Shown: one piece after another, positions 1 through 64,000 of the stretch
Position numbering within the stretch: the stretch's first letter is position 1
Layout of the letters: every line of letters starts with the position of its first letter
Assembly: GCF_018595685.2 (NCBI RefSeq)
Contig: NZ_CP092334.1
Location: forward strand, 2,756,001 to 2,820,000
DNA length: 64,000 nucleotides
DNA from: Flavihumibacter rivuli
GTDB lineage: Bacteria; Bacteroidota; Bacteroidia; Chitinophagales; Chitinophagaceae
Direction of reading: 5' to 3'
The notes under the pieces: generated by a model
Told to the model about the DNA's origin: nothing
Database searches by the model: none
What the model saw: only the letters and a program-made list of their open reading frames with translations
Position numbers and translations under genes: made by a program

Positions 1-776
1 GGCGTGCGGATACCTGCTGCATAACGCTGCATATTGTAATTGCCCACACTCACTTCGGCAAAGCCATTGGTGGTATTACCCGGTTGCTTCGTGATGATGT
101 TAATAACGCCACCCATGGCGTTCCTTCCATACAGGGTTCCCTGTGGACCGCGCAAGACTTCAATGCGATCAATATCCGCAAGCTGGGGAATATAGGTATC
201 CAGGCTGAACTGGTTCACCCCATCCACATATACTGCAACGGCCGGGTCATAGGAGGTGGTTGTAATGCCACGGATCGACACCACATTGCGTTCATCACCC
301 GAGTTATTGGCATAAAAGTTGGGAACGATTGCCGTGAGCTCCTTTGTATTCCATAATCTATATGCCTGTACCTCCTTCCCGTTCAGGGCCGTGATGCTTC
401 CTGGTGTACGGTTTAATACTTCCTCCCTTTTCTGGGCGGTCACCACCACCCCGTCCAGTTGCACCGACTGGTCATTCAGCACTATGGAAACATCACCCGC
501 CTGGCCTGCAGCAAGGATATGGGTCTGTGCTGCATACCCAATCCTGGTCAACTCAAGGGTGTACTCACCCGCAGCTATACCCGAAAAACTGAAACTGCCA
601 TTCGCGTCCGTTACTACCCAACGGTTACTGTTCAACAGGTGGACGATTACGTTCGCTACGCCTTTCCCGTCCTTATCTTTTACCACTCCACGGATCACAT
701 CACTTTGCTGGCCAATGACCATCGAACCCAACGCCAGCATCAAACCAATAAAAAATAACCTTAACCCGATTCTCAT
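1..776 (-). CDS. TonB-dependent receptor, N-terminal part (cut by window edge)
   Basis: About 258 residues are visible; the gene runs off the left edge. The order is a signal peptide ending near LGSMVIGQ, a carboxypeptidase-regulatory-like beta-sandwich (residues 28-110, starting VIRGVVKDKDGKGVANV), then a TonB plug domain (about 115 onward) with VSIRGI, YVDGV and the IEVLRGPQGTLYGRNAMGG signature. YVDGV and LRGPQGTLYG are typical of siderophore/cobalamin-type receptors rather than long SusC proteins, although the N-terminal carboxypeptidase-like domain is a Bacteroidota habit. The role is energy-dependent uptake of a ligand across the outer membrane; the ligand cannot be read. ATG is at 776-774, only 24 nt after the stop of the ThuA-domain gene on the same strand, so the two are probably co-transcribed. 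Confidence 0.9.
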   Translation of the reverse strand, partial: MRIGLRLFFIGLMLALGSMVIGQQSDVIRGVVKDKDGKGVANVIVHLLNSNRWVVTDANGSFSFSGIAAGEYTLELTRIGYAAQTHILAAGQAGDVSIVLNDQSVQLDGVVVTAQKREEVLNRTPGSITALNGKEVQAYRLWNTKELTAIVPNFYANNSGDERNVVSIRGITTTSYDPAVAVYVDGVNQFSLDTYIPQLADIDRIEVLRGPQGTLYGRNAMGGVINIITKQPGNTTNGFAEVSVGNYNMQRYAAGIRT

Positions 777-800
777 GTTTATTCCTTGTTTTTATTCCAT

Positions 801-3800
801 TCATTTAGCTATCAATTGCAAGCCCTGGATAGCCACTATTGCCGGTTCATTGGGATCCAGCGCCTTGCTCACGATATATAAGTTGTGCAATTTACCATCT
901 GTCACCGGACTGATCATGAAGTTGATGGCCGTGCCTCCAAATCCTGTCTTACCTGCAGGCGGCAAACCACTGTTCAAGGTAGCTTCTCCCACTTTGGTAC
1001 CGGTGGGTGAGTCCAATCGCATTTCAAAAACAAATGGTTTGGCTGGTGGTTCACGATAGGCAATGATCATCATCGCTGCATTCACACTGGTCAGGTCAAT
1101 GCCATCAATACTGAAATAGCCTTCCGCCTTGGGCACGATCATGAGGTCCATTCCGTTGTAGTTGAACTTCGAGTATTCCTTCATGGTAGTAACTGCACCC
1201 AGGGCGATCTTCGCACTCTTCAGGGTAACAGATGTTCCGCCGGTCAATGGCTTGATATTGTTTCCGCCCTTATCGGTATAACTGGCAGAGAGGATCAATA
1301 CCCCATTGTCAGTAGGTTTCTTCTCGAGGGTTGACTTTACTGTTCCACTTGCCGGCAGTGAGGCCTGCTTGTTGGCATCGGCCGCAAGCGACTGGATCCA
1401 GGCTACGATCTGGCGGGCATCAGATTCCTTCAGGTCGGGGTGGGCCGACATCGCCGTTTCACCCCAAACACCAGAACCCCCTTTCCTGATCTTGTTCACC
1501 AGGTAGGTCACCGCATCTGCTCGACCCTTATAGCGTTTGGAAACATCGAAATAGGAAGGACCGATGGATTTCTCATTCTCCTTATGACAGGCCTTACAAT
1601 CGAGCGATTGTACCAGGCTCTTGCCAACCGTGATCTCCGACATTTGGAGGTGACCCATATTGGCTCCTGCCTTGTCGGGGCTTTCGAGGTAATCGGCTGA
1701 CACATGCAGGCCTGACAGGTCAGTGGCTGCGGTGGGATCATTCTTATCATTCACCTTCACTTCATAGGAAACGGTCTTGCCGGGGAAATAGAAGCTCTGG
1801 TTACCCTTGATCTGGATACTCACCTCCGGTGCATCATTTCCTGCATACACATCAACGGGCTTGCTCTTCACTGCAGCTATCTGGTCGTCTACCACTTCCA
1901 CATTGATCGCATAATCCCCGATCTTATTATATGTATACTCCAATACAGGCGCTGTCGTTTCCTTCTTCTCGCCATTACCCAGGTCCCAGATATAGGTCAG
2001 CTTACCACGCTCGGGGTCCCTGGCTTCCACTGTTGCCTTTACCTTGAAGGGAAGGGCGCCGGAAAGCTTCTCTACCTTGATATCACCGACCTTGGGTGAA
2101 AGGTTACCGGCATTGTAATCGATCCTGGACAGGCCCGCATCGGGGTTCTTACTGAACCAACCGCTGCCGTATTCCAGCAGGTACAACCGGCCATCGGGTC
2201 CGACTTCCATATCGATCAATGAATTGAATTTGGTATTGGGCATGAAGGGTTCCATCTTGTCAAAATCGCCATTCTCCTGCATGGTCACCAGCTTCACCCA
2301 ACCCCTGATCCAGTCATAGATGATGAGCTTGCCATTGAAATAATCAGGCATCCTTGTTTCCTTGGGGAACATATCGGTATAGTACACTGGACCGGCCATG
2401 GCATTGCGTCCGCCTGTTCCCACCTGCGGGAAATCAGGGGATGCACCATAGGGATACCAGATAAATGCGGGTTGCGCAGGTGGTAGTTCCTTTATACCGG
2501 TATTGTTCCTGGAATCATTGATCGGCCTGGCCGGATCGAATGCAGGACCGGATTTTCCTGTCGCATAGTCATAACTGTTATAGGGATAATTATTACCGAC
2601 AAACAATGGCCAACCAAAGAAGCCTGCCTTTCTTGCCTGGTTCACTTCATCATAACCGCGGGGGCCCCTTGATCCAATACTGTCATTGCCGGCATCGGGA
2701 CCTACTTCACCCCAATAGAGGTAGCCCGTCTTCTGGTCAATGGAAATGCGGTAAGGATTACGGTTACCCTGCACGTAGATCTCGGGCCTTGTTCCTGCTG
2801 TGCCCCTGGGATAGAGGTTACCTTCAGGGATCTCGTAGCTGCCATCATCCTTCACCCTGATCCTGAGGATCTTCCCCCGCAGGTCATTGGCATTACCGGA
2901 AGTACGGCGGGCATCATACTGCTCATGGCCCGGACGGTCATCCAATGGTGCAAAACCATGGTTCACATAGGGCTGTTTGGGTTCATCGAAGGGCGTTGAA
3001 TTATCACCGGTAGAGAGGTAGAGCAATCCGTCCTTGTCAAAGGCAATGGATCCACCGGTATGGCAACAGATCTCGCGCTGCGAATACAATTCCAGGATGG
3101 TCTTTTCCTCCACCAGGCTATCCTTCACCAGCTTAAAGCGGGAAAGCCTGTTGACAGAAGTATCTATCGGGCTATAGTAAACGAAAACAAACCTGTTTTG
3201 CTCAAAGTTGGGATCGGCCTTGATGCCCAATACCCCTTCCTCAGCATTCACCCCGTGGGTATTGGTCTTCCAATAGACATTCAGCATTTTGGCCAGCTTA
3301 ACAGTAGAATCGCCCTGCTTCTTCAACAGGATCTCACCCCTGCGCTGCGCTACCAGGATATCGAGGTTGGGCAAAACGGTCATTTCAGTGGGTTCAAAAA
3401 ACTCACCTGTTACCAGCATGGTCTTGGTAAATCGCTCTTCCACCGGCACATTCAGCGTACGGGCCTTGGAATAATCCAGCTTCTTGTTCTTGCCGATGGC
3501 ATACCGGATACCTCCCAGCAGATGTTTTACAAATGGCTCTTCGGTAAAGGTTTCCTTGGTATGGCCCAGGTTGGTATAGAAGGCACGACCACCATCATAT
3601 TCATGGTACCAGGAAATGGGATGGTTGTCACCGTTCTTACCGCCATTATAGGTCTTCTCATCCACGGTCACCAATACCTTCAGGTCCTTGGAGATCTTCT
3701 TGAAGCTGTAGAACTCATCGGTCCTGGTCCAGGTTTCCTGGAGATGTTTGGTAGAAATATGCTCGCGGTCAACCACATGCAGGGTTCCCTGTTGCACATT

Positions 3801-4244
3801 CGGGAAGGTATCGTTGATGCCGGGATGGTCAAGGAAATAAGCTCCCGCCAGCCTGCCATACCAGCCCCATTCATATTCGGTATCCGCGGCGGCATGGATG
3901 CCCACATAGCCCCCGCCAGCCTGGATGTATCGTTCAAATGCCGCTTCCTGGTAGTTGTTCAGCACATCACCCGTGGTGCTGAGGAAGATCACAGCCGAAT
4001 AATTCTTCAGGCTATCATCCGTGAAATACTCACTATTGGTAGTGGTATCCACCTCAAAGCCGTTCTCTTTACCGAGCTTGTTGATGGCCACAATACCATC
4101 ATCAATGGATTGGTGATGGAAACCTGCAGTTTTGCTGAAGACCAGGAGCCTGGGCTTTCCAGGGCGACTGGAACAGGATGGCATGCTAAGCGTCAGGGCG
4201 CCGGCCATAATAATCAAGGCGATGGCTGCTAAGGATCTGAACAT
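801..4244 (-). CDS. Secreted multidomain ThuA / sugar dehydrogenase-like / PKD / cytochrome c protein
   Basis: 1147 residues. The N-terminus is hydrophobic and ends in MPSC, a loose lipobox, so this is probably a lipoprotein. Domains by eye: ThuA-like (about 30-255, LLVFSKTAGFHH, GGGYVGIHAAAD); six-bladed propeller of the glucose/sorbosone dehydrogenase family (about 275-700, GLLYLSTGDN, RGKILRI, GNRNPYRIS); PKD (about 705-795); class I cytochrome c with haem motif CKACH at 883-887 and a downstream Met (TAMSAHPDL); C-terminal CBM6-like jelly roll (about 975-1147). The family is common in Bacteroidota and usually annotated ThuA or PQQ-dependent sugar dehydrogenase; the true substrate is not established. 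The haem domain suggests electrons from sugar oxidation pass to a periplasmic or surface acceptor (inference). Probably co-transcribed with the downstream TonB receptor. Confidence 0.88.
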   Translation of the reverse strand: MFRSLAAIALIIMAGALTLSMPSCSSRPGKPRLLVFSKTAGFHHQSIDDGIVAINKLGKENGFEVDTTTNSEYFTDDSLKNYSAVIFLSTTGDVLNNYQEAAFERYIQAGGGYVGIHAAADTEYEWGWYGRLAGAYFLDHPGINDTFPNVQQGTLHVVDREHISTKHLQETWTRTDEFYSFKKISKDLKVLVTVDEKTYNGGKNGDNHPISWYHEYDGGRAFYTNLGHTKETFTEEPFVKHLLGGIRYAIGKNKKLDYSKARTLNVPVEERFTKTMLVTGEFFEPTEMTVLPNLDILVAQRRGEILLKKQGDSTVKLAKMLNVYWKTNTHGVNAEEGVLGIKADPNFEQNRFVFVYYSPIDTSVNRLSRFKLVKDSLVEEKTILELYSQREICCHTGGSIAFDKDGLLYLSTGDNSTPFDEPKQPYVNHGFAPLDDRPGHEQYDARRTSGNANDLRGKILRIRVKDDGSYEIPEGNLYPRGTAGTRPEIYVQGNRNPYRISIDQKTGYLYWGEVGPDAGNDSIGSRGPRGYDEVNQARKAGFFGWPLFVGNNYPYNSYDYATGKSGPAFDPARPINDSRNNTGIKELPPAQPAFIWYPYGASPDFPQVGTGGRNAMAGPVYYTDMFPKETRMPDYFNGKLIIYDWIRGWVKLVTMQENGDFDKMEPFMPNTKFNSLIDMEVGPDGRLYLLEYGSGWFSKNPDAGLSRIDYNAGNLSPKVGDIKVEKLSGALPFKVKATVEARDPERGKLTYIWDLGNGEKKETTAPVLEYTYNKIGDYAINVEVVDDQIAAVKSKPVDVYAGNDAPEVSIQIKGNQSFYFPGKTVSYEVKVNDKNDPTAATDLSGLHVSADYLESPDKAGANMGHLQMSEITVGKSLVQSLDCKACHKENEKSIGPSYFDVSKRYKGRADAVTYLVNKIRKGGSGVWGETAMSAHPDLKESDARQIVAWIQSLAADANKQASLPASGTVKSTLEKKPTDNGVLILSASYTDKGGNNIKPLTGGTSVTLKSAKIALGAVTTMKEYSKFNYNGMDLMIVPKAEGYFSIDGIDLTSVNAAMMIIAYREPPAKPFVFEMRLDSPTGTKVGEATLNSGLPPAGKTGFGGTAINFMISPVTDGKLHNLYIVSKALDPNEPAIVAIQGLQLIAK

Positions 4245-4312
4245 TGCGTTTCTATTTTTGAAGTCTGGTTATGCTGACTCGAACATGGGCTGGCTGCGCC
4301 CAGGCAGATTGC

Positions 4313-4343
4313 CAAATATAACCTTTCCATTTCATATAGTCAA
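4313..4343 (-). promoter_or_regulatory. Bacteroidota promoter for ThuA gene and receptor
   Basis: On the minus strand, TTG at 4343-4341, a 20-nt spacer and TATATTTG at 4320-4313 match the Bacteroidota -33/-7 consensus TTG-N19-21-TAnnTTTG. It gives a leader of roughly 60-65 nt for the gene starting at 4244. Confidence 0.65.
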
Positions 4344-4489
4344 TCTGACACAATGAAACCACCCATTCGTTCAGGCAATCGCCGTTTGAAATTACCGATT
4401 GGCAGGATTCAGGGTGCTCAATATTTACGCATTACTGATACAATCTTATTGGGAATACCCGGCATCCCGCAGAAACAGTATATTGGGAT

Positions 4490-5281
4490 ATGTTTGGATT
4501 GGTATTCTTTGCAGTGGTCATTATTGCTGTCTTCCACTGGCGCAGCCAGAAGGAACAGCAACAAAGGGATACGCCCATCCCGGAAAACCTGGAAGGCATC
4601 CTCGAAGGGGAGGTGACCTATTACCGTTCCCTTAGCACAGCTGAACAGGAACGCTTCAGGGCATCTGTCATCAGTTTCCTCCGCCATACCCGTATAGAAG
4701 GGGTGGGAACCGAGATCGATACTACCGACAGGGTGTTGGTGGCAGCCAGTGCCGTGATCCCTATTTTCGGCTTTCCTGACTGGGAATACCGCAACCTTAC
4801 CGATGTGATCATTTACGATGACCACTTCAATGAATCCTTCCAGGCCGAAGGCAGGGACAGGCAATTCATGGGAATGGTGGGAAGTGGTTACCTCAACGGG
4901 AAGATGCTGTTGAGCAAACCAGCCCTGCGGGAAGGTTTTAGTAACAAGACCGACAAGCACAATACGGCCATCCATGAGTTTGTGCACCTGCTGGATAAAG
5001 CGGACGGTGCGGTTGACGGAATACCGGAAGCATTACTTGCCAAACAATACAGCATCCCATGGCTGGACCTGGTACACAGGAAGATCAATGATATCCTGGC
5101 CGACCGTTCAGATATCGATCCCTATGGAGCCACCAATAAGGCGGAATTCTTTGCCGTGGCCGCTGAATACTTTTTCGAACGACCCGACCTGCTCAGGACC
5201 AAGCATCCCAAACTCTTTGACATGATGGAGATGATCTTCAGGCAGGATCCGACCCGCCATTCCCCAAAATCACCACAGTAA
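4490..5281 (+). CDS. M90-family zinc metallopeptidase (MtfA-like)
   Basis: 263 residues. One N-terminal membrane segment (about residues 2-16, FGLVFFAVVIIAVF) is followed by a soluble domain. The zinc motif HEFVH is at 162-166 within AIHEFVHLLDK; the later NKAEFFAVAAEYFF supplies the expected Glu ligand (A-E-F-F). This is the pattern of MtfA, the M90 aminopeptidase/protease that in E. coli interacts with the glucose-PTS regulator Mlc. Bacteroidota lack that Mlc/PTS setting, so the role here is unknown. The ATG at 4490 puts the membrane segment at the very start. The 3' end overlaps the convergent lutC gene by 44 nt. The gene diverges from the ThuA gene across 245 bp. Confidence 0.88.
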   Translation: MFGLVFFAVVIIAVFHWRSQKEQQQRDTPIPENLEGILEGEVTYYRSLSTAEQERFRASVISFLRHTRIEGVGTEIDTTDRVLVAASAVIPIFGFPDWEYRNLTDVIIYDDHFNESFQAEGRDRQFMGMVGSGYLNGKMLLSKPALREGFSNKTDKHNTAIHEFVHLLDKADGAVDGIPEALLAKQYSIPWLDLVHRKINDILADRSDIDPYGATNKAEFFAVAAEYFFERPDLLRTKHPKLFDMMEMIFRQDPTRHSPKSPQ

Positions 5282-5843
5282 GGGATTTCGGTCCATGGGC
5301 GCCAATGACAAGGGATTGTTCAATATCCGCCGTCTTTGAAGGACCGGCAATAAAAACGCCAAATCCTTCAAGATCTCCTGTGATCCTTTCATAGGCTTCA
5401 TGCATATTGGCAACAATCTCTCTTTCGTTCACCACCAATACCAGTTGCTCACATATAAATGGCAGCACCCGGATCCCCATCTGCTTTTCGCTAAGCCAAA
5501 GGGCACCATTTTCTGCTACGGCAAAAGCAGCAGGCATTACAGCAGATTGAATGAGGGCTAAGTCAGTATTATCCAGCGGCATTAATGTTGGCGCATCAGG
5601 ATGATGATAGAGATTAACGATGGCCTGGCCTTCACAGTATTCATCGATGAACTGCTGGAAATCATGCTGGGAATCCAACCGGATAACACTGGCGCCTACT
5701 GTTTCAGCCAAAGCCCGAAACTGGCTCCACCAATTATTCCTGTCCGTCCGGCAAACCATGCTGCTATACTTGATATCATCAAGCGGAATGAAGGAAGGCT
5801 TACTGTTGCGCACCTTGTCCAGTATAATTGACCTGGCTTTCAT
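5238..5843 (-). CDS. lutC: L-lactate utilization protein LutC (LUD domain)
   Basis: I start it at the ATG 5843-5841, giving MKARSIILDKV and 201 residues, because it forms an ATGA overlap with the lutB stop (5842-5840); a longer reading to 5867 is possible but unlikely. The whole protein is one LUD (YkgG) domain, with the glycine-rich end typical of LutC (IAGPSKTADIEQSLVIGAHGP). In Bacillus LutABC oxidises L-lactate to pyruvate as a cytoplasmic iron-sulfur complex; LutC is the non-FeS subunit. It is the last gene of the leftward rha-lut operon. Its 3' end lies antisense to the end of the M90 peptidase gene. Confidence 0.92.
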   Translation of the reverse strand: MKARSIILDKVRNSKPSFIPLDDIKYSSMVCRTDRNNWWSQFRALAETVGASVIRLDSQHDFQQFIDEYCEGQAIVNLYHHPDAPTLMPLDNTDLALIQSAVMPAAFAVAENGALWLSEKQMGIRVLPFICEQLVLVVNEREIVANMHEAYERITGDLEGFGVFIAGPSKTADIEQSLVIGAHGPKSLTVVILGNGGSDPA

Positions 5844-7210
5844 AACTGACCATTTTTTACATACCATTCCCTGAAGCTTTCCTTTGGCGCTTCAGGCATT
5901 TCCCTTTGCTTGTACCATGGGTTGATGGATTTCCGGTTGATCATTGCCGGCCAATTTCGCAACACCCATCTTGCCATTCTTCCTGTTATCCTATACACAA
6001 ACGGGCTAGAAAGGACAGTGGCCGTCACGCGCATCGAAAGTCTTTTAAAAAGACCAAATTGTTTCTTATCAGCAATCACCTGCCGCCATTTCCACAGTTG
6101 TTCGTGGATATTGATCTTTACTGGACAGACATTGCTACAGGACCCGCATAAGGTCGATGCAAAAGGAAGGTCGGCATTTGCCTTCAGGTCAAGATTTGGA
6201 CTGAGAATGGAACCAATTGGTCCTGCAATGGCGGTATGGTAACTATGTCCCCCACTCCGCCGGTAAACCGGGCAGGTGTTAAAGCATGCCCCACAACGGA
6301 TGCATTTCAGGGAATTCCGGAAATCTTCCTGGCCCAATAACCTTGACCTTCCGTTATCAACCAACACGATATGTATTGCCCTTCCCCGGGCAGGTGTCCG
6401 GAAATGGCTTGTATAGGCTGTTATGGGCTGCCCGGTTGCACTCCTAGCCAACAATCTGGTAAACACCCCGAGGTGTTTCTGCGAAGGGATAAGCTTTTCA
6501 ATACCCATAGCAGCGATATGAACTTTCGCCAGATGTGCGCCCATATCAGCATTACCTTCATTGGTACATACCACAAACTCACCCGTATTAGCCACGGCAA
6601 AATTGACTCCTGTTATGGCCAATTCTGCTTCAATGAATCGCTCACGCAAATGGTCCCTGGCCGCAGATGTAAGGTAAACCGGGTCATGGTTACCCAACTC
6701 CGTACCCAGTTTTTGGTGAAAGGTTTTGCTTACCTCCTCCTTCTTCAGGTGGATGGCGGGTAAAACGATATGGCTGGGCGGTTCGTCCCTGAGTTGGACA
6801 ATCCTCTCCCCAAGGTCCGTATCAACCACCTCAATCCCGAGATCCTTCAGGTGATCATTCAAATGGCATTCTTCCGTGAGCATACTCTTACTCTTGACCA
6901 CCCGGGAAACACCGTTCTCCCGAATAATTCCAGCAATGATCGCATTATGCTCCGCGGCATCCCTGGCCCAATGAACCTTGATACCATTCGCTATGGCATT
7001 CCGTTCAAATTCTTCCAGGTAATAATCAAGATTGGACAAGGTATGCGCTTTGATATCAGATGCCCATTGCCTGAGCTGCTCCCATTCAGGAATGTTGTGG
7101 GCAGATCGGTCGCGTTTCTGTCTTATCCACCAGAGTGTTTCGTCATGCCAATCAGTCATTGACTCATCAGCATTGAAAACCTCGGCTAACTCAGCATGTT
7201 TCTTTTTCAT
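5840..7210 (-). CDS. lutB: L-lactate utilization iron-sulfur protein LutB
   Basis: I use ATG 7210-7208 (MKKKHAELAEV), which overlaps the lutA stop as TAATG; a TTG three codons upstream is also possible. 456 residues: an N-terminal LUD domain (about 60-285, with KSKSMLTEECHLN) and a C-terminal ferredoxin-like part with CIRCGACFNTCPV and CGSCSNVCPVKI, i.e. ligands for two 4Fe-4S clusters, then a Lut C-terminal helix rich in W and R. Role: electron-transfer/catalytic subunit of L-lactate oxidation to pyruvate. Length and domain order match Bacillus LutB/YvfW. The overlaps on both sides imply translational coupling of lutA-lutB-lutC. Confidence 0.95.
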   Translation of the reverse strand: MKKKHAELAEVFNADESMTDWHDETLWWIRQKRDRSAHNIPEWEQLRQWASDIKAHTLSNLDYYLEEFERNAIANGIKVHWARDAAEHNAIIAGIIRENGVSRVVKSKSMLTEECHLNDHLKDLGIEVVDTDLGERIVQLRDEPPSHIVLPAIHLKKEEVSKTFHQKLGTELGNHDPVYLTSAARDHLRERFIEAELAITGVNFAVANTGEFVVCTNEGNADMGAHLAKVHIAAMGIEKLIPSQKHLGVFTRLLARSATGQPITAYTSHFRTPARGRAIHIVLVDNGRSRLLGQEDFRNSLKCIRCGACFNTCPVYRRSGGHSYHTAIAGPIGSILSPNLDLKANADLPFASTLCGSCSNVCPVKINIHEQLWKWRQVIADKKQFGLFKRLSMRVTATVLSSPFVYRITGRMARWVLRNWPAMINRKSINPWYKQREMPEAPKESFREWYVKNGQL

Positions 7211-7944
7211 TATTGGCAATTCAAAATCTCAGCAATATGCATCACCCTGATCTTACTCCCCTGTCTTTTAAGCAATCCTTCCAAATGCATCAGACAACTG
7301 ACATCACATCCGGTAATTACATCCACCTCATTGGACTGATGCTCCCTGATCCGGTCCTTGCCCATCTTTACACTTACAGCTTCTTCAAAGACGCAGAAAG
7401 TGCCACCAAATCCACAACACTCATCCTGTCGTTCAGGCAACTGTACCTGGATACCATCAACCATGCCCAGCAACATGGCCGGCTTGGAAAATCCAGGCAT
7501 ATTCAACTCGGTCATGGAGCTCAAGCCCAGTCCCCGCTGGCCATGGCAGCTATTGTGGAACCCGACCTTATAAGGGAAATACGCTTCAAGCTTCTCTACT
7601 TTAAGGACATCGGTCAGGAATTCTGTCAACTCATAGATAGTTGACCTGATATGAGTACTTAATGAGGGAGATTTCCCGTCTGGTAAATGCTCCTTGATGT
7701 GTAACACACAACTTCCGGATGGCGCAACAACATAGTCCACACCGGCAAAATTGGCAACGAAATTCTTCTCACACCCTTTTGTCAGTTTACTGAAACCACT
7801 ATTTGCCAAAGGCTGACCACAACAAGTCTGTTCCAGCGGAACAACTACATCGCAGCCCAACTTTTGTAACAGCTGCAAAGTTGCAATGGCGACCTGCGGA
7901 TAGAACTGATCAATATAACAGGGAACAAACAATCCAACTTTCAT
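7210..7944 (-). CDS. lutA: L-lactate utilization protein LutA (CCG-domain oxidoreductase)
   Basis: I start at ATG 7944 (MKVGLFVPCYIDQFYP), the usual LutA N-terminus, giving 244 residues; the frame stays open to 8037 and another ATG is at 7953. Two cysteine-rich CCG domains are visible, with CCGQPLANSGF and SCHGQRGLG in the first half and second half respectively and CCGFGGTFCVF near the end. This fold (GlpC/HdrB-like) binds FeS clusters and passes electrons from lactate. Together with LutB and LutC it completes the lactate-to-pyruvate complex. It follows the GH78 gene by about 98 nt with no terminator visible, so it probably belongs to the same transcript. Confidence 0.93.
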   Translation of the reverse strand: MKVGLFVPCYIDQFYPQVAIATLQLLQKLGCDVVVPLEQTCCGQPLANSGFSKLTKGCEKNFVANFAGVDYVVAPSGSCVLHIKEHLPDGKSPSLSTHIRSTIYELTEFLTDVLKVEKLEAYFPYKVGFHNSCHGQRGLGLSSMTELNMPGFSKPAMLLGMVDGIQVQLPERQDECCGFGGTFCVFEEAVSVKMGKDRIREHQSNEVDVITGCDVSCLMHLEGLLKRQGSKIRVMHIAEILNCQ

Positions 7945-8042
7945 ACTAGGCATTCGCAAAAAATTTGGCGCATTTAATAGGACTCCCTGACAGTTGGAGC
8001 GGAACCAGAAGCCATGGTGGCTCAGGAACTGATACACCTGAA

Positions 8043-10802
8043 TTACATTTCAGCAGATGAAACGGTAATGGTATAGCTGCCTGATCCCAGCTCTACACAA
8101 GGCTTTCCACTTACTTCCTCCAGGCTTAGCTTACCGGGAAAACCAGCCAGGCTAACCCCATTGATCATTATATTACCTGCTTTACCAAAAGGCATGATCA
8201 ATTTTGCTGATGAATTACAGGGAACCTCAACTATCCATTTGAACCCTTTCTCATCCATCTCCCAGCTACTCACTATCCTCCCATAAAAAGTATGTAATGA
8301 GGCATTGGCTTTCTTAAGGCGCTTATCCGGGAAGGGAGCAATTATAGCCCGCTTATACCCCGGTGCATTGGGGTCGGTATCAATGCCCGTGGAGAATCGA
8401 TACATCCAATCGCCAATTGCCCCATAGGCATAATGATTGAATGAATTCATGCTTTCTGTCTGGAAACTACCATCCGGTTTCTGTCCATCCCATCTCTCCC
8501 AGATCGTCGTGGCACCTTGGGTAACCGGATAAAGCCATGAAGGATATTTTTCCCTTAGCAGTAACTGATAGGCCAGGTCCGTTTTCCCAAAGCGGGTAAG
8601 CACCTTACAGATATAGGGTGTTCCTAAAAAGCCGGTGGTAATATGTGTACTGTAACTTTTAATATTCTCTTCCAACCTGTCAGCGGCCTGCATCCTTAAA
8701 TGTTCCGGAAGCATGTCAAACTCAAGGGCCAGTACATAGGCAGTCTGTGAAGAGGATACAAGCCTTCCTGAAGCCGTCACATATTCTTTATTGAAAGCTG
8801 CCTTAACCTTCTCCAGCAAAGCACTGTACTGCCTCGCATCTTCACTGAGACCAAGTACATTTGCCGCATTGATCAGCAACTGGGTGGAATGGGCATAAAA
8901 ACATTGCGCAATAAGGTACTTGTCGGTTAATGCCGCCCTTCCGTCATTGTCATCATCAGGACGGTAAAACAACCAATCCCCAAAATGAAACCCGGAATTC
9001 CATAGGTCATCCTTACTCTTCGATCGAATGAACTCCACCCATTTCTTCATCATGGGATATTGCTTTTGCAGCAATTGTTTGTCGCCATAAACCTGGTATA
9101 AATTCCAGGGAATTATAGTAGCGGCATCACCCCAGCCGGCTGAACCGGCAAAGCCAGTACCCAAAGCGTTGGGCACTACATAAGGAATACTGCCATCTTT
9201 CAATTGGTCTGCTGCCAGATCATCCATCCACTTGGCAAAGAACGAATACACATTCCTGTTAAAGGCTGCTGTCCGAAAGAAAACCTGCGCATCCCCTGTC
9301 CAGCCCAGACGTTCATCCCTTTGGGGGCAATCGGTTGGCACATCAAGGAAATTCCCCTTCTGCCCCCATTGGATATTGTGTTGAAGCTGGTTAATAAGCG
9401 GCAGACCTGATTGGAATTCTCCTGTTTTGGCCATATCGGAATGCAATACAATAGCTTCAAAATCTGAAGTATCAATAGCCTCTCGAATACCTTCGAGTTT
9501 TATATACCTGAAACCAAAAAATGTAAAATGCGGTTGGAGTAGCTCTTCTTCCTTGCCTTGTAGTACATATTGCATTCTTGCCTTCGCAAGCCTCAGGTTG
9601 GTCGTGTAAAAATTACCATTCCTGTCAAGCACCTCGGCATGGTAGACCTTGATCGTATCACCCTTACGGCCATTTGCCTTTATCCGCACCCAACCTACAA
9701 GGTTTTGCCCGAAATCCAGGACCACTTCACCTTTGGGGGTTTGGATCAATTTGATGGGCTTGATAACCTCTTGTTGTCGTATCGCTTCATTGAAGGTAGG
9801 GACAAGATTAGTAAGTGTATGACTACCTAACCTTGCCTTTACCCAGTCGCGACCTTGAAAACCCGGTTGGTTCCATCCCGCCTGTTCCTGGTTGGCATCT
9901 ATGGTTTCCCCATGATAAAGCTCCGAATACCTGATCGCTCCGGTACCAGAGGACCAGCTTTCATCCGTTGCGATCCATTCCCTGGTTCCATCGGCATAGT
10001 TCACCTGGATTTGCGCCAGTAAGCCCAGCTTGTTACCAAACACATTCTTATTGTTCTCCCAGGCAAGATAGCCCCGATACCATCCATTGGCCACCGATGC
10101 GCCAATCGCGTTCACCCCATTCTGCAAAAACTTAGTGACATCATACTGTTGGTACTGCAGCCGATGGGCATAGCTTGTCCAACCCGGAGTAAAATAATCA
10201 TTGCCAACACGCTTTCCATTGACAAATGCCTCATACATTCCGTGGGCAGTTATAAAGAGAACAGCAGATATAATTTTCCTGTTTATGGCAAAGTCCTTCC
10301 GGAAATACTGAACCGGCCGGTTCACCGTATCCTCTTCAAATCCGGCTTCTATCCATTTGGCCTTCCAATCTTCATTCCTGAGCAAGGCCATCTGCCAGGA
10401 TGCAACTGGGCTCCAGGAAGAACGCTTACCATGATTATCCCAGATCCTGACCTGCCAGAAGTAAGTTTCTCCCGATTGAAGGGCAGGACCTCCATAGGGA
10501 ACATGAACGGATTGCTGGCTTTCTACCTTTCCACTACTCCAGACCAGCTTCTTGCCAGCCACCAGTCTGGAAGGATCTTTTGAGACCCTTATCTCATAGG
10601 CCGTTTGACTTGTATTGAAAACCGGGGAGGATATTTCCCAACTAAATTTAGGACGGTCAGCAGCTACACCAACGGGTGATACCTTTCCTTCGCACCAGGC
10701 AGTATTGATCCGTGGCTGGGCTATGCCAACTGCCTTGACCAATAGCAGCGCGATTAACAATAGAGCCAAAATCCTGTACTTCTTAACAGCAGCCTTTACC
10801 AT
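8043..10802 (-). CDS. Alpha-L-rhamnosidase, GH78
   Basis: 919 residues with an N-terminal signal peptide (KKYRILALLLIALLLVKAVGIAQ). Domain order is that of GH78: Ig-like N-domain (about 30-150), rhamnosidase N and concanavalin-like domains (about 150-450), an alpha6/alpha6 barrel (about 455-800) and a C-terminal beta domain. The hallmark CPQRDERLGWTGDAQ carries the presumed general acid Glu near 497; the presumed base Glu is near 769 in TIWERWDG. It removes terminal alpha-L-rhamnose from glycosides, probably in the periplasm since it is secreted but has no lipobox. It sits inside the rha catabolic operon between rhamnulokinase and lutA, with 96-98 nt gaps. Confidence 0.95.
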   Translation of the reverse strand: MVKAAVKKYRILALLLIALLLVKAVGIAQPRINTAWCEGKVSPVGVAADRPKFSWEISSPVFNTSQTAYEIRVSKDPSRLVAGKKLVWSSGKVESQQSVHVPYGGPALQSGETYFWQVRIWDNHGKRSSWSPVASWQMALLRNEDWKAKWIEAGFEEDTVNRPVQYFRKDFAINRKIISAVLFITAHGMYEAFVNGKRVGNDYFTPGWTSYAHRLQYQQYDVTKFLQNGVNAIGASVANGWYRGYLAWENNKNVFGNKLGLLAQIQVNYADGTREWIATDESWSSGTGAIRYSELYHGETIDANQEQAGWNQPGFQGRDWVKARLGSHTLTNLVPTFNEAIRQQEVIKPIKLIQTPKGEVVLDFGQNLVGWVRIKANGRKGDTIKVYHAEVLDRNGNFYTTNLRLAKARMQYVLQGKEEELLQPHFTFFGFRYIKLEGIREAIDTSDFEAIVLHSDMAKTGEFQSGLPLINQLQHNIQWGQKGNFLDVPTDCPQRDERLGWTGDAQVFFRTAAFNRNVYSFFAKWMDDLAADQLKDGSIPYVVPNALGTGFAGSAGWGDAATIIPWNLYQVYGDKQLLQKQYPMMKKWVEFIRSKSKDDLWNSGFHFGDWLFYRPDDDNDGRAALTDKYLIAQCFYAHSTQLLINAANVLGLSEDARQYSALLEKVKAAFNKEYVTASGRLVSSSQTAYVLALEFDMLPEHLRMQAADRLEENIKSYSTHITTGFLGTPYICKVLTRFGKTDLAYQLLLREKYPSWLYPVTQGATTIWERWDGQKPDGSFQTESMNSFNHYAYGAIGDWMYRFSTGIDTDPNAPGYKRAIIAPFPDKRLKKANASLHTFYGRIVSSWEMDEKGFKWIVEVPCNSSAKLIMPFGKAGNIMINGVSLAGFPGKLSLEEVSGKPCVELGSGSYTITVSSAEM

Positions 10803-10898
10803 GATTATTTATTGTTGCGTTTGATAGTGTTCATTTATCGTCAATTCAGATTCTTGCATCAATGGGTGCACCTTTTCTTAATTTCTACAATAATGTTG

Positions 10899-12305
10899 TT
10901 ATGTATGGAACTGATCGATAGGATTATCAGACGGGGCGAAATACTTTAACTCGATCATATCATTAGGGAGGGGATGGGTATTCCAGGAAGAATGAATGGC
11001 CAATGCTGCACCCAATGCAGTAGCCTGTGGCATGGAAGCAGCATACAATTCCATATCAGGCATAGCATTGGAAAGCATATTCATATAGACCTGGTTCTTG
11101 CTGAACCCTCCATCCACAAAAATCCTTCTCACCGGAGTTCCATCGGTGACCAGTTTAGTAGCCACCACCTGTATTTGTACGAGATCCTGAACCAACTGGT
11201 AATAGGCTTCCTCGTCAGAATCAAAGTTGTCCAGTTCCCTGTTTTTGAACAGGGACTCCTTCAACACACCCTCATGATAGCTGACAGGCCTTAATAGGTC
11301 AGCTTTCTCCCTCAGGGCATGCATGACCCGGTGGTCATAGATCAATGATCGGTACTTCTCAGGGTCCTGCATAAAATGGGCAGCAATCCTTTTAACTTGG
11401 ACATCATGTTCATTCCCGCTAAACAATCGGGATGCCTTAACGGGTGTTCCCTGGTAACTGATATAAGATAAGCAGTCTGATTTCAACTCGTCATCAGTGA
11501 GGGGTGCAGTATTATAGGGATTCAGGGTAATACACCAGGTGCCGGTTGAGACCAACGCAAAGGGTTCCCGGAAACTTACCAGGTAAGGAATAAGGGCAGC
11601 AGAGCTATCATGAAGGCCAATTCCAACTTCAAAAAACTCACCGGCAAATGAGGAAAGGATAGTATGGCTTGAAGGAGCAATAGGTGCTAATTTCTCCATA
11701 AGGGACTCATCCCTTAACCATCTATGATAAGTATTCCCTGTAAAATCCCACATACCGGTATGACAGCCGATACTTGTTACTTCGCTAAAAGCCTGGTGGG
11801 TCAGCAGATAACTGAAATATTGGGGAAGATGCAGGGCATACATGGTTGAGGCAAGCAATGCTGGTTGCTCATGCTTCAGTCGATAAAGCTGTAATCCAGC
11901 ATTCAGGCTTCCCAATACGGGCGATGCAGTGGCCAGCGAAAACGATGATTCATCGCCATACTGATCGTAGAATTTCTTCCTAAGATAGGCCGGAAAAGGT
12001 TTAAGGTAATTATACAAAGGGGTTAATGGAATACCGTCCTTATCAATGTAAACCAGGCTAGCCCCATATGTGGAGAAGTTAACGGCCTTCAGCTCCCATT
12101 CATTGTGCCGTACAAGGCCCCTCAGCCAATGGAAGACCATTTGCCTGATCTGGTCCAGGTTGTCACAGGGAAAATCATTTTCATCAGCTATTTCCGGGAA
12201 CTTCACAGAAGATTCATCAACCAGGTTGTAATGGTCGTCAAAAAGCAATAACTTTTTATTGGTCTTCCCGATATCAAATACAGCTATTACCGGCAACCTG
12301 CGCAT
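10899..12305 (-). CDS. rhaB: Rhamnulokinase (FGGY family)
   Basis: 468 residues. The N-terminal FGGY lobe starts VIAVFDIGKTNKKLLLFD (phosphate-1 motif DxGxTxxK); the C-terminal lobe has STGTW and FVDGGFSKN followed by QATALGAALA, the adenosine-motif region. FGGY kinases phosphorylate sugars; placed directly between an RhaI-type isomerase and a rhamnulose-1-phosphate aldolase operon, L-rhamnulose is the natural substrate. It starts 18 nt after the isomerase stop. Sequence alone cannot fully exclude another ketose, but the context is strong. Confidence 0.88.
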   Translation of the reverse strand: MRRLPVIAVFDIGKTNKKLLLFDDHYNLVDESSVKFPEIADENDFPCDNLDQIRQMVFHWLRGLVRHNEWELKAVNFSTYGASLVYIDKDGIPLTPLYNYLKPFPAYLRKKFYDQYGDESSFSLATASPVLGSLNAGLQLYRLKHEQPALLASTMYALHLPQYFSYLLTHQAFSEVTSIGCHTGMWDFTGNTYHRWLRDESLMEKLAPIAPSSHTILSSFAGEFFEVGIGLHDSSAALIPYLVSFREPFALVSTGTWCITLNPYNTAPLTDDELKSDCLSYISYQGTPVKASRLFSGNEHDVQVKRIAAHFMQDPEKYRSLIYDHRVMHALREKADLLRPVSYHEGVLKESLFKNRELDNFDSDEEAYYQLVQDLVQIQVVATKLVTDGTPVRRIFVDGGFSKNQVYMNMLSNAMPDMELYAASMPQATALGAALAIHSSWNTHPLPNDMIELKYFAPSDNPIDQFHT

Positions 12306-12323
12306 ATCGTTTGTTGAAGATGT

Positions 12324-13598
12324 TTATAATCCTGTGGCAGTTCTTCCTGTTCCCCTCTCATGGATAAGTGTTGACCTTACTTTTAGGTCACGGTATAGTT
12401 TCAAAGGTGCAATTGCCCCTCCAGCCCTGAGGCGGGCCTCAGCAACTAAACTTCTTACATCCGTCCTGAATGCCCCTTGCAATAACTCTTGTGCCCAAAC
12501 AACATCATTGGAGCCCTGGGCCTCAGCCAGCTGCTCCTGATCCAGCAGTAATGCCTGCGCATAAGCTAACTGAATGGCCTCTACAGACTGCAACAGGTCT
12601 TCCAGCGGATCTTTCACATTATGGCTGGCATCGATCATCCAGCCAAGGTCAGTAGCGTGATTCATGCCACGGGCATCCATTCCTTCAACCAGTTCCTTGA
12701 AAATTAAGAACAATTGATATGGTTTAATACTTCCCACTGTGAGGTCATCGTCACCATACTTGCTATCGTTGAAATGGAATCCACCTAACTTCCCTTCCAT
12801 GAGCAGGAGGGAAACGATCTGCTCAATATTGGCATTCGGCAGGTGATGACCCAGGTCAACCAGTGTGTAGGCCTTTTCCCCCAATTTGGAGGCAAAGAGA
12901 TAGGACTGGCCCCAATCCCCAACCGTAGTGGAATAAAAATTGGGTTCAAAGGCCTTGTACTCAACAAACATTTTCCAATTGGAAGGTAATGCCTGGTATA
13001 TTTCCTGTAAGCTCTCCAGGGTATTCTGGAATGCCTTACGGAAATTCAACTGGCCAGGGAAACAAGATCCATCTGCCAGCCATACAGTCAGGGATTGTGA
13101 ACCAAGGTTCACTCCATGCCTGATCACTTCTATATTATGGTCTATAGCCTGCTTCCTGACAGCCTTATCTACATGCTGCAGGGAGCCGAACTTATAACTA
13201 AGCGATTGGCCGGGTTGATCCTGGAAAGTGTTGGAGTTCACGGCATCAAATCGCAATCCATGTTCGGCAGCCAGGGATTTTATGGCAAGAATATCATCGG
13301 GTATATCCCATGGAATATGCAGGGAAATAGCTCCGCTACTGCGATTCAAGGCATGTAATAATCCCACATCCTCTATCTTCTCGGAAAGGCTGCCAGGTTC
13401 ACCACCACCGGAGAATCGTCCAAACCTTGTGCCACCGGTACCTAAGGCCCAGCTTGGGATGGCTACCTGGAATTCCATGAGCTTTCCAATAATGGCCTCC
13501 AGCTTATTTATATCGGCCGCTACATATTCAAACCGATCCTTATGCCCTTGCAGTAAGGAGTGATTATGGTCTTGAATGGTTGATTGTTCTATCCTCAT
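12324..13598 (-). CDS. rhaI: L-rhamnose isomerase, RhaI type
   Basis: I use ATG 13598 (MRIEQSTIQDH), 424 residues; the longer reading starts at a TTG. It is a TIM-barrel sugar isomerase of the Pseudomonas stutzeri/Streptomyces L-rhamnose isomerase type, not the E. coli RhaA type. Visible metal/substrate positions are the Glu in FVEYKAFEP, Asp in LVDLGHHLPN and His/Asp in GGFHFNDSKYGDDD. The loop FGRFSGGGEPG near the N-terminus is typical of the family. It converts L-rhamnose to L-rhamnulose in the cytoplasm. The gene begins 21 nt after the aldolase/dehydrogenase stop. This family can accept other aldoses, so side activity is possible. Confidence 0.92.
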   Translation of the reverse strand: MRIEQSTIQDHNHSLLQGHKDRFEYVAADINKLEAIIGKLMEFQVAIPSWALGTGGTRFGRFSGGGEPGSLSEKIEDVGLLHALNRSSGAISLHIPWDIPDDILAIKSLAAEHGLRFDAVNSNTFQDQPGQSLSYKFGSLQHVDKAVRKQAIDHNIEVIRHGVNLGSQSLTVWLADGSCFPGQLNFRKAFQNTLESLQEIYQALPSNWKMFVEYKAFEPNFYSTTVGDWGQSYLFASKLGEKAYTLVDLGHHLPNANIEQIVSLLLMEGKLGGFHFNDSKYGDDDLTVGSIKPYQLFLIFKELVEGMDARGMNHATDLGWMIDASHNVKDPLEDLLQSVEAIQLAYAQALLLDQEQLAEAQGSNDVVWAQELLQGAFRTDVRSLVAEARLRAGGAIAPLKLYRDLKVRSTLIHERGTGRTATGL

Positions 13599-13619
13599 AG
13601 TATATAGCAAGTATCATTT

Positions 13620-15734
13620 TTACCTTACGAAAGCCATCGCTACCCCTCCGTCAACATTCAAAACATTTCCTGTTGACTTATTGAGCATCCCGCTGACAAA
13701 AACGTAACAGGCGTTGGCGATATCATCCGGATTGATGATCTCATTCAGCAATGTTCTTTTTGCATAATAGGCGGGCAATTCTTCTACACTTATTCCATAG
13801 GCCTTTGCCCTTCCTTCTGCCCAGGCGCCGCTCCATATCTTACTATCCGAAATAACGGCATCTGGATTGACTACATTGACCCTGATCTTATCCTTACCTA
13901 ACTCAGCGGCATTTAAACGACTCAGGTGCAATTGAGCGGCTTTTGCAGAACCATAAGCTGCATTATTGGGTCCGCTGACCAGGGCATTCTTACTGACAAT
14001 ATTCAGGATATCCCCTCCCCTGCTTTGCTTGCGCATAACTTCTACGCCGTATTGGGTTACCAGGAACTGTCCCTTTACCAAAACATCATACATGAGGTCC
14101 CAATCCTTTATAGTATGTTCTTCCAATGGTTTAGAGATGGACAAACCAGCAGAATTTACAATGATATCTAACCCGCCAAATGCAAGGCAAGTGGCATCAA
14201 TAGTCCTCTCAATACTTGAAACATCTGTCACATCCAGATGGGCAGCTATAAATACATCCTTTCCATATAGCGATAAAAACTCATTATTGGCACCTTTAAG
14301 CCTTTCTTGATCATTGTCGTTAATAACGACACAGGCTCCTTCGTCAGCCAGCTTCTTTGCAATGGCTTTTCCTATCCCACCCGCACTGCCGGTGATCAGG
14401 GCAATCTTTCCACTCAATGCCTTGGGTTTGGGCATCCTCTGCAATTTGGCTTCTTCCAAAAGCCAGTATTCAATATTGAAGGCCTCTTGCCTGGGTAAGG
14501 AAGTGTAGGAAGAAATAGCTTCAGCACCCCTCATCACATTGATGGCATTAATGTAGAACTCGGAAGCCACCCGGGCTGTCTGCTTATCCTTGGCAAAAGT
14601 GAACATCCCGATTCCGGGATAAAGGATAACTACCGGGTTCTCATCCCGGATAGCTGGACTATTGGGATGTTTGCATTGCGCATAATAGTCCCTGTACATT
14701 TGCCTGTATTGTTCAAACTGGGGGATCAGGCGGGACTTGATACTTTCCTTATCTGACAGGTCTTCAGAAGGGTTTAGATCGAGTACAAGGGGCGATATCT
14801 TGGTTCGGAGGAAATGGTCTGGACAACTGGTTCCCATGGGCGCAAGGCGCGTCAGGTCATTGGAATTGATAAAATCCAGCACCCTCTGGTCATCCGTAAA
14901 ATGTCCTACCATATTTGTTCGGGAAGAACATAATCCCCGCAATAGGGGAGCCAGGTTCGCTGCCTGCTTCAATCGGGCTTCCTTTTGAACAGGTGCGATC
15001 CTGGTTCCGCCGAACACTGCGGTTTGACTGCTGCTTGCTATATAAACCGAACACTTTTCAATGACCTCCAACGTATTGATGTAACACTCATAGGCGGTAT
15101 CACCCCAGGTAAACAAGCCATGGGACCCTAGCATGATACCCCTGATACCCGGATTGTCCTCCAGGCACTCCCTCAACTTCAGGCCAAGGTCAAACCCTGG
15201 CCTTTGCCAATCAACCCAACCAATCTTTCCTTCGAACAACTCCTCCGTAATTTTCCTTCCATCCTTTGCGGCAGCAATAGCAATAGCGGCATCGGGATGC
15301 AGGTGATCAATATGTTTGAATGGAAGGAAACCATGAAGGGGGGTATCAATGGATGGCGCCTTGGACTGAAGGTCGAAAATGCAATGATTGAACAACTCAA
15401 CCATTTCATCTTCGTGATCGATTCCCCTATATATCCGTTCCAGGTTGCGCAGGCGATCTACATATAAGGCAGCCAATCCGTTTCTTTTCATTGTCCCGAG
15501 GTCACCACCAGATCCCTTTACCCACATCACTTCAGTTTCCTTACCAGTCAGGGGATCTTTTGCCATTACTTTACAGGAAGTATTACCACCACCATAATTC
15601 GTTAAACGAAGGTCAGCACCCAATAGATTGGATCTATATACAAGAAGGGCAACCTCATCACCAGCCATCCCTGCAGCCTTTTGTTCATCCCACAAATAAC
15701 TTACATGATTGAATTGTTCCGTTTTACCTAACAT
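13620..15734 (-). CDS. rhaD: Bifunctional rhamnulose-1-phosphate aldolase / L-lactaldehyde dehydrogenase
   Basis: 704 residues. Residues about 15-430 form a class II aldolase/adducin-type domain with metal-binding histidines in PFKHIDHLHPDA and GSHGLFTWGD. Residues about 440-704 form a short-chain dehydrogenase with the NAD-binding ALITGSAGGIGKAIA and the catalytic YGSAKAAQ. This fusion is the known bacterial RhaD-aldolase/alcohol dehydrogenase type: it splits L-rhamnulose-1-phosphate to DHAP and L-lactaldehyde, and the dehydrogenase oxidises lactaldehyde to L-lactate. It is the first gene of the rha-lut operon, which then continues through isomerase, kinase, GH78 and LutABC. The site at 15924-15941 and a -7 element at 15904-15897 imply a leader of about 150 nt. 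Confidence 0.93.
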   Translation of the reverse strand: MLGKTEQFNHVSYLWDEQKAAGMAGDEVALLVYRSNLLGADLRLTNYGGGNTSCKVMAKDPLTGKETEVMWVKGSGGDLGTMKRNGLAALYVDRLRNLERIYRGIDHEDEMVELFNHCIFDLQSKAPSIDTPLHGFLPFKHIDHLHPDAAIAIAAAKDGRKITEELFEGKIGWVDWQRPGFDLGLKLRECLEDNPGIRGIMLGSHGLFTWGDTAYECYINTLEVIEKCSVYIASSSQTAVFGGTRIAPVQKEARLKQAANLAPLLRGLCSSRTNMVGHFTDDQRVLDFINSNDLTRLAPMGTSCPDHFLRTKISPLVLDLNPSEDLSDKESIKSRLIPQFEQYRQMYRDYYAQCKHPNSPAIRDENPVVILYPGIGMFTFAKDKQTARVASEFYINAINVMRGAEAISSYTSLPRQEAFNIEYWLLEEAKLQRMPKPKALSGKIALITGSAGGIGKAIAKKLADEGACVVINDNDQERLKGANNEFLSLYGKDVFIAAHLDVTDVSSIERTIDATCLAFGGLDIIVNSAGLSISKPLEEHTIKDWDLMYDVLVKGQFLVTQYGVEVMRKQSRGGDILNIVSKNALVSGPNNAAYGSAKAAQLHLSRLNAAELGKDKIRVNVVNPDAVISDSKIWSGAWAEGRAKAYGISVEELPAYYAKRTLLNEIINPDDIANACYVFVSGMLNKSTGNVLNVDGGVAMAFVR

Positions 15735-15896
15735 AGAACATGATTTGTTTTATATCGATCATTTGCAATCCTTTGATGGAGCGGTTAATGAAAAAGATTT
15801 CATGGAATACCTGTACAACTTCTTTCAATGGCCACTTAATGAAATACTCCTGGATAATCGCTTCAATACTGAATTTAATAATTCTGCCACTCATTA

Positions 15897-15941
15897 TAAA
15901 AGTATATTACTAACTGCCTGGAACTGTCCTGAACTGTTGGG
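15897..15941 (-). promoter_or_regulatory. Operator/promoter site A, upstream of the rha-lut operon
   Basis: Read on the plus strand, CTGTCCTG (15924-15931) and CTGTTGGG (15934-15941) are direct repeats with a 10-bp period; a third related copy CTGCCTGG is at 15914-15921. On the coding (minus) strand the core reads as CAGGACAG. The -7-like TACTTTTA lies at 15904-15897, 19 nt downstream of the two-copy site. No TTG -33 box is in place. Part of the six-site motif family. Confidence 0.65.
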
Positions 15942-16284
15942 TGGTGACACATAAACATTTGGTTAACCACCAGATACCCTTATCTCGGCAATGATCTTGC
16001 TACCTGACTATTGAAGTCGTTTGTATTCGCCTATGCCAACTACTGCAGTTCATACCGGATATGGATCCCGCTGAATCAAAAATGATTCAGCAACTCCTTA
16101 TTATAAGTACCTATCTATATAGATAATAGCACCGGTCATCCATCTTACCAGCTTCATATAAAGCGTATCTACCCAATAACATCCTAATGAAATCCGTTTC
16201 CTTGGAAGCCATATAATCCATACAAATTGGGGAAGTGTCATATCCATTACCTTCAGGTCACAAAGACCGGCTTCTTTCCTGTTT

Positions 16285-16330
16285 CAGGATAGGGCAGGAT
16301 AGCCATCGAAAAATTGGGGGCTACCTTTTG
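16285..16330 (+). promoter_or_regulatory. Operator/promoter site F, upstream of GH106
   Basis: Two perfect copies of CAGGATAG (16285-16292 and 16295-16302) are spaced by GG, a 10-bp period. A -7-like sequence TACCTTTTG begins at 16322, 19 nt downstream. The ATG is at 16352. This is the only site of the six that lies on the plus strand, and it faces the only plus-strand gene in the set, so the orientation follows the gene. Confidence 0.7.
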
Positions 16331-16351
16331 GACTGATCTCAAAATCATTTT

Positions 16352-19300
16352 ATGAAGACTTTTCTTGGCATCCTGTTATTCATGTCAATATTCTTTGCAC
16401 ATGATTCATTTTCACAATTCCATACCCCATCTATTAACACCCTGAAGCAGGGATTTGCAAGTCCGCCGGAAGAAGCCAAACCAGGTGTGTACTGGTATTT
16501 TCTTGATGGCAATATGAACAGGGAGGGCATGACCAAAGACCTCGAGTCAATGAAAGCTTTTGGCATCAACCATGTCATTTTCCTTGAAGTAAACCTTGGT
16601 GTCCCGAAGGGAAAGATCAATTTCATGAGCGAATCATGGATCGGAAATTTCACTTATGCCATCCGTGAATGTGAGCGGTTAGGCATAGATGTTACCCTTG
16701 GTGTGGGTCCGGGCTGGACCGGAAGTGGCGGACCATGGGTTAAGGCAGAAGAATCCATGCTTCACCTGGTTTCAAGCGAGAAGAAAGTGACAGGGGGGAA
16801 AAAGATCAGGGAAAAGCTATCCGTTCCCGAACCCAAGCGACCCTATTTTGGTGAAGAAAACCTTTCAACTGAAGTGAAGAAACAATGGAAGGAATATTAT
16901 AAAGACGTTAAAGTATTGGCATTCCCTTTACCCCAGGTGGAGAAAAGAATTCCTGAGATCGATAGTCTGGCATTGTACTACCGGTCTCCCTATACTTCCA
17001 TGGTTGGGGTAAAAGCCCACCTTCCGAGAATATCCGGTGATATCAATTGGCCGGCAGGAGCCGTAGTCGATAAAAGAAAGATAGTAGACATTACTGCTAA
17101 CATGCAACCCGATGGTACGCTGGAGTGGACTGCACCAGCGGGAAATTGGCTCATCATGCGATTGGGTTCCAGGAATAATGGGGCCATCACCCGACCTGCC
17201 CCGGATCCGGGATTAGGTTTGGAAAGCAGTAAGTTCGATACTACAGCACTGAATGACCATATGGCAAACTTTGTCGGCAAACTGATCAATGCCATCGGGC
17301 CGATCAATCCCAACAAAGCCGGCGGCCTTAAGCGTATCCATATGGATAGTTGGGAGATGGGCGCGCAGAACTGGTCAGAAAGCTTCAGGCAGGAATTCCA
17401 AAAGAGAAGGGGATATGATCCCCTTCCCTATTTCCCTGTTTATGCAGGGTGGGTGGTAGATAATTTTGATAACAGCGAAAGGTTTCTCTGGGACCTCAGG
17501 CTAACAGCACAGGAATTGGTCATTGAAAATCATGCCCAGCATCTTAAGCGATGGGGCAAAAGGAATAAGCTCGATTTCTCCGTAGAATTCTATGATATGA
17601 ATCCAACTGCTGACCTGGAACTGGGAAAGGTTGGCGATATTCCCATGGGTGAATTCTGGAACAGGGAATGGCCATTCAACAGCTCCTTTAGTGTGATTGA
17701 AGCGACTTCCATCGGCCATGTTAATGGTATTGCAACAGTCCAGGCAGAGGCATTCACCTCTTACCTGGATGGCTGGAAAGATCATCCGGGATCAATCAAA
17801 AACCAGGGTGACTGGGCATTTGCGGCTGGTATCAACAGGTTCTTCTACCATACCTTCCAGCATCAACACCTGGACGACAGCCTTAAACCGGCCATGTCTT
17901 TTGGCCCCCATGGTGTGCACTGGGACAGGAACCAGACCTGGTGGCATCTTTCCAGGCCCTACCATGAATATATAGCCCGTTCTCAATACCTCCTGCAACA
18001 AGGAATTCCGGTGGCGGATATCCTTTACCTCACTCCGGAAGGTGCGCCACATGTATTTACACCACCCTTCTCCGCTTTGCAGGGAACGGCCATAATGCCC
18101 GACAGGAAAGGATTCAATTTCGATGGTTGTGCCCCCAGCCAACTCTACGGTGCAACTGTAAAGGACGGCAGGATCGTATTCCCCGGTGGCAACAGTTACA
18201 GTATACTGGTACTTCCGGATGCCGGATATATGTCGGTTACCCTGTTGAAGAAAGTGGAAGAACTGGTGCGTGACGGCGCGATTGTGATGGGCAAACCTCC
18301 TGCTACAGTACCGGGCCTCAGTGACTGGAAAAGCCAGGAGAAAATCCTGAAGAACCTCGTCAACAAGATATGGGGACCACATGCTGTTTCAGCCAATCGG
18401 ACAAGCGCATCCTATGGTAAAGGAAAACTATTCTGGGGTGGGGATTATGGTAAAGCGGCAGACTCAAGCCTTTATCCTTCCTACAACGCAACAGCGGAAC
18501 TGTTACGTTCACTCCAACAAAAGGAATCTTTTGCGACAGGAGCTCCCTTGCGTTATATCTATCGTAAGGCACCGGAATGGGACCTGTATTTTGTTTCCAA
18601 CACCACCAACCAGTCCATTAAGACTGATGTGCTTTTCTCGGCAACAGAAGGAACGCCGGAAATCTGGCATCCTGTAACTGCCCAATCGCATCCGCTGAAT
18701 AGCTTCACCCGTGTCAACGGGGGGACTTCCATACCCTTATCATTAGAACCTTACGAGAGTTATTTTATCGTCTTCAACAAGACGCAACAGGCTGCAGGCA
18801 ATAAGGGACAAAATTTCAGGTCCGCTTCCATCATCCAGACCTTACAGGGTGACTGGACTGTAAGTTTCGATCCCAAATGGGGTGGACCTGGCAAGGTTAC
18901 CTTCCCCGACCTTACTGATTGGAGTCTCCATCCTGATCCCGGTATTAAGTATTACTCCGGCACAGCTTTCTATTCCAAAACCTTTGATATGGCTGATCCA
19001 GCTGCAGGTAAAGGGAAAAAGCTGATCCTCGACCTTGGTGATTTCCAGCATTTGGCCAGGGTAACCCTGAATGGTAAGGACCTGGGCATCTTGTGGACCA
19101 AACCCTACACCCTGGATATTACCAACCACATCAAAGAGAGCGGCAATGAGTTATTGATCGAAGTAGTGAACACCTGGCCAAACAGGTTAATTGGCGATGA
19201 ACAGTTGACTGATGATGGCGTAAAGGATGCACAATGGCCGCAATGGATATTGGTAAGTAAGCCACGTCCGTCCAGGCGTTATACGTTCGCAGTCTGGAAA

Positions 19301-19372
19301 TACTATAAAAAGACCGATCCGCTTATCCCATCAGGATTATATGGACCGGTAACCATAAAAACAGTTGACTAA
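16352..19372 (+). CDS. GH106 alpha-L-rhamnosidase-like glycosyl hydrolase (copy 1)
   Basis: 1006 residues; signal peptide ends near HDSFSQ, so it is exported. The GH106 pattern is visible throughout: ASPPEEAKPGVYWYFLDGN near the start, GVGPGWTGSGGPWV, DSWEMGAQNW, the long catalytic barrel with VQAEAFTSYLDGW, GTAIMPDRKGFNFDGCAPS, and a C-terminal jelly-roll ending with the family's NTWPNRLIGDEQ. GH106 enzymes are calcium-dependent inverting alpha-L-rhamnosidases, often acting on rhamnogalacturonan or related glycans. It has its own promoter with the six-site motif and no partner gene; it ends 4 bp before the convergent GH99-like gene. About a quarter to a third identical by eye to copy 2, so not a recent duplicate. 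Confidence 0.88.
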   Translation: MKTFLGILLFMSIFFAHDSFSQFHTPSINTLKQGFASPPEEAKPGVYWYFLDGNMNREGMTKDLESMKAFGINHVIFLEVNLGVPKGKINFMSESWIGNFTYAIRECERLGIDVTLGVGPGWTGSGGPWVKAEESMLHLVSSEKKVTGGKKIREKLSVPEPKRPYFGEENLSTEVKKQWKEYYKDVKVLAFPLPQVEKRIPEIDSLALYYRSPYTSMVGVKAHLPRISGDINWPAGAVVDKRKIVDITANMQPDGTLEWTAPAGNWLIMRLGSRNNGAITRPAPDPGLGLESSKFDTTALNDHMANFVGKLINAIGPINPNKAGGLKRIHMDSWEMGAQNWSESFRQEFQKRRGYDPLPYFPVYAGWVVDNFDNSERFLWDLRLTAQELVIENHAQHLKRWGKRNKLDFSVEFYDMNPTADLELGKVGDIPMGEFWNREWPFNSSFSVIEATSIGHVNGIATVQAEAFTSYLDGWKDHPGSIKNQGDWAFAAGINRFFYHTFQHQHLDDSLKPAMSFGPHGVHWDRNQTWWHLSRPYHEYIARSQYLLQQGIPVADILYLTPEGAPHVFTPPFSALQGTAIMPDRKGFNFDGCAPSQLYGATVKDGRIVFPGGNSYSILVLPDAGYMSVTLLKKVEELVRDGAIVMGKPPATVPGLSDWKSQEKILKNLVNKIWGPHAVSANRTSASYGKGKLFWGGDYGKAADSSLYPSYNATAELLRSLQQKESFATGAPLRYIYRKAPEWDLYFVSNTTNQSIKTDVLFSATEGTPEIWHPVTAQSHPLNSFTRVNGGTSIPLSLEPYESYFIVFNKTQQAAGNKGQNFRSASIIQTLQGDWTVSFDPKWGGPGKVTFPDLTDWSLHPDPGIKYYSGTAFYSKTFDMADPAAGKGKKLILDLGDFQHLARVTLNGKDLGILWTKPYTLDITNHIKESGNELLIEVVNTWPNRLIGDEQLTDDGVKDAQWPQWILVSKPRPSRRYTFAVWKYYKKTDPLIPSGLYGPVTIKTVD

Positions 19373-19376
19373 CAAT

Positions 19377-21083
19377 TTACCTGTTTGCACGGTAATGGTA
19401 GTTGAACCTTCCTATTGGCGCAGCGTCACCATGCAAATAGAAATCCCAGATGTTCAATAGGTCCTGCATATTGTCCATCCATTTGAATGAAAATTCAAGA
19501 ACAGGTGATGAAGGGAAAAAAGACCTTGGAACACTTACTGTTACCTTACCCGATTGAATGTTTGCAGGAATCAGTTGTACAGGCTCCCATGCATGCTGCT
19601 TGAAACGATGCAGCATGACATTGCCTGTACGACTGTAATCTGCGACCAGGAGGTCATAGCCATTCCAACCCGTCCGGGAATCATTATCTGCATCGATAAA
19701 AACCATCATCCAGTTGCTATCTGGCCTGGTTAGTGGTAGTCGGGTACTAGCAGAAAAATTGATCACAGCATTCTTTTCGGCTATCTGTAACCGTATGATA
19801 TCATTCCTGCCAGTGCTATCTATGTAAATTTTATCCTTCCAGCCCTCAGCATGACGGACCATGTTGTTATTGCTATAGGCAGTATATTCTTTTTTACCAG
19901 CTTTTGCCTGGTCCTGCTTCATGCCTTTAAACTTCCTGATATTATTCACCATTTGGTAATAATAGTTATCGCCATGCCCTCCCTTCATTGGTTCTATATC
20001 CCTGCTGAACTCCTGGTTGAACTGATCCGGGAAGGCATTGGTCTGTCCCTGCCATTCCTCAAAACGACCGGCAATCCATTCATTCCATCCTGTAATAAAC
20101 ACAAACTCCGGATCTAGTTCCAGAGCCCTGTCCCATTGTTCCTGGAAGTTCAATCCAAACAATACGGCACCGGAATCCTTGGCATGTCCTTTTGTATGGG
20201 TATAGCTACGGCCGAAAGCCCCCGCGGCATTCATGGCAGTCAGTCCCTTCTCTTCAGACCAATTCTGCGCCACTCCTACGGTTACCTGCTCAAACCTATT
20301 GTCCGGGCCCTTTCGAAATCCATGTTGCGGAAAGATCTCCAACCAACCCCAATGATCCTTCCTTTCAGGACCCTTGTTATAAACAGGCTGTCCCGGTCGA
20401 AAGGTGAAAAACTCAAGCATGTCTTTATTACCGTTGGTAAATTCAGGCATTCCCATGATAAGCGGTTTCCCCTTCCACCTGAACCACAGGTCCTGGTATT
20501 TCCCCGGCCTGTACAAGTCCGTGAACAACTCCTGCAGTATTTCCCTACCGCCAACAGTATTCCCGAAAGGAAGCATGAAGGCAATCCGGGGTGTCACATT
20601 TCCCTCGCTGCGCATCTGGCTATATACTTCGCAAAGTCGGGTATACGATTCCTTCCAGGTGAAGTTTCCGTTGGTACAATCAAAGATGATAACATCCACG
20701 GCTGCTTCCGCTAGCAGTTCAGCATGCTTACGGAGCACCCATTCATCCGTATCCCGGTAAAACCCGAACAAAGGTTCACCCCAGAAAAAAGGGCTGTTGG
20801 TTGTGGGCCAAACTTTATGTTTATAATCCCAGATGGCTTCAGGGTGGTCTTTCAACAGCACTGAAGGAACATAGGGTGGATGATGGGCATGGGCTGTATG
20901 CCATGTCCAATAGAATATGCCAACAAATTTTTCAGGTTGCCAATCCTTTACTTCGCCGGGCATCAATAACTTTCTTCTCACTCCATCCATCCCTGTGTGG
21001 GCTGAAGGACTAATGGCCTTTTGCGCAGCCGCCGAAAAGCCCCAATAACAAGCCAGCATCAATAATGAATTCTTCAACTTCAT
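19377..21083 (-). CDS. GH71/GH99-like glycosidase with C-terminal DOMON/CBM9-like domain
   Basis: 568 residues; signal peptide ends near GFSAAAQ. Residues about 45-385 resemble the GH71/GH99-like (endo-mannosidase fold) barrel: VGIFYWTWH, DVIIFDCTNGN, GKPLIMGMPEF and FITGWNEWIAGRF, the WNEW box being typical. Residues about 415-560 form a beta-sandwich (VFIDADNDSRTGWNGYD) like CBM9/DOMON sugar-binding domains. The specificity is not readable; in a rhamnose locus an endo-acting or debranching role is plausible. Its ATG overlaps the stop of the upstream TIM-barrel gene (ATGA, 21080-21083), and it is last in the SusCD operon. Confidence 0.75.
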   Translation of the reverse strand: MKLKNSLLMLACYWGFSAAAQKAISPSAHTGMDGVRRKLLMPGEVKDWQPEKFVGIFYWTWHTAHAHHPPYVPSVLLKDHPEAIWDYKHKVWPTTNSPFFWGEPLFGFYRDTDEWVLRKHAELLAEAAVDVIIFDCTNGNFTWKESYTRLCEVYSQMRSEGNVTPRIAFMLPFGNTVGGREILQELFTDLYRPGKYQDLWFRWKGKPLIMGMPEFTNGNKDMLEFFTFRPGQPVYNKGPERKDHWGWLEIFPQHGFRKGPDNRFEQVTVGVAQNWSEEKGLTAMNAAGAFGRSYTHTKGHAKDSGAVLFGLNFQEQWDRALELDPEFVFITGWNEWIAGRFEEWQGQTNAFPDQFNQEFSRDIEPMKGGHGDNYYYQMVNNIRKFKGMKQDQAKAGKKEYTAYSNNNMVRHAEGWKDKIYIDSTGRNDIIRLQIAEKNAVINFSASTRLPLTRPDSNWMMVFIDADNDSRTGWNGYDLLVADYSRTGNVMLHRFKQHAWEPVQLIPANIQSGKVTVSVPRSFFPSSPVLEFSFKWMDNMQDLLNIWDFYLHGDAAPIGRFNYHYRANR

Positions 21084-21904
21084 ACAGTCCTGGTTTTAAA
21101 GTGATGGTTTAAATAGTCCTTCATAAACTGGTTCAACTCCCATTGGGAAGCCAGCGGTTGTCCATCAACGATACTGGTCCACATATAGGGTGGAGGACCA
21201 AATTCCGTGGTAATGGTCAGGAAGGGAGACCCGCTTCTTCTTCTATGATCATAGATCATTGTCCACCATTCCACAAACCTTTCAAGATAGGGGCGCCAGG
21301 TCGGGACACGCGGATCAGGAACCTGCGGACCTTCTTCATGGCCGACCCTTGCATGGATATGAACGGCATTCCTGATGGCTGTTTCCAATATTGGGTGTTG
21401 CATCTTCAGCATGCTCTCGGTAACACATGTCCAATGCGAAAAATCAGCCGTGATGGGAAATCCATTCCTTGCCCGAAGTAGGTCAGCATAATTATAAGGA
21501 CTGTAGCACAGGTTCCCCCGGTGGGTTTCATGAGCCACTGTTATATCATTGGCCTCGGAAAAAACGGCTGCCCTGTCAATAAACTGTAATTGTTCCTGGA
21601 GCATCAGGTAATCCTTTCCAGTATGCGAATTGATCAATAAGGGTTCCATTTCGGCACAACATTCAAGTTGGTATTGAAAGGAATCCAGCCATTGTGGAAG
21701 GGTGTTGCCAGCAGCCTGGTATTGATGACAAACAATCAACAGCTCATACTGCTGCAATAAGGTCTTTAGCCTTTGCTGCTCCTGCCTGCTGACCGGTAAC
21801 CATGTTTCAATACCATCAAATCCTGAAGCCTTCACTTTTTCCAGGAAGGCTTCCAGGGAAAGGTTTTCAGAACCCCAATAAGGGCATAAATAAAAGCATT
21901 TCAT
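21080..21904 (-). CDS. Sugar phosphate isomerase/epimerase-like TIM barrel
   Basis: 274 residues without a signal peptide, so cytoplasmic. It has the AP-endonuclease-2/xylose-isomerase-like TIM-barrel pattern: GFDGIETWLP, DITVAHETHRGN (Glu and His ligands), FPITADFSHWTCV (Asp/His) and VHIHARVGHEEGPQVPDP, with the acidic end typical of metal-dependent epimerases. It may isomerise or epimerise a sugar released by the neighbouring glycosidases; the substrate is unknown. It sits between GH106 copy 2 (13-nt gap) and the GH99-like gene (4-nt overlap) in the SusCD operon. Confidence 0.8.
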   Translation of the reverse strand: MKCFYLCPYWGSENLSLEAFLEKVKASGFDGIETWLPVSRQEQQRLKTLLQQYELLIVCHQYQAAGNTLPQWLDSFQYQLECCAEMEPLLINSHTGKDYLMLQEQLQFIDRAAVFSEANDITVAHETHRGNLCYSPYNYADLLRARNGFPITADFSHWTCVTESMLKMQHPILETAIRNAVHIHARVGHEEGPQVPDPRVPTWRPYLERFVEWWTMIYDHRRRSGSPFLTITTEFGPPPYMWTSIVDGQPLASQWELNQFMKDYLNHHFKTRTV

Positions 21905-21917
21905 TTTAGCCGGTTAA

Positions 21918-24900
21918 TTAATTATTCCCTAACGTTGACAAGATCCTGACCGGTCCCAAAAGACCGGATGGCTGATAAGGATCAGCAGCCGAATAAGGGT
22001 TGTAGTTAGCAGCAGTCCTGCGCTGCGGAATAGGTCGTTTTGCATCACCGATCAAACTGTTGACCCAGGTATTCACCACCTTCACCCTGATCTCATTGTT
22101 CCCGTTTTGCAATTTTCCAGTGATATCCAATTGCCATGGTGAGGTCCAAAGTGCACCTGCTGGTTTTCCATTGACCTCTATTGTAGCCATAATAGCCGCA
22201 CTGCCGATATCCAGGGTATAGCTTTTGTCTGCCTGCTTTTGTAAGGTGAACTGTTTTGAATAGACAGCTGAACCGGAAAAATTATGCAGGCTGGAATCCC
22301 CTAGTTCATGCCAGCTGGACAAACCAGGAAGTTCAAGCTCGCGGTCCTTACCCGGTAAAAAAGGAGAGAACCTAACGCTCCACGGCCCGGTCAGATTCAT
22401 CTCTACATCCAAAGAAGGGAAATTGACCGATGCCAGTTTGCTTTCTGTCTTTCTGTCGGTAAATACAATAAAGCAACTTTGATAGGGGGCCAGTTTAAGC
22501 GGAACTTTTATTCCATTGATATCTTCCATGAAGTCAGGCAGGCTGCGCTTTGTCCCGCTTGTCGCATCCCACCATTCCGGTCTCTTGTTCCTAACCCGGA
22601 AAACCGGATTGAACACTACCGGCTTGTTCTCCTGGTTGGCCAGGAAGTAGATCTCCATATCACCCACCCGCCTGTGATAATAAAGAATGGGAAGGGTTGA
22701 ATCGTAGATGATGTCAGGCCTGAGACCTTTTCTCATAAACACCTGTTCAAGACTGAGGTTGGAATGAACCTCCCCCTTGCCTACCTTCTTCACCATCATT
22801 CCATTAACCTTGGAACCGCCCCATAGTGAGAACTTCAATTTATCCAATTGTCCATCGGCAGCAGGATAGCCTTCAAGGCTCGGGGAAAGCATTGGAGGGG
22901 TACCTACAATAGTAGCCCCATCTTTTACCAGTTGAATTAATTTTTCAAGTACCTCAGGACGCATGCTTGAGGAAGGCGGAAGCACCAATACACTATAACT
23001 CATTCCATCTGGTAATACTATTCGACCATCCTTTACTGTCAACCTATTGAGAATTACTTCAGCATTGATGTAATCAAATTGATGTCCATGTGGAAGGGAA
23101 GGCTCTCGTATGCCTGTCATTTTTGGCACATCCTCGCCGATATAATACGCAGCATCAATTACCGGAAGGCCTTGTTGTAAAAGGTAATTGCATCTCCGGA
23201 GGTAATCGAAAAACACCTTTCCGTCCCTGAACCAGGTGTTGTTACGGCTGAACTCCGTTCCAAACCATGCATTCATCCCAGGCTTTTGGATACTGTCTGG
23301 TTGGGTGATGTATACATGCAATAGAGTATGGTTGATCCCTTCTGTAAAGGACCAGTCTGCCCGCTTCTTCAACATGCCGGGATAACGGGCGAATGGTTGA
23401 AATGCCGAGGTGAAGGATTCAGCTGCTACCCTGGTCTTCCCGTAAATATGCGCTGCAGATGCCGCAGCCCTGCACTCAATACTGCCCAGGTCACCTTCAT
23501 TCCAGAATTCGCCGCCAACTTCATCAGCCTGCCCACCATACTGAAGGAATTCGGCAGGAAAGCCCCAATGGCCATAATTCTCCAGCCATAGTTTCAAACC
23601 GTGCTGGTGGCATACCTTTCTCAGGCCACCAACATATTCGTAAGCCACCCTATCAGCAATCAATCGCCTGAGATCCCATAGGAACCGATTGGACTGGTCT
23701 GCTGACCCAATGATATGACCGGATAAAACCGGCAACCATGGAAAGGGTTCATATCCATAGAGACGCCTGAAATCTTCAGCCATGCCACTGGTCCAGTTCT
23801 GTGAGCCCGTTTCATAACTATCCGCAACCACCCATTTCAATGCCACCCTATCCTCAACTGGTATACTATCCAGTATCCTTCCCACAAATGCATCAAAATG
23901 ATGGACTGTATATGCGCTGTTGATCTTATCCAATTCCAGTCCCCGACCCTCAGGTGTTGCAGGACTATTGGTCACCCCAGTAGTGGTCATCCCATAACGA
24001 ATGATCTTCCAGCTGCCTTGGGGAACATCCCATTCCAAGCTTCCATCATCCTTCAGTAAATGGCTGATGTTGATGACCCGATTTTCCGGTATGTAAAATT
24101 CAGTACCCTGTTCATTTTGTTTAGGCCATTGGTACTCGTTCCATAAAGGAAGGGGTTCCGGGAACATACGGGCAAGTTGTTTCTCCATATACTGTTCCAC
24201 GACTGGTTCCGCGGATAGATACAATTCGGAAAAAGAGGGCTGTCCGGAAATGGCTAAGACCTCAACTTTTAGTTTATGAACAGCTACTTCAGGAATTTCA
24301 ATCGTAACTGGGGCATTGGGAATGAACCCTACCGCCAACATCTTATTGTTGTGGTCTACCTTGAAGGAGCGAATGGTTGCCCATTCATTTCCCTGCAATA
24401 GTTTTACCCTTACTTCACATCTGAACTTACTATAATGGGGTACCAATCTCAGGCTCCTGATGGTAGTTCTTTCATCCCAACTAAAATCCAATACCGATAA
24501 ACTATCTGCGAACTGGAAAAAACTACTGGTATCATTATCCAACAGAACGCCGAACTGGCTATTGCGGTCCCTTCCTGATGAAGCAATGTTTGGTATAGGG
24601 GTTGAACTCCGTTTTAAGGGTATCGCCAGTAAAGCTATATCTTCAAAATAAGCATAAGGATGGCTAAGGTTGATAGTCCTTCTTACTCCTCCTTCAACAA
24701 CCCTGTTGACATTGGCAACATAACGCATACTTTCACCGGGGCTGATCCAAGGACCACCCGACTGACTCCAGCCTGGTGAATTGAATAGCCCCAATTCAAC
24801 ATTGTTCTTCCTGGCTGCATGGAAAGCAGACCTGACAACTTTCCACCATTTTTCACTAAACAGGGGGGCATTCCCGTTAGAACGCACTTCATCCTCACTA

Positions 24901-25151
24901 AGGCCGATATTTCCAATGAAAGCCCGACCGATCCCTGCTTGTGCCATTGACTCAATATCTTTCCTGACCTCCTCCGGATCAATATTATCATTCAACCAAT
25001 ACCAATAAACACTTAACCTGGCCTCTTCCGGTACCGCTTTAAATTGCTGGTAAATTCTTTCTGTATTGACGGACTTCTGCCCTAAACAGCTACAGACAGG
25101 GAATAAACAAATACACAGTAGTAAAATATGTAACGAAAGGATATTATTCAT
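21918..25151 (-). CDS. GH106 alpha-L-rhamnosidase-like glycosyl hydrolase (copy 2)
   Basis: 1077 residues; hydrophobic N-terminus with CLFPVCSCLGQ, either a signal peptidase I site or a lipoprotein cysteine. The GH106 outline is clear: AVPEEARLSVYWYWLNDN, GLFNSPGWSQSGGPWI, ADSYETGSQNWTSG, LENYGHWGFPAEF, VAAESFTSAFQPFARYPG and the C-terminal VVNTWVNSLIGD. Like copy 1 it should cleave alpha-L-rhamnose linkages with a metal cofactor. It lies 72 nt after SusD, with a strong hairpin in the gap, and belongs to the SusC-SusD-GH106-TIM-GH99 unit. The YWYWLNDN and SPGW boxes differ from copy 1, suggesting different linkage preference. Confidence 0.88.
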   Translation of the reverse strand: MNNILSLHILLLCICLFPVCSCLGQKSVNTERIYQQFKAVPEEARLSVYWYWLNDNIDPEEVRKDIESMAQAGIGRAFIGNIGLSEDEVRSNGNAPLFSEKWWKVVRSAFHAARKNNVELGLFNSPGWSQSGGPWISPGESMRYVANVNRVVEGGVRRTINLSHPYAYFEDIALLAIPLKRSSTPIPNIASSGRDRNSQFGVLLDNDTSSFFQFADSLSVLDFSWDERTTIRSLRLVPHYSKFRCEVRVKLLQGNEWATIRSFKVDHNNKMLAVGFIPNAPVTIEIPEVAVHKLKVEVLAISGQPSFSELYLSAEPVVEQYMEKQLARMFPEPLPLWNEYQWPKQNEQGTEFYIPENRVINISHLLKDDGSLEWDVPQGSWKIIRYGMTTTGVTNSPATPEGRGLELDKINSAYTVHHFDAFVGRILDSIPVEDRVALKWVVADSYETGSQNWTSGMAEDFRRLYGYEPFPWLPVLSGHIIGSADQSNRFLWDLRRLIADRVAYEYVGGLRKVCHQHGLKLWLENYGHWGFPAEFLQYGGQADEVGGEFWNEGDLGSIECRAAASAAHIYGKTRVAAESFTSAFQPFARYPGMLKKRADWSFTEGINHTLLHVYITQPDSIQKPGMNAWFGTEFSRNNTWFRDGKVFFDYLRRCNYLLQQGLPVIDAAYYIGEDVPKMTGIREPSLPHGHQFDYINAEVILNRLTVKDGRIVLPDGMSYSVLVLPPSSSMRPEVLEKLIQLVKDGATIVGTPPMLSPSLEGYPAADGQLDKLKFSLWGGSKVNGMMVKKVGKGEVHSNLSLEQVFMRKGLRPDIIYDSTLPILYYHRRVGDMEIYFLANQENKPVVFNPVFRVRNKRPEWWDATSGTKRSLPDFMEDINGIKVPLKLAPYQSCFIVFTDRKTESKLASVNFPSLDVEMNLTGPWSVRFSPFLPGKDRELELPGLSSWHELGDSSLHNFSGSAVYSKQFTLQKQADKSYTLDIGSAAIMATIEVNGKPAGALWTSPWQLDITGKLQNGNNEIRVKVVNTWVNSLIGDAKRPIPQRRTAANYNPYSAADPYQPSGLLGPVRILSTLGNN

Positions 25152-25179
25152 CGCGATTACAGTATTCAGGAAAGAAATA

Positions 25180-25199
25180 TGCCCGCATTGCTGCGGGCA
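25180..25199. terminator. Hairpin between susD and GH106 copy 2
   Basis: Perfect 8-bp stem TGCCCGCA/TGCGGGCA with loop TTGC. On the minus strand it is followed by ATATTTCTTTCC, a weak U-tract. Being inside a likely operon, it is probably a partial terminator or mRNA-processing/stability element that lowers expression of the enzymes relative to SusCD. Confidence 0.6.
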
Positions 25200-25223
25200 C
25201 GTTTTGTTTAATTGCTGAAGAAA

Positions 25224-26783
25224 TCAATAACCAGGGTTCTGCCTCATGTTAGGGTTGGCATCAATTTCCCGCTGGGGAATCGGATACAATTCCAGTTTAG
25301 GGCTATAGGGACTAAGGTCCTTATTCTCGATCTGGTTGGGTGACATGGCAGCGATCTCTTCCTGAAGGGTACCCCACCTCCTGATATCAGGAATAGTGGT
25401 GAACTCACCCGCCAACTCCAACAATCTTTCCTTCCTGATAGCGGCCCTCAATTGCACCTGGTCGGTAATATTGAGTATTGTGGCACCGGCACGAGTGCGA
25501 ACCCTGTTCAGATGTTGTAAGGCTTCACCACTTTGACCAGTCTCATTCAATGCCTCAGCCAGGCAAAGCAAGGCATCGGAGAACCTCATATGGATAACAT
25601 CAGCACCATATGCCCAGGGCAGCTGGTTGTAGGGCTCCCTTCCAAACTTTCCAAAAGCGATACCTGAACGGGGAACTGATTCAATCCGGTTCTGGGTCTT
25701 GTTCCAATAGCCCGGAATAGTGGGATCATATACAATACTATCACCGGTAGCATAGTGCTTATACCTGTACACTGCAGTAAAATCCCTTCTTACATCCTTC
25801 TCCTCGAAAAGGTCATAAAATGATTGGGTAAAGCCAAAAGCAGTCTGGGCTGGGCCAGGGAAACCATCGGGTCCCAGGAAAAACGGGAAGATACTGGCCT
25901 CAAGGTTATTAACCGGGGCAGCAATCTGGCCAAAAGAGATCAGCAGTTCAGGATTTCTTTCATTGGCAAGAGAAAACACACTGGTAAAATCATCCAACAA
26001 TTGAAACCCGTACTTCTGCTCATTAGCTGTACCAACAACTTCCTTCAATTTGGCAACCGCTTTCTCAAAGTTCTCCGGCTTGCTAAGGGGTTTACCTGCC
26101 ATGGTCAGGTAAACTTTACCCAATAGCGCCTTCGCCACACCTGCATTGAAGCGTCCCTTATCTGATGGGGAATCCCACTGGTCGGGGAGGTTTGATTCCG
26201 CAAATTTCAGGTCGGATTCAATAAGCTTGTATACTTCTTCTACTGGCTTTCTTTCACCAAATATCAAATCTTCCTGGCCGAGTGAAGTAACAGATTTGTC
26301 CAGGATCGGAAGGTCGCCATACCACCTGGTAAGGGTAAAATAGGCAAATGCCCTTAATAACCTTGCCTCAGCAATATACCTGTTGGCTACTGCCTGATCA
26401 CTTACAGCCCTTGAAGCATTATCAATGACCAGGTTAGCCCTTGCTATACCTTTGAAGTACTCAGACCACTGTGTTCCAAACAAGAAGTCATTATTGTTAA
26501 TATTGAAATTATTATAGCCTGCTGCAAAACCTGTTCCCCGCTGACCAAATGAGGAATACCTATAACCGCATTCTGAATAATAGAAAGTCATGAGGGTATT
26601 GTACCAGGGGTACTCAGAGAAATTGGCATAGGCCCCCAATGTAGCGCGCTTTAACCCGTCTTCATTGCTAAATACATTCTCCGGGGAAATGAAAGAATAG
26701 GGTGTTTCCTCGAGTTCTTTATTACAGGATGACATAGCAAAAACTGTCAACCCACAAAGAATAACATTTAATATCTTTTTCAT
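25224..26783 (-). CDS. SusD-like nutrient-binding outer-membrane lipoprotein
   Basis: I use ATG 26783 (MKKILNVILCGLTVFAMSSC), 519 residues with a lipobox ending at Cys20, so the protein is surface-anchored. It shows SusD/RagB features: YIAEARLLRAFAYFTLTRWYGDLPIL in the N-terminal TPR part, DALLCLAEALNETGQ, and the ending PIPQREIDANPNMRQNPGY. It binds glycan at the mouth of the SusC channel. It starts about 26 nt after the SusC stop. The identity of the glycan is unknown; the enzymes around point to a rhamnose-containing one. Confidence 0.96.
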   Translation of the reverse strand: MKKILNVILCGLTVFAMSSCNKELEETPYSFISPENVFSNEDGLKRATLGAYANFSEYPWYNTLMTFYYSECGYRYSSFGQRGTGFAAGYNNFNINNNDFLFGTQWSEYFKGIARANLVIDNASRAVSDQAVANRYIAEARLLRAFAYFTLTRWYGDLPILDKSVTSLGQEDLIFGERKPVEEVYKLIESDLKFAESNLPDQWDSPSDKGRFNAGVAKALLGKVYLTMAGKPLSKPENFEKAVAKLKEVVGTANEQKYGFQLLDDFTSVFSLANERNPELLISFGQIAAPVNNLEASIFPFFLGPDGFPGPAQTAFGFTQSFYDLFEEKDVRRDFTAVYRYKHYATGDSIVYDPTIPGYWNKTQNRIESVPRSGIAFGKFGREPYNQLPWAYGADVIHMRFSDALLCLAEALNETGQSGEALQHLNRVRTRAGATILNITDQVQLRAAIRKERLLELAGEFTTIPDIRRWGTLQEEIAAMSPNQIENKDLSPYSPKLELYPIPQREIDANPNMRQNPGY

Positions 26784-26808
26784 ATCATGAAATTGATTAT
26801 TGATACAA

Positions 26809-29800
26809 TTAAAATGCACAGCTTACACCAAAAGTCACACTGATATTCCTGGGGTAAGCACCAAAGTCAATACCCGGCTGGGCCAACGATTGACCATACG
26901 AACTCACTTCAGGATCGAAACCAGAATACTTAGTAATGGTCAGCAAGTTTGTCCCGGTTGCAAACAACCTCAGGTCCTTGAATCCTTTTACCGATGGGAA
27001 GGTATAATTGATGGTCAGGGACTTCAGGCGGATGAAATCACCCTTTTCAACCAGGGCCGATGTAACATCACCAACGGGTAATCCATTAGTGGCTGTATGT
27101 AATGATGGATAGCGCACATCATTATGCTGGTTATTGGTTGTCCACCTTTTGTTGTACCATTCTTCTGTCTGGTTGAAATAGATGCCCTGGTAATTAATGA
27201 ATCCTGAATTAAGGTAAAAACCGGTAACATTCAAGATATCGTAGCCGACCGCTCCATTGAAGAACATGTTGATACCCCAACGCTTATAAGTAAAATCTGT
27301 TGTCCAACCGAATGTAAAATCAGGAACGCCGTTACCTAGGACAGTCCGGTCTGCGGAATTAATGATACCATCCTTATTCAGGTCAACATATTTCCATGAA
27401 CCGGGCACTTGTGATGCCGCTCCACCAGGGAAAGGATAGTTGGGAACACCGATGTTAAAATCAGATGGTTGAACCAATCTTTCCACCATATAACCATAGA
27501 AATTCCCGACTCTTTCACCTGGACGAAGGATATGCGATACACCCGCCAAGCCATTTCCTCCAAGTGTAAAGAACCTGTCAGCATTATTCAATCCGAAAGA
27601 TTTGATCTCATTGTAATTCCTTGACAGGATAAATGTGGTACCTAGGTACATGTCCTTCTTCTCAATGATCACTCCTTTCAAACTCAACTCAATTCCTTTG
27701 TTCAACATCTCCCCGTCATTACCCAGTACTGACCTGAAACCTGACTGGGATGGAATTGAACGTGATTGTAATAATCCATTCGTGAGCTTTTGGTAATAAT
27801 CGAAGCTGGCAGAAATCCTGTTCTTAACTACGGAGAAATCAACACCTATATTGAATTGCTTCGTCTCTTCCCAGGTAAGGTCAGCATTTCCCAATGAGGT
27901 TGGTCGCAATATGGTGGAATATCCATTGCCTGATCCATACTGGAAAAATGCAGTGTTATAACGGGAAAGCGATTGGTAAGGGGATATGGCCTGGCTACCG
28001 GTAATACCGTATGACGCTCTTAACTTTAAATTATCTACAAAATTCACTCCCTGCATAAAGGATTCATTGGAAACGTTCCAGGATGCACCAACGGCAGGGA
28101 AAAAGCCCCATTTCTTGTTAGCGGCAAAGGGAGAAGCCCCGTCCGCCCTAAGGGAAACATTCAGGTTATACCTGTCATCAAATCCATAATTGATCCTTGT
28201 AAAGCCAGACATGATCGTCCTGTCTTCCCTATATGTACCGACACCCTGGCTCCTGCCGATCCCCAGATTGTAGTTCTCCAGTGTCTGTATACCAAAATCA
28301 GAAGCCCTAGTGGTAACAAGCTCCAATACAGTACCAGTATACTCACCACCAAGGACTGCATTGAAACGGTGCTTGCCACTGAATAAATTATCATAGGTAA
28401 AATATCCAGTAAGGTTGTACCCGGTTGTTGAAGCTGTATTCACACTTCCTTCACCGTTGGAGAAAATACCATTATTGGTTCTAGAATTGAAGAAGATATC
28501 GCGTTTTGAATTATCAAAGCTGGATCCGCCCGCAATAGTCAAACGAAGGCCATTGGTAATGGTGAAAATATTCTCCAAATTAAAAAGGATATTATCGGTC
28601 CTGGTCTTATCCACCTTTTCTGTCAGGTCAATGTATGGGTTAAGGAATGCCCCACCAGGAAATCCTCCTGAACCATTGTAAGTACCCGACTGACTTTTGG
28701 GAAGGGTTGGCAGCGCACGCAAGGCATCTAGTACTGGACCTGCAACCTGGGGGAAGCCCAATGTTGTGGTCATCGCCCTATCATTGACCATCCTGGTAAC
28801 ACCCGCCTGCAGCCTCAACGTATACCATTTATTGACTTCTGAATTTAAATTTACCCTTACGTTACCCCTTTTAAAACCAGATGCGATCAGCACACCGTCA
28901 TCCTGGAGGTAACTACCGGAAACATAATAGGCACTTTTATTTGTACCGCCTGATACATTCAAGGCAACTTCCTCACGGAAAGAATTACGCGTAATCTCAT
29001 CAAACCAATTGGTAGAAGTATTAAGCGTATCCAGATCATAGGCAGGCAGATTGCCTGTAATTGCAGCATATTCATTCCGAACTGTAGCGTATTGCCGGGC
29101 ATTCATCATTGTTGGTGGTGACGCCAGGGAACCAAATGATGTTTTATTGACAAACTCGATCCTGGCATCGCCCCTCCTACCTGATTTTGTAGTGATCAAC
29201 ACAACACCATTGGCTCCCCTTGAGCCATAGATGGCGGTTGCAGAGGCATCCTTCAACACCTCGATACTGGCGATATCATTCGGGTTGATGGTCATTAAGG
29301 GGTTTTGACGGAATGCCCCATTCCTGCCGCCTGAAGAAGCTTCGGTATAAGGCGGAATGATAAATCCATCAATAACATATAGCGGCTCATTATTCCCGTT
29401 AAGGGAGTTGTTACCACGTATACGTATAACGGCATCGGCGCCAGGCTCCCCTGATGATTCAATGGATTGAACACCAGCAGCCCTGCCCTGTAAAGCCTGG
29501 TCAACAGTGTTCACGATCGTATTCTTGAATTCACCCGCCTCAACTTTAGCTACAGATCCAGAAAGAGATTTCCTGCTCTGGGTTCCGTAACCTACTACTA
29601 CCACATCCGACATCGTTCCCGTCCTTGGCGACAATTGAATTCCTAAATCAGCAGTATTACCATCCACGAGGTATTCCCTTGATTCATAGCCAACATAAGA
29701 GACAACGATTGTCTGTCCTTTCTTTACCATCAACTTGAATGCCCCATCAGCATCTGTTGTAGTACCTGTCTTGGTATTCTTAACATTAACGGAAACACCA

Positions 29801-29946
29801 GAGAGCGGGATGTTGTCCTTCGAAACTACTTTCCCGTTAACTGGAATCAGGTCTTGTGCAAACATTTCGAGAGAAAAGATTAAAGCCAATATGGACAACC
29901 ATATTACCTTCCTCGTTTGCAGACCATTTGATAGTCTTTTTTTCAT
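26809..29946 (-). CDS. SusC-like TonB-dependent transporter
   Basis: I use ATG 29946 (MKKRLSNGLQTRK), 1045 residues; the frame stays open to 30003 but that adds a leader with no signal. Signal peptide ends at LEMFAQ; then the CarboxypepD-reg-like domain (about 33-115), the plug with SDVVVVGYGTQSRKSLSGSV, YVIDGF and IEVLKDASATAIYGSRGANG, and a 22-strand barrel ending in a C-terminal aromatic (SVTFGVSCAF). It imports an oligosaccharide with SusD. No FecR-type N-terminal signalling extension is seen, so control by an ECF/anti-sigma pair is unlikely; the motif at 30037-30054 is a better candidate. Confidence 0.97.
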   Translation of the reverse strand: MKKRLSNGLQTRKVIWLSILALIFSLEMFAQDLIPVNGKVVSKDNIPLSGVSVNVKNTKTGTTTDADGAFKLMVKKGQTIVVSYVGYESREYLVDGNTADLGIQLSPRTGTMSDVVVVGYGTQSRKSLSGSVAKVEAGEFKNTIVNTVDQALQGRAAGVQSIESSGEPGADAVIRIRGNNSLNGNNEPLYVIDGFIIPPYTEASSGGRNGAFRQNPLMTINPNDIASIEVLKDASATAIYGSRGANGVVLITTKSGRRGDARIEFVNKTSFGSLASPPTMMNARQYATVRNEYAAITGNLPAYDLDTLNTSTNWFDEITRNSFREEVALNVSGGTNKSAYYVSGSYLQDDGVLIASGFKRGNVRVNLNSEVNKWYTLRLQAGVTRMVNDRAMTTTLGFPQVAGPVLDALRALPTLPKSQSGTYNGSGGFPGGAFLNPYIDLTEKVDKTRTDNILFNLENIFTITNGLRLTIAGGSSFDNSKRDIFFNSRTNNGIFSNGEGSVNTASTTGYNLTGYFTYDNLFSGKHRFNAVLGGEYTGTVLELVTTRASDFGIQTLENYNLGIGRSQGVGTYREDRTIMSGFTRINYGFDDRYNLNVSLRADGASPFAANKKWGFFPAVGASWNVSNESFMQGVNFVDNLKLRASYGITGSQAISPYQSLSRYNTAFFQYGSGNGYSTILRPTSLGNADLTWEETKQFNIGVDFSVVKNRISASFDYYQKLTNGLLQSRSIPSQSGFRSVLGNDGEMLNKGIELSLKGVIIEKKDMYLGTTFILSRNYNEIKSFGLNNADRFFTLGGNGLAGVSHILRPGERVGNFYGYMVERLVQPSDFNIGVPNYPFPGGAASQVPGSWKYVDLNKDGIINSADRTVLGNGVPDFTFGWTTDFTYKRWGINMFFNGAVGYDILNVTGFYLNSGFINYQGIYFNQTEEWYNKRWTTNNQHNDVRYPSLHTATNGLPVGDVTSALVEKGDFIRLKSLTINYTFPSVKGFKDLRLFATGTNLLTITKYSGFDPEVSSYGQSLAQPGIDFGAYPRNISVTFGVSCAF

Positions 29947-30010
29947 GACGAGCAATTTGTCTTGGTTATATAATTCAATTAGAGAGAATGAAAATTCTTT
30001 CATTCATAAC

Positions 30011-30054
30011 CAAATTATATATGAAATCATTCATGACTGTCCTGCACTTACCTG
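30011..30054 (-). promoter_or_regulatory. Operator/promoter site B, upstream of the SusCD operon
   Basis: Plus-strand reading: CTGTCCTG (30037-30044) and CTTACCTG (30047-30054), direct repeats with a 10-bp period; a further CCTG is at 30062-30065. On the minus strand a TA-N3-TTTG element (30019-30011) begins 17 nt downstream. The SusC ATG is at 29946. Confidence 0.6.
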
Positions 30055-30159
30055 ATTGCAACCTGCTAACATGGTCAATTTACAATTGAACCTTACTTCA
30101 TTTAACTACATATTGAATCCTATCAAGAGTCAACACAATTGCTGCATCATAGAAAATAA

Positions 30160-30184
30160 AATAGCCGCCATAAAGGCGGCTATT
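30160..30184 (-). terminator. Rho-independent terminator after the isomerase-like gene
   Basis: 10-bp stem AATAGCCGCC/GGCGGCTATT (30160-30169 and 30175-30184) with loop ATAAA. On the minus strand it is followed by TTATTTTC. It separates the PhyH-isomerase unit from the SusCD promoter. Confidence 0.8.
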
Positions 30185-30222
30185 TAAGCAAAATAAACAC
30201 ACATGAGAAATGATGATCTACA

Positions 30223-31653
30223 CTAACACACCTGTATGGTATCGATCCCCAATAAACTCCCCAATTTCCTGATCTTACTTGAAATGTGCCCTGTTCCAAT
30301 TGCACAATGATGTGCAGGCCCCCTGGCATTCCATTCCTCCATAAACTTTCTTGCTCCAATTGAAAACCTGTAGCGACTATTGGTGTTGCCGATTTCAAGA
30401 ATGGGGCCAGGAACAGATTCGCCTTCTGCTACTAAGAATATGATCTTTCCTTCAGCCGTCTCAACAACAGAAAGCAAGGTAACAGGACCGTGTTGAACAG
30501 ACATCTCTACTGATAGTCCCTTTCCTACTTTTCCATGATAAACCTGCAGTGGCCGGACTTTTGTTTTGCCCTGGGCAATGGCAATATGACCGGGACCATC
30601 ATGCCCCATCAGTACCACATCATCGGTGTAATCAACTGCATAGTATTCGGTAAATGAACCCCCAACACCAAAGGAATCCATGATCTTCATGGCCTGGGCA
30701 TTCTTTACCTCGTATTCTCCCGCAACCGGAACGCCACTACCTGTAAGGATGGAGTTACCAAGGATCACAGAGCTCATGGTATCTTCATTATCAATATTTC
30801 CTTCCCCTTTATGATAATAGGCCATTGATCCCAGCTTATACTTATCCACCAGCTTATGCAAAGCCACGGATGTCCTTGCAGCCCTATACAGTTCCTCTTT
30901 GGAACAATCTGGCTGAACATCAAAAATCTCATGGAACCTGTTCACCTCCTTCTCCAATTCATCTGGGGTAACTTCCTTCCTGATGCTGCTCAATTCATCA
31001 ACCTCCACTATCTCCATATGTCCGCCGAATACAGCGCACTGCAAAGTCAGGTTCGTATAAATATCCAACATCCCACAATAATAATTACCCATCAAGCCCA
31101 TCCGGTTATTGCGCATGACCGCAGCCACCCTACCAGCTTCTATCCATTCTTTCACTTCTGCCCAAACCATATCATCTTCTGCCAAAAGGCCTGTCACCTG
31201 GAAAAATGGGATCCTGCTCCTTGAAAACACATTGGCAATTTCCGGAACAGGGCAGGAGGAACAATGTGCCAACCATTCCCCAGTCATTTTTCGCCTGTCA
31301 CCCAAACTGTTGAAGCTTTTATAATCTATGGCCCGCTCAGGGGTGATATTCATCACAACTACCGGAACACCGGCACGCCTGACAACTGGCAATACGGTTG
31401 ACGATAATGCATAGGTGGTAACATAGAGGAAAATCAGGTCGACATCCTGCTTCCTGAAAATACTGCCCGCCTCAAAAGCCTTGTCTACATTATCAACAAG
31501 CCCAACATTCACCACATCGGCACCAAATGACAATAATCTTTTCTCTACTACAGACATGTAACCTTTCAAACGCTCTTCAAGACCATCAAACTGAGGCCAG
31601 TAAGCGTCGAGACCAATACCAAATAAACCGACTTTTATTGCTGTTTGCTTCAT
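30223..31653 (-). CDS. L-fucose/L-arabinose isomerase-family protein
   Basis: 476 residues, no signal peptide. The N-terminal half has the Rossmann-like layout of arabinose/fucose isomerases (KVGLFGIGLDAYWPQF, DLIFLYVTTYALSSTVLPVV). The C-terminal half carries a likely Glu ligand in GGSFTEYYAVDY and the family box MGHDGPGHIAIAQGK, then a final GTGHISSKI. It is close in length to AraA (about 500) and shorter than FucI (about 590). A ketol isomerase role is likely, but RhaI already covers rhamnose, so another deoxysugar or a modified sugar is the better guess. The start overlaps the PhyH stop by 4 nt (31650-31653). Confidence 0.8.
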   Translation of the reverse strand: MKQTAIKVGLFGIGLDAYWPQFDGLEERLKGYMSVVEKRLLSFGADVVNVGLVDNVDKAFEAGSIFRKQDVDLIFLYVTTYALSSTVLPVVRRAGVPVVVMNITPERAIDYKSFNSLGDRRKMTGEWLAHCSSCPVPEIANVFSRSRIPFFQVTGLLAEDDMVWAEVKEWIEAGRVAAVMRNNRMGLMGNYYCGMLDIYTNLTLQCAVFGGHMEIVEVDELSSIRKEVTPDELEKEVNRFHEIFDVQPDCSKEELYRAARTSVALHKLVDKYKLGSMAYYHKGEGNIDNEDTMSSVILGNSILTGSGVPVAGEYEVKNAQAMKIMDSFGVGGSFTEYYAVDYTDDVVLMGHDGPGHIAIAQGKTKVRPLQVYHGKVGKGLSVEMSVQHGPVTLLSVVETAEGKIIFLVAEGESVPGPILEIGNTNSRYRFSIGARKFMEEWNARGPAHHCAIGTGHISSKIRKLGSLLGIDTIQVC

Positions 31654-32486
31654 AAGGATGATTTCACTGTACTCTTTTGATAGATCAAGGGGTTCTGTGC
31701 ATCATTATCCAGCAGGTCGCCAATATGTAAGCCGGACAAGTATTCATCACTCAGGATATTTGGCTTGCCATTGAACCTGCTCTTGTCCGGCATGAAAGCA
31801 CAGGTCATAGCCCTTCTATAACCAGGAGTCATATTGGCATGGGCGCCATGGATACACAAACCATTATGGAAGGAACAACTCCCTGCTTTCATGGGGGCCG
31901 CCACTGAAGGGCTCTTCAAAAATTCAGGGTATTGAAGGAATACCGCGTTCATGTTCTTTGTGATGCCGGGATCCTTGAAATCTGTTCGCGTATGCGACCC
32001 TGGAATAAAGAACAGGCAACCATTCTCCAATGTAGCATCATCTAATGCTATCCAGATACTAAGGGCTTCCCTGTGATCAAAACTCCAGTAGGGTGTATCC
32101 AGATGCCACGCAGTTGGATTTGCCCAGGGTTTTTTAATCAATGCCTGGTCATGCCAGATCCTGATCCCATCAACCTGGGCGAGTTGGGCGGCCATCTTAC
32201 CGATCCTTTCATCGAGCATCAATTGCCTGACCTTATCATTCGTTTGCCATAGATTGACCAACTGGTCAAATACATTCCCAAAATATTCGGCATCTTCATT
32301 TATGCCATCCTCCTTTCCTGTCTGTATATTTTTTCCGGGGATCTTTATTCCGTTCCTTTCGGCTACCGCTTCCATTACAGCATTCCTCCAGGTCTCCAGC
32401 TCTTCCGGATTAAGAAAATCTTCTACCACCAGGAATCCGTTTTTACGGTAGGATTGTATTTGTTCATTTGACAATGAAGTATTCAT
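31650..32486 (-). CDS. Phytanoyl-CoA dioxygenase (PhyH) family oxygenase
   Basis: 278 residues, cytoplasmic. It is a double-stranded beta-helix Fe(II)/2-oxoglutarate oxygenase: the HxD iron motif is in TAWHLDTPYW, the distal His in CIHGAHANMTPGYRRAM, with the following Arg as 2-oxoglutarate partner, and FIPGSHTRTDF between them. The family hydroxylates or oxidatively demethylates varied small molecules. Here it is translationally coupled to the isomerase-like gene and preceded by the rhamnose-locus motif, so a sugar-related substrate is inferred. It is bounded by the rhaT terminator upstream. Confidence 0.87.
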   Translation of the reverse strand: MNTSLSNEQIQSYRKNGFLVVEDFLNPEELETWRNAVMEAVAERNGIKIPGKNIQTGKEDGINEDAEYFGNVFDQLVNLWQTNDKVRQLMLDERIGKMAAQLAQVDGIRIWHDQALIKKPWANPTAWHLDTPYWSFDHREALSIWIALDDATLENGCLFFIPGSHTRTDFKDPGITKNMNAVFLQYPEFLKSPSVAAPMKAGSCSFHNGLCIHGAHANMTPGYRRAMTCAFMPDKSRFNGKPNILSDEYLSGLHIGDLLDNDAQNPLIYQKSTVKSSL

Positions 32487-32527
32487 AGCAATCGTTTGAA
32501 TGAATTTCTTACAATTACCCCAGTGAA

Positions 32528-32545
32528 CTGTCCTGTACTATCGGT
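32528..32545 (-). promoter_or_regulatory. Operator site C, upstream of PhyH
   Basis: Plus-strand reading: CTGTCCTG (32528-32535) and a degenerate CTATCGGT (32538-32545), 10-bp period, 41 nt before the PhyH ATG. I do not see a convincing TAnnTTTG at the usual distance, making this the weakest of the six sites. Confidence 0.5.
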
Positions 32546-32592
32546 TATGAAATGCCTCAGTATAGGATGTTGTAAGGGTTGAAGTACCATAG

Positions 32593-32624
32593 AAAAAAGG
32601 TCAACCCAACTGATTGGATTGACC
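32593..32624 (-). terminator. Rho-independent terminator after rhaT
   Basis: On the minus strand a hairpin with outer stem GGTCAA/TTGACC and inner CCAA/TTGG (one mismatch between them) is followed by TTTTTT (plus-strand A-run 32593-32598). It ends the rhaT transcript before site C. Confidence 0.75.
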
Positions 32625-32665
32625 ATTCGCCACTATCAAAATGCTGTTATTGATTTTCTACCCAG

Positions 32666-33727
32666 TTAATCTGGCTTTAAAGAGGAGCCATATCCTACCA
32701 CCAATACTGAGAGGATAATAGAAGATATACCGGCTATAACTGTCCATCTTGCTTTCTTACTAACCCCTTCCCATTCCTTCAACCAGATCCCCCAAAGGTT
32801 GGCGATCAGGATGATAAATGCCATATGGAGGATCCATGAACTGGCGCCATTTCCCAGTTTACTTTCCCCCATTCCATAGAAAAAGAATTGCAGGAACCAG
32901 ACCGTACCGGCCAATGCGGAAAAGAAATAGTTCCTACCTAATGGGCTCTTTCCATTTACATAATCACCAAAGCTTTTATTCTTGGTATTCAGGAAAAGAC
33001 ACCACAGCAAATTTGTGGTCAGCCCTCCCCATAGCAATACCACATAAGTGACATTGTTCTGAAAAAGCGGATTCTTTCCTGCTGCAACAGCGGCATCAGC
33101 CATGGGTTTACCGGCCTCAATACCGAAATTGAAACAAGCGCTGAGGACACCGGAAACGGTTGCAACAACAAGTCCTTTGGTAAGGTTAAATTCGTCGGAC
33201 TTTGGTCCATCACCATTTGCGGTGATTTCCTTTTCCTTGATCATTCCTGCCTTTCCACACAGGTAAATACCGAGCAGGCAGAGCAGCACCCCTAATAAAA
33301 TGATCTGACCCCAGGTAGTGGTGAGCAGTTCCCCAAATGTGGTTTTTCCGGGTGCAGGGAAAAAATGATAATATACGGAAGGAACCAGGGCTCCAAATAC
33401 AGAACAGAATCCCAGTACAACGGAGTTTCCAAGGGACATACCCAGGTATCGGACACCCAGTCCATAGGTCAATCCTCCTATTCCCCACAAAATCCCAAAC
33501 ATGAAAGTCCAACCCAGGGTATCCGATGGTGTTGAACTGATGATGGAACTAAATCCGGGTAATGTAAAGGCCGCAGCCAGTGGAGGAACGATCAACCAGG
33601 AAAATAAACCACCAACGATCCAATAACTTTCCCAGGACCAATTCCTCACCTTCTTGAAAGGAACGTAAAAACTTCCGGACGCAAAACCCCCGATAAAATG
33701 AAACAATACTCCTAGTATGGCTTGCAT
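32666..33727 (-). CDS. rhaT: L-rhamnose/H+ symporter RhaT
   Basis: 353 residues and about ten membrane segments of the drug/metabolite-transporter fold. Matches RhaT: FHFIGGFASGSFYVPFKKVR at the start, ESYWIVGGLFSWLIVPPLAA, GILWGIGGLTYGLGVRYLGM and NSVVLGFCSVFGALVP. It brings L-rhamnose across the inner membrane with protons, feeding rhaI-rhaB-rhaD. It is transcribed alone between site D and its terminator. Length is near E. coli RhaT (344). Confidence 0.95.
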   Translation of the reverse strand: MQAILGVLFHFIGGFASGSFYVPFKKVRNWSWESYWIVGGLFSWLIVPPLAAAFTLPGFSSIISSTPSDTLGWTFMFGILWGIGGLTYGLGVRYLGMSLGNSVVLGFCSVFGALVPSVYYHFFPAPGKTTFGELLTTTWGQIILLGVLLCLLGIYLCGKAGMIKEKEITANGDGPKSDEFNLTKGLVVATVSGVLSACFNFGIEAGKPMADAAVAAGKNPLFQNNVTYVVLLWGGLTTNLLWCLFLNTKNKSFGDYVNGKSPLGRNYFFSALAGTVWFLQFFFYGMGESKLGNGASSWILHMAFIILIANLWGIWLKEWEGVSKKARWTVIAGISSIILSVLVVGYGSSLKPD

Positions 33728-33759
33728 AAACTTGAATTAATGCACAATCGTGTTACTGG

Positions 33760-33803
33760 TAAATTTACCTTATTGACGGTACAAGCTATCCTGTTCCATC
33801 CTG
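33760..33803 (-). promoter_or_regulatory. Operator/promoter site D, upstream of rhaT
   Basis: Plus-strand reading: CTATCCTG (33786-33793) and CCATCCTG (33796-33803), 10-bp period. On the minus strand TAAATTTA (33767-33760) begins 18 nt downstream; the rhaT ATG is at 33727. Confidence 0.68.
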
Positions 33804-33828
33804 AAGATGATGAACCTAACAGCAATGC

Positions 33829-35250
33829 CTACTCTATAGAGACTTCAATCCTCAAAGCCCAGGCATCCCTGCAAGGCAAATGGTTGATGGTGAGGGACGG
33901 AAGCTTAATCAACAGTTCATTCCCCTGGACCTTCCAAGTCACAGGTGATGCAGTCCCCACAAAAGAAAGCGACTTAACCTTTACACCAGGCTTAAGGGAA
34001 AATTTTAATTCCTGCTCAGGCCACTCCGTAAAGATGGCATAAACTGAACTGCCTTTCCCCGTAAAATATACTGGAACAGGATTATTCGTTGAACCAAACA
34101 AATCGGTTTTCCGGGTATCATATATGGACTCGCCATTTACTTTCAACCAATTTCCGATCTCCAGTAGCCTTTCCTGCATAATTACAGGCAGGGTTCCATC
34201 TGCGGCTGGCCCAACATTCAACAGCAGGTTTCCGCCCCTGCTGACAATATCCACCAGTTCGGTGATCAACTGTTTTGAAGTACTGTAGTGCTCAATGTTC
34301 TCTGCCCTGTTCAAGCCATACGATGCCCCGATACCCCGACTTTCTTCCCAGGGATGGTTAAAATCAATAGAGGCATCCTTGTATTCACTGGAAAAATAAT
34401 CGCCATGCTTTCCGGGCATTCCCTTTGCAAACCTGTCATTCACAACCACTTCATTTTTTACCGGTGATTCGTTGTACAACCAGGCGAGAAACTCTTTTGT
34501 TTTCAGGTATTCCTCGGACTCATCCCATTCGCCCCCATCAGAGAAAATGAGGGAGGGAGTATAATTAACCACCAACTCCTTCAATTGTGGAATCAAATGT
34601 TTATCAACATAATCTTCCCTGGGTATCTGGTACTTCTCCACAAGGTTTAAGGGCACATAATATCCAGTCTCTGACCGATGGGTCTTCGAACTTTCCCACT
34701 CAATAATGGAATAGTATAAGCCCATCTTCATACCTTCCTTCCTGACTGCTTCTGTTAATTCACCTACAATATCCCTTTTCGGGCCTACCGCCATGGCGTT
34801 CCAATTCTTCTTATAGGGGCTTTTGGTTGGCCATAAACAATACCCATCATGATGCTTGGATGTTAAAACAACATATTTGGCACCTGATGATTTAAACAGT
34901 CTGGCCCATTGTTGCGGATCCCAAAGCTCAGCCCGGAACAAGGGGGCAAATTGGCGATACTCAAAATCCTTCCCATAATTCTTCTCATGAAATTCCTTAC
35001 CACCATTCTTTTCATTGGCATAGACCTTGGCATAATACCATTCGGCATAAGAGGCGTAAAGCCCCTTTTCAATTGGCCGGTAGGCCGGTACGGAATATAC
35101 ACCCCAATGAATGAATATCCCAAACTTGGCATTGCTGAACCATGCAGGTATATTACGGCTATCCAGGGAATTCCACTCAGGTTTATACGGCTGTGAAAGG
35201 GCAGTTAGAACCATTGAGAATGAAACGAACAAAAAGAAAGTAACCCTCAT
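33829..35250 (-). CDS. Alpha-L-fucosidase, GH29
   Basis: I use ATG 35250 (MRVTFFLFVSFSMVLTALSQ), which begins with a good signal peptide; the frame is open to 35346 but that start lies beyond operator E. 472 residues. GH29 barrel: WFSNAKFGIFIHWGVYSVP, SKHHDGYCLWPT, GLYYSIIEW, and the nucleophile Asp in LIFSDGGEWDESEEY; ELVDIVSRGGNLLLNVGP closes the barrel. A C-terminal beta domain follows. It should release alpha-L-fucose (or a close 6-deoxysugar) in the periplasm. It has its own motif-bearing promoter, divergent from the GntR regulator. Confidence 0.93.
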   Translation of the reverse strand: MRVTFFLFVSFSMVLTALSQPYKPEWNSLDSRNIPAWFSNAKFGIFIHWGVYSVPAYRPIEKGLYASYAEWYYAKVYANEKNGGKEFHEKNYGKDFEYRQFAPLFRAELWDPQQWARLFKSSGAKYVVLTSKHHDGYCLWPTKSPYKKNWNAMAVGPKRDIVGELTEAVRKEGMKMGLYYSIIEWESSKTHRSETGYYVPLNLVEKYQIPREDYVDKHLIPQLKELVVNYTPSLIFSDGGEWDESEEYLKTKEFLAWLYNESPVKNEVVVNDRFAKGMPGKHGDYFSSEYKDASIDFNHPWEESRGIGASYGLNRAENIEHYSTSKQLITELVDIVSRGGNLLLNVGPAADGTLPVIMQERLLEIGNWLKVNGESIYDTRKTDLFGSTNNPVPVYFTGKGSSVYAIFTEWPEQELKFSLKPGVKVKSLSFVGTASPVTWKVQGNELLIKLPSLTINHLPCRDAWALRIEVSIE

Positions 35251-35297
35251 GATCGTTCCAAAGTTTTTATACTGAAATAAACATGCTTTCATTACGC

Positions 35298-35341
35298 TAA
35301 ATATATAGTATAGCGCGTATAAGCTATCCTGTACTATCCTG
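35298..35341 (-). promoter_or_regulatory. Operator/promoter site E, upstream of GH29
   Basis: Two perfect CTATCCTG copies on the plus strand (35324-35331 and 35334-35341), i.e. CAGGATAG direct repeats on the coding strand, 10-bp period. TATATTTA (35305-35298) begins 18 nt downstream; GH29 ATG at 35250. Best-conserved site together with site F. Confidence 0.7.
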
Positions 35342-35429
35342 ACCATTGGTTGTAGAGAAACCCTGAAAATCAGGAATATATTAACTTAGGGAATACCCTG
35401 AAATACCTAAATTTAACCATAATACTGTT

Positions 35430-36461
35430 ATGGCATCTGATAATATCTATAGGCATATCCGCATTGATGAAGACTCTGTTACCCCAAAATACCTTCAGCT
35501 GACCAATTCCATTCTGAAGGGAATTGAACAGGGCAATATCACCAAGGATTATGTTCTTCCTTCTATTAATGACCTCAGCTATGAATTGGATATTTCAAGG
35601 GATACGGCAGAAAAGGCATATCGACATTTAAAAAACCTGGGGATCATCGGATCGGTACCTGGTAAAGGTTATTTCATTGCCAAAACGGATTTCTTCCAAA
35701 CCTATAAGATCTTTTTACTGTTCAATAAACTGAGCGCACATAAGAAAATTATTTATGATTCCCTGGTATCAACGCTTGGGGAAAAGGCTGCAATAGATTT
35801 CTATATCTACAATAATGATTTCGGGTTATTCAAGAAAATTCTTCACAACCGAAAAGACGAATACACCCATTATATCATCATACCCCACTTTTTGGAAGGC
35901 GGTGAAAAAGCCTATGAAGAGATCAATGCCATTAAGGATGGGAAACTTATCTTATTGGACAAAATAATCCCCGGTATCCAAAATGAATATGGCGCAGTAT
36001 ATGAGAACTTTGAAAAGGATATCTACAACGCATTATTCCAGGCACTTCCACAATTAGGTAAATACCAGACCATCAAGATCATTTTCCCATCCTATACTTA
36101 CTTCCCGGAGGAAATTCTAAAAGGCTTCTATAACTTTTGTCATGAATATGCCTTTAACTACAAAGTAGTACACAAGATCGAGGATGAGCCCATTAAAGAC
36201 GGGGAAGTATTTATCAACCTGATGGAAGAAGACCTGGTGGTGCTATTGGAAAAGATCCAGAATACCAGGCTGAAGCCAGGCAAAAATGTAGGGATCATTT
36301 CCTATAATGAAACCCCCTTAAAACGCTTTATACTGGACGGGATAACTACCATCTCTACCAATTTTGTGGAGATGGGAGTGTCCACTGCGAAAATGATACT
36401 CAATAACGAATTGAAAAAGGTGGAAGTTCCATTTACGCTGATGCTACGCCCGTCACTCTGA
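35430..36461 (+). CDS. GntR-type regulator with periplasmic-binding-like effector domain
   Basis: 343 residues. The winged helix at about 18-85 has the GntR order: TPKYLQLTNSILKGIEQG, LPSINDLSYELDISRDTAEKAYRHL and GIIGSVPGKGYFI. The rest (about 90-343) resembles a LacI-type sugar-binding domain. It is divergent from GH29 and is the only regulator in the rhamnose locus, so a role as sugar-responsive regulator is likely. It could be the protein reading the CAGGAYAG direct repeats, but GntR dimers usually prefer dyads. A -7 TAAATTTA at 35408-35415 precedes the ATG; a perfect two-copy motif is absent from its own side. Confidence 0.9.
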   Translation: MASDNIYRHIRIDEDSVTPKYLQLTNSILKGIEQGNITKDYVLPSINDLSYELDISRDTAEKAYRHLKNLGIIGSVPGKGYFIAKTDFFQTYKIFLLFNKLSAHKKIIYDSLVSTLGEKAAIDFYIYNNDFGLFKKILHNRKDEYTHYIIIPHFLEGGEKAYEEINAIKDGKLILLDKIIPGIQNEYGAVYENFEKDIYNALFQALPQLGKYQTIKIIFPSYTYFPEEILKGFYNFCHEYAFNYKVVHKIEDEPIKDGEVFINLMEEDLVVLLEKIQNTRLKPGKNVGIISYNETPLKRFILDGITTISTNFVEMGVSTAKMILNNELKKVEVPFTLMLRPSL

Positions 36462-36916
36462 ACAATCTTCACTTATAAAGGATCAGGAAATTGTTACTGT
36501 AATGGATGGTATTCACTTGATAAAAAATGGCATAGCCAGGTAATATTACCCCATTCCATTTGCTTCTTACTGAAACCGCCCCCAATCGTGAATTTCAAGG
36601 TAATGACAAGTGGGAAGAATATGTAAAGCCGAAAGCTTGGTGACTAATTATACACAATTATCCGCCTGGGATCATACCAAACAAAATGACTGCTTCAGAT
36701 CTTTGGGTCAGCATCATAAAATTGATTAGCGCTTTTGCATCCCATATGGATATCAATCGGGCATCATTACAAAAATCATAAAAATAAAACAGCGAAATGA
36801 GTAAACACCTACATTCATGTATTGTCTCATTTCGCTGTTGATTTACAGGCGTCAGGAAAGAATAATCGACATCTCAGTTTCCTCAATCCTTTCCCCTGCC
36901 AATAAGGTACCATTCA
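36462..36916. other. Gene-free 455 bp between regulator and cysS
   Basis: No ORF with recognisable content. The only clear structure is the 14-bp inverted repeat at 36788-36839, listed separately. The rest is A+T-rich and may be residual or regulatory. Confidence 0.6.
36788..36839 (-). terminator. 14-bp perfect inverted repeat, likely cysS terminator
   Basis: AACAGCGAAATGAG (36788-36801) pairs with CTCATTTCGCTGTT (36826-36839) around a 24-nt loop. On the minus strand, downstream sequence is T-rich (TTATTTTTATGATTTTTG), fitting a terminator about 80 nt after the cysS stop. The large loop is unusual for a simple terminator. Confidence 0.55.
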
Positions 36917-38416
36917 TCAGGCAAAACTCACACTCACCCCTCCATCCTTCTCATCTTTCAGCAGGATACCCAATTCCTGCAGCTGGTTCCTGATCTTGTC
37001 GCTGGTAGCAAAATCCTTACGGCTCTTTGCCTCCTTGCGAATATCGATCAGTAACTGCAATACGCCGTCCAGCTTGGTATTGTCTCCGCCGGCGGAAGCC
37101 TGTTCATCCTGCAATCCAAAGATATCTTCGAGGTAGGCCTTGAAGGCTTTCCGCATCTTGTCAACCGTTCCATTAGAAAGGGCATTGGCAGCAATATGCT
37201 TATCCTTGATGCTGTTGATCACCGGTACCAGTTCAAACATATTCGCCAGGACCTTTGCGGTATTGAGGTCATCATTCATGAACTCGTTGAACTCATCCAC
37301 CAGTTTATTCACCTTCTCATCCAGGTTGGTATCAGCAGCCGAAGGGGCACCAATGGCCAGGCTGCCGAGGAGTTTATAGGCATCCCACAAACGCCTCATG
37401 CCTTTCTGTGCAGCCTGTAAGGCCTCATTACCGAAATCAAGCGTGCTGCGGTAATGCGTCTGGAGGATGAAGAATCGAACGGTCATCGGATGGTAAGCCT
37501 GGTCCAGCAGGGGATGCGAACCGCTGAACAGTTCTGTCAGCTTGATCACATTGTTATAGCTCTTACCCATCTTCTTACCGTTGATGGTGATCATATTGTT
37601 ATGCACCCAGTACCTTGCCGGTACATGGTGGTTGCAAATAGTACTTTGCGCGATCTCGCTTTCATGGTGCGGGAACATAAGGTCCATACCGCCCCCATGG
37701 ATATCGAACTGTTTGCCCAGGTACTTGGTGGCCATGGCAGAACATTCAATGTGCCAGCCGGGGAAACCTTCTCCCCATGGGCTGTTCCAGCGCATGATAT
37801 GCTCAGGTGGGGCAGCCTTCCATAGTGCAAAATCCTGTTTGTTCTTTTTCTCATCCTGGCCTTCGAGTTCCCTTGTGGTTTCCAGCAACTCATCCATGAT
37901 CCTTCCACTCAGTTTGCCATAGGGATAGTTATCCGCAAACTTCTTGACATCGAAATAAACGGAACCGTTCTTCTCATAGGCATAGCCTTCACTGATGATG
38001 GTCTTGATCATTTCGATCTGCTCAACAATATGCCCGGTGGCAGTAGGCTCAATACTGGGTTCCAGGTTATTGAACTGCTTCATGGCCCAATGGAAAAGGT
38101 TGGTGTATTTCTGCACCAGCTCCATGGGTTCCAGCTTTTCGATCTTGGCCTTCGAAGAGATCTTATCCTCCGCTTCCCTACCCTCTTCCTCAAAATGCCC
38201 CGCATCGGTGATATTGCGTACATACCTCACCTTGTAGCCAAGGTGCATGAGGTAACGATACACTACATCAAAAGTGATGAAAGGACGGGCATGCCCGAGA
38301 TGGCTTTCGCCGCTTACGGTGGGTCCGCAAACATACATGCCCACATGTCCCGGTACCAATGACTCAAATTCTTCCTTCTGTCGGTTATAGGAGTTGTATA
38401 GTTTCAATTTTGACAT
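36917..38416 (-). CDS. cysS: Cysteinyl-tRNA synthetase
   Basis: 499 residues, class I synthetase. The HIGH box is HLGH at 39-42 (SGESHLGHARPF), the zinc Cys30 is in MYVCGPTV, and GWHIECSAM carries further ligands; the KMSKS loop reads KMGKS (INGKKMGKSYNN). The C-terminal DALR region and the final KDEKDGGVSVSF tail are normal. It charges tRNA-Cys in the cytoplasm. A TATTTTTG -7 element is at 38470-38463. Confidence 0.97.
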   Translation of the reverse strand: MSKLKLYNSYNRQKEEFESLVPGHVGMYVCGPTVSGESHLGHARPFITFDVVYRYLMHLGYKVRYVRNITDAGHFEEEGREAEDKISSKAKIEKLEPMELVQKYTNLFHWAMKQFNNLEPSIEPTATGHIVEQIEMIKTIISEGYAYEKNGSVYFDVKKFADNYPYGKLSGRIMDELLETTRELEGQDEKKNKQDFALWKAAPPEHIMRWNSPWGEGFPGWHIECSAMATKYLGKQFDIHGGGMDLMFPHHESEIAQSTICNHHVPARYWVHNNMITINGKKMGKSYNNVIKLTELFSGSHPLLDQAYHPMTVRFFILQTHYRSTLDFGNEALQAAQKGMRRLWDAYKLLGSLAIGAPSAADTNLDEKVNKLVDEFNEFMNDDLNTAKVLANMFELVPVINSIKDKHIAANALSNGTVDKMRKAFKAYLEDIFGLQDEQASAGGDNTKLDGVLQLLIDIRKEAKSRKDFATSDKIRNQLQELGILLKDEKDGGVSVSFA

Positions 38417-38462
38417 ACCTGCTAATTAAATGGTCCGATCATCCGGCTAAACCAGATGCCTG

Positions 38463-38470
38463 CAAAAATA
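38463..38470 (-). promoter_or_regulatory. -7 promoter element of cysS
   Basis: Minus-strand TATTTTTG matches TAnnTTTG, about 46 nt before the cysS ATG. No clear TTG -33 box at the expected spacing. Confidence 0.5.
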
Positions 38471-38554
38471 TAGGATAACGGCCTTAGGCCTAAAAGATTG
38501 TGCCGGCAAGGCGGAAAGAGGGGCTGAACGGGCAATCCCACCATTCCCCACAGG

Positions 38555-39691
38555 TTATTCCGGCAATTCCAGGTCGGCGATCACCGGGAAGTGATCCGAC
38601 AGCCGGGGATGGGGATTGAGGCATTGGTTGACCCTGAAATCCTTATCAGTGAGGATATAATCGATCCTGAGGGTAGGCGAAATAAAGGAGAAGGTTCGGC
38701 CGATACCAAAGCCCTGCGCGGTAAAGGCATCCTTCCTGTCGCCCCTCACCTTGTGGTACACATAGGAGTTGGGCACATCATTGAAATCACCGCAAATGAT
38801 CTCGGGGTAAGGGCTTTGGTCAAGATGCTCCCTGATCATATCCGCCTGCTTCTTTCTTTGCTCATAAGCGGTCTGGAATTTCCGGAAGATATTCTTCGAC
38901 TTTTCAATAGCGCTGTCGTCGCCCTGCTTGATCTCCTCCAGCATCCGGTATTCTGCAGTAGTGAACAGGAGTGATTGCAAATGTGTCGTGAACACCCTGA
39001 CCACCTTCCCATTGATGTTGATGTCGGCATAGATCATGCTCTCATTGGCCTTCAGGTTACTGGGCCCGCCATAACGAAGGCGGAAACTATCCACTATGGG
39101 ATACCTTGAAAAGATGGCCACCCCATGCTCGTACTTTCCATCGCGCCGGCGGTGGTCCATGGCATAATAAGAATAAGGATATTTCAAGGTGTCGCGCAGG
39201 TAGCCAATATTGGAATCAAAGAGTTTCTTGTCGCTGGAATTAAAGAACTCCTGCATGCAGATGATATCGGGCGACTGCTTGCCGATATACTCCAGCATGG
39301 CCTTGCGTTTGGTAGCACCGGTACGTGGACGGCTGCTCATTTCATCGAAGCGGGCCACATTCCATTGCATCACGCGGATGGTGCCTTCTGCCTTCTTACT
39401 ATTAGAACTGCTAAACAGGTTGGTGGCGAAAAATGCCCTGATCGGGAACCAGCAAGCCAGTAAGGCCAGGAAAGGCAGGAAGAACCATTTTGAGCGGAAG
39501 GCCAGCCAGAAAATAAGAAGGATCAGGACGGCCAGTAGCAGGAAGGCAAAGCCTACACCCAGGATCGCAATATACCAGTACTCGTTCGGGTCGATGTACC
39601 AGGAAGCACTTGCCAGCAGGAACAATGCCACGAAAAGGATGGTGATGATAATAAAGGTCCGTTTGGTCAGGCTTCTAATCAGCTTTGCCAT
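38555..39691 (-). CDS. Membrane-anchored endonuclease/exonuclease/phosphatase (EEP) family protein
   Basis: 378 residues. Three hydrophobic segments come first (about 12-32, 38-64, 70-92), then an EEP-fold domain (about 105-378) with VMQWNVARFDE, IICMQEFF (catalytic Glu), EIICGDFNDVPNS, IDYILTD and SDHFPVIADL. It hydrolyses phosphodiester or phosphate-ester bonds, on the outer face of the inner membrane judging by topology; the substrate is unknown. It is the last gene of the rlmD-rhomboid-rhomboid-EEP series, 8 nt after the second rhomboid. Membrane EEP proteins next to rhomboids are a common Bacteroidota arrangement. Confidence 0.88.
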   Translation of the reverse strand: MAKLIRSLTKRTFIIITILFVALFLLASASWYIDPNEYWYIAILGVGFAFLLLAVLILLIFWLAFRSKWFFLPFLALLACWFPIRAFFATNLFSSSNSKKAEGTIRVMQWNVARFDEMSSRPRTGATKRKAMLEYIGKQSPDIICMQEFFNSSDKKLFDSNIGYLRDTLKYPYSYYAMDHRRRDGKYEHGVAIFSRYPIVDSFRLRYGGPSNLKANESMIYADININGKVVRVFTTHLQSLLFTTAEYRMLEEIKQGDDSAIEKSKNIFRKFQTAYEQRKKQADMIREHLDQSPYPEIICGDFNDVPNSYVYHKVRGDRKDAFTAQGFGIGRTFSFISPTLRIDYILTDKDFRVNQCLNPHPRLSDHFPVIADLELPE

Positions 39692-39699
39692 AACCGAAT

Positions 39700-40626
39700 T
39701 TACAAATCATCTTCGTTAGCCGCCCTGCGCAGGATATCTTTTTCTTCCTCGGAAAGCATATGGTACCCTTCTGTATTGATCTTATCGAGGATTTGGTCGA
39801 TACGCTGCTGGGTAACATGGGGGATTTTCCTGAAAGGACCTTCCTTGCCTACTTTGTAATAATGCTGTTCACGGGCCCTCATCTTACCGGAAGGCTTATC
39901 CGGGTTGAAGAGATTTTCTACCCAATCGAAGAAGGCGTTCAGCCAGGCACCCATATCCCTGCCCCGCCTGTATTGGTAAATGAAGAGGAAGCCCATACCA
40001 GCACCGGCCAGGTGGGCCAGGTAACTGCCGACATTGCCCACTGAAATACTGGCGAAATCAATGATCACATAGGCCGCTGTCAGGATCCATAAGGGTATCC
40101 CCCCGTTGATCATAGGGAAGATGCGGTAATCAGGGGCAACTGTTGTGGTGGCAATGGCCACTGCCATTACTGCGGTATTGGCGCCCACCAGGCTGGCAAT
40201 GGGAATGTCAGGCTGCAGCTTGGGCAGGATGTAATGCGCCAGGATGAATACAACCCCGCCTACCAGGCCTCCCATTACATATACGGGCACCAGTTTCCTG
40301 TTGCCGGTAAGGTCCTGCAGAATATAACCAAATAGCCAAAGCCATAACAGGTTCCCGATCACATGCATCACACTCTCATGCGAGAACATATAGGTCACGA
40401 TGGTCCATGGCCGGTAAGCCAGCTTCTCCAGGTTGGCCGGCAATATGGACCAGTTGAAGACATGGGAATAATAGGCATCAATATTCAGGTCGCTCAGCAG
40501 GTAGATCACATAAATGAACTTGAGCAGCACAAACGCTACCGCATTTACCACCACCAGGTTCACCAGGGCATTACCGTCCGATCCCAGGGTGATCCTGTTC
40601 CTGCTCTTTTCTTCTTGCACATTCAT
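39700..40626 (-). CDS. Rhomboid-like membrane protein lacking the catalytic serine
   Basis: 308 residues. Six membrane segments of the rhomboid fold (about 20-220) and a C-terminal acidic helical tail (IDQILDKINTEG, LSEEEKDILRRAA), like the DUF6576 tail of Bacteroidota rhomboids. Where active members have GxSG/GASA the sequence is LVGANTAVMA: the serine codon is AAT (40177-40179), Asn. The histidine helix AHLAGAGMGF remains. A rhomboid without the serine should not cleave; it may act as a chaperone or regulator like iRhom/derlin, perhaps together with the intact rhomboid encoded 23 nt upstream. Confidence 0.88.
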   Translation of the reverse strand: MNVQEEKSRNRITLGSDGNALVNLVVVNAVAFVLLKFIYVIYLLSDLNIDAYYSHVFNWSILPANLEKLAYRPWTIVTYMFSHESVMHVIGNLLWLWLFGYILQDLTGNRKLVPVYVMGGLVGGVVFILAHYILPKLQPDIPIASLVGANTAVMAVAIATTTVAPDYRIFPMINGGIPLWILTAAYVIIDFASISVGNVGSYLAHLAGAGMGFLFIYQYRRGRDMGAWLNAFFDWVENLFNPDKPSGKMRAREQHYYKVGKEGPFRKIPHVTQQRIDQILDKINTEGYHMLSEEEKDILRRAANEDDL

Positions 40627-40649
40627 AAGGGCTCAGTCCTTTTACTGCA

Positions 40650-41246
40650 TTAATAAAACGTATTTCGATTGGTTTTGTTCCAGATCAATACCAGGATAAA
40701 CCCGGCTGCCGCCCCTCCCAGGTGTGCCCAGTGGGCAATATTGTCCCCGGGGGTCCGGGAGATCCCGCCAAAAAGGTCAAGCGCCATCAATCCGGGAATG
40801 GCATACTTGGCTTTCACGGGAACCGGAATGAACATGATATAAAGCGGGGTGTTGGGGAAAAGGTAGGCAAATGCTGCCAGCAGCCCCATTATGGCTCCCG
40901 ATGCACCCACGGCCAGGTCAAAATCCGGGTCTATGAACAGCTGGGCGAGGCCGGCTACTATCCCACAGATCATGTAAAAGTTAAAGAATCGTTTCGAACC
41001 CCACAACTGTTCCAGCATGGCACCAAACATGTACAACGCGAACATGTTGAAAAAAATATGGAATATGCCGCCATGCATGAACATATGGGTGACCAGCTGC
41101 CAGACTTTGAAGTTCCCTGACTGAACGGGCCAGAGGGCAAACCACAGCTCCAGTGGCAGGCCCTGCTTTTCAAACAGGAACTGGGCAATGAAGACCACTA
41201 TGTTGGCGATCAAAATATTCTTTACAACCGGGGGTAATTGTCTCAT
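40650..41246 (-). CDS. Rhomboid intramembrane serine protease
   Basis: 198 residues with six membrane segments. Active-site serine in VGASGAIMGLLAAF and histidine in HWAHLGGAAAGF; also the conserved HMFMHGGIFHIFFNM loop. It cleaves transmembrane substrates within the inner membrane. The substrate is unknown. It precedes the serine-less rhomboid and EEP genes and follows rlmD by 30 nt; all on the minus strand. Confidence 0.95.
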   Translation of the reverse strand: MRQLPPVVKNILIANIVVFIAQFLFEKQGLPLELWFALWPVQSGNFKVWQLVTHMFMHGGIFHIFFNMFALYMFGAMLEQLWGSKRFFNFYMICGIVAGLAQLFIDPDFDLAVGASGAIMGLLAAFAYLFPNTPLYIMFIPVPVKAKYAIPGLMALDLFGGISRTPGDNIAHWAHLGGAAAGFILVLIWNKTNRNTFY

Positions 41247-41276
41247 ATCCTTACAATAAATGCCAGACCAAATGGT

Positions 41277-42683
41277 TTAGCTGTTTCTCAATTTTAACTG
41301 TACAACATTCTCGATATGGTGGGTATGGGGGAACATATCCACCGGCCTGACCCTGGTCACCTTGTATTTGGCATCCAAAAGGTTCAGGTCGCGGGCCTGG
41401 GTAGCCGGGTTACAGCTCACATATACTACGGTTGGGGCTTCCATTTCCAGGATCTTATTGACCAGCTTCTCATGCATCCCGGCCCTGGGCGGATCGGTGA
41501 TGATCACATCCGGGCGGCCATGGGTGGCAAAGAATGCATCGTCACATACATCGATCACATCGCCTGCGAAAAAGCTGGCATGCTCAATACCGTTCAATGC
41601 AGCATTTTCCTTTGCATCCTCAATGGCTTCCGCAACCACTTCCACCCCAACGATCTTCCTTGCCTGCCTGCTCACAAAAATGCCGATACTGCCAGTGCCG
41701 CAATAAAGGTCGTAAACTGTCTCCTTCCCGGTAAGTTCTGCAAATTCTCGTGTCACCTGGTACAGCTTTTCCCCCTGCCGGGTATTGGTCTGGAAGAAGG
41801 ACTTGGGGCCGATCTTGAATACAAAATCCTCCAGCTTCTCCAGCGCATAGCCCTTGCCGTGATAAGCTATGGGTTCCTGGTCGAAAAGGCTGTCGTTCCG
41901 CTTGGTATTGATGGTGTACAAGAGGGTGGTGATGGATGGTACTTTCTGTAACAGGTGATCCAGCAAGGCTTCCCTTTCCTCCTTGTCTTCCCTGCCAAAT
42001 ACTACATTCACCATCACCTCGCCCGTGGTAAGTACCCTGATCACCATGGTACGCAGGAAGCCAACATGCTCCCTGATATCATAGAAGCAAAGTCCCCTGG
42101 ACTGCGCATACTCGCGCACGGTATTCTTAATGATATTGGCCGGCTCATGCATCAGGTGACAGGTATTGATATCGATCACCTTGTCGAATATTCGGGGCAC
42201 ATGGAAACCGATGGCATTCTCCTGCGGTATCTCATCATGGGCTGCGATCTCATCGGCCATCAGGTAACGGCGGTTGCTGCAGGTGAATTCCAGTTTGTTC
42301 CGGTAATAACGGGTATCGGTACAGCCCAGTATCGGTTCGATCTCGGGAAGTTCTACCTTACCGATCCGCCTGAGGTGTTGCTTCACCTCCTGTTCCTTAT
42401 AGAACAATTGCTTTTCGTAGGGGAGCATTTGCCATTTACAACCGCCACAGGTGCCAAAATGCTCGCAAAAAGGCTTTACCCTGTCAGGCGAAAACTGGTG
42501 CACCCTCAATACCTTCCCTTCCGCCCAGTCCTTTTTGTTCTTGGTCAGCCGGACATCCACCACATCACCGGGAATGGCTCCTTCAATAAAGACCACCTTT
42601 CCGTCCACCTTGCTCAGGGCCTTACCCTCAGCAGCATAGTCTTCCACCTTGATTTTTTCCAGCGTAATATTCTTCTTCCGCAT
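41277..42683 (-). CDS. rlmD: 23S rRNA (uracil-1939-C5)-methyltransferase RlmD
   Basis: I use ATG 42683 (MRKKNITLEKIKV), 468 residues; the frame is open upstream but the -7 element lies between. An N-terminal TRAM domain (about 1-60), a 4Fe-4S site in CEHFGTCGGCKW, then the SAM methyltransferase domain with DLYCGTGSIGIF, ITDPPRAGMH and the nucleophile Cys in YVSCNPATQARDL. It methylates 23S rRNA. RlmCD (dual specificity) cannot be excluded by eye. The -7 element ends 4 nt before the ATG, so the mRNA is probably leaderless. Confidence 0.93.
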   Translation of the reverse strand: MRKKNITLEKIKVEDYAAEGKALSKVDGKVVFIEGAIPGDVVDVRLTKNKKDWAEGKVLRVHQFSPDRVKPFCEHFGTCGGCKWQMLPYEKQLFYKEQEVKQHLRRIGKVELPEIEPILGCTDTRYYRNKLEFTCSNRRYLMADEIAAHDEIPQENAIGFHVPRIFDKVIDINTCHLMHEPANIIKNTVREYAQSRGLCFYDIREHVGFLRTMVIRVLTTGEVMVNVVFGREDKEEREALLDHLLQKVPSITTLLYTINTKRNDSLFDQEPIAYHGKGYALEKLEDFVFKIGPKSFFQTNTRQGEKLYQVTREFAELTGKETVYDLYCGTGSIGIFVSRQARKIVGVEVVAEAIEDAKENAALNGIEHASFFAGDVIDVCDDAFFATHGRPDVIITDPPRAGMHEKLVNKILEMEAPTVVYVSCNPATQARDLNLLDAKYKVTRVRPVDMFPHTHHIENVVQLKLRNS

Positions 42684-42687
42684 GGCG

Positions 42688-42719
42688 CAAAAGTACCCGT
42701 TTTGGATGGAATGAGCCAA
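42688..42719 (-). promoter_or_regulatory. Promoter of rlmD (leaderless)
   Basis: Minus strand: TTG at 42719-42717, 21-nt spacer, TACTTTTG at 42695-42688, then GCGCC and ATG at 42683. Transcription should start at or within a few nt of the ATG. Confidence 0.6.
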
Positions 42720-42734
42720 TGGGAAAGCCATATG

Positions 42735-42742
42735 TACCTTTG
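42735..42742 (+). promoter_or_regulatory. -7 promoter element of thioredoxin-like gene
   Basis: TACCTTTG on the plus strand fits TAnnTTTG, about 74 nt before the 42816 start. It lies just beyond the divergent rlmD promoter, so the two may interfere. Confidence 0.45.
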
Positions 42743-42815
42743 CAATAATTTGTTAAGGCAGCGGATGCCGCAATAATATTGCCGTTTATTCGTGATATTA
42801 GCCAACCATAGCTTG

Positions 42816-44255
42816 ATGATGAACCGAATCTTGATCCTTCTCCTTATCATGAGCCTGAATGGCTACGGCCAGCAGGGCTACCAGATCAGCATTTCCCTGA
42901 ATGCCTACAAAGGCCAGCAACTCTACCTGGGCTATCATTATGGCAAACTGAAGGCATTGGCCGATTCTGCTGTTGCAGATGCCAATGGTACGGTGGTATT
43001 CAAGGGTGCGAAGCCTTTGGGTGGCGGCATCTATTTCCTGGTAAGCCCCAAAAAAGAGCTGCTCTTTGAAATGCTGGTCGATAAACAACAGCATTTCTCC
43101 GTGACAGGTGACAGTTCAAAACTCAATGAGATCAGGTTCAAGGGATCAAAGGATAATGAGGACTTCCAGACCTATACCGGTTTTGTACAGGAACGTGGAA
43201 AGGCCATCCAGCAATTACAGGAATCCCTGGCCAGGGCTTCGAACAAGGGCGATTCTGCTGCTATCGAAACCAGGATCAGGGAACTGAACAAGGTCATTTA
43301 CCAATACCGCACCGACTGGATCAGGCAAAACCCTTCCAGTTTTCTCACCACCCTTTTCTATGCTTTGCAGGAGCCTGAGATCCCCCCGGCCAATAAGCAC
43401 CCGAGGGGAGTTTATGACTCCACTTATGCCTATCACTATTTCAAGGGCCATTACTGGGATGGTATCAGCCTGGCAGACGACCGTTTACTTCGGACGCCCT
43501 TCTTTGAGAACAGGCTGGTCCGCTATTACCGGGAACTGGTGCCACCGGTGCCGGATTCCATCAAGTTGGAAGTGGACAGGATGCTTTTGGAAGCCAGGCC
43601 CAACAAGGACATTTACAAATACCTGCTCAACCATTTTGTACAGCAATACATCAACCCCACCTACATGGGCCAGGATGCGGTATTCCTCCACCTGTTTGAA
43701 CAGTATATCAATAATCACCCCGAGGTGGACTGGTACAATGAGAAAAGCATGAAGTACATCACTGACCGGGCCTACAGCTTAATGGCCAACCAGCTGGGGC
43801 AGCCGGCATGGGACCTGGTGATGGTTGACAGCACCGAAAAGCCTTCACCGCTGTATGAAGTGAACGCCCCGCTGGTGGTGATCTGCTTCTGGGACCCTAC
43901 CTGCAGCCATTGCAAGGAAATGGTACCCCACCTGGATTCCCTTTACCAGCAGAAATGGAAAAAACAGGGCGTTAAGCTTTATGGCGTTATGACGGAAGGC
44001 GGGAAGGCTAACTGGATCAAGTATATCAAGGACAACAATCTGAAGGACTGGATACACGTTTACCAGACAGAACAGCAACGTGAGGCCGATTACAAGGCAG
44101 GTAAACCCAGTTACCGCCAATTGTATGATGTGTACCAAACACCGGTCCTCTACCTGCTGGATGAACAAAAAAGGATTGTTGCCAAGAAACTCAGTTACCA
44201 GCAACTGGATGAATTGATCACCCGGAAGCTGCAGCAAAAAAGCGGTACCAAATAA
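42816..44255 (+). CDS. Periplasmic thioredoxin-like protein with DUF4369/DUF5106-type N-domain
   Basis: I use ATG 42816 (MMNRILILLLIMSLNGYGQQ, signal peptide), 479 residues; a GTG at 42792 is less likely. N-terminal beta domain (about 22-110) like DUF4369, a helical middle (about 115-320), and a C-terminal TlpA/AhpC-like thioredoxin domain (about 335-479) with the redox pair in FWDPTCSHCKEM. Probably a periplasmic thiol-disulfide reductase or chaperone. It is followed after 3 nt by a double-parvulin PPIase, so the two form a periplasmic protein-folding unit. Confidence 0.87.
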   Translation: MMNRILILLLIMSLNGYGQQGYQISISLNAYKGQQLYLGYHYGKLKALADSAVADANGTVVFKGAKPLGGGIYFLVSPKKELLFEMLVDKQQHFSVTGDSSKLNEIRFKGSKDNEDFQTYTGFVQERGKAIQQLQESLARASNKGDSAAIETRIRELNKVIYQYRTDWIRQNPSSFLTTLFYALQEPEIPPANKHPRGVYDSTYAYHYFKGHYWDGISLADDRLLRTPFFENRLVRYYRELVPPVPDSIKLEVDRMLLEARPNKDIYKYLLNHFVQQYINPTYMGQDAVFLHLFEQYINNHPEVDWYNEKSMKYITDRAYSLMANQLGQPAWDLVMVDSTEKPSPLYEVNAPLVVICFWDPTCSHCKEMVPHLDSLYQQKWKKQGVKLYGVMTEGGKANWIKYIKDNNLKDWIHVYQTEQQREADYKAGKPSYRQLYDVYQTPVLYLLDEQKRIVAKKLSYQQLDELITRKLQQKSGTK

Positions 44256-44258
44256 CCT

Positions 44259-46196
44259 ATGGAGAAAAAACTGTTCGCCTTATTGATCGTATTGCTGGGC
44301 ATTACTAACCTTAATGCTCAAACGCTCCTTACCTATGGCCCTTACAAGGTCAGCAAGGAAGAGTTCCTCCGTGCATTCAAAAAGAATAATAACGATAGCA
44401 GTTCACCTGCCAATGAGGCCATCCGCAATTACCTCGACCTTTATACCAGGTACAAACTGAAGGTGAGGTCGGCCTATGATATGAAACTTGACACCCTGCC
44501 TTCCCAGAAAGCAGAACTGGAAGCATTCAGGGAGCAGGTCCGTGGCAATTACCTGATAGACGACAGTACTTTGAGGGCATTATCAAAGGAAGCCCTGCAA
44601 AGGTCAGCGACAGATATCAGGTTGGCACATATCTATATTCCTTACAGCGGTGAAAAGGATGCAGAACAGGCCAGGGCAAAGGCCTTGGCAGCCGCTGATG
44701 AACTGGGCAAAGGGATTCCCTTTGAACAGGTTGCCCTGAAATATTCAGCTGACCCTGCTGTGAAAACAAATAAGGGGGAACTGGGATGGATAGCCGCCTT
44801 TACCCTGCCCTATTCACTGGAGACCTTGGCCTATACCACCCCACTGAAGGGCTATAGCAAGCCTTTCCAAAGCCCCAGGGCATGGCATATCTTCCATAAA
44901 CTGGAAGAGCGGCCGGCGAAAGGATCAGTATGGGTGGCGCAGATCCTTCTGGGTGTACCGGGTGATGCGAGTCCCGCTGAAAAGGCCTACCTGAAGGGGA
45001 AGGCAGATTCCATTTATACCGCCCTCAGGAACGGGGCGGATTTTGCGGTCATGGCACGCGAGTTCAGTACAGACAACTTCACCTACAATAACGAAGGGAT
45101 ACTCCAGCCCTTTATTCCGGGCACTTATGAGGCTGGTTTTGAAGAAGTGGCATTTGCCCTGAAGGAGGTCAATGGCCTCAGCCAGCCTTTCCAGACCAGC
45201 CAGGGCTACCATATCCTCAAATTACTCCGCCGCGATCGGCCGGTCCTTGACGAAAGTGAAGAGGCCATGGCGAACATGCGCAACAAGCTCATGGGGACCG
45301 ACCGCTATGCCATTGCCCAGGATGCTATTGAACGAAAGGCATCAAGGGTAGTGGGCTTTAAGGAACTCCCCCTTCCGCGCCAGCATGTAGATGCCTATGC
45401 TGCAGCCGTTTGGGATGATAAGGTCATCCCCAGTTTCAGTGACCTGTCCCCTAATTCCGTTATGGCCACCATCGGCAAGACGCCGGTGAAGTTCGTTTCC
45501 TTCATCAATTACCTGGCTGAACAAAAGCAGGATCCAACGGCAAGGGCTAACCGTAATTTTGAAGACCATAAACAAGCCTTCCTCAGAAAGCTGGTCATGG
45601 AAGAATATTCCAACAACCTTGAAAAATATGATCCTGCCTTTGCCGCGCAAGTGAAGGAATTCAGGGACGGCAACCTGCTTTTCGAGGCCATGCAGCGCAA
45701 GGTTTGGGATAAAGCTTCCAACGATACAAATGGGCTCAGGAAGTATTACGAACAAAACAAGGGCAAGTACCTGTGGGAGCCGGGCATTGACGGTATCCTG
45801 TTCTCCACCACTGATTCGGTTGCGCTGGCTTTGTATCATCAACAGGTGAAGCAGGCTCCCAAAGCCTGGAGGGAACTATTGACGCCATTCCAGAATACCA
45901 TCCAGGCCGATTCCGGCAGGTATGAATACCAGCAACTACCCGGAGTACCAGCGGGCAGCCTTGCCAGAGGAATGGTATCCCCTATGAAGGTGAACGAAGC
46001 AGATGGCAACTACTCCTTTATCATCGCGAAGGAAGTATATCCTTCCCGTCAACCCCGGACATATGTAGATGCAATAGGATTGGCAATGAACGATTACCAG
46101 TCCTTCCTCGAAGAAGAATGGATCCGTTCACTTAAAAAGACCTATCCCGTCAAGGTAAACGAACCTGTACTGCAATCCATATTGACGAAAAAATAA
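44259..46196 (+). CDS. Periplasmic peptidyl-prolyl isomerase with two parvulin domains
   Basis: 645 residues; signal peptide ends at TNLNAQ. Two PpiC/parvulin domains are visible: about 120-220 (IRLAHIYIPYSGEKD, KGELGWIAAF) and about 225-330 (VWVAQILLGVPGD, GYHILKLLRRDRP), inside a SurA-like N-/C-terminal helical chaperone framework. It probably assists outer-membrane protein folding in the periplasm. It starts 3 nt after the thioredoxin-like gene. Length is typical of the Bacteroidota family. Confidence 0.9.
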   Translation: MEKKLFALLIVLLGITNLNAQTLLTYGPYKVSKEEFLRAFKKNNNDSSSPANEAIRNYLDLYTRYKLKVRSAYDMKLDTLPSQKAELEAFREQVRGNYLIDDSTLRALSKEALQRSATDIRLAHIYIPYSGEKDAEQARAKALAAADELGKGIPFEQVALKYSADPAVKTNKGELGWIAAFTLPYSLETLAYTTPLKGYSKPFQSPRAWHIFHKLEERPAKGSVWVAQILLGVPGDASPAEKAYLKGKADSIYTALRNGADFAVMAREFSTDNFTYNNEGILQPFIPGTYEAGFEEVAFALKEVNGLSQPFQTSQGYHILKLLRRDRPVLDESEEAMANMRNKLMGTDRYAIAQDAIERKASRVVGFKELPLPRQHVDAYAAAVWDDKVIPSFSDLSPNSVMATIGKTPVKFVSFINYLAEQKQDPTARANRNFEDHKQAFLRKLVMEEYSNNLEKYDPAFAAQVKEFRDGNLLFEAMQRKVWDKASNDTNGLRKYYEQNKGKYLWEPGIDGILFSTTDSVALALYHQQVKQAPKAWRELLTPFQNTIQADSGRYEYQQLPGVPAGSLARGMVSPMKVNEADGNYSFIIAKEVYPSRQPRTYVDAIGLAMNDYQSFLEEEWIRSLKKTYPVKVNEPVLQSILTKK

Positions 46197-46359
46197 GCAA
46201 TGAGGCGCTCCTGACTCTCCTTTTATCTTAAGCAAAGCCTTAACAGCTTGCACATCCAACTGGCCTGATTTTAGTCTATAGCCCAATCGGTGAAGGCTAT
46301 CGGTAAGCTATACCCGTAATCGCCTCACCGGAAAACCAGACAAAACCATTTCCATTACA

Positions 46360-47067
46360 ATGAAATCAACTACTATGAAGAAGTACCTGATGATCCTATC
46401 CATTGCAGCATTGGGCTATACTGCCAATGCACAGGATTCCAAGCTCTACCTGAAAGGCGGATTGAACCTGGCAAATGTTTCCACGTCCAGCGATGGGAGC
46501 ATCGATAATGCCAATATGTTGCCCAGTTTCCATGCAGGATTGATGGCCGACCTTCCCCTTGGCGCCGGCGCATTATCCTTCCAGCCGGGATTACTCTTCA
46601 GTGGTAAGGGATCCAAGATCGAGATAGGGAACAGTAATGATCCCAGCTACCTGCAATCGACAACCCGTCCTTATTACATCGAAATGCCCCTTAACCTGGT
46701 AGTGAACCTTCCGCTTTCGGATAAGGAGTCAAAGTTCTTTATCGGTGGTGGTGTTTACGGCGCAATGGGCATTGCCGGGAAATACAGTTACGAAGGAAAG
46801 ATCTTTGGTGCCTCTATCAGTGGTTCTGATAAGATCGAATTCACTAATGATGATCCCACTACCAGCGAAGAAGAAGGGGCCGGACTTGGCATGATGAAAA
46901 GATGGGACTATGGCCTGAATGGCACTGCAGGCTTTGCATTCAACAATTTCCTCGTTTCCGTTAATTATGGCCATGGATTGGCAAAACTGAATTCAGGAAC
47001 GGCCAATTCCTCCAACGATAACAACAAGCACAGGGTGTGGAGCCTTTCGCTCGGCATCAGCCTGTAA
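46360..47067 (+). CDS. Porin-family outer-membrane beta-barrel protein
   Basis: 235 residues; an alternative ATG is at 46375 (MKKYLMILSIAALGYTANAQ), which is the core of the signal peptide either way. Mature part shows alternating hydrophobic strands with GGLNLANVS, HAGLMADLPLGAGALSFQPGLLFSGKGSKIE, GGGVYGAMGIAGKYSY and a final SLSLGISL, the outer_membrane beta-barrel (OMP_b-brl_2) pattern. Function beyond a small barrel is unknown. Monocistronic, followed by a strong terminator. Confidence 0.85.
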   Translation: MKSTTMKKYLMILSIAALGYTANAQDSKLYLKGGLNLANVSTSSDGSIDNANMLPSFHAGLMADLPLGAGALSFQPGLLFSGKGSKIEIGNSNDPSYLQSTTRPYYIEMPLNLVVNLPLSDKESKFFIGGGVYGAMGIAGKYSYEGKIFGASISGSDKIEFTNDDPTTSEEEGAGLGMMKRWDYGLNGTAGFAFNNFLVSVNYGHGLAKLNSGTANSSNDNNKHRVWSLSLGISL

Positions 47068-47088
47068 TAAATTCCCTTGAAAACAAAG

Positions 47089-47121
47089 CGGCGGTGCTAT
47101 TGAAGGGCACCGCCGTTTTTT
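47089..47121 (+). terminator. Rho-independent terminator after porin-like gene
   Basis: 9-bp perfect stem CGGCGGTGC (47089-47097)/GCACCGCCG (47107-47115), 9-nt loop, then TTTTTT. On the minus strand the sequence following is CTTTGTTTT, so it may also end metF transcripts. Confidence 0.9.
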
Positions 47122-47131
47122 ATGGTTTGTC

Positions 47132-48085
47132 TTAAACGATTTCCTTTACTACGTTCCAGATCACCTTTGGTTTTCCGAGTGTGTAGTAATGCAGCACAGG
47201 CACGCCAGCCTGCTTCAACTCACGGCTCTGCTGCAATAACCATTCTGTGCCTACCAGCTCAACATCCGCATCAGACTTGCATTTCACGATTTCGTTAGAA
47301 AGATCGGTTGGCAGGTCAACATGGAATATCCTGGGCAGGATGGTCATCTGCTTCTTATTGGTAATGGGTTTCAGTCCGGGGATGATCGGAACATTGATGC
47401 CAGCTGCCCTGCATTGGTCAACGAATTCAAAATACTTCTGGTTATCGAAGAACATTTGTGTCACCACATATTCTGCACCTGCATCCACCTTGGCCTTCAG
47501 GTAGGCAATATCGGTAGACTTGTTGGGGGCTTCAAAATGCTTCTCGGGGTAACCGGCAACGCCAATGCAAAACTTGGCCCTTCCCGTATCCTTTACCTCT
47601 TCTTCCAGGTAAATACCGTTGTTCATATCCATCACCTGTTTCAGCAGGTCAATAGCGTAGCGGTGGCCTCCCGGCTCAGGCTCAAAGAAGGTTTCATTCT
47701 TGGCAGCGTCGCCCCTCAACACCAGCACATTATCGATACCCAGGAAGGCCAGGTCGATCAGGGCGTTCTCGGTTTCTTCCTTGGTGAAACCGCCACAGAT
47801 CAGGTGGGGAACGGGGTCAACATTATAATGCTGCATAATGGCCGCACATATCCCTACGGTACCGGGACGCTTGCGCACTTCAATCTTAGCGAAGGATCCA
47901 TCAGCCTGTTTCTTGAACATCGTCTCACTGCGGTGATAGGTCACATTGATGAAAGAGGGCTTGAATTCCATCAAGGGATCCAGGTGGTCATAGATCGCAT
48001 TGATGCCCTTCCCTTTCAATGGTGGCAGTATTTCGAAGGATACCAGCGTACCCTTGGCCTGTTTGATATGTTCAATAACCTTCAT
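47132..48085 (-). CDS. metF: 5,10-methylenetetrahydrofolate reductase
   Basis: I use ATG 48085 (MKVIEHIKQAKGTLVSFEIL), 317 residues; a longer frame to 48142 would cross the promoter. FAD-binding TIM barrel with SFEILPPLKGKG, NVTYHRSE, HLICGGFTKEE, LRGDAAK, VAGYPEKHFEAPN and PGLKPITNKKQ. It reduces methylene-THF to methyl-THF for methionine synthesis. Length is near E. coli MetF (296). Its own promoter lies at 48124-48153. Confidence 0.96.
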   Translation of the reverse strand: MKVIEHIKQAKGTLVSFEILPPLKGKGINAIYDHLDPLMEFKPSFINVTYHRSETMFKKQADGSFAKIEVRKRPGTVGICAAIMQHYNVDPVPHLICGGFTKEETENALIDLAFLGIDNVLVLRGDAAKNETFFEPEPGGHRYAIDLLKQVMDMNNGIYLEEEVKDTGRAKFCIGVAGYPEKHFEAPNKSTDIAYLKAKVDAGAEYVVTQMFFDNQKYFEFVDQCRAAGINVPIIPGLKPITNKKQMTILPRIFHVDLPTDLSNEIVKCKSDADVELVGTEWLLQQSRELKQAGVPVLHYYTLGKPKVIWNVVKEIV

Positions 48086-48123
48086 ATTGATCGCTTGCTT
48101 GCTATAAATTGGTGAACTATGTG

Positions 48124-48153
48124 CAAACTTAGCTCCCACCACCCAATAAACAA
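48124..48153 (-). promoter_or_regulatory. Promoter of metF
   Basis: Minus strand: TTG at 48153-48151, 19-nt spacer, TAAGTTTG at 48131-48124, about 38 nt before the metF ATG. A textbook Bacteroidota promoter. Confidence 0.7.
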
Positions 48154-48200
48154 AGGGATGTTAAAAGCAGGAGGCGGGAATATAATTCGGGCCATTCCGG

Positions 48201-48208
48201 TATTTTTG
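48201..48208 (+). promoter_or_regulatory. -7 promoter element of lptB
   Basis: TATTTTTG on the plus strand, 17 nt before the TTG start codon at 48226, implying a very short leader of about 10-15 nt. Confidence 0.5.
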
Positions 48209-48225
48209 CGCAAAAGCCTACTACA

Positions 48226-49032
48226 TTGAGTTTAGTGATCCAAACGAATGAGCTGGTTAAAACCTATCGCAACCGTACGGTGGTGAACCATGTTTCGGTG
48301 AATGTAAAGCAAGGGGAGATCGTGGGCCTGCTTGGTCCCAATGGTGCCGGTAAGACCACTACTTTCTACATGGTGGTAGGCCTGATCAAGCCGGACGAGG
48401 GAAAGGTCTTCCTGAATGAACAGGACATTACCGCCCTGCCGATGTACAAAAGGGCACAGCTGGGGATCGGCTACCTCCCGCAGGAAGCCTCTGTATTCCG
48501 TTCCCTGACTGTTGAAGACAATATCAAGTCGGTGCTGGAAATGACCACCCTCACCAGGCAGCAACAAAAGCAAAAGCTGGAGGACCTGCTGGATGAATTC
48601 CGCCTGCACCATGTCCGGAAGAACAATGGCGACAGTCTCAGCGGAGGCGAGAGAAGGCGTACCGAGATCGCCAGGGCCCTGGCAGTGGACCCCAAATTCA
48701 TCCTGCTCGATGAACCGTTCGCAGGTGTTGACCCCATTGCGGTGGAAGATATCCAAACGGTAGTAGCCCGACTTAAGTACAAGAATATCGGCATCCTGAT
48801 CACCGACCATAACGTAAATGAAACCCTTTCCATCTGCGACAGGGCCTACCTCCTGATCGAAGGCAAGATCTTCAAGCACGGTACAGCCGAGGAATTGGCC
48901 GCAGATGAGCAGGTTAGAAGGCTTTACCTGGGCCGTAATTTTGAACTGAAACGCAAGGACTACCTCTACGATGAAGTGATGAAAGGCATTGACGAATATC
49001 CCACCATTGATGAAAGCGTGGATGATGTTTGA
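48226..49032 (+). CDS. lptB: LPS export ABC transporter ATPase LptB
   Basis: 268 residues. Walker [10 protein letters not shown] at 37-45, Q-loop near [10 protein letters not shown], signature LSGGERRR, Walker [14 protein letters not shown] and the H-loop [15 protein letters not shown] is typical of LptB. It powers LptFG in moving LPS to the outer membrane; lptF/G are not in the window. There is no in-frame ATG at the start; the translation begins at TTG 48226 or GTG 48235. The C-terminal tail ([15 protein letters not shown]) extends about 25 residues beyond the E. coli protein. Confidence 0.95.
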
Positions 49033-49091
49033 TGCTTTTAATTATGCACCAACCTACATTTTAACGATTTTCTGTATTTTGCCGGCGAAGT

Positions 49092-50609
49092 ATGAAGATC
49101 ATCTCGCCTGCCATATCACGATTAGCCAGGCTCAGGCTCTGGCAAATCGATGAATGGGTCAACAACCCGGTAGCAGCCCAAAGGGAAGTGCTGCAGGAAT
49201 TGGTGACTTCCGCCCAATACACTGAATTTGGCAGGCAATACGGCTTCAACAAACTCTTCAACGTCCGCAGTTTCAAGCAAACCGTTCCGGTACACGAATA
49301 CAACGACATCAAACCCTATATCGACAGGATGATGGCGGGAGAAGATAATATCCTCTGGAACACGCCTGTACGCTGGTTTGCCAAGAGCAGCGGGACCACC
49401 AGTGATAAAAGCAAGTTCATACCGGTTAGCGAGGAAAGCCTGGAAGAGAACCATTACCAGGGCGCCAAGGATGTCCTCACCTTGTATTACCGCTATAATC
49501 CGGACTCGGAGCTCCTGACCGGTAAGGGGCTGGTGATCGGCGGCAGCCACCAGGTGAGCAAGGCCAGTGAAGAGATCAGCTTTGGCGACCTTAGCGCCGT
49601 TCTCCTCCAAAACTCGCCTTTCTGGGGTCATTGGATCAGGACACCCGAATTATCCATTGCCCTGATGGATGAATGGGAGAACAAGATCGAACAACTCGCC
49701 CTCTCCACCATACCGGAAAATGTAACCTCAATATCAGGTGTGCCCACCTGGACCATGGTATTGATGAAGCGGATACTGGAAATGACGGGGAAATCCAGCA
49801 TCAGTGAAATATGGCCACAACTGGAACTGTATATCCATGGCGGGGTTTCGTTTGTCCCTTACAGGGAGCAGTTCAGCCAATTGATCGGCAAGGACATCAA
49901 TTACCTGGAGATGTACAATGCCAGCGAAGGTTTCTTTGCTGCACAGGATAGCCCGGAAGCAGATGGCATGCTGCTTTTCACACGGCATGGCATATTCTAT
50001 GAGTTCATGCCACTGGAAGAATATGGCAAGCGCTTCCCCCAGACCGTTGGCCTGAACAAGGTAGAACTCGGCAAGCAGTATGCGCTGGTCATCAGTACTA
50101 CAGGAGGCTTATGGCGCTATATCATTGGCGACACGGTCCAGTTCACATCGCTTAGTCCCTACCGCATCAAGGTCAGCGGCAGGTTAAAACATTATATCAA
50201 TGCCTTTGGGGAAGAGGTGATCGTTGATAATGCAGACAAGGCTCTTGCGGCGGCCTGTGAGAAAACCGGAAGCAGTGTCAATGATTACACCGCAGCGCCT
50301 GTGTATTTCAGTCAGCAAAGCAATGGCGCACATGAATGGCTGGTGGAGTTCGATACCCCTCCTGCAGACATCAACCAGTTCACCTATGAACTGGATAACG
50401 CCCTAAAGAATATCAACAGTGACTACGAAGCCAAAAGGCATAAGGACATTGCACTTCGCATGCCTAAACTACATGCAGCAAAAAAAGGCCTGTTCCAGGA
50501 ATGGCTGCGAAGGAAAGGCAAGCTGGGTGGGCAACACAAAGTACCCAGGCTAAGCAATGACCGCAAATACATGGATGAATTGCTGGAGCTCAACGAGCAG
50601 TTGCCCTGA
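49092..50609 (+). CDS. GH3 auxin-responsive promoter family protein (acyl-adenylate-forming)
   Basis: 505 residues, no signal peptide. ANL-superfamily/GH3-type: RWFAKSSGTTSDKSKFIPVS is the nucleotide-binding loop, MYNASEGFFAAQD and LWRYIIGDTVQFTSL are the conserved adenylation boxes, and GRLKHYINAFGEEV starts the C-terminal lid. Plant GH3 enzymes conjugate jasmonate or auxin to amino acids; bacterial members are common but their substrates are not known. A TATTTTG -7-like sequence lies about 17 nt before the ATG. It lies between lptB and a FemAB-like gene. Confidence 0.9.
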   Translation: MKIISPAISRLARLRLWQIDEWVNNPVAAQREVLQELVTSAQYTEFGRQYGFNKLFNVRSFKQTVPVHEYNDIKPYIDRMMAGEDNILWNTPVRWFAKSSGTTSDKSKFIPVSEESLEENHYQGAKDVLTLYYRYNPDSELLTGKGLVIGGSHQVSKASEEISFGDLSAVLLQNSPFWGHWIRTPELSIALMDEWENKIEQLALSTIPENVTSISGVPTWTMVLMKRILEMTGKSSISEIWPQLELYIHGGVSFVPYREQFSQLIGKDINYLEMYNASEGFFAAQDSPEADGMLLFTRHGIFYEFMPLEEYGKRFPQTVGLNKVELGKQYALVISTTGGLWRYIIGDTVQFTSLSPYRIKVSGRLKHYINAFGEEVIVDNADKALAAACEKTGSSVNDYTAAPVYFSQQSNGAHEWLVEFDTPPADINQFTYELDNALKNINSDYEAKRHKDIALRMPKLHAAKKGLFQEWLRRKGKLGGQHKVPRLSNDRKYMDELLELNEQLP

Positions 50610-50634
50610 TCAACTCTTAAACTTCCCCGGATAA

Positions 50635-51423
50635 CTAGTACTTCGCACCGATCAAACCAAAGGACTTCATCATTTTCCTGGTCAGGTGATAACTCAAGGT
50701 AAAGTAGTTGTAGGATAGTTTTTTGTAAGCACCAAAATCAAGCTTGAAGTTCAGCAGGCTGGTGATCTCTTCAGTGGTATCCTGCTTGAAATAGCCACCG
50801 AAATCATAGTATAGTATACCCTGCTCCTTAAAGGCCAGCATATCGCGGTAATGGAGGAACTTATTGGCCCTGCCGATCTTGTTCTTGTCAAATCCCTGGT
50901 CGAAACGCAGCGAGGCCGAATGCATTTGGCGGACAATCTTTTCTTCCGCATCAAACAAATGGGTATGGGCGGCAAGGATAGTGCCATCCTGCTCAGCATA
51001 ACTGATCCTGAGCATTGGCCCGAATTCCTCCATCATCTTGCGGGTTACCTTGGGTATCCCTTTCTGTTCAGCAAAGGGGTTAAAGAAGGCAATGAACTTA
51101 TCAATGTCCTGGTCAAAATAGGATTGAAGGCCATCCCGTTCACACTGCTTTACCTGCGCTTTAACTGTCCTGGCAAAACCTTCAAAAATCTCTTCGTTGT
51201 TCCTGCTAAGGTCAAGCTCAACTGTATGGTTGTCCTTCCTGATCAGCAAAGGATTTTTCAGGTCATCCGGGACATGTAGATAGGAATTGAAATAAAGGCT
51301 GTTCCATATACCCTTCTTCGCACCAAACCAATTATCATAAATCGGAAAAACAAAAAACTTCCGCCTCAACGTCACCATACAAATCTTAGGTTTAATGATT
51401 TTGTCCAGTTCCCCTCCCATCAT
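50635..51423 (-). CDS. FemAB/GNAT-like acyltransferase-fold protein, function unknown
   Basis: About 262 residues; ATGs at 51423 and 51420 are both possible (a GTG at 51426 also). No signal peptide. The pattern (TVKAQVKQCERDG, a basic/aromatic middle, then GRANKFLHYRDMLAFKEQGILYYDFGGYF) resembles FemAB-type or GNAT acyl transferases, where a C-terminal domain with conserved FGGY-like box binds the aminoacyl donor. I cannot name the substrate. It converges with the GH3 gene (25-nt gap). Confidence 0.6.
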   Translation of the reverse strand: MMGGELDKIIKPKICMVTLRRKFFVFPIYDNWFGAKKGIWNSLYFNSYLHVPDDLKNPLLIRKDNHTVELDLSRNNEEIFEGFARTVKAQVKQCERDGLQSYFDQDIDKFIAFFNPFAEQKGIPKVTRKMMEEFGPMLRISYAEQDGTILAAHTHLFDAEEKIVRQMHSASLRFDQGFDKNKIGRANKFLHYRDMLAFKEQGILYYDFGGYFKQDTTEEITSLLNFKLDFGAYKKLSYNYFTLSYHLTRKMMKSFGLIGAKY

Positions 51424-51687
51424 CACCAGCAGGGTTCCAGTCCTTTTAAAACTATTAGTGATGGGATAGAGGCTGCCAAAATAGCTTATGGTTGTGAAAC
51501 AAACAAGGCTTTACCGTTCAATTTCTTTCCTAAAGAACGGTCGTTAGTTTAATATTGACATGAACACCCGAATGGATGGATCTAGACTTACAGGCAAGGG
51601 ACGGGTCTGCCATCCTATCTCCTTATTAATGAGGGACTTCTTCCTAATGGGCAATTCTTCCTACATTCGCCCCAGAATTGAATCAAC

Positions 51688-52443
51688 ATGAAATTACTGG
51701 AAAACAAAGTAGTTATTGTTACCGGTGCCGCCCGTGGCATCGGCGAAGGCATTGCCCTTAAACTTGCAGAACAGGGTGCCAACATTGCTTTTACCTATGT
51801 TAGTGAGGGAAGCGCTCCCAAGGCCCAGGCACTGGAAGAAAAACTTGCCGCCTTTGGGGTAAAGGCCAAGGCCTATCGCAGTAATGCCGGCGTATTCGAG
51901 GAATGCGAAGCCTTCGTGAATGATGTGGTGAAGGAATTCGGTACAGTTGATGTTTGTGTGAACAATGCGGGTATTTCCAAGGACAACCTGCTCCTCCGTA
52001 TGAGCCCCGAGCAATGGGATGAAGTGATGATCACCAACCTGAAAAGTGTCTTCAACATGACCAAGCAGGTGATCCGCCCGATGATGAAGGCCCGCAAGGG
52101 AAGCATCATCAACATGAGCTCCATCATTGGGGTGCGTGGTAATGCCGGTCAGAGCAGTTATGCCGCTTCCAAGGCCGGTATCATTGGTTTCACCAAATCC
52201 ATGGCCCATGAACTGGGAAGCCGCAATATCCGCTGCAACGCCATTGCACCGGGATTCATCGAAACGGATATGACCCACTACCTGAAAGAAGGAGCCGCCG
52301 CAGAAGAGTTCCTGAAAAAGATCCCCCTGGGCCGTTTTGGAACCACCGAGGAGATCGCGAACACTACCCTTTTCCTTGCCAGTGACATGAGTTCTTATGT
52401 TACCGGACAGGTGATCAGTGCTTGTGGCGGATTGAACATCTGA
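51688..52443 (+). CDS. fabG: 3-oxoacyl-ACP reductase FabG
   Basis: 251 residues. Short-chain dehydrogenase: TGAARGIGEG at 12-21, NNAGI, INMSSIIG and the catalytic QSSYAASKAG; ends with SYVTGQVISACGGLNI as in FabG. It reduces 3-oxoacyl-ACP in fatty acid synthesis. An inverted repeat sits 150-175 nt upstream. A strong terminator follows. Among SDRs the assignment to FabG is by overall resemblance and the C-terminal box. Confidence 0.92.
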   Translation: MKLLENKVVIVTGAARGIGEGIALKLAEQGANIAFTYVSEGSAPKAQALEEKLAAFGVKAKAYRSNAGVFEECEAFVNDVVKEFGTVDVCVNNAGISKDNLLLRMSPEQWDEVMITNLKSVFNMTKQVIRPMMKARKGSIINMSSIIGVRGNAGQSSYAASKAGIIGFTKSMAHELGSRNIRCNAIAPGFIETDMTHYLKEGAAAEEFLKKIPLGRFGTTEEIANTTLFLASDMSSYVTGQVISACGGLNI

Positions 52444-52537
52444 TGCACCAGCTTAAGCTGTTTGGTTCCTGCAGACGGGTAAGAATGTTTGCCATTAAGA
52501 CAACTATTTGAGCCAGGTTGGATCAGGTAACCACCAT

Positions 52538-52569
52538 AAAAAATGGAGATCTTCTGGATCTCCATTTTT
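52538..52569 (+). terminator. Rho-independent terminator after fabG
   Basis: Stem AAAAATGGAGATC/GATCTCCATTTTT with loop TTCTG; the T-run follows the stem. It also lies at the 3' side of the fatty acid hydroxylase gene, and may serve both strands. Confidence 0.85.
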
Positions 52570-52610
52570 ATTTCCGGGATTACCCCGGCTATCTCTTTGA
52601 AATCGATTCT

Positions 52611-53270
52611 TTACTTGAACATCAGTTCCTTCACCTTCTCTTTATCTTCTTTTTCCTTGGTAAGGTCGAACATGGTACCAAAAACACGATCCCAGATGGT
52701 GGTGCTCACCCCAAATCCCTGGTGTTCGTTCTTGTAGTGGTGCAGGTGATGGTTTCTCCACAAGGGCTTCATCCATTTGAATGGAGGGTTCCAGGCATGG
52801 ATGGCGTAGTGCATGGAACCATACAACAGGTATCCTAACATGAATCCGGGGAAGAAAATGAATGCGTTCCTGCCCAGGATGAGGTATTGTATGGAGAAGA
52901 TGATGGAGGCAAGGATCAGGCTCGGTACAGGAGGCATGAACAGGCGCTCCTTATCCCTAGGGTAATGGTGGTGGTTGCCATGCATCACATAAACGACCTT
53001 CTGGGCACGCGGACTTTCAGCAATCATATGGAATACCCAGCGGTGCATGATGTATTCAAAAAAGGTCCAGAAGAACATCCCGAAAATAAAAAGTCCTGCC
53101 ACTTTCATACCAGATGCATCAAAGCGGGTTGCAGCATAATAAGGCAAGCCAATGATCACCGGCAGGTACATACCCCAGATCACCAGGGGATGTGTCTTGG
53201 TCAGCATTTCGAGATACTGGTTCTTGAAAAGTTGGGCCTGGCCTTTATTATGAATTTTCTCAAACTTCAT
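52611..53270 (-). CDS. Fatty acid hydroxylase / sterol desaturase family membrane protein
   Basis: 219 residues, about four hydrophobic segments. The eight-histidine di-iron pattern is present: MHRWVFHM, HGNHHHYPRD, HYAIHAW and HHLHHYKNEHQGFGVS. This family hydroxylates or desaturates lipids; Bacteroidota make hydroxylated sphingo- or ornithine-type lipids, so such a substrate is plausible. It converges with fabG; no obvious operon partner. Confidence 0.88.
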   Translation of the reverse strand: MKFEKIHNKGQAQLFKNQYLEMLTKTHPLVIWGMYLPVIIGLPYYAATRFDASGMKVAGLFIFGMFFWTFFEYIMHRWVFHMIAESPRAQKVVYVMHGNHHHYPRDKERLFMPPVPSLILASIIFSIQYLILGRNAFIFFPGFMLGYLLYGSMHYAIHAWNPPFKWMKPLWRNHHLHHYKNEHQGFGVSTTIWDRVFGTMFDLTKEKEDKEKVKELMFK

Positions 53271-53410
53271 ACTTCCTACAGATTATCGGCAAAAATAAGG
53301 ATTTCCCCTGCTGGCCTAGGGGTGTTTAGCTGTTAAATAAACAGATCTTCATCTTCCTAAACAGCCTTTCAAAAGAACTTGTCAGAAATCAACCTGCTTC
53401 CCCCGTCTCC

Positions 53411-55246
53411 TCACTTTGCAGACTGCCGGAGCGCCTGTGCTTCCATCAGGGCCATCAGGTAGACCAATGATGCTGTTCCATCCATGGTAGGCTCATTGGT
53501 GCTATAATCGCCGTAATCATCATGATATACCGCCAGATCACTCTGGAAGGGGGCATATTCATCCGCCTCATAAAGGGTAAGCCCGATCAGTCCCTTGAAA
53601 ATACTGGTATAGACAGGCCCATCCACCAATCCACCGTCGATCGGGTATTGCTTCAGGTGGGTGAAGGCAGAGTGCGGGTCAACGGGCGTATCACCGTTGT
53701 AAGGAAGGCCATAGACCATACTGGTACCCCAGGGATTGCATCCAAACAACCAATCGATATTGGCCTGTGCCAATTCAGCATAGCCCTGGTCACCGCTCTG
53801 GGAAGCATACCAACTGCACTGGATGGCGAAACTGGTGGTCAGGTTATTGCTGCACCATATAAAGGGTATCCCACGGTAGAATGCGTTCTGGCTGGCCTTT
53901 TGCCAAACCGATTCGATTCCCTGCTTATAATAGCCCATCAATTCCTTCCCTAATCCATTGGGGTCTGCCAGGGCCAGTTCACGATGACCGAGGTTAATGA
54001 ATGGGTACCACTGGTAATGCCTGGCCATATCCTTTCCCAGCCAGGGGGTAATCGTTTCCTTCCGGGCATAAAAAGCAGCAGAGTCAAGGAAAGGTTTGCC
54101 GATCCTGCGCTGGTCAGCCATTCCACCACTCAATTTCCCGGCATAATACATCATGTAACTGGCCACTGCGGAATAGCCCAACTCCATATCATCTACCCAG
54201 TTATCTTCTTCATAAAAATAGGGCGCCCTATTGGGGGCGGTCTGGCAAACGCCGGGTGCACTGCGGGCTATGGCCATTGCGGTGGAAGCACCCGATGCCA
54301 GGTCAAGGGCAAAAGCCTCATCCAATGGGTCAAAGACCATGGCCCCCAGGGCAAAAGCACTGGCAAACTTAGCCGCAGTGGAAGCTTTTCCGGTACTGCG
54401 GTTCTTGTACTTCCCAAGCCCCTGGGGACTCCCGGTTACAAAATAAACAGGGCGCTCATATCCTTTACCATATTGACTGTCCAATCCGGGAATCCGCATG
54501 CTGATATGGTCCCGGTCATCCGCCAGCTGGTTGAACATCCAATCCTTATTGGGATGCATCTTGCGCAGCCACTGCAGTCCCCATTTGGCTTCATCGGCGA
54601 TGTCCGGTATCCCGTTACTACCTGCCAGTCCATTGGCCTGGTGGCCATCCCCAAAAACAGTCGGGAAGTCGCGGTAGGCCATCAACAGGTGATAGGTCGC
54701 ATTGGCCGAGGTGGTCACGTATTGCAGGTAGTCACTGGCATCATGCCAGCCCCCTGACACATCAATATGGGAGCTGTCGGGCATGGGGCCATACATCGTG
54801 TAACCATCATAGTTATGACAGGAATCTTTCAGGAAAGGATTGAATCCGCTTCTTTGCTGGCGCATGTAGCGCAGGCAGAAATCTGCGGTACCTGTATATA
54901 CATTGCCATCTATCCTGAATACCGGTGATTCCGCCTTGCCTGCCCTAAGCTTGTAATTACCGGTACCAGTGAAGCTGCTGAAATTAAGCCGGTAGGTTTG
55001 GAGGAAGGGGCCATAGGCTCCGAAGGCCTTGCCTGCCGGTCCTTTGAACACCACTTTCCCACTGGCAGCATCCACCAGTTCAAATCCGTTGAGTGAAGCA
55101 TTCTCCTTAGCTCCCCAAACAGCAATTTTGATCCCTTTGGGTAAGTAACCCAGCTGGTTGATCCTGATCCATTGCTGCGGGGTGTTTTGGGCCTGAGGGG
55201 AATTCCCCATCAACAGGAAGAGCGCGAAATAAATGATGTACTTCAT
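53411..55246 (-). CDS. Glycoside hydrolase family 9 enzyme
   Basis: I use ATG 55246 (MKYIIYFALFLLMGNSPQAQ), 611 residues; a TTG at 55252 is the longer choice. A CelD-type N-terminal Ig-like domain (about 25-110, INQLGYLPKGIKIAVW) precedes the alpha6/alpha6 barrel (about 120-600). The catalytic Asp region is SGGWHDASDYLQYV (usual form HDAGDY), and the late STNEPTMDG carries the presumed acid Glu. GH9 are mostly endoglucanases or cellobiohydrolases, some exo-glucosaminidases. It starts 2 nt after the stop of the upstream serine hydrolase gene, so the two are co-expressed. Confidence 0.92.
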   Translation of the reverse strand: MKYIIYFALFLLMGNSPQAQNTPQQWIRINQLGYLPKGIKIAVWGAKENASLNGFELVDAASGKVVFKGPAGKAFGAYGPFLQTYRLNFSSFTGTGNYKLRAGKAESPVFRIDGNVYTGTADFCLRYMRQQRSGFNPFLKDSCHNYDGYTMYGPMPDSSHIDVSGGWHDASDYLQYVTTSANATYHLLMAYRDFPTVFGDGHQANGLAGSNGIPDIADEAKWGLQWLRKMHPNKDWMFNQLADDRDHISMRIPGLDSQYGKGYERPVYFVTGSPQGLGKYKNRSTGKASTAAKFASAFALGAMVFDPLDEAFALDLASGASTAMAIARSAPGVCQTAPNRAPYFYEEDNWVDDMELGYSAVASYMMYYAGKLSGGMADQRRIGKPFLDSAAFYARKETITPWLGKDMARHYQWYPFINLGHRELALADPNGLGKELMGYYKQGIESVWQKASQNAFYRGIPFIWCSNNLTTSFAIQCSWYASQSGDQGYAELAQANIDWLFGCNPWGTSMVYGLPYNGDTPVDPHSAFTHLKQYPIDGGLVDGPVYTSIFKGLIGLTLYEADEYAPFQSDLAVYHDDYGDYSTNEPTMDGTASLVYLMALMEAQALRQSAK

Positions 55247-55248
55247 GG

Positions 55249-56505
55249 TCAATCTGCATAATTGAATTGAAAGGAAGACAGGTCTGGCTGGCGTTTGCGT
55301 TTCCGCTGCAATTCATGCGCATGGATGATCTCCCCTACCTCCCTGAAGAAAGGATAACCGATACTTTCGTACTCATACTTATCATCATTCAACACCTCAT
55401 CGCTATTCACATAGATCACGCCACTCAGCATGTACTCCACTTTATGGGCAAAGTCAACTATATAACAAACATCGATCAGGTAACCATAGGACCAGCCGGT
55501 CTTATTGAAGCTCCTGATGGAAGGGGGAAGCTTCCTTCGCCCATCTTTAAAAAAGAAGAACTTGGTATAACTATCGAAAAAGGCACTGGTATCATAATTG
55601 GGGAAGCGGCTTTCGGAAGGGAGCTTCGACATATACTTCAGTAAGAATTTCCTGTCGTTCTCATCCAATTGGAAACGCTGGTTACCCGGTACCGAATTCG
55701 GGAAGATCACCGCCTGCATCATCCGCTGCAGATCAGGCAGGGGAAGGCAATTATGGGTGGTGAAATCCATCGGCTGGTTGAGCAGGGAATCATTCCGGTT
55801 GTAATGGGCCTTACCTACGAGTATCCGCTTGCTGAAATCAAAAGCCTGCCGGTTAAAGGCTGCAGGCTGTTCATACAACAGTCTTCCATCTTCCCCCGTA
55901 AACCGGATCGGGTTGGTATGGCGGTTCTGGTCCTCCGTCATGGTAACGAATCGCCTGGTGATACGCGAACCACTATACCCCATTTCCCGCAACCGGGTAT
56001 TGAGCATTTCCTGCCCAACAAACTCGTATAAACGATTGTAAGCGTCGTTATCGCTTACCAGGAAGATCTTCTTCACATAATGCCCAACAGTTGGCCATCC
56101 ATTGGCGGCGCTGGTATCCTTTTCCACCCTTGTCTGTCCACCATATGCGCTGTCGGTCAGCATAGGGGTATCCAGGCCAATGCCTTTAGGCCTCAGGGTA
56201 TTCAGTTTCTCCAGTGCCATAATCGCCGTTGGCAATTTGGCCATGGAAGCGGGGTTGAAATAATCGCATGTATCTAACCGGAAGGAATAGTTCCTCAAGA
56301 CCGGCCTGTTCTTCCGGTCGCGGTCGATCTGGGTATAGATCAGCTGGTAATGATAGACCTCAGGATGGTCGAGGACCTGCTTCAGAAAGGGTGAGGCATG
56401 GGCCCTCAGCAACTGCTCCAGTTTTACCGTATCCACTGGCTGTGCCCTGCCACCAATAAAGGCGGAAAGGCTAAAGAGGAAAACCAATACTGTCCTGGAC
56501 TTCAT
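55249..56505 (-). CDS. Secreted class A beta-lactamase-like serine hydrolase
   Basis: 418 residues; signal peptide ends at IGGRAQ. Class A beta-lactamase/transpeptidase fold: SxxK in NPASMAKLP, SDN in FLVSDNDAYNRLYE and KTG in SFNKTGWSYG. At 418 residues it is longer than a typical class A lactamase (about 290). It may be a peptidase, esterase or PBP-like hydrolase rather than a resistance gene. It precedes GH9 in a two-gene operon and diverges from the FAH gene across 70 bp. Confidence 0.87.
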   Translation of the reverse strand: MKSRTVLVFLFSLSAFIGGRAQPVDTVKLEQLLRAHASPFLKQVLDHPEVYHYQLIYTQIDRDRKNRPVLRNYSFRLDTCDYFNPASMAKLPTAIMALEKLNTLRPKGIGLDTPMLTDSAYGGQTRVEKDTSAANGWPTVGHYVKKIFLVSDNDAYNRLYEFVGQEMLNTRLREMGYSGSRITRRFVTMTEDQNRHTNPIRFTGEDGRLLYEQPAAFNRQAFDFSKRILVGKAHYNRNDSLLNQPMDFTTHNCLPLPDLQRMMQAVIFPNSVPGNQRFQLDENDRKFLLKYMSKLPSESRFPNYDTSAFFDSYTKFFFFKDGRRKLPPSIRSFNKTGWSYGYLIDVCYIVDFAHKVEYMLSGVIYVNSDEVLNDDKYEYESIGYPFFREVGEIIHAHELQRKRKRQPDLSSFQFNYAD

Positions 56506-56548
56506 GATGGTGAAAGGGGATTAATGCAGGTAAGATAATTATTCCTGT

Positions 56549-56556
56549 TAATTTTG
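56549..56556 (+). promoter_or_regulatory. -7 promoter element of FAH gene
   Basis: TAATTTTG on the plus strand fits TAnnTTTG and lies 19 nt before the ATG at 56576. Likely drives the FAH-flavin reductase pair. Confidence 0.5.
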
Positions 56557-56575
56557 CCCCCTTAAAGCTTGTGAT

Positions 56576-57589
56576 ATGAAACTCGTTTCTTACCTGAAGG
56601 AAGGGCATGACCAACTGGCCGTTTTCGTGGATGGTTACCTGTATGATATGGAAGTGCTGCACCCCGACCTTCCCAACAATATGAATATGTTCCTGCAATA
56701 TTGGGAGGATTCTTTCCCGGTGGCGCAGGTTGGTGAACGCATGATCAAAGAAGGCAGGATCAGCAAGGATAAAGGATTCCCGATGGACCAGGCCTATGTG
56801 CTGGCACCGGTTCCCTTCCCTACCTCCTGCCGTGATGGCTATGCCTTCCGCCAGCACGTGGCTTCGGCCCGCAGGAACAGGGGAGTACCCATGATCCCGG
56901 AGTTCGACCAATACCCCATCTTCTATTTCACCAACCATACTTCCATCCAGGGTCCCGGCGATATCATCTGCATGCCGGACCATTTTGAAAAACTCGATTT
57001 TGAACTGGAAGCTGCCATCGTGATCAGCAAGGCAGGAAGGAATATCCCGGCAGAAGAGGCGGATGAATATATTGCCGGACTCATGATCATGAATGACATG
57101 AGTGCCCGCAGGCTCCAGATGGAAGAGATGTTGCTGAACCTCGGACCTGCGAAGGGCAAGGATTTCTCCACTGTGATCGGGCCCTGGCTGGTGACATTGG
57201 ATGAACTGGAAGAATATGAGATCCCCGCGAAGGAGGGACATACCGGTAAGAACTGGAACCTGCGCATGCAGTGCTGGGTGAACGGCGTCCAGGTGAGTGA
57301 TGGCAATGTGGGGGACATGGACTGGACATTTGCCGAGATCGTTGAACGCTGCTCCTATGGCGTAACCATCCACCCCGGTGATGTGATCGGTAGCGGAACA
57401 GTAGGAACAGGATGTTTCCTGGAACTCAATGGAACCGGTAAGCTAAACGACCCTAACTACCAGGAACAATGGCTGCAGGATGGTGATACAGTGGAAATGG
57501 AGATCACCGGCCTGGGAAGGCTGAAGAATACCATTGTAGCAGAACCTACCGACTTCTCCATTCTCGCCAGGAAAAAAACAGCCCAATAA
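56576..57589 (+). CDS. Fumarylacetoacetate hydrolase family protein
   Basis: 337 residues, cytoplasmic. The FAH C-terminal domain carries the metal ligands in ELEAAIVISKAGRNI and the box GDVIGSGTVGTGC; also FYFTNHTS and MIMNDMSARRLQ. FAH-fold enzymes cleave C-C bonds of acylpyruvates such as fumarylacetoacetate in tyrosine breakdown. Exact substrate is unknown without the rest of a pathway; no homogentisate dioxygenase is in the window. Followed 23 nt later by a flavin reductase. Confidence 0.9.
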   Translation: MKLVSYLKEGHDQLAVFVDGYLYDMEVLHPDLPNNMNMFLQYWEDSFPVAQVGERMIKEGRISKDKGFPMDQAYVLAPVPFPTSCRDGYAFRQHVASARRNRGVPMIPEFDQYPIFYFTNHTSIQGPGDIICMPDHFEKLDFELEAAIVISKAGRNIPAEEADEYIAGLMIMNDMSARRLQMEEMLLNLGPAKGKDFSTVIGPWLVTLDELEEYEIPAKEGHTGKNWNLRMQCWVNGVQVSDGNVGDMDWTFAEIVERCSYGVTIHPGDVIGSGTVGTGCFLELNGTGKLNDPNYQEQWLQDGDTVEMEITGLGRLKNTIVAEPTDFSILARKKTAQ

Positions 57590-57612
57590 CACATAACATT
57601 CAAGTATAACCG

Positions 57613-58497
57613 ATGATCATAGACCTGTCCACCTTAACATCACCGCAAAGACAGAACTGGTTGCAGCACGCAGTCGCCCCAAGGCCGATCTGCTTTGCCT
57701 CTAGCGTTGACAAGGACGGAAACATCAACCTTAGCCCCTTCTCCTTTTTCAATATGTTCTCTTCCACCCCGCCTATTGTGGTCTTCTCTCCTGCAAGAAG
57801 GGTTAGGGACAATTCCACCAAGCACACGCTGGACAATGTATTGGAGGTTCCGGAAGTGGTGATCAGCATTGTGGACGAAAGCATGGTCCAACAGATGAGC
57901 CTTTCCAGTTGCGAATTTCCGAAGGAGGTGAATGAGTTTTATAAATCAGGGTTCACCATGGAAAAGGCCAGCATGGTGCAACCCCCGATGGTGAAAGAGA
58001 GCAAGGTGAAAATGGAATGTAAGGTTATTGAAGTAAAACCCCTGGGTACTGAAGGCGGCGCGGGCAACCTGGTGATCTGTGAAGTATTGCGCATGCACGT
58101 TGACGATAGTATCCTCAATGCAGAGGGCACCATGATCGACCAGAGGAAGCTGCATCATGTCGCCAGGCTGGGAGGGGATTGGTACTGCAGGGTGGATGAA
58201 CACAGTTTGTTCCAGGTAGAAAAACCCAGTGTGAAGCTGGGGATCGGTGTAGATGCCCTTCCTGCACATATCCGCAACAGCCGCATCCTGACCGGGAATA
58301 ACCTTGGCCAACTGGGCAACGTACATGATTTTCCTGCAGTTGATCCTACTTACCACGATGATCGCCTGAAGCAGATCTTCCAGTATTATTCCATTAACCC
58401 GGAAGAGATGGAGAAAGAACTGCATACCTATGCGAAGGAATTGCTGGACCAGGGCAAGGTGACAGAAGGCTGGCAGGTCTTACTGGCCCTTAATTGA
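57613..58497 (+). CDS. Flavin reductase-like FMN-binding split-barrel protein
   Basis: 294 residues. Flavin reductase domain (about 10-190): VAPRPICFASSVDKDGNINLSPFSFFN and PPIVVFSPARR are typical of the DIM6/NTAB-type split barrel. The C-terminal 100 residues (GDWYCRVDEHSLFQVEKPSV) are characteristic of the longer group found in Bacteroidota. It may supply reduced flavin to a partner oxygenase or act as an oxidoreductase itself. Linked to the FAH gene. Confidence 0.88.
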   Translation: MIIDLSTLTSPQRQNWLQHAVAPRPICFASSVDKDGNINLSPFSFFNMFSSTPPIVVFSPARRVRDNSTKHTLDNVLEVPEVVISIVDESMVQQMSLSSCEFPKEVNEFYKSGFTMEKASMVQPPMVKESKVKMECKVIEVKPLGTEGGAGNLVICEVLRMHVDDSILNAEGTMIDQRKLHHVARLGGDWYCRVDEHSLFQVEKPSVKLGIGVDALPAHIRNSRILTGNNLGQLGNVHDFPAVDPTYHDDRLKQIFQYYSINPEEMEKELHTYAKELLDQGKVTEGWQVLLALN

Positions 58498-58511
58498 TGC
58501 GAAAATATTTG

Positions 58512-58556
58512 TAACTTATAGTATTCAAGGTCCATTACCAGGATTACTATAAGTTA
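58512..58556. repeat. 12-bp inverted repeat before DUF6268 gene
   Basis: TAACTTATAGTA (58512-58523) and TACTATAAGTTA (58545-58556) are perfect inverted repeats with a 21-nt loop, followed by TCTTTTGCTTTT. It could be a terminator for the upstream pair or an operator/leader structure for the next gene. Confidence 0.5.
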
Positions 58557-58560
58557 TCTT

Positions 58561-59436
58561 TTGCTTTTGGCAGGATGTTGTCCCATCATAACAAAAGCAC
58601 AACCTTACATCGACCTGCTCAATGTGCGGTATACGAATAGTCCTGCCCATACAGGATTGATCAACCAGGACGAGCCGGACCTCAAGCTGAATCACTTCTT
58701 CGGCAACATCAACCTCCCTATTCCCCTAAAGCTGGATCGTTCAGATGTATTGGTCATCAGCCCCTACTTCGAGCAATGGGATGTTGGGGTAGAAAAAGAA
58801 AAAACAACGGTACAGGGCTTTGGGCTGCCGGTTGGCATCCAGAAAAAGCTGAATGAAAAATGGGGCATGACAGCCTTGTTGTTCTATCGCTACAACAGGC
58901 AAACCCCTATTAAGGATGACCCCGATATCAGTGACCAATGGGGAGGCGTATTGATCGCGAACCTCAGGCGAAACCCTTCTCTTGTCTTTCGCTTTGGCGT
59001 GTATTACAACAAAGAGTTCTTTGGGCATTTTGTGGTACCACTCCTTGGCCTCGACTGGAAACTGAATGATCGCAATAATATTTTTGGGACACTGCCCGGT
59101 GCCATCACCTGGGAGAGAAAAGTCACAGGAAAATTCTATTATGGTATGAACTTCCGCGCCATTACCAACTCCTACCGACTGAGGCTGGAAGACCCCTGTG
59201 CAAGTGGAGATTGCAGCCAGCGGGCCTACCTGAGGATCGATGAGAACCAGGTCGGTTTCTATGCAGATGTCTACCTAACCAAAAAACTGGTACTGAACGG
59301 TGAGATCGGGCATTCCGTCCTGAGGAAACTGAGGTATGGCATCACCGCAGACAAGGGCGATACCAGGCAAACCCTTTCCCAACAAGACAATTTCTATTTC
59401 CGCATCAGTACAGCCTACCGCCTGAGGTTACGCTAG
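58561..59436 (+). CDS. DUF6268-family outer-membrane beta-barrel protein
   Basis: About 291 residues. From the only standard in-frame start, TTG 58561, the signal region is short (LLAGCCPIITKAQ); the frame is open upstream to a TAG at 58519 but has no ATG, GTG or other TTG. The mature part is beta-barrel-like: LNVRYTNSPAHTG, LNHFFGNINLPIPLKL, GVYYNKEFFGHFVVPLLGLDW and a final FRISTAYRLRLR. This matches DUF6268. Function unknown. It ends 4 nt inside the convergent glycosyltransferase gene's end (59433-59436). Confidence 0.78.
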   Translation: MLLAGCCPIITKAQPYIDLLNVRYTNSPAHTGLINQDEPDLKLNHFFGNINLPIPLKLDRSDVLVISPYFEQWDVGVEKEKTTVQGFGLPVGIQKKLNEKWGMTALLFYRYNRQTPIKDDPDISDQWGGVLIANLRRNPSLVFRFGVYYNKEFFGHFVVPLLGLDWKLNDRNNIFGTLPGAITWERKVTGKFYYGMNFRAITNSYRLRLEDPCASGDCSQRAYLRIDENQVGFYADVYLTKKLVLNGEIGHSVLRKLRYGITADKGDTRQTLSQQDNFYFRISTAYRLRLR

Positions 59437-60467
59437 GCGATCATCAGTTCCGAGTAAAGCAAATCAAGGGGAACGCCTTTGGATGGATAATTATCAAAAA
59501 GATAGGTCAGCGCTTCCGGGATGATGTTTGGGTAATTGATCATGTTGGGCTTCTCCCTATTGATCCATTCAAAGAAGTGATCTGCAAACTGGCCGTCCAT
59601 TGAAGCCAGGACCTTTACCCCCATTGGCTCCAGGGCCGCGGCATTACAATACTGTTCATATTGACCTTTGATCGGGATGGCCATGAGTTTCTTTCCAAGC
59701 TGCAGTACTTCAGCAGGGGTTTCAAAACCAGCACCCGTGACCACCCCGTAACTGTTGATGATACTTTCATTGAAAAGCCTTTGGTTGATGGGTATGAAGC
59801 ATACATTACCAATGGTTTCCACCTGCTTTCTTTCCTTCGAAAAAACCTGGAAACGGAAAGCCTTCAGTTTGGAAAGTTCTTTCAGGACAACATCATCACT
59901 ATAAGCAGAAAGGTAAACCGTGATATGTCCCTTGTTCTGTGGCTTGGCCATTAATATTTCCTTTTTGATTACCGGGGTAAAGATGAAATCGTCATAGGGC
60001 TGGAAATGCAGGCCCACATACTGGCTTGACCTGGCGTAATGCTTCAGCAGGCCTTCTCCGATCCATTCCTTCCTGGCAGGCCGGGGTACCCGTGATGATT
60101 GAAAGGAAGCCTGGTGGCCGAAACCAACCGAAGGCACATTCTTTACCGCACAGGCGAGGGAGGTGATCGCTTCAAAATCATTGATGACCACATCATAGGC
60201 TTCCACCGGCAACTCCCGGATCTCCTTATACAATTTGGGAAGGTTCAGCTGCGATGCGATCTTGCCATACCGCAGTCCGCCAGCCCTGTTGTAGAAAAGG
60301 CTAAGGCCCTTACTGCGGTACTTTACCGGCAGGTCACTGTTCAACTGGCTGTTAGACCCACTGAGGAACACATCCACTTTCCCAAACCGCCTCAGGTAAG
60401 GCAAGAGTTGTCCTGCCCTGCTGATATGTCCATTTCCTGTAGCCTGTACCGCATAGAATATTTTCAT
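59433..60467 (-). CDS. Glycosyltransferase, MurG/MGT-like family
   Basis: 344 residues, cytoplasmic. GT-B-like: the start MKIFYAVQATGNGHISRAGQ is the glycine/His loop of this family, and the C-terminal GVVTGAGFETPAEVLQLGKK plus PIKGQYEQYCNAAAL form the nucleotide-sugar binding box, as in MurG-like and MJ1255-type proteins. It transfers a sugar to an unknown acceptor. It begins 11 nt after the stop of the LpxH-like phosphoesterase gene, so a cell-envelope glycolipid role is likely. Confidence 0.85.
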   Translation of the reverse strand: MKIFYAVQATGNGHISRAGQLLPYLRRFGKVDVFLSGSNSQLNSDLPVKYRSKGLSLFYNRAGGLRYGKIASQLNLPKLYKEIRELPVEAYDVVINDFEAITSLACAVKNVPSVGFGHQASFQSSRVPRPARKEWIGEGLLKHYARSSQYVGLHFQPYDDFIFTPVIKKEILMAKPQNKGHITVYLSAYSDDVVLKELSKLKAFRFQVFSKERKQVETIGNVCFIPINQRLFNESIINSYGVVTGAGFETPAEVLQLGKKLMAIPIKGQYEQYCNAAALEPMGVKVLASMDGQFADHFFEWINREKPNMINYPNIIPEALTYLFDNYPSKGVPLDLLYSELMIA

Positions 60468-60478
60468 GTTGGAGCTGT

Positions 60479-61315
60479 TTAGATCGCCAATGATTTCACA
60501 TAGAAGTTCACCTGGTCCGTCACTACAGTAAGCGCCGGATGTTCATTCTCCTCTCTTACCGTTGAATACTGCTTTTCATCGTATTGATAGATATGCCAGT
60601 CGTTCTTATAGTACTCCAATGCGGTCATGTGTTCCACCCAATCCCCGGAATTGAGGTACATGACCCTACCCTTCCCGGTTTCCACCCATCTTTTCTGGGG
60701 CTGGTGGATATGGCCGCAGATCACATAATCATATTGCCTTTCGATCGCTATCTCGGCCGCCGTCATCTCGAAATCGTTGATCCGGGTTACTGCCCTGTTC
60801 ACACCAGCCATCACCCGCTTCGATAGGGAAACCCTGTCCCTTCCTGTGAGTTTGAGCAAAGCATTGATACACCTGTTCAGCAGGATCAGGAAACCATACC
60901 CACTGCTCCCCATTTTAGCCCAGAACTTCGCTGCGCCTTTTGTGGTATTATCGAACACATCGCCATGAAAGATCCAGGTCATCTTATTGTTGATCTCAAT
61001 GACCATCTTGTCGGTCAACTGGAAATTCCCCAATTGGATATCACAATATTTTCTCAGGATCTCGTCATGGTTACCGGTGATATAGATCACCCTGGTGCCA
61101 TTGGCCATCATATTGAGCACCTCTTTGAGCACCGCCATGTGAGCAGCCGGGAAATAATGCTTGCTGAACTGCCAGCCATCGATGATATCGCCGTTCAACA
61201 CCAGCATCTGGGGCTGGATCCCCCTCAAATACTGAAGCACTTCCTTTGCCTTACAACCGTAGGTACCAAGGTGGAGGTCCGAAAGCACGGCAACGTCGAT
61301 CAGGCGTTTTTCCAT
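60479..61315 (-). CDS. LpxH-like metallophosphoesterase
   Basis: 278 residues. Calcineurin-like phosphoesterase motifs in order: SDLHLG, GDIID, GNHD, HGD and GHIHQP. Resembles UDP-2,3-diacylglucosamine diphosphatase (LpxH) of lipid A synthesis and similar YbbF-type proteins; E. coli LpxH is 240 residues. Final assignment needs comparison. It is the first gene of a two-gene unit with the glycosyltransferase, and its start lies 118 nt from the 11-bp repeat array. Confidence 0.82.
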   Translation of the reverse strand: MEKRLIDVAVLSDLHLGTYGCKAKEVLQYLRGIQPQMLVLNGDIIDGWQFSKHYFPAAHMAVLKEVLNMMANGTRVIYITGNHDEILRKYCDIQLGNFQLTDKMVIEINNKMTWIFHGDVFDNTTKGAAKFWAKMGSSGYGFLILLNRCINALLKLTGRDRVSLSKRVMAGVNRAVTRINDFEMTAAEIAIERQYDYVICGHIHQPQKRWVETGKGRVMYLNSGDWVEHMTALEYYKNDWHIYQYDEKQYSTVREENEHPALTVVTDQVNFYVKSLAI

Positions 61316-61433
61316 GTAAGAAGGTTTGCCAAAATTCAGCCAACAGTATTACCCCAGGATTACCCTGCCATTAATGAATTGTAAAAAGGGGTTATTTCAA
61401 CCGTAAAATGGCGGGTGTTTCGACGGGGGCACG

Positions 61434-61521
61434 TCGGAGACGGGTCGGAGACGGGTCGGAGACGGGTCGGAGACGGGTCGGAGACGGGTCGGAGACGGGT
61501 CGGAGACGGGTCGGAGACGGG
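61434..61521 (+). repeat. Eight perfect tandem copies of an 11-bp G+C-rich unit
   Basis: The unit TCGGAGACGGG repeats eight times without change (starts 61434, 61445, ... 61511), then breaks off as TCGGAC. The 11-bp period is not a multiple of three, and ORFs across it are artefacts. It directly precedes the lysS promoter. Confidence 0.97.
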
Positions 61522-61540
61522 TCGGACGTGCGTCCGACCC
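61519..61540. repeat. Perfect 10-bp palindrome ending the tandem array
   Basis: GGGTCGGACG (61519-61528), loop TG, CGTCCGACCC (61531-61540). Its right arm can also pair (8 bp) with any unit of the array. It lies 18 bp before the lysS -7 element. Confidence 0.9.
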
Positions 61541-61558
61541 GTGAAGGTGGAAATGCGT

Positions 61559-61566
61559 TATTTTTG
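61559..61566 (+). promoter_or_regulatory. -7 promoter element of lysS
   Basis: TATTTTTG on the plus strand, 18 nt before the lysS ATG at 61585. The expected -33 region (about 61536-61540) is the end of the palindrome. Confidence 0.6.
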
Positions 61567-61584
61567 CGCTTCAAAATTTGGATC

Positions 61585-63102
61585 ATGCAATTATCAGAGC
61601 AAGAGATTATCAGAAGGGAGAAGCTCCAACAGCTCCAGGAACTGGGGATCGACCCCTATCCGGCGCCGCTGTTCCCGGTAAATACCAACGCCGCATATAT
61701 TAAGGAAAATTATAAAGGGGAAGAGAACAAGGCTGATTTCGAAGCGGTTTGCCTGGCCGGAAGGATCATGAGCATCAGGGACATGGGAAAGGCCAGTTTC
61801 GCGGTACTGCAGGACAGCACCGGCCGGATCCAGGTATATGTGCGAAGGGACGATATCTGCCCGGGTGAGGACAAGAGCCTGTATGATAAAGTGTGGAAAC
61901 ACCTTTCTGATATCGGTGATATCATCGGGATCAAGGGTTTTGTGTTCACCACCAAGACCGGCGAGATCTCCATACATGTACAAGAGCTGACCTTCCTCAC
62001 CAAGTCCCTGAAACCACTGCCTGTGGTGAAGGAGGCTGAAGGACAGACCTTCGATGCGGTTACTGACCCCGAGTTCAAGTACCGCCAGCGCTATGCCGAC
62101 CTGGTGATCAACCCCCAGGTGAAGGACACATTTGTGAAGCGCACCAAAATGATCAATACCATCCGGGAGTTCCTGAACGAAAGGGGCGCCCTGGAAGTGG
62201 ATACCCCAGTACTGCAGGCGATTCCCGGTGGTGCTGCGGCCAGGCCGTTCATTACCCACCATAATGCCCTGGATGTCCCCTTCTACCTGCGCATCGCCAA
62301 CGAATTGTACCTGAAACGCTGTATCGTGGGCGGGTTCGACTGGGTGTATGAATTCAGCCGCAATTTCCGTAATGAAGGAATGGACAGGACCCATAACCCG
62401 GAATTCACCATCCTGGAATGGTACACTGCTTACAAGGATTACTTCTGGATGATGGAAACCACGGAACAGCTGCTCGAAAAAGTAGCCATCGCCCTGCATG
62501 GTACGACAGATGTGACTGTTGGTGATAAGACCATCAGCTTCAAGGCTCCTTTCAAGCGCATCTCCATCATTGATGCCATCAAGGAAAATACCGGCATCGA
62601 CATCAATGGTATGGATGAAGCCAGCCTGCGCGATGTTTGCAAGCAACTGAAGATCGATGTAGCCCCCAATATCGGTAAGGGCAAACTCATTGATGAGATC
62701 TTTGGCGCTACCAGCGAACACACCTATATCATGCCGACCTTCATCACCGACTACCCCGTGGAGATGAGCCCGCTGACCAAGAAGCACCGCAGCAAACCCG
62801 GACTGGTAGAGCGTTTCGAACTGATGGTGAATGGTAAGGAGATCGCAAATGCCTACTCCGAATTGAACGATCCCATTGACCAGCGTGAACGTTTCGAAGA
62901 GCAGGTGAAACTGATGGAAAGAGGTGATGACGAAGCGATGTATATCGACTACGATTTCCTTCGCGCACTTGAATATGGCATGCCGCCGACCGCAGGTATT
63001 GGTATCGGTATCGACAGGCTCTGCATGCTGATGACCAACCAGCCTTCGATCCAGGATGTATTGCTCTTCCCGCAAATGCGCCCGGAACGATTTGATAGCT
63101 GA
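61585..63102 (+). CDS. lysS: Lysyl-tRNA synthetase, class II
   Basis: I use ATG 61585 (MQLSEQEIIRREKLQQLQELG), 505 residues; the longer frame from 61408 reads through the repeat array and is not real. OB-fold anticodon domain (about 60-170), then the class II core with motif 2 FRNEGMDRTHNPEFT and motif 3 GIGIGIDRLCML. It charges tRNA-Lys. Length equals E. coli LysS (505). A bidirectional terminator follows. Confidence 0.97.
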   Translation: MQLSEQEIIRREKLQQLQELGIDPYPAPLFPVNTNAAYIKENYKGEENKADFEAVCLAGRIMSIRDMGKASFAVLQDSTGRIQVYVRRDDICPGEDKSLYDKVWKHLSDIGDIIGIKGFVFTTKTGEISIHVQELTFLTKSLKPLPVVKEAEGQTFDAVTDPEFKYRQRYADLVINPQVKDTFVKRTKMINTIREFLNERGALEVDTPVLQAIPGGAAARPFITHHNALDVPFYLRIANELYLKRCIVGGFDWVYEFSRNFRNEGMDRTHNPEFTILEWYTAYKDYFWMMETTEQLLEKVAIALHGTTDVTVGDKTISFKAPFKRISIIDAIKENTGIDINGMDEASLRDVCKQLKIDVAPNIGKGKLIDEIFGATSEHTYIMPTFITDYPVEMSPLTKKHRSKPGLVERFELMVNGKEIANAYSELNDPIDQRERFEEQVKLMERGDDEAMYIDYDFLRALEYGMPPTAGIGIGIDRLCMLMTNQPSIQDVLLFPQMRPERFDS

Positions 63103-63127
63103 TCAAGAATCTGATCTTACTCCATAA

Positions 63128-63157
63128 AAAAAGTGATGCCCAACAGCATCACTTTTT
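63128..63157. terminator. Bidirectional terminator between lysS and SDR gene
   Basis: AAAAAGTGATGC (63128-63139)/GCATCACTTTTT (63146-63157) with loop CCAACA; T-rich tails on both strands. It serves the two convergent genes. Confidence 0.85.
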
Positions 63158-63176
63158 CTTTTTATAATGAAAATGA

Positions 63177-63998
63177 TCAAACGAAAAGATCATTCATCAG
63201 CTTCATGGAAGGATTCACTGCATATTTGCTAAGGTCCGTGATCCCTTCTGCAGCCAGTACTTCCTCATCAATGAAAAAGTTACCGGTACAATCATAGGAA
63301 GGCCGCTTCAGGATATGGTAGGCCGCATCCGCAACGATCTCCGGAGTACGACTGCGTTGCATCAGGAAATCACCTCCCAACAGGTTCTCCACCGCGGCAG
63401 TGGCAATGGTCGTTTTGGGCCAAAGGGCATTCGCAGCGATCCGGTGGGGCTTCAATTCTTCGGCCAGTCCCAGGATCACCATGCTCATGCCATACTTGCT
63501 CATGGTATAGGCCAGGTGCGGCGCAAACCAGCGTGGATCCATATTCAGGGGCGGGGAAAGATTCAGGATATGCGGGTTATGCGATTGTTTGAGGTAGGGA
63601 ATGCAGGCCCTGGACATGAAAAAGGTACCCCTGACATTGATACCGTGCATCAGGTCCCAGCGCTTGGGCTCTGTTTGCTCGGTGGGCGTCAGGCTGATGG
63701 CGCTGGCATTATTGATCAGGATATCAATACCCCCAAAAGCTTTCACGGTCTCCTCTACCGCATTCTGGATACTGTCCTCGTACCTGATATCCACCTGGAG
63801 GGGAAGTACTTTTCCCGGACCGGCCTTATCGATCTCTTCGGCAGCACTATAAATGGTGCCCTCCAACTTGGGATGGGGCTCAACCGTTTTGGCAGCAATC
63901 GCAATATTGGCACCATCCTGCGCTAAACGCAGGGCTATGGCCTTACCAATGCCCCTGCTGGCGCCGGTTACCAATACATTCTTGTTCTGGAATAGCAT
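63177..63998 (-). CDS. SDR-family oxidoreductase, HSDL2-like
   Basis: 273 residues, complete in the window (ATG 63998). Short-chain dehydrogenase: VLVTGASRGIGKAIAL, NNASAISLTPTEQT, Ser in LNLSPPLN and YTMSKYGMSM as active-site YxxxK. The NADP-binding end has KTVEPHPKLEGTIYSAA and the C-terminal AANALWPKTTIATAAVENLL, as in hydroxysteroid dehydrogenase-like 2 proteins, which lack a known substrate. It converges with lysS. Confidence 0.88.
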   Translation of the reverse strand: MLFQNKNVLVTGASRGIGKAIALRLAQDGANIAIAAKTVEPHPKLEGTIYSAAEEIDKAGPGKVLPLQVDIRYEDSIQNAVEETVKAFGGIDILINNASAISLTPTEQTEPKRWDLMHGINVRGTFFMSRACIPYLKQSHNPHILNLSPPLNMDPRWFAPHLAYTMSKYGMSMVILGLAEELKPHRIAANALWPKTTIATAAVENLLGGDFLMQRSRTPEIVADAAYHILKRPSYDCTGNFFIDEEVLAAEGITDLSKYAVNPSMKLMNDLFV

Positions 63999-64000
63999 CA

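Follow-up and report, generated by a model that had tools for sequence, protein, structure and literature searches.

A one-turn tandem repeat as the predicted operator of a GntR/LacI-type rhamnose regulator in Flavihumibacter rivuli

The tandem repeat in the rhamnose cluster

A rhamnose gene cluster of Flavihumibacter rivuli carries a direct repeat, CAGGAYAG-N2-CAGGAYAG, before six of its promoters. Which protein does this repeat serve, and does it switch the genes on or off? We analyzed a 64,000-nucleotide stretch of the genome (the window), where the cluster comprises the following genes.

8043..10802, minus strand: GH78-type alpha-L-rhamnosidase (Pfam Bac_rhamnosid6H)
10899..12305, minus strand: rhaB, FGGY-type kinase (domain matches)
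12324..13610, minus strand: rhaI, L-rhamnose isomerase type (TIGR02629, E 1.3e-146, under its cut-off)
13620..15734, minus strand: rhaEW, rhamnulose-1-phosphate aldolase / lactaldehyde dehydrogenase (NCBIfam TIGR02632 and NF006191, above cut-off)
16352..19372, plus strand: GH106 alpha-L-rhamnosidase (domain match)
19377-21083: further gene in the SusC-like operon
21080-21904: AP_endonuc_2 protein in the SusC-like operon (TIM-barrel match)
21918-25151: GH106 in the SusC-like operon (GH106 match)
25224-26819: SusD in the SusC-like operon (SusD match)
26809..30003, minus strand: SusC-like gene heading the operon (name based on its position ahead of SusD and on the sequence-only reading)
32666..33727, minus strand: rhaT, L-rhamnose/proton symporter (NF010024, above cut-off)
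33829..35346, minus strand: GH29 alpha-L-fucosidase-type gene (domain match)
35430..36461, plus strand: RhaR-like regulator gene (GntR winged helix, residues 21-83; LacI/periplasmic-binding-type domain, about 91-343)

On re-reading the window, we found the repeat at all six coordinates given in the sequence-only reading, each copy oriented toward the gene downstream of it, as had been claimed. With up to three mismatches allowed, the window holds 10 matches against 1.46 expected; 0 of 100 shuffles had as many as 10. The −7 elements of the window were read by eye, and we agree that one follows the repeat in five of the six cases. The sites are listed below, with mismatches counted to CAGGAYAG-N2-CAGGAYAG and gaps measured from the repeat.

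15924..15941, minus strand: predicted operator before rhaEW-rhaI-rhaB; distal copy CCCAACAG degenerate, proximal copy CAGGACAG exact; 3 mismatches; −7 element TACTTTTA at 15897..15904, minus strand, gap 19
16285..16302, plus strand: predicted operator before GH106, CAGGATAG-GG-CAGGATAG; 0 mismatches; −7 element TACCTTTT at 16322..16329, plus strand, gap 19
30037..30054, minus strand: predicted operator before the SusCD operon, CAGGTAAG-TG-CAGGACAG; 2 mismatches; −7-like element TAATTTGG at 30010..30017, minus strand, gap 19
32528..32545, minus strand: weak candidate operator before the PhyH-isomerase pair, ACCGATAG-TA-CAGGACAG; 3 mismatches; no −7 element at 18-20 nt
33786..33803, minus strand: predicted operator before rhaT, CAGGATGG-AA-CAGGATAG; 1 mismatch, 0 to the refined pattern CAKGAYRG-N2-CAKGAYRG; −7 element TAAATTTA at 33760..33767, minus strand, gap 18
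35324..35341, minus strand: predicted operator before GH29, CAGGATAG-TA-CAGGATAG; 0 mismatches, exact in the genome; −7 element TATATTTA at 35298..35305, minus strand, gap 18

Because the listed start of GH29 is upstream of its operator, translation probably begins instead at the in-frame ATG at 35250. A third, weak repeat copy was noticed at 15914-15921, beside the rhaEW site.

To score the sites, we derived a matrix from 105 intergenic sites of the window and related loci, which comprise 78 distinct 18-mers; 4 of the 105 are from the window itself. The top score across 40 simulated windows was 18.8, so the sites at 16285 (25.2), 35324 (27.5) and 33786 (25.3) can be recognized by sequence alone, the one at 30037 (16.2) is borderline, and those at 15924 (5.0) and 32528 (10.0) would be missed. 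The 15924 site gains support from the genus: G013 has an identical 18-mer, CCCAACAGTTCAGGACAG, before rhaT-rhaEW, and seven further members (G002, G004, G005, G008, G011, G012 and G014) share the proximal copy CAGGACAG, followed by TAnnTT 19 nt on, also before rhaT-rhaEW. For the PhyH gene behind 32528, the best match in 15 genomes of the genus reaches 34% identity, so a close ortholog is missing there. We thus consider that five of the six sites hold as predicted operators and that 32528-32545 is weak, as neither a −7 element nor orthologs back it.

Exact CAKGAYRGNNCAKGAYRG has 3 matches in the 4.3-Mb genome, all within this cluster. Of 13 one-mismatch matches, one is inside the SusC-like gene of the window and 12 are inside ORFs elsewhere; none of these 12 has TAnnTT at 18-20 nt, and one has it at 16. 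At three mismatches, there were 191 matches versus 64 for the backwards pattern, an excess which may come from composition.

Spacing, targets and position of the repeat in related loci

We compared the window with 80 loci carrying an ortholog of the 35430-36461 regulator; counts over these loci are not independent, because the loci are kin, with near-identical promoters in Niastella and others. Searching for CAKGAYRG-N2-CAKGAYRG with up to two mismatches, we obtained 105 intergenic matches, while spacers of 0, 1 and 3-8 gave 3-13; genic matches stayed level at 20-40 across spacers. There were 80 gene-facing matches, and all 52 matches that face away from one gene face its divergent neighbour. 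The first gene behind the site matches a gene of the window cluster in 55 of 77 cases and is rhaT in 35 of the 77, with rhaEW behind rhaT in 33 of these 35. Across genomes, the sites precede rhamnose uptake and catabolic genes (rhaT, rhaEW/I/B, SusCD and rhamnosidases), and in G031 they precede RG lyase-like, GH28, GH2 and GH106 genes. The proposal of a six-promoter regulon is supported in its coherent rhamnose targets and falls short at 32528. Under the criteria used (flank of at most 10 kb each side), 14 of 81 ortholog loci had no site.

The two half-sites are unequal: the distal copy is reduced to at most 5/8 in 15 of 78 sites with an exact proximal copy, and the reverse is seen in 2 of 62. 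Four repeat copies stand in line at L108, and two pairs each at L063 and L066. Repeat arrays were rejected as a general rule, since no offset had more than 2 extra tandem copies among 83 site clusters (0.15 expected per offset).

The −7 element follows the repeat at a narrowly set distance. TAnnTT lies 18-20 nt after the repeat in 58 of 80 promoter matches (matrix matches, comparison loci) and at 13-15 nt in 0 of 80; among 85 sites with at most one mismatch, gaps of 18, 19 and 20 occur 15, 51 and 2 times. The repeat would then span about −49 to −32 and overlap the −35/−33 region at a fixed distance, in the manner of Class II-type activator sites; this supports the activator-like layout first suggested. 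The absence of TTG, also offered as support, proved weak evidence and was set aside: before the 93 TAnnTTTG elements of these loci, TTG occurs at most 3 times at any gap of 8-35 (1.9 expected), and with no clear TTG enrichment in these comparison promoters, replacement of the −33 box by the repeat is a conjecture.

The regulator, its paralogs and the alternatives

The regulator belongs to the GntR family by its winged helix (Pfam PF00392, 33.9 bits, cut-off 27), and its LacI/periplasmic-binding-type effector domain agrees with the AraR-type subgroup, whose palindromic operator is replaced here by a direct repeat with a strict 2-bp spacer. No DeoR-type DNA-binding domain was seen with Pfam at E 0.001, which found GntR alone. 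We consider it likely that the repeat is the operator of this protein, a GntR/LacI-type rhamnose activator that would act at the place of the −33 element.

The same protein might instead be a repressor, blocking the −33 region from the repeat and released by sugar, like Bacillus subtilis AraR. Its nearest solved relatives by sequence do include the repressors AraR (4egy) and YvoA (4u0v), and the repeat overlaps the −33 box position. However, a roadblock has no need of a near-invariant distance to the −7 element. Moreover, a rhamnose-group site has the regulator as its first downstream gene only in three near-palindromic reverse matches; otherwise, in L122, L132 and L140, the regulator closes the rha operon.

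Paralogous regulators also argue against repression. Before the paralogs' own genes we observed 10-bp direct repeats of different spelling, just downstream of the −7 element: they begin 0-9 nt past it in 17 of 22 cases, and TAnnTT follows at 17-21 nt in 0 of 22. This is a repressor-like layout, in which the bound protein would act as a roadblock at the transcription start, and the contrast supports activation in the rhamnose group. Overall, we regard repression at the rhamnose promoters as unlikely.

A generic repeat search requiring a downstream −7 element returned 5 matches at period 10 in 20 paralog loci, all in L168 and L169; the wider signal surfaced only without that requirement, because the paralog −7 element is mostly upstream of the repeat. 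The L168 operator (outside the 22) is flanked by −7-like elements, with TATATTTG preceding it and TAnnTT following 17 nt later. The gene of a G060 paralog (30% identity) is preceded by CAGTATAG-TA-CAGTACAG, with TA at gap 19. It carries no claim, being a single example with few relatives (6 of 59 genomes including G060, the others at 30-36% identity).

The proposed link to the adjacent GntR-type protein is supported by co-occurrence. Among 32 genomes that encode the regulator, 27 have exact sites, compared with 4 of 67 genomes without it (Fisher p 3e-15); inside the family the counts are 27 of 31 versus 4 of 29. Two members of the genus, G001 and G003, lack the regulator and have rhaT and rhaEW; neither has an exact site genome-wide, nor a half-site plus −7 pair at the rhaT and rhaEW loci. 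In G029, an assembly of 190 contigs, a site precedes rhaT and the regulator was undetected. If another conserved regulator bound the repeat, sites far from the regulator gene (e.g. in G031 and G013) would fit, as would the uninformative residue-base covariation over 64 regulator/half-site pairs, where the winged helix holds 4-8 of the top 20 positions. We dropped covariation as evidence, since the top positions are scattered along the whole protein, as shared ancestry predicts; because the winged helix did not stand out, the link to the regulator rests on co-occurrence and neighbourhood. Against another regulator stand this co-occurrence, the many loci with a site just upstream of the regulator gene and facing the divergent gene, and the paralogs of the GntR protein, whose own genes are preceded by operators of the same form, so this alternative appears very improbable.

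Finally, recognition of the repeat by an alternative sigma factor would account for the constant distance, but is scarcely credible given a −7 element that matches the primary-sigma type, TAnnTTT(G/A), the same repeat form downstream of that element in paralogs, and a repeat that tracks the GntR gene.

Proposed mechanism and comparison with known systems

We propose that the 35430-36461 protein is the RhaR of Chitinophagaceae and relatives. A rhamnose-pathway sugar (L-rhamnose or L-rhamnulose) in its LacI-type domain would let the dimer hold two 8-bp half-sites, CAKGAYRG, arranged head to tail on the same helix face, 10 bp apart and covering about −49 to −32, the proximal copy being the more constrained contact. 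The bound regulator would then touch RNA polymerase at the usual place of the −33 element, and this contact would turn on the rhamnosidases, the rhamnulose-phosphate pathway and uptake through rhaT and SusCD. Paralogous regulators would use a like tandem operator of other spelling at the transcription start, as a roadblock. To sit on a direct repeat, a symmetric LacI-type dimer must have a flexible linker or take up an unusual pose.

We lean, with some reserve, toward a broader rule: that GntR/LacI-hybrid sugar regulators of Bacteroidota use a one-turn tandem repeat instead of a dyad, with position alone setting activation (rhamnose group, at −49 to −32, in lieu of the −33 element) or repression (paralogs, at the start site). 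A symmetric dimer would then need to place its two winged helices head to tail. One protein family would offer two matched layouts, in which the effect of position could be tested by moving one 18-bp element. The primary sigma factor of Bacteroidota is unusual, and to our knowledge, the activators that work with it are poorly mapped beyond Bacteroides. The present prediction offers an operator with exact spacing and, for dozens of species, a regulon that covers rhamnose and rhamnogalacturonan.

In the open-licence papers searched, we recognized no description of this operator and no GntR-family rhamnose regulator in Bacteroidota. The excerpt of PMC3870299 used here names only AraC, DeoR and LacI as families of rhamnose regulators, which the GntR family would join. 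The sequence-only reading had called a direct repeat unusual for GntR proteins. Much of the family does use the operator NyGTNxACNy (PMC4494728, in part), yet direct-repeat operators are known for NanR, NagQ, FarR and MocR-type proteins (PMC4494728, PMC8012715, PMC5320631, in the parts consulted).

AraR of Bacillus subtilis resembles the regulator in joining a GntR winged helix to a LacI-type domain, but it is a repressor on palindromic operators, whereas the direct repeat here lies at what its placement suggests is an activator position. Escherichia coli NanR is a GntR-family protein that binds direct repeats in an asymmetric pose; it differs in its (GGTATA)3 repeat, all-helical sensor domain, three bound dimers and repressor role (PMC8012715, in part). 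For MocR-type proteins (GabR, TauR, PdxR), activation and direct-repeat operators are both known, next to mixed direct and inverted or purely inverted repeats, but these proteins have an aminotransferase-like domain and a head-to-tail dimer (PMC5320631, PMC4494728, excerpts). DeoR-family RhaR proteins share the rhamnose regulon and two imperfect direct repeats with a 10-11-bp period; they belong to another protein family with another half-site, and those with functional data, from R. leguminosarum and C. aurantiacus, are repressors (PMC3870299, same excerpt). RhaR of Bacteroides thetaiotaomicron (BT3768) is an unrelated AraC-family protein with a 21-bp period, but like the predicted regulator it is a rhamnose activator of the same phylum with a direct-repeat motif (PMC3878776, PMC3870299, in part).

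Spacing and distribution of the direct repeat

The sequence-only reading had reported six sites of a direct repeat, CAGGAYAG-N2-CAGGAYAG, whose coordinates and strands we found to be correct in the sequence:

15924-15941, minus strand, ahead of rhaEW-rhaI-rhaB
16285-16302, plus strand, ahead of GH106
30037-30054, minus strand, ahead of the SusCD operon
32528-32545, minus strand, ahead of the PhyH-isomerase pair
33786-33803, minus strand, ahead of rhaT
35324-35341, minus strand, ahead of GH29

These sites differ from the pattern at 0 (two sites), 1 (one), 2 (one) or 3 (two) positions. Allowing ≤3 mismatches, the window holds 10 matches, against 1.46 expected from 100 dinucleotide shuffles. In the genome of F. 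rivuli, a single 4.3 Mb contig, CAKGAYRGNNCAKGAYRG occurs exactly three times, always within the rhamnose cluster. Thirteen further copies have one mismatch; the 12 outside the window all lie in ORFs, and none has TAnnTT 18-20 nt on. The remaining one, in a window SusC-like gene (28778-28795, one mismatch to the refined pattern CAKGAYRG-N2-CAKGAYRG), is probably due to chance.

To compare spacers, we used 80 loci with orthologs (63-80% identity; best 80 of 502 candidates) of the putative regulator, the GntR/LacI-type protein encoded at 35430-36461. By record titles, they are mostly from Chitinophagaceae, with some from Pedobacter and others. Together with the window they comprise 1.48 Mb, of which 0.21 Mb is intergenic by a simple ORF rule. 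With ≤2 mismatches, CAKGAYRG-Nn-CAKGAYRG gave 105 intergenic and 28 genic matches at n=2; at n=0, 1, 3, 4, 5, 6, 7 and 8 it gave 9, 8, 3, 8, 8, 4, 13 and 10 intergenic matches, and 20-40 genic ones, these counts not being independent because the loci are related. The original stricter pattern, with 2 mismatches, matched 47 times in the 80 loci, vs once for the backwards pattern. Since intergenic counts at n=2 far exceed those at other spacers (105 vs 3-13), the 2-bp spacing is strict in these sequences. The two-copy motif is not equally dense in other DNA; equal density would have spoken against the earlier reading.

Promoter position and target genes

Alignment of the 105 sites by nothing but the repeat brought out a TAnnTTTA-like element, resembling the -7 box of primary-sigma promoters, at columns 37-44, 19 nt past the repeat. 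For the 85 sites with ≤1 mismatch, the distance to TAnnTT was 18 nt in 15 cases, 19 nt in 51 and 20 nt in 2; gaps of 12 nt (14 cases) and 33 nt (8 cases) came next in frequency. A matrix scan of 623 upstream regions gave 80 matches, 58 with TAnnTT at 18-20 nt and none at 13-15 nt. All 80 face their gene, and 52 matches that point away from one gene all point at its divergent neighbour. Both the gene-facing orientation and the fixed -7 placement (proposed as 17-19 nt) thus extend to the ortholog loci. If the numbering of the Flavobacterium psychrophilum TAnnTTTG box (-12 to -5, in an excerpt of PMC9723704) applies here, the repeat would cover about -49 to -32.

The first gene behind a matrix hit matches a window-cluster gene in 55 of 77 cases and none in 22. 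The classes were rhaT (35), a GH78 gene (7), SusC (5), operon GH106 (21918; 3), the regulator (3), GH106 (1) and rhaEW (1); rhaEW comes next after rhaT in 33/35, and rhaI lies behind it in 14/35 by the gap rule applied. The comparison genome G031 has sites at 2.50-2.58 Mb in front of GH106, rhaT, three SusC-like genes, a Pel9A/BT_4170-like rhamnogalacturonan lyase, a fasciclin-domain gene and two GH2 genes; another, at 1.08 Mb, stands ahead of a GH28 gene. The -7 element is found at 18-19 nt in most of these sites, not all. Judging from these targets (rhaT, rhaEW, rhamnosidases, lyase-like and GH28 genes), the repeat marks a rhamnose and rhamnogalacturonan regulon.

Other arrangements were also observed. 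In G012 and G013, of the window's genus, good copies near position 4001 of four fetched loci (L182, L183, L185, L186) precede large genes, which are PSCyt1/PSCyt2/PSD1 cytochrome-type in L182, L183 and L186; at gap 19, L183 has TAnnTT, and L182 and L185 have TAnnGTTG by eye. A repeat in G048 (L179:4001-4018) lies ahead of a Gfo/Idh/MocA-type oxidoreductase gene and has no TAnnTT at 18-20 nt. Five loci (L107, L115, L118, L120, L124) carry CAAGATRG-NN-CAGGATGG on the plus strand directly behind the regulator gene, without TAnnTT at 17-21 nt; in L107, the only one scanned with Pfam, a GH88-family gene follows. Ahead of rhaT, L108 has four half-site copies in line at 10-bp pitch (minus strand, about 9701-9748). 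L063 and L066 each have two repeat pairs 22 bp apart, and in L237 (G011) a tandem array of ~14-bp units containing gtgtctgacatgt adjoins rhaT. Taken as the longest ORF, the window GH29 gene (33829-35346) would begin ahead of its own operator and predicted promoter; translation more likely starts from the in-frame ATG at 35250, after which comes a signal-peptide-like stretch.

Unequal half-sites and a putative mode of binding

The two copies differ in conservation. Where the proximal copy (near the -7 element) is exact and the -7 element stands at 18-20 nt, 15/78 distal copies match at ≤5/8 positions; where the distal copy is exact, 2/62 proximal copies are this degenerate. This tolerance of distal decay explains the weak site 15924, whose 18-mer is identical in G013 ahead of rhaT-rhaEW and whose proximal copy is kept in seven further genus members. 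At site 32528 the proximal copy is exact but a -7 element is missing, and for the PhyH gene behind it the genus offers no close ortholog (34% identity at best, 15 genomes), so that the site stays a candidate. The claim of six promoters is strengthened at 15924 and weakened at 32528. Given the lack of close PhyH relatives in the genus, the PhyH-isomerase pair (30223-32486) may be a recent arrival; its isomerase-like gene shows weak similarity to sulfoquinovose and L-arabinose isomerases.

We propose that a sugar-bound regulator dimer would bind the repeat chiefly through the proximal copy and would touch RNA polymerase at the place of the -33 element. The effector is probably L-rhamnose or L-rhamnulose; according to part of PMC3870299, L-rhamnulose is the effector of a C. 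aurantiacus RhaR, which is unrelated to the window regulator. A GntR protein can occupy a direct repeat, as seen in NanR, which adopts an asymmetric pose on (GGTATA) repeats (excerpt of PMC8012715).

Paralogous regulators and known systems

Paralogous regulators of the same bacterial family (24-29% identity) have intergenic 10-bp-period direct repeats, TAGNAYAG-N2-TAGNAYAG. In 26 loci (22 + 4 from two collections), YAGNAYAG repeats with ≤1 mismatch occurred between genes 30 times at spacer 2, vs 0-10 times at each other spacer of at most 8; the 10 matches at spacer 7 arise because the unit is 5-bp periodic. With overlaps removed, 22 sites remained in 21/26 loci. At 17/22 sites the repeat begins 0-9 nt after the end of a TAnnTT(T/C)(G/A) element, and TAnnTT 17-21 nt downstream was found in 0/22. 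In the larger collection, a site directly precedes the regulator's own gene in 17/22 loci. One further paralog site (L168) is flanked on either side by a -7-like element. A third regulator group (33% identity) has CAGNCCAG-type tandem repeats in 5/5 loci, with TAnnTTTG about 11-13 nt upstream by eye in four, two of them near-identical. Both layouts would place the protein over the start site, as a repressor. In the rhamnose group, a like repeat precedes the -7 element at a fixed phase, whereas that of the paralogs comes after it; of the sequence evidence for activation by the rhamnose regulator, we regard this contrast as the strongest.

The sequence-only reading had considered a direct repeat unusual for GntR proteins. 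The form itself is not unheard of, since tandem 10-11-bp repeats have been reported for DeoR-type rhamnose regulators and direct-repeat operators for some GntR proteins. The rhamnose regulator families named in the part of PMC3870299 consulted are AraC, DeoR and LacI, and the word GntR is absent from its main text. As far as the literature was searched, the operator, a GntR/LacI-type rhamnose regulator, an operator fixed over the -33 region of Bacteroidota promoters, and two operator placements within one protein family are all new.
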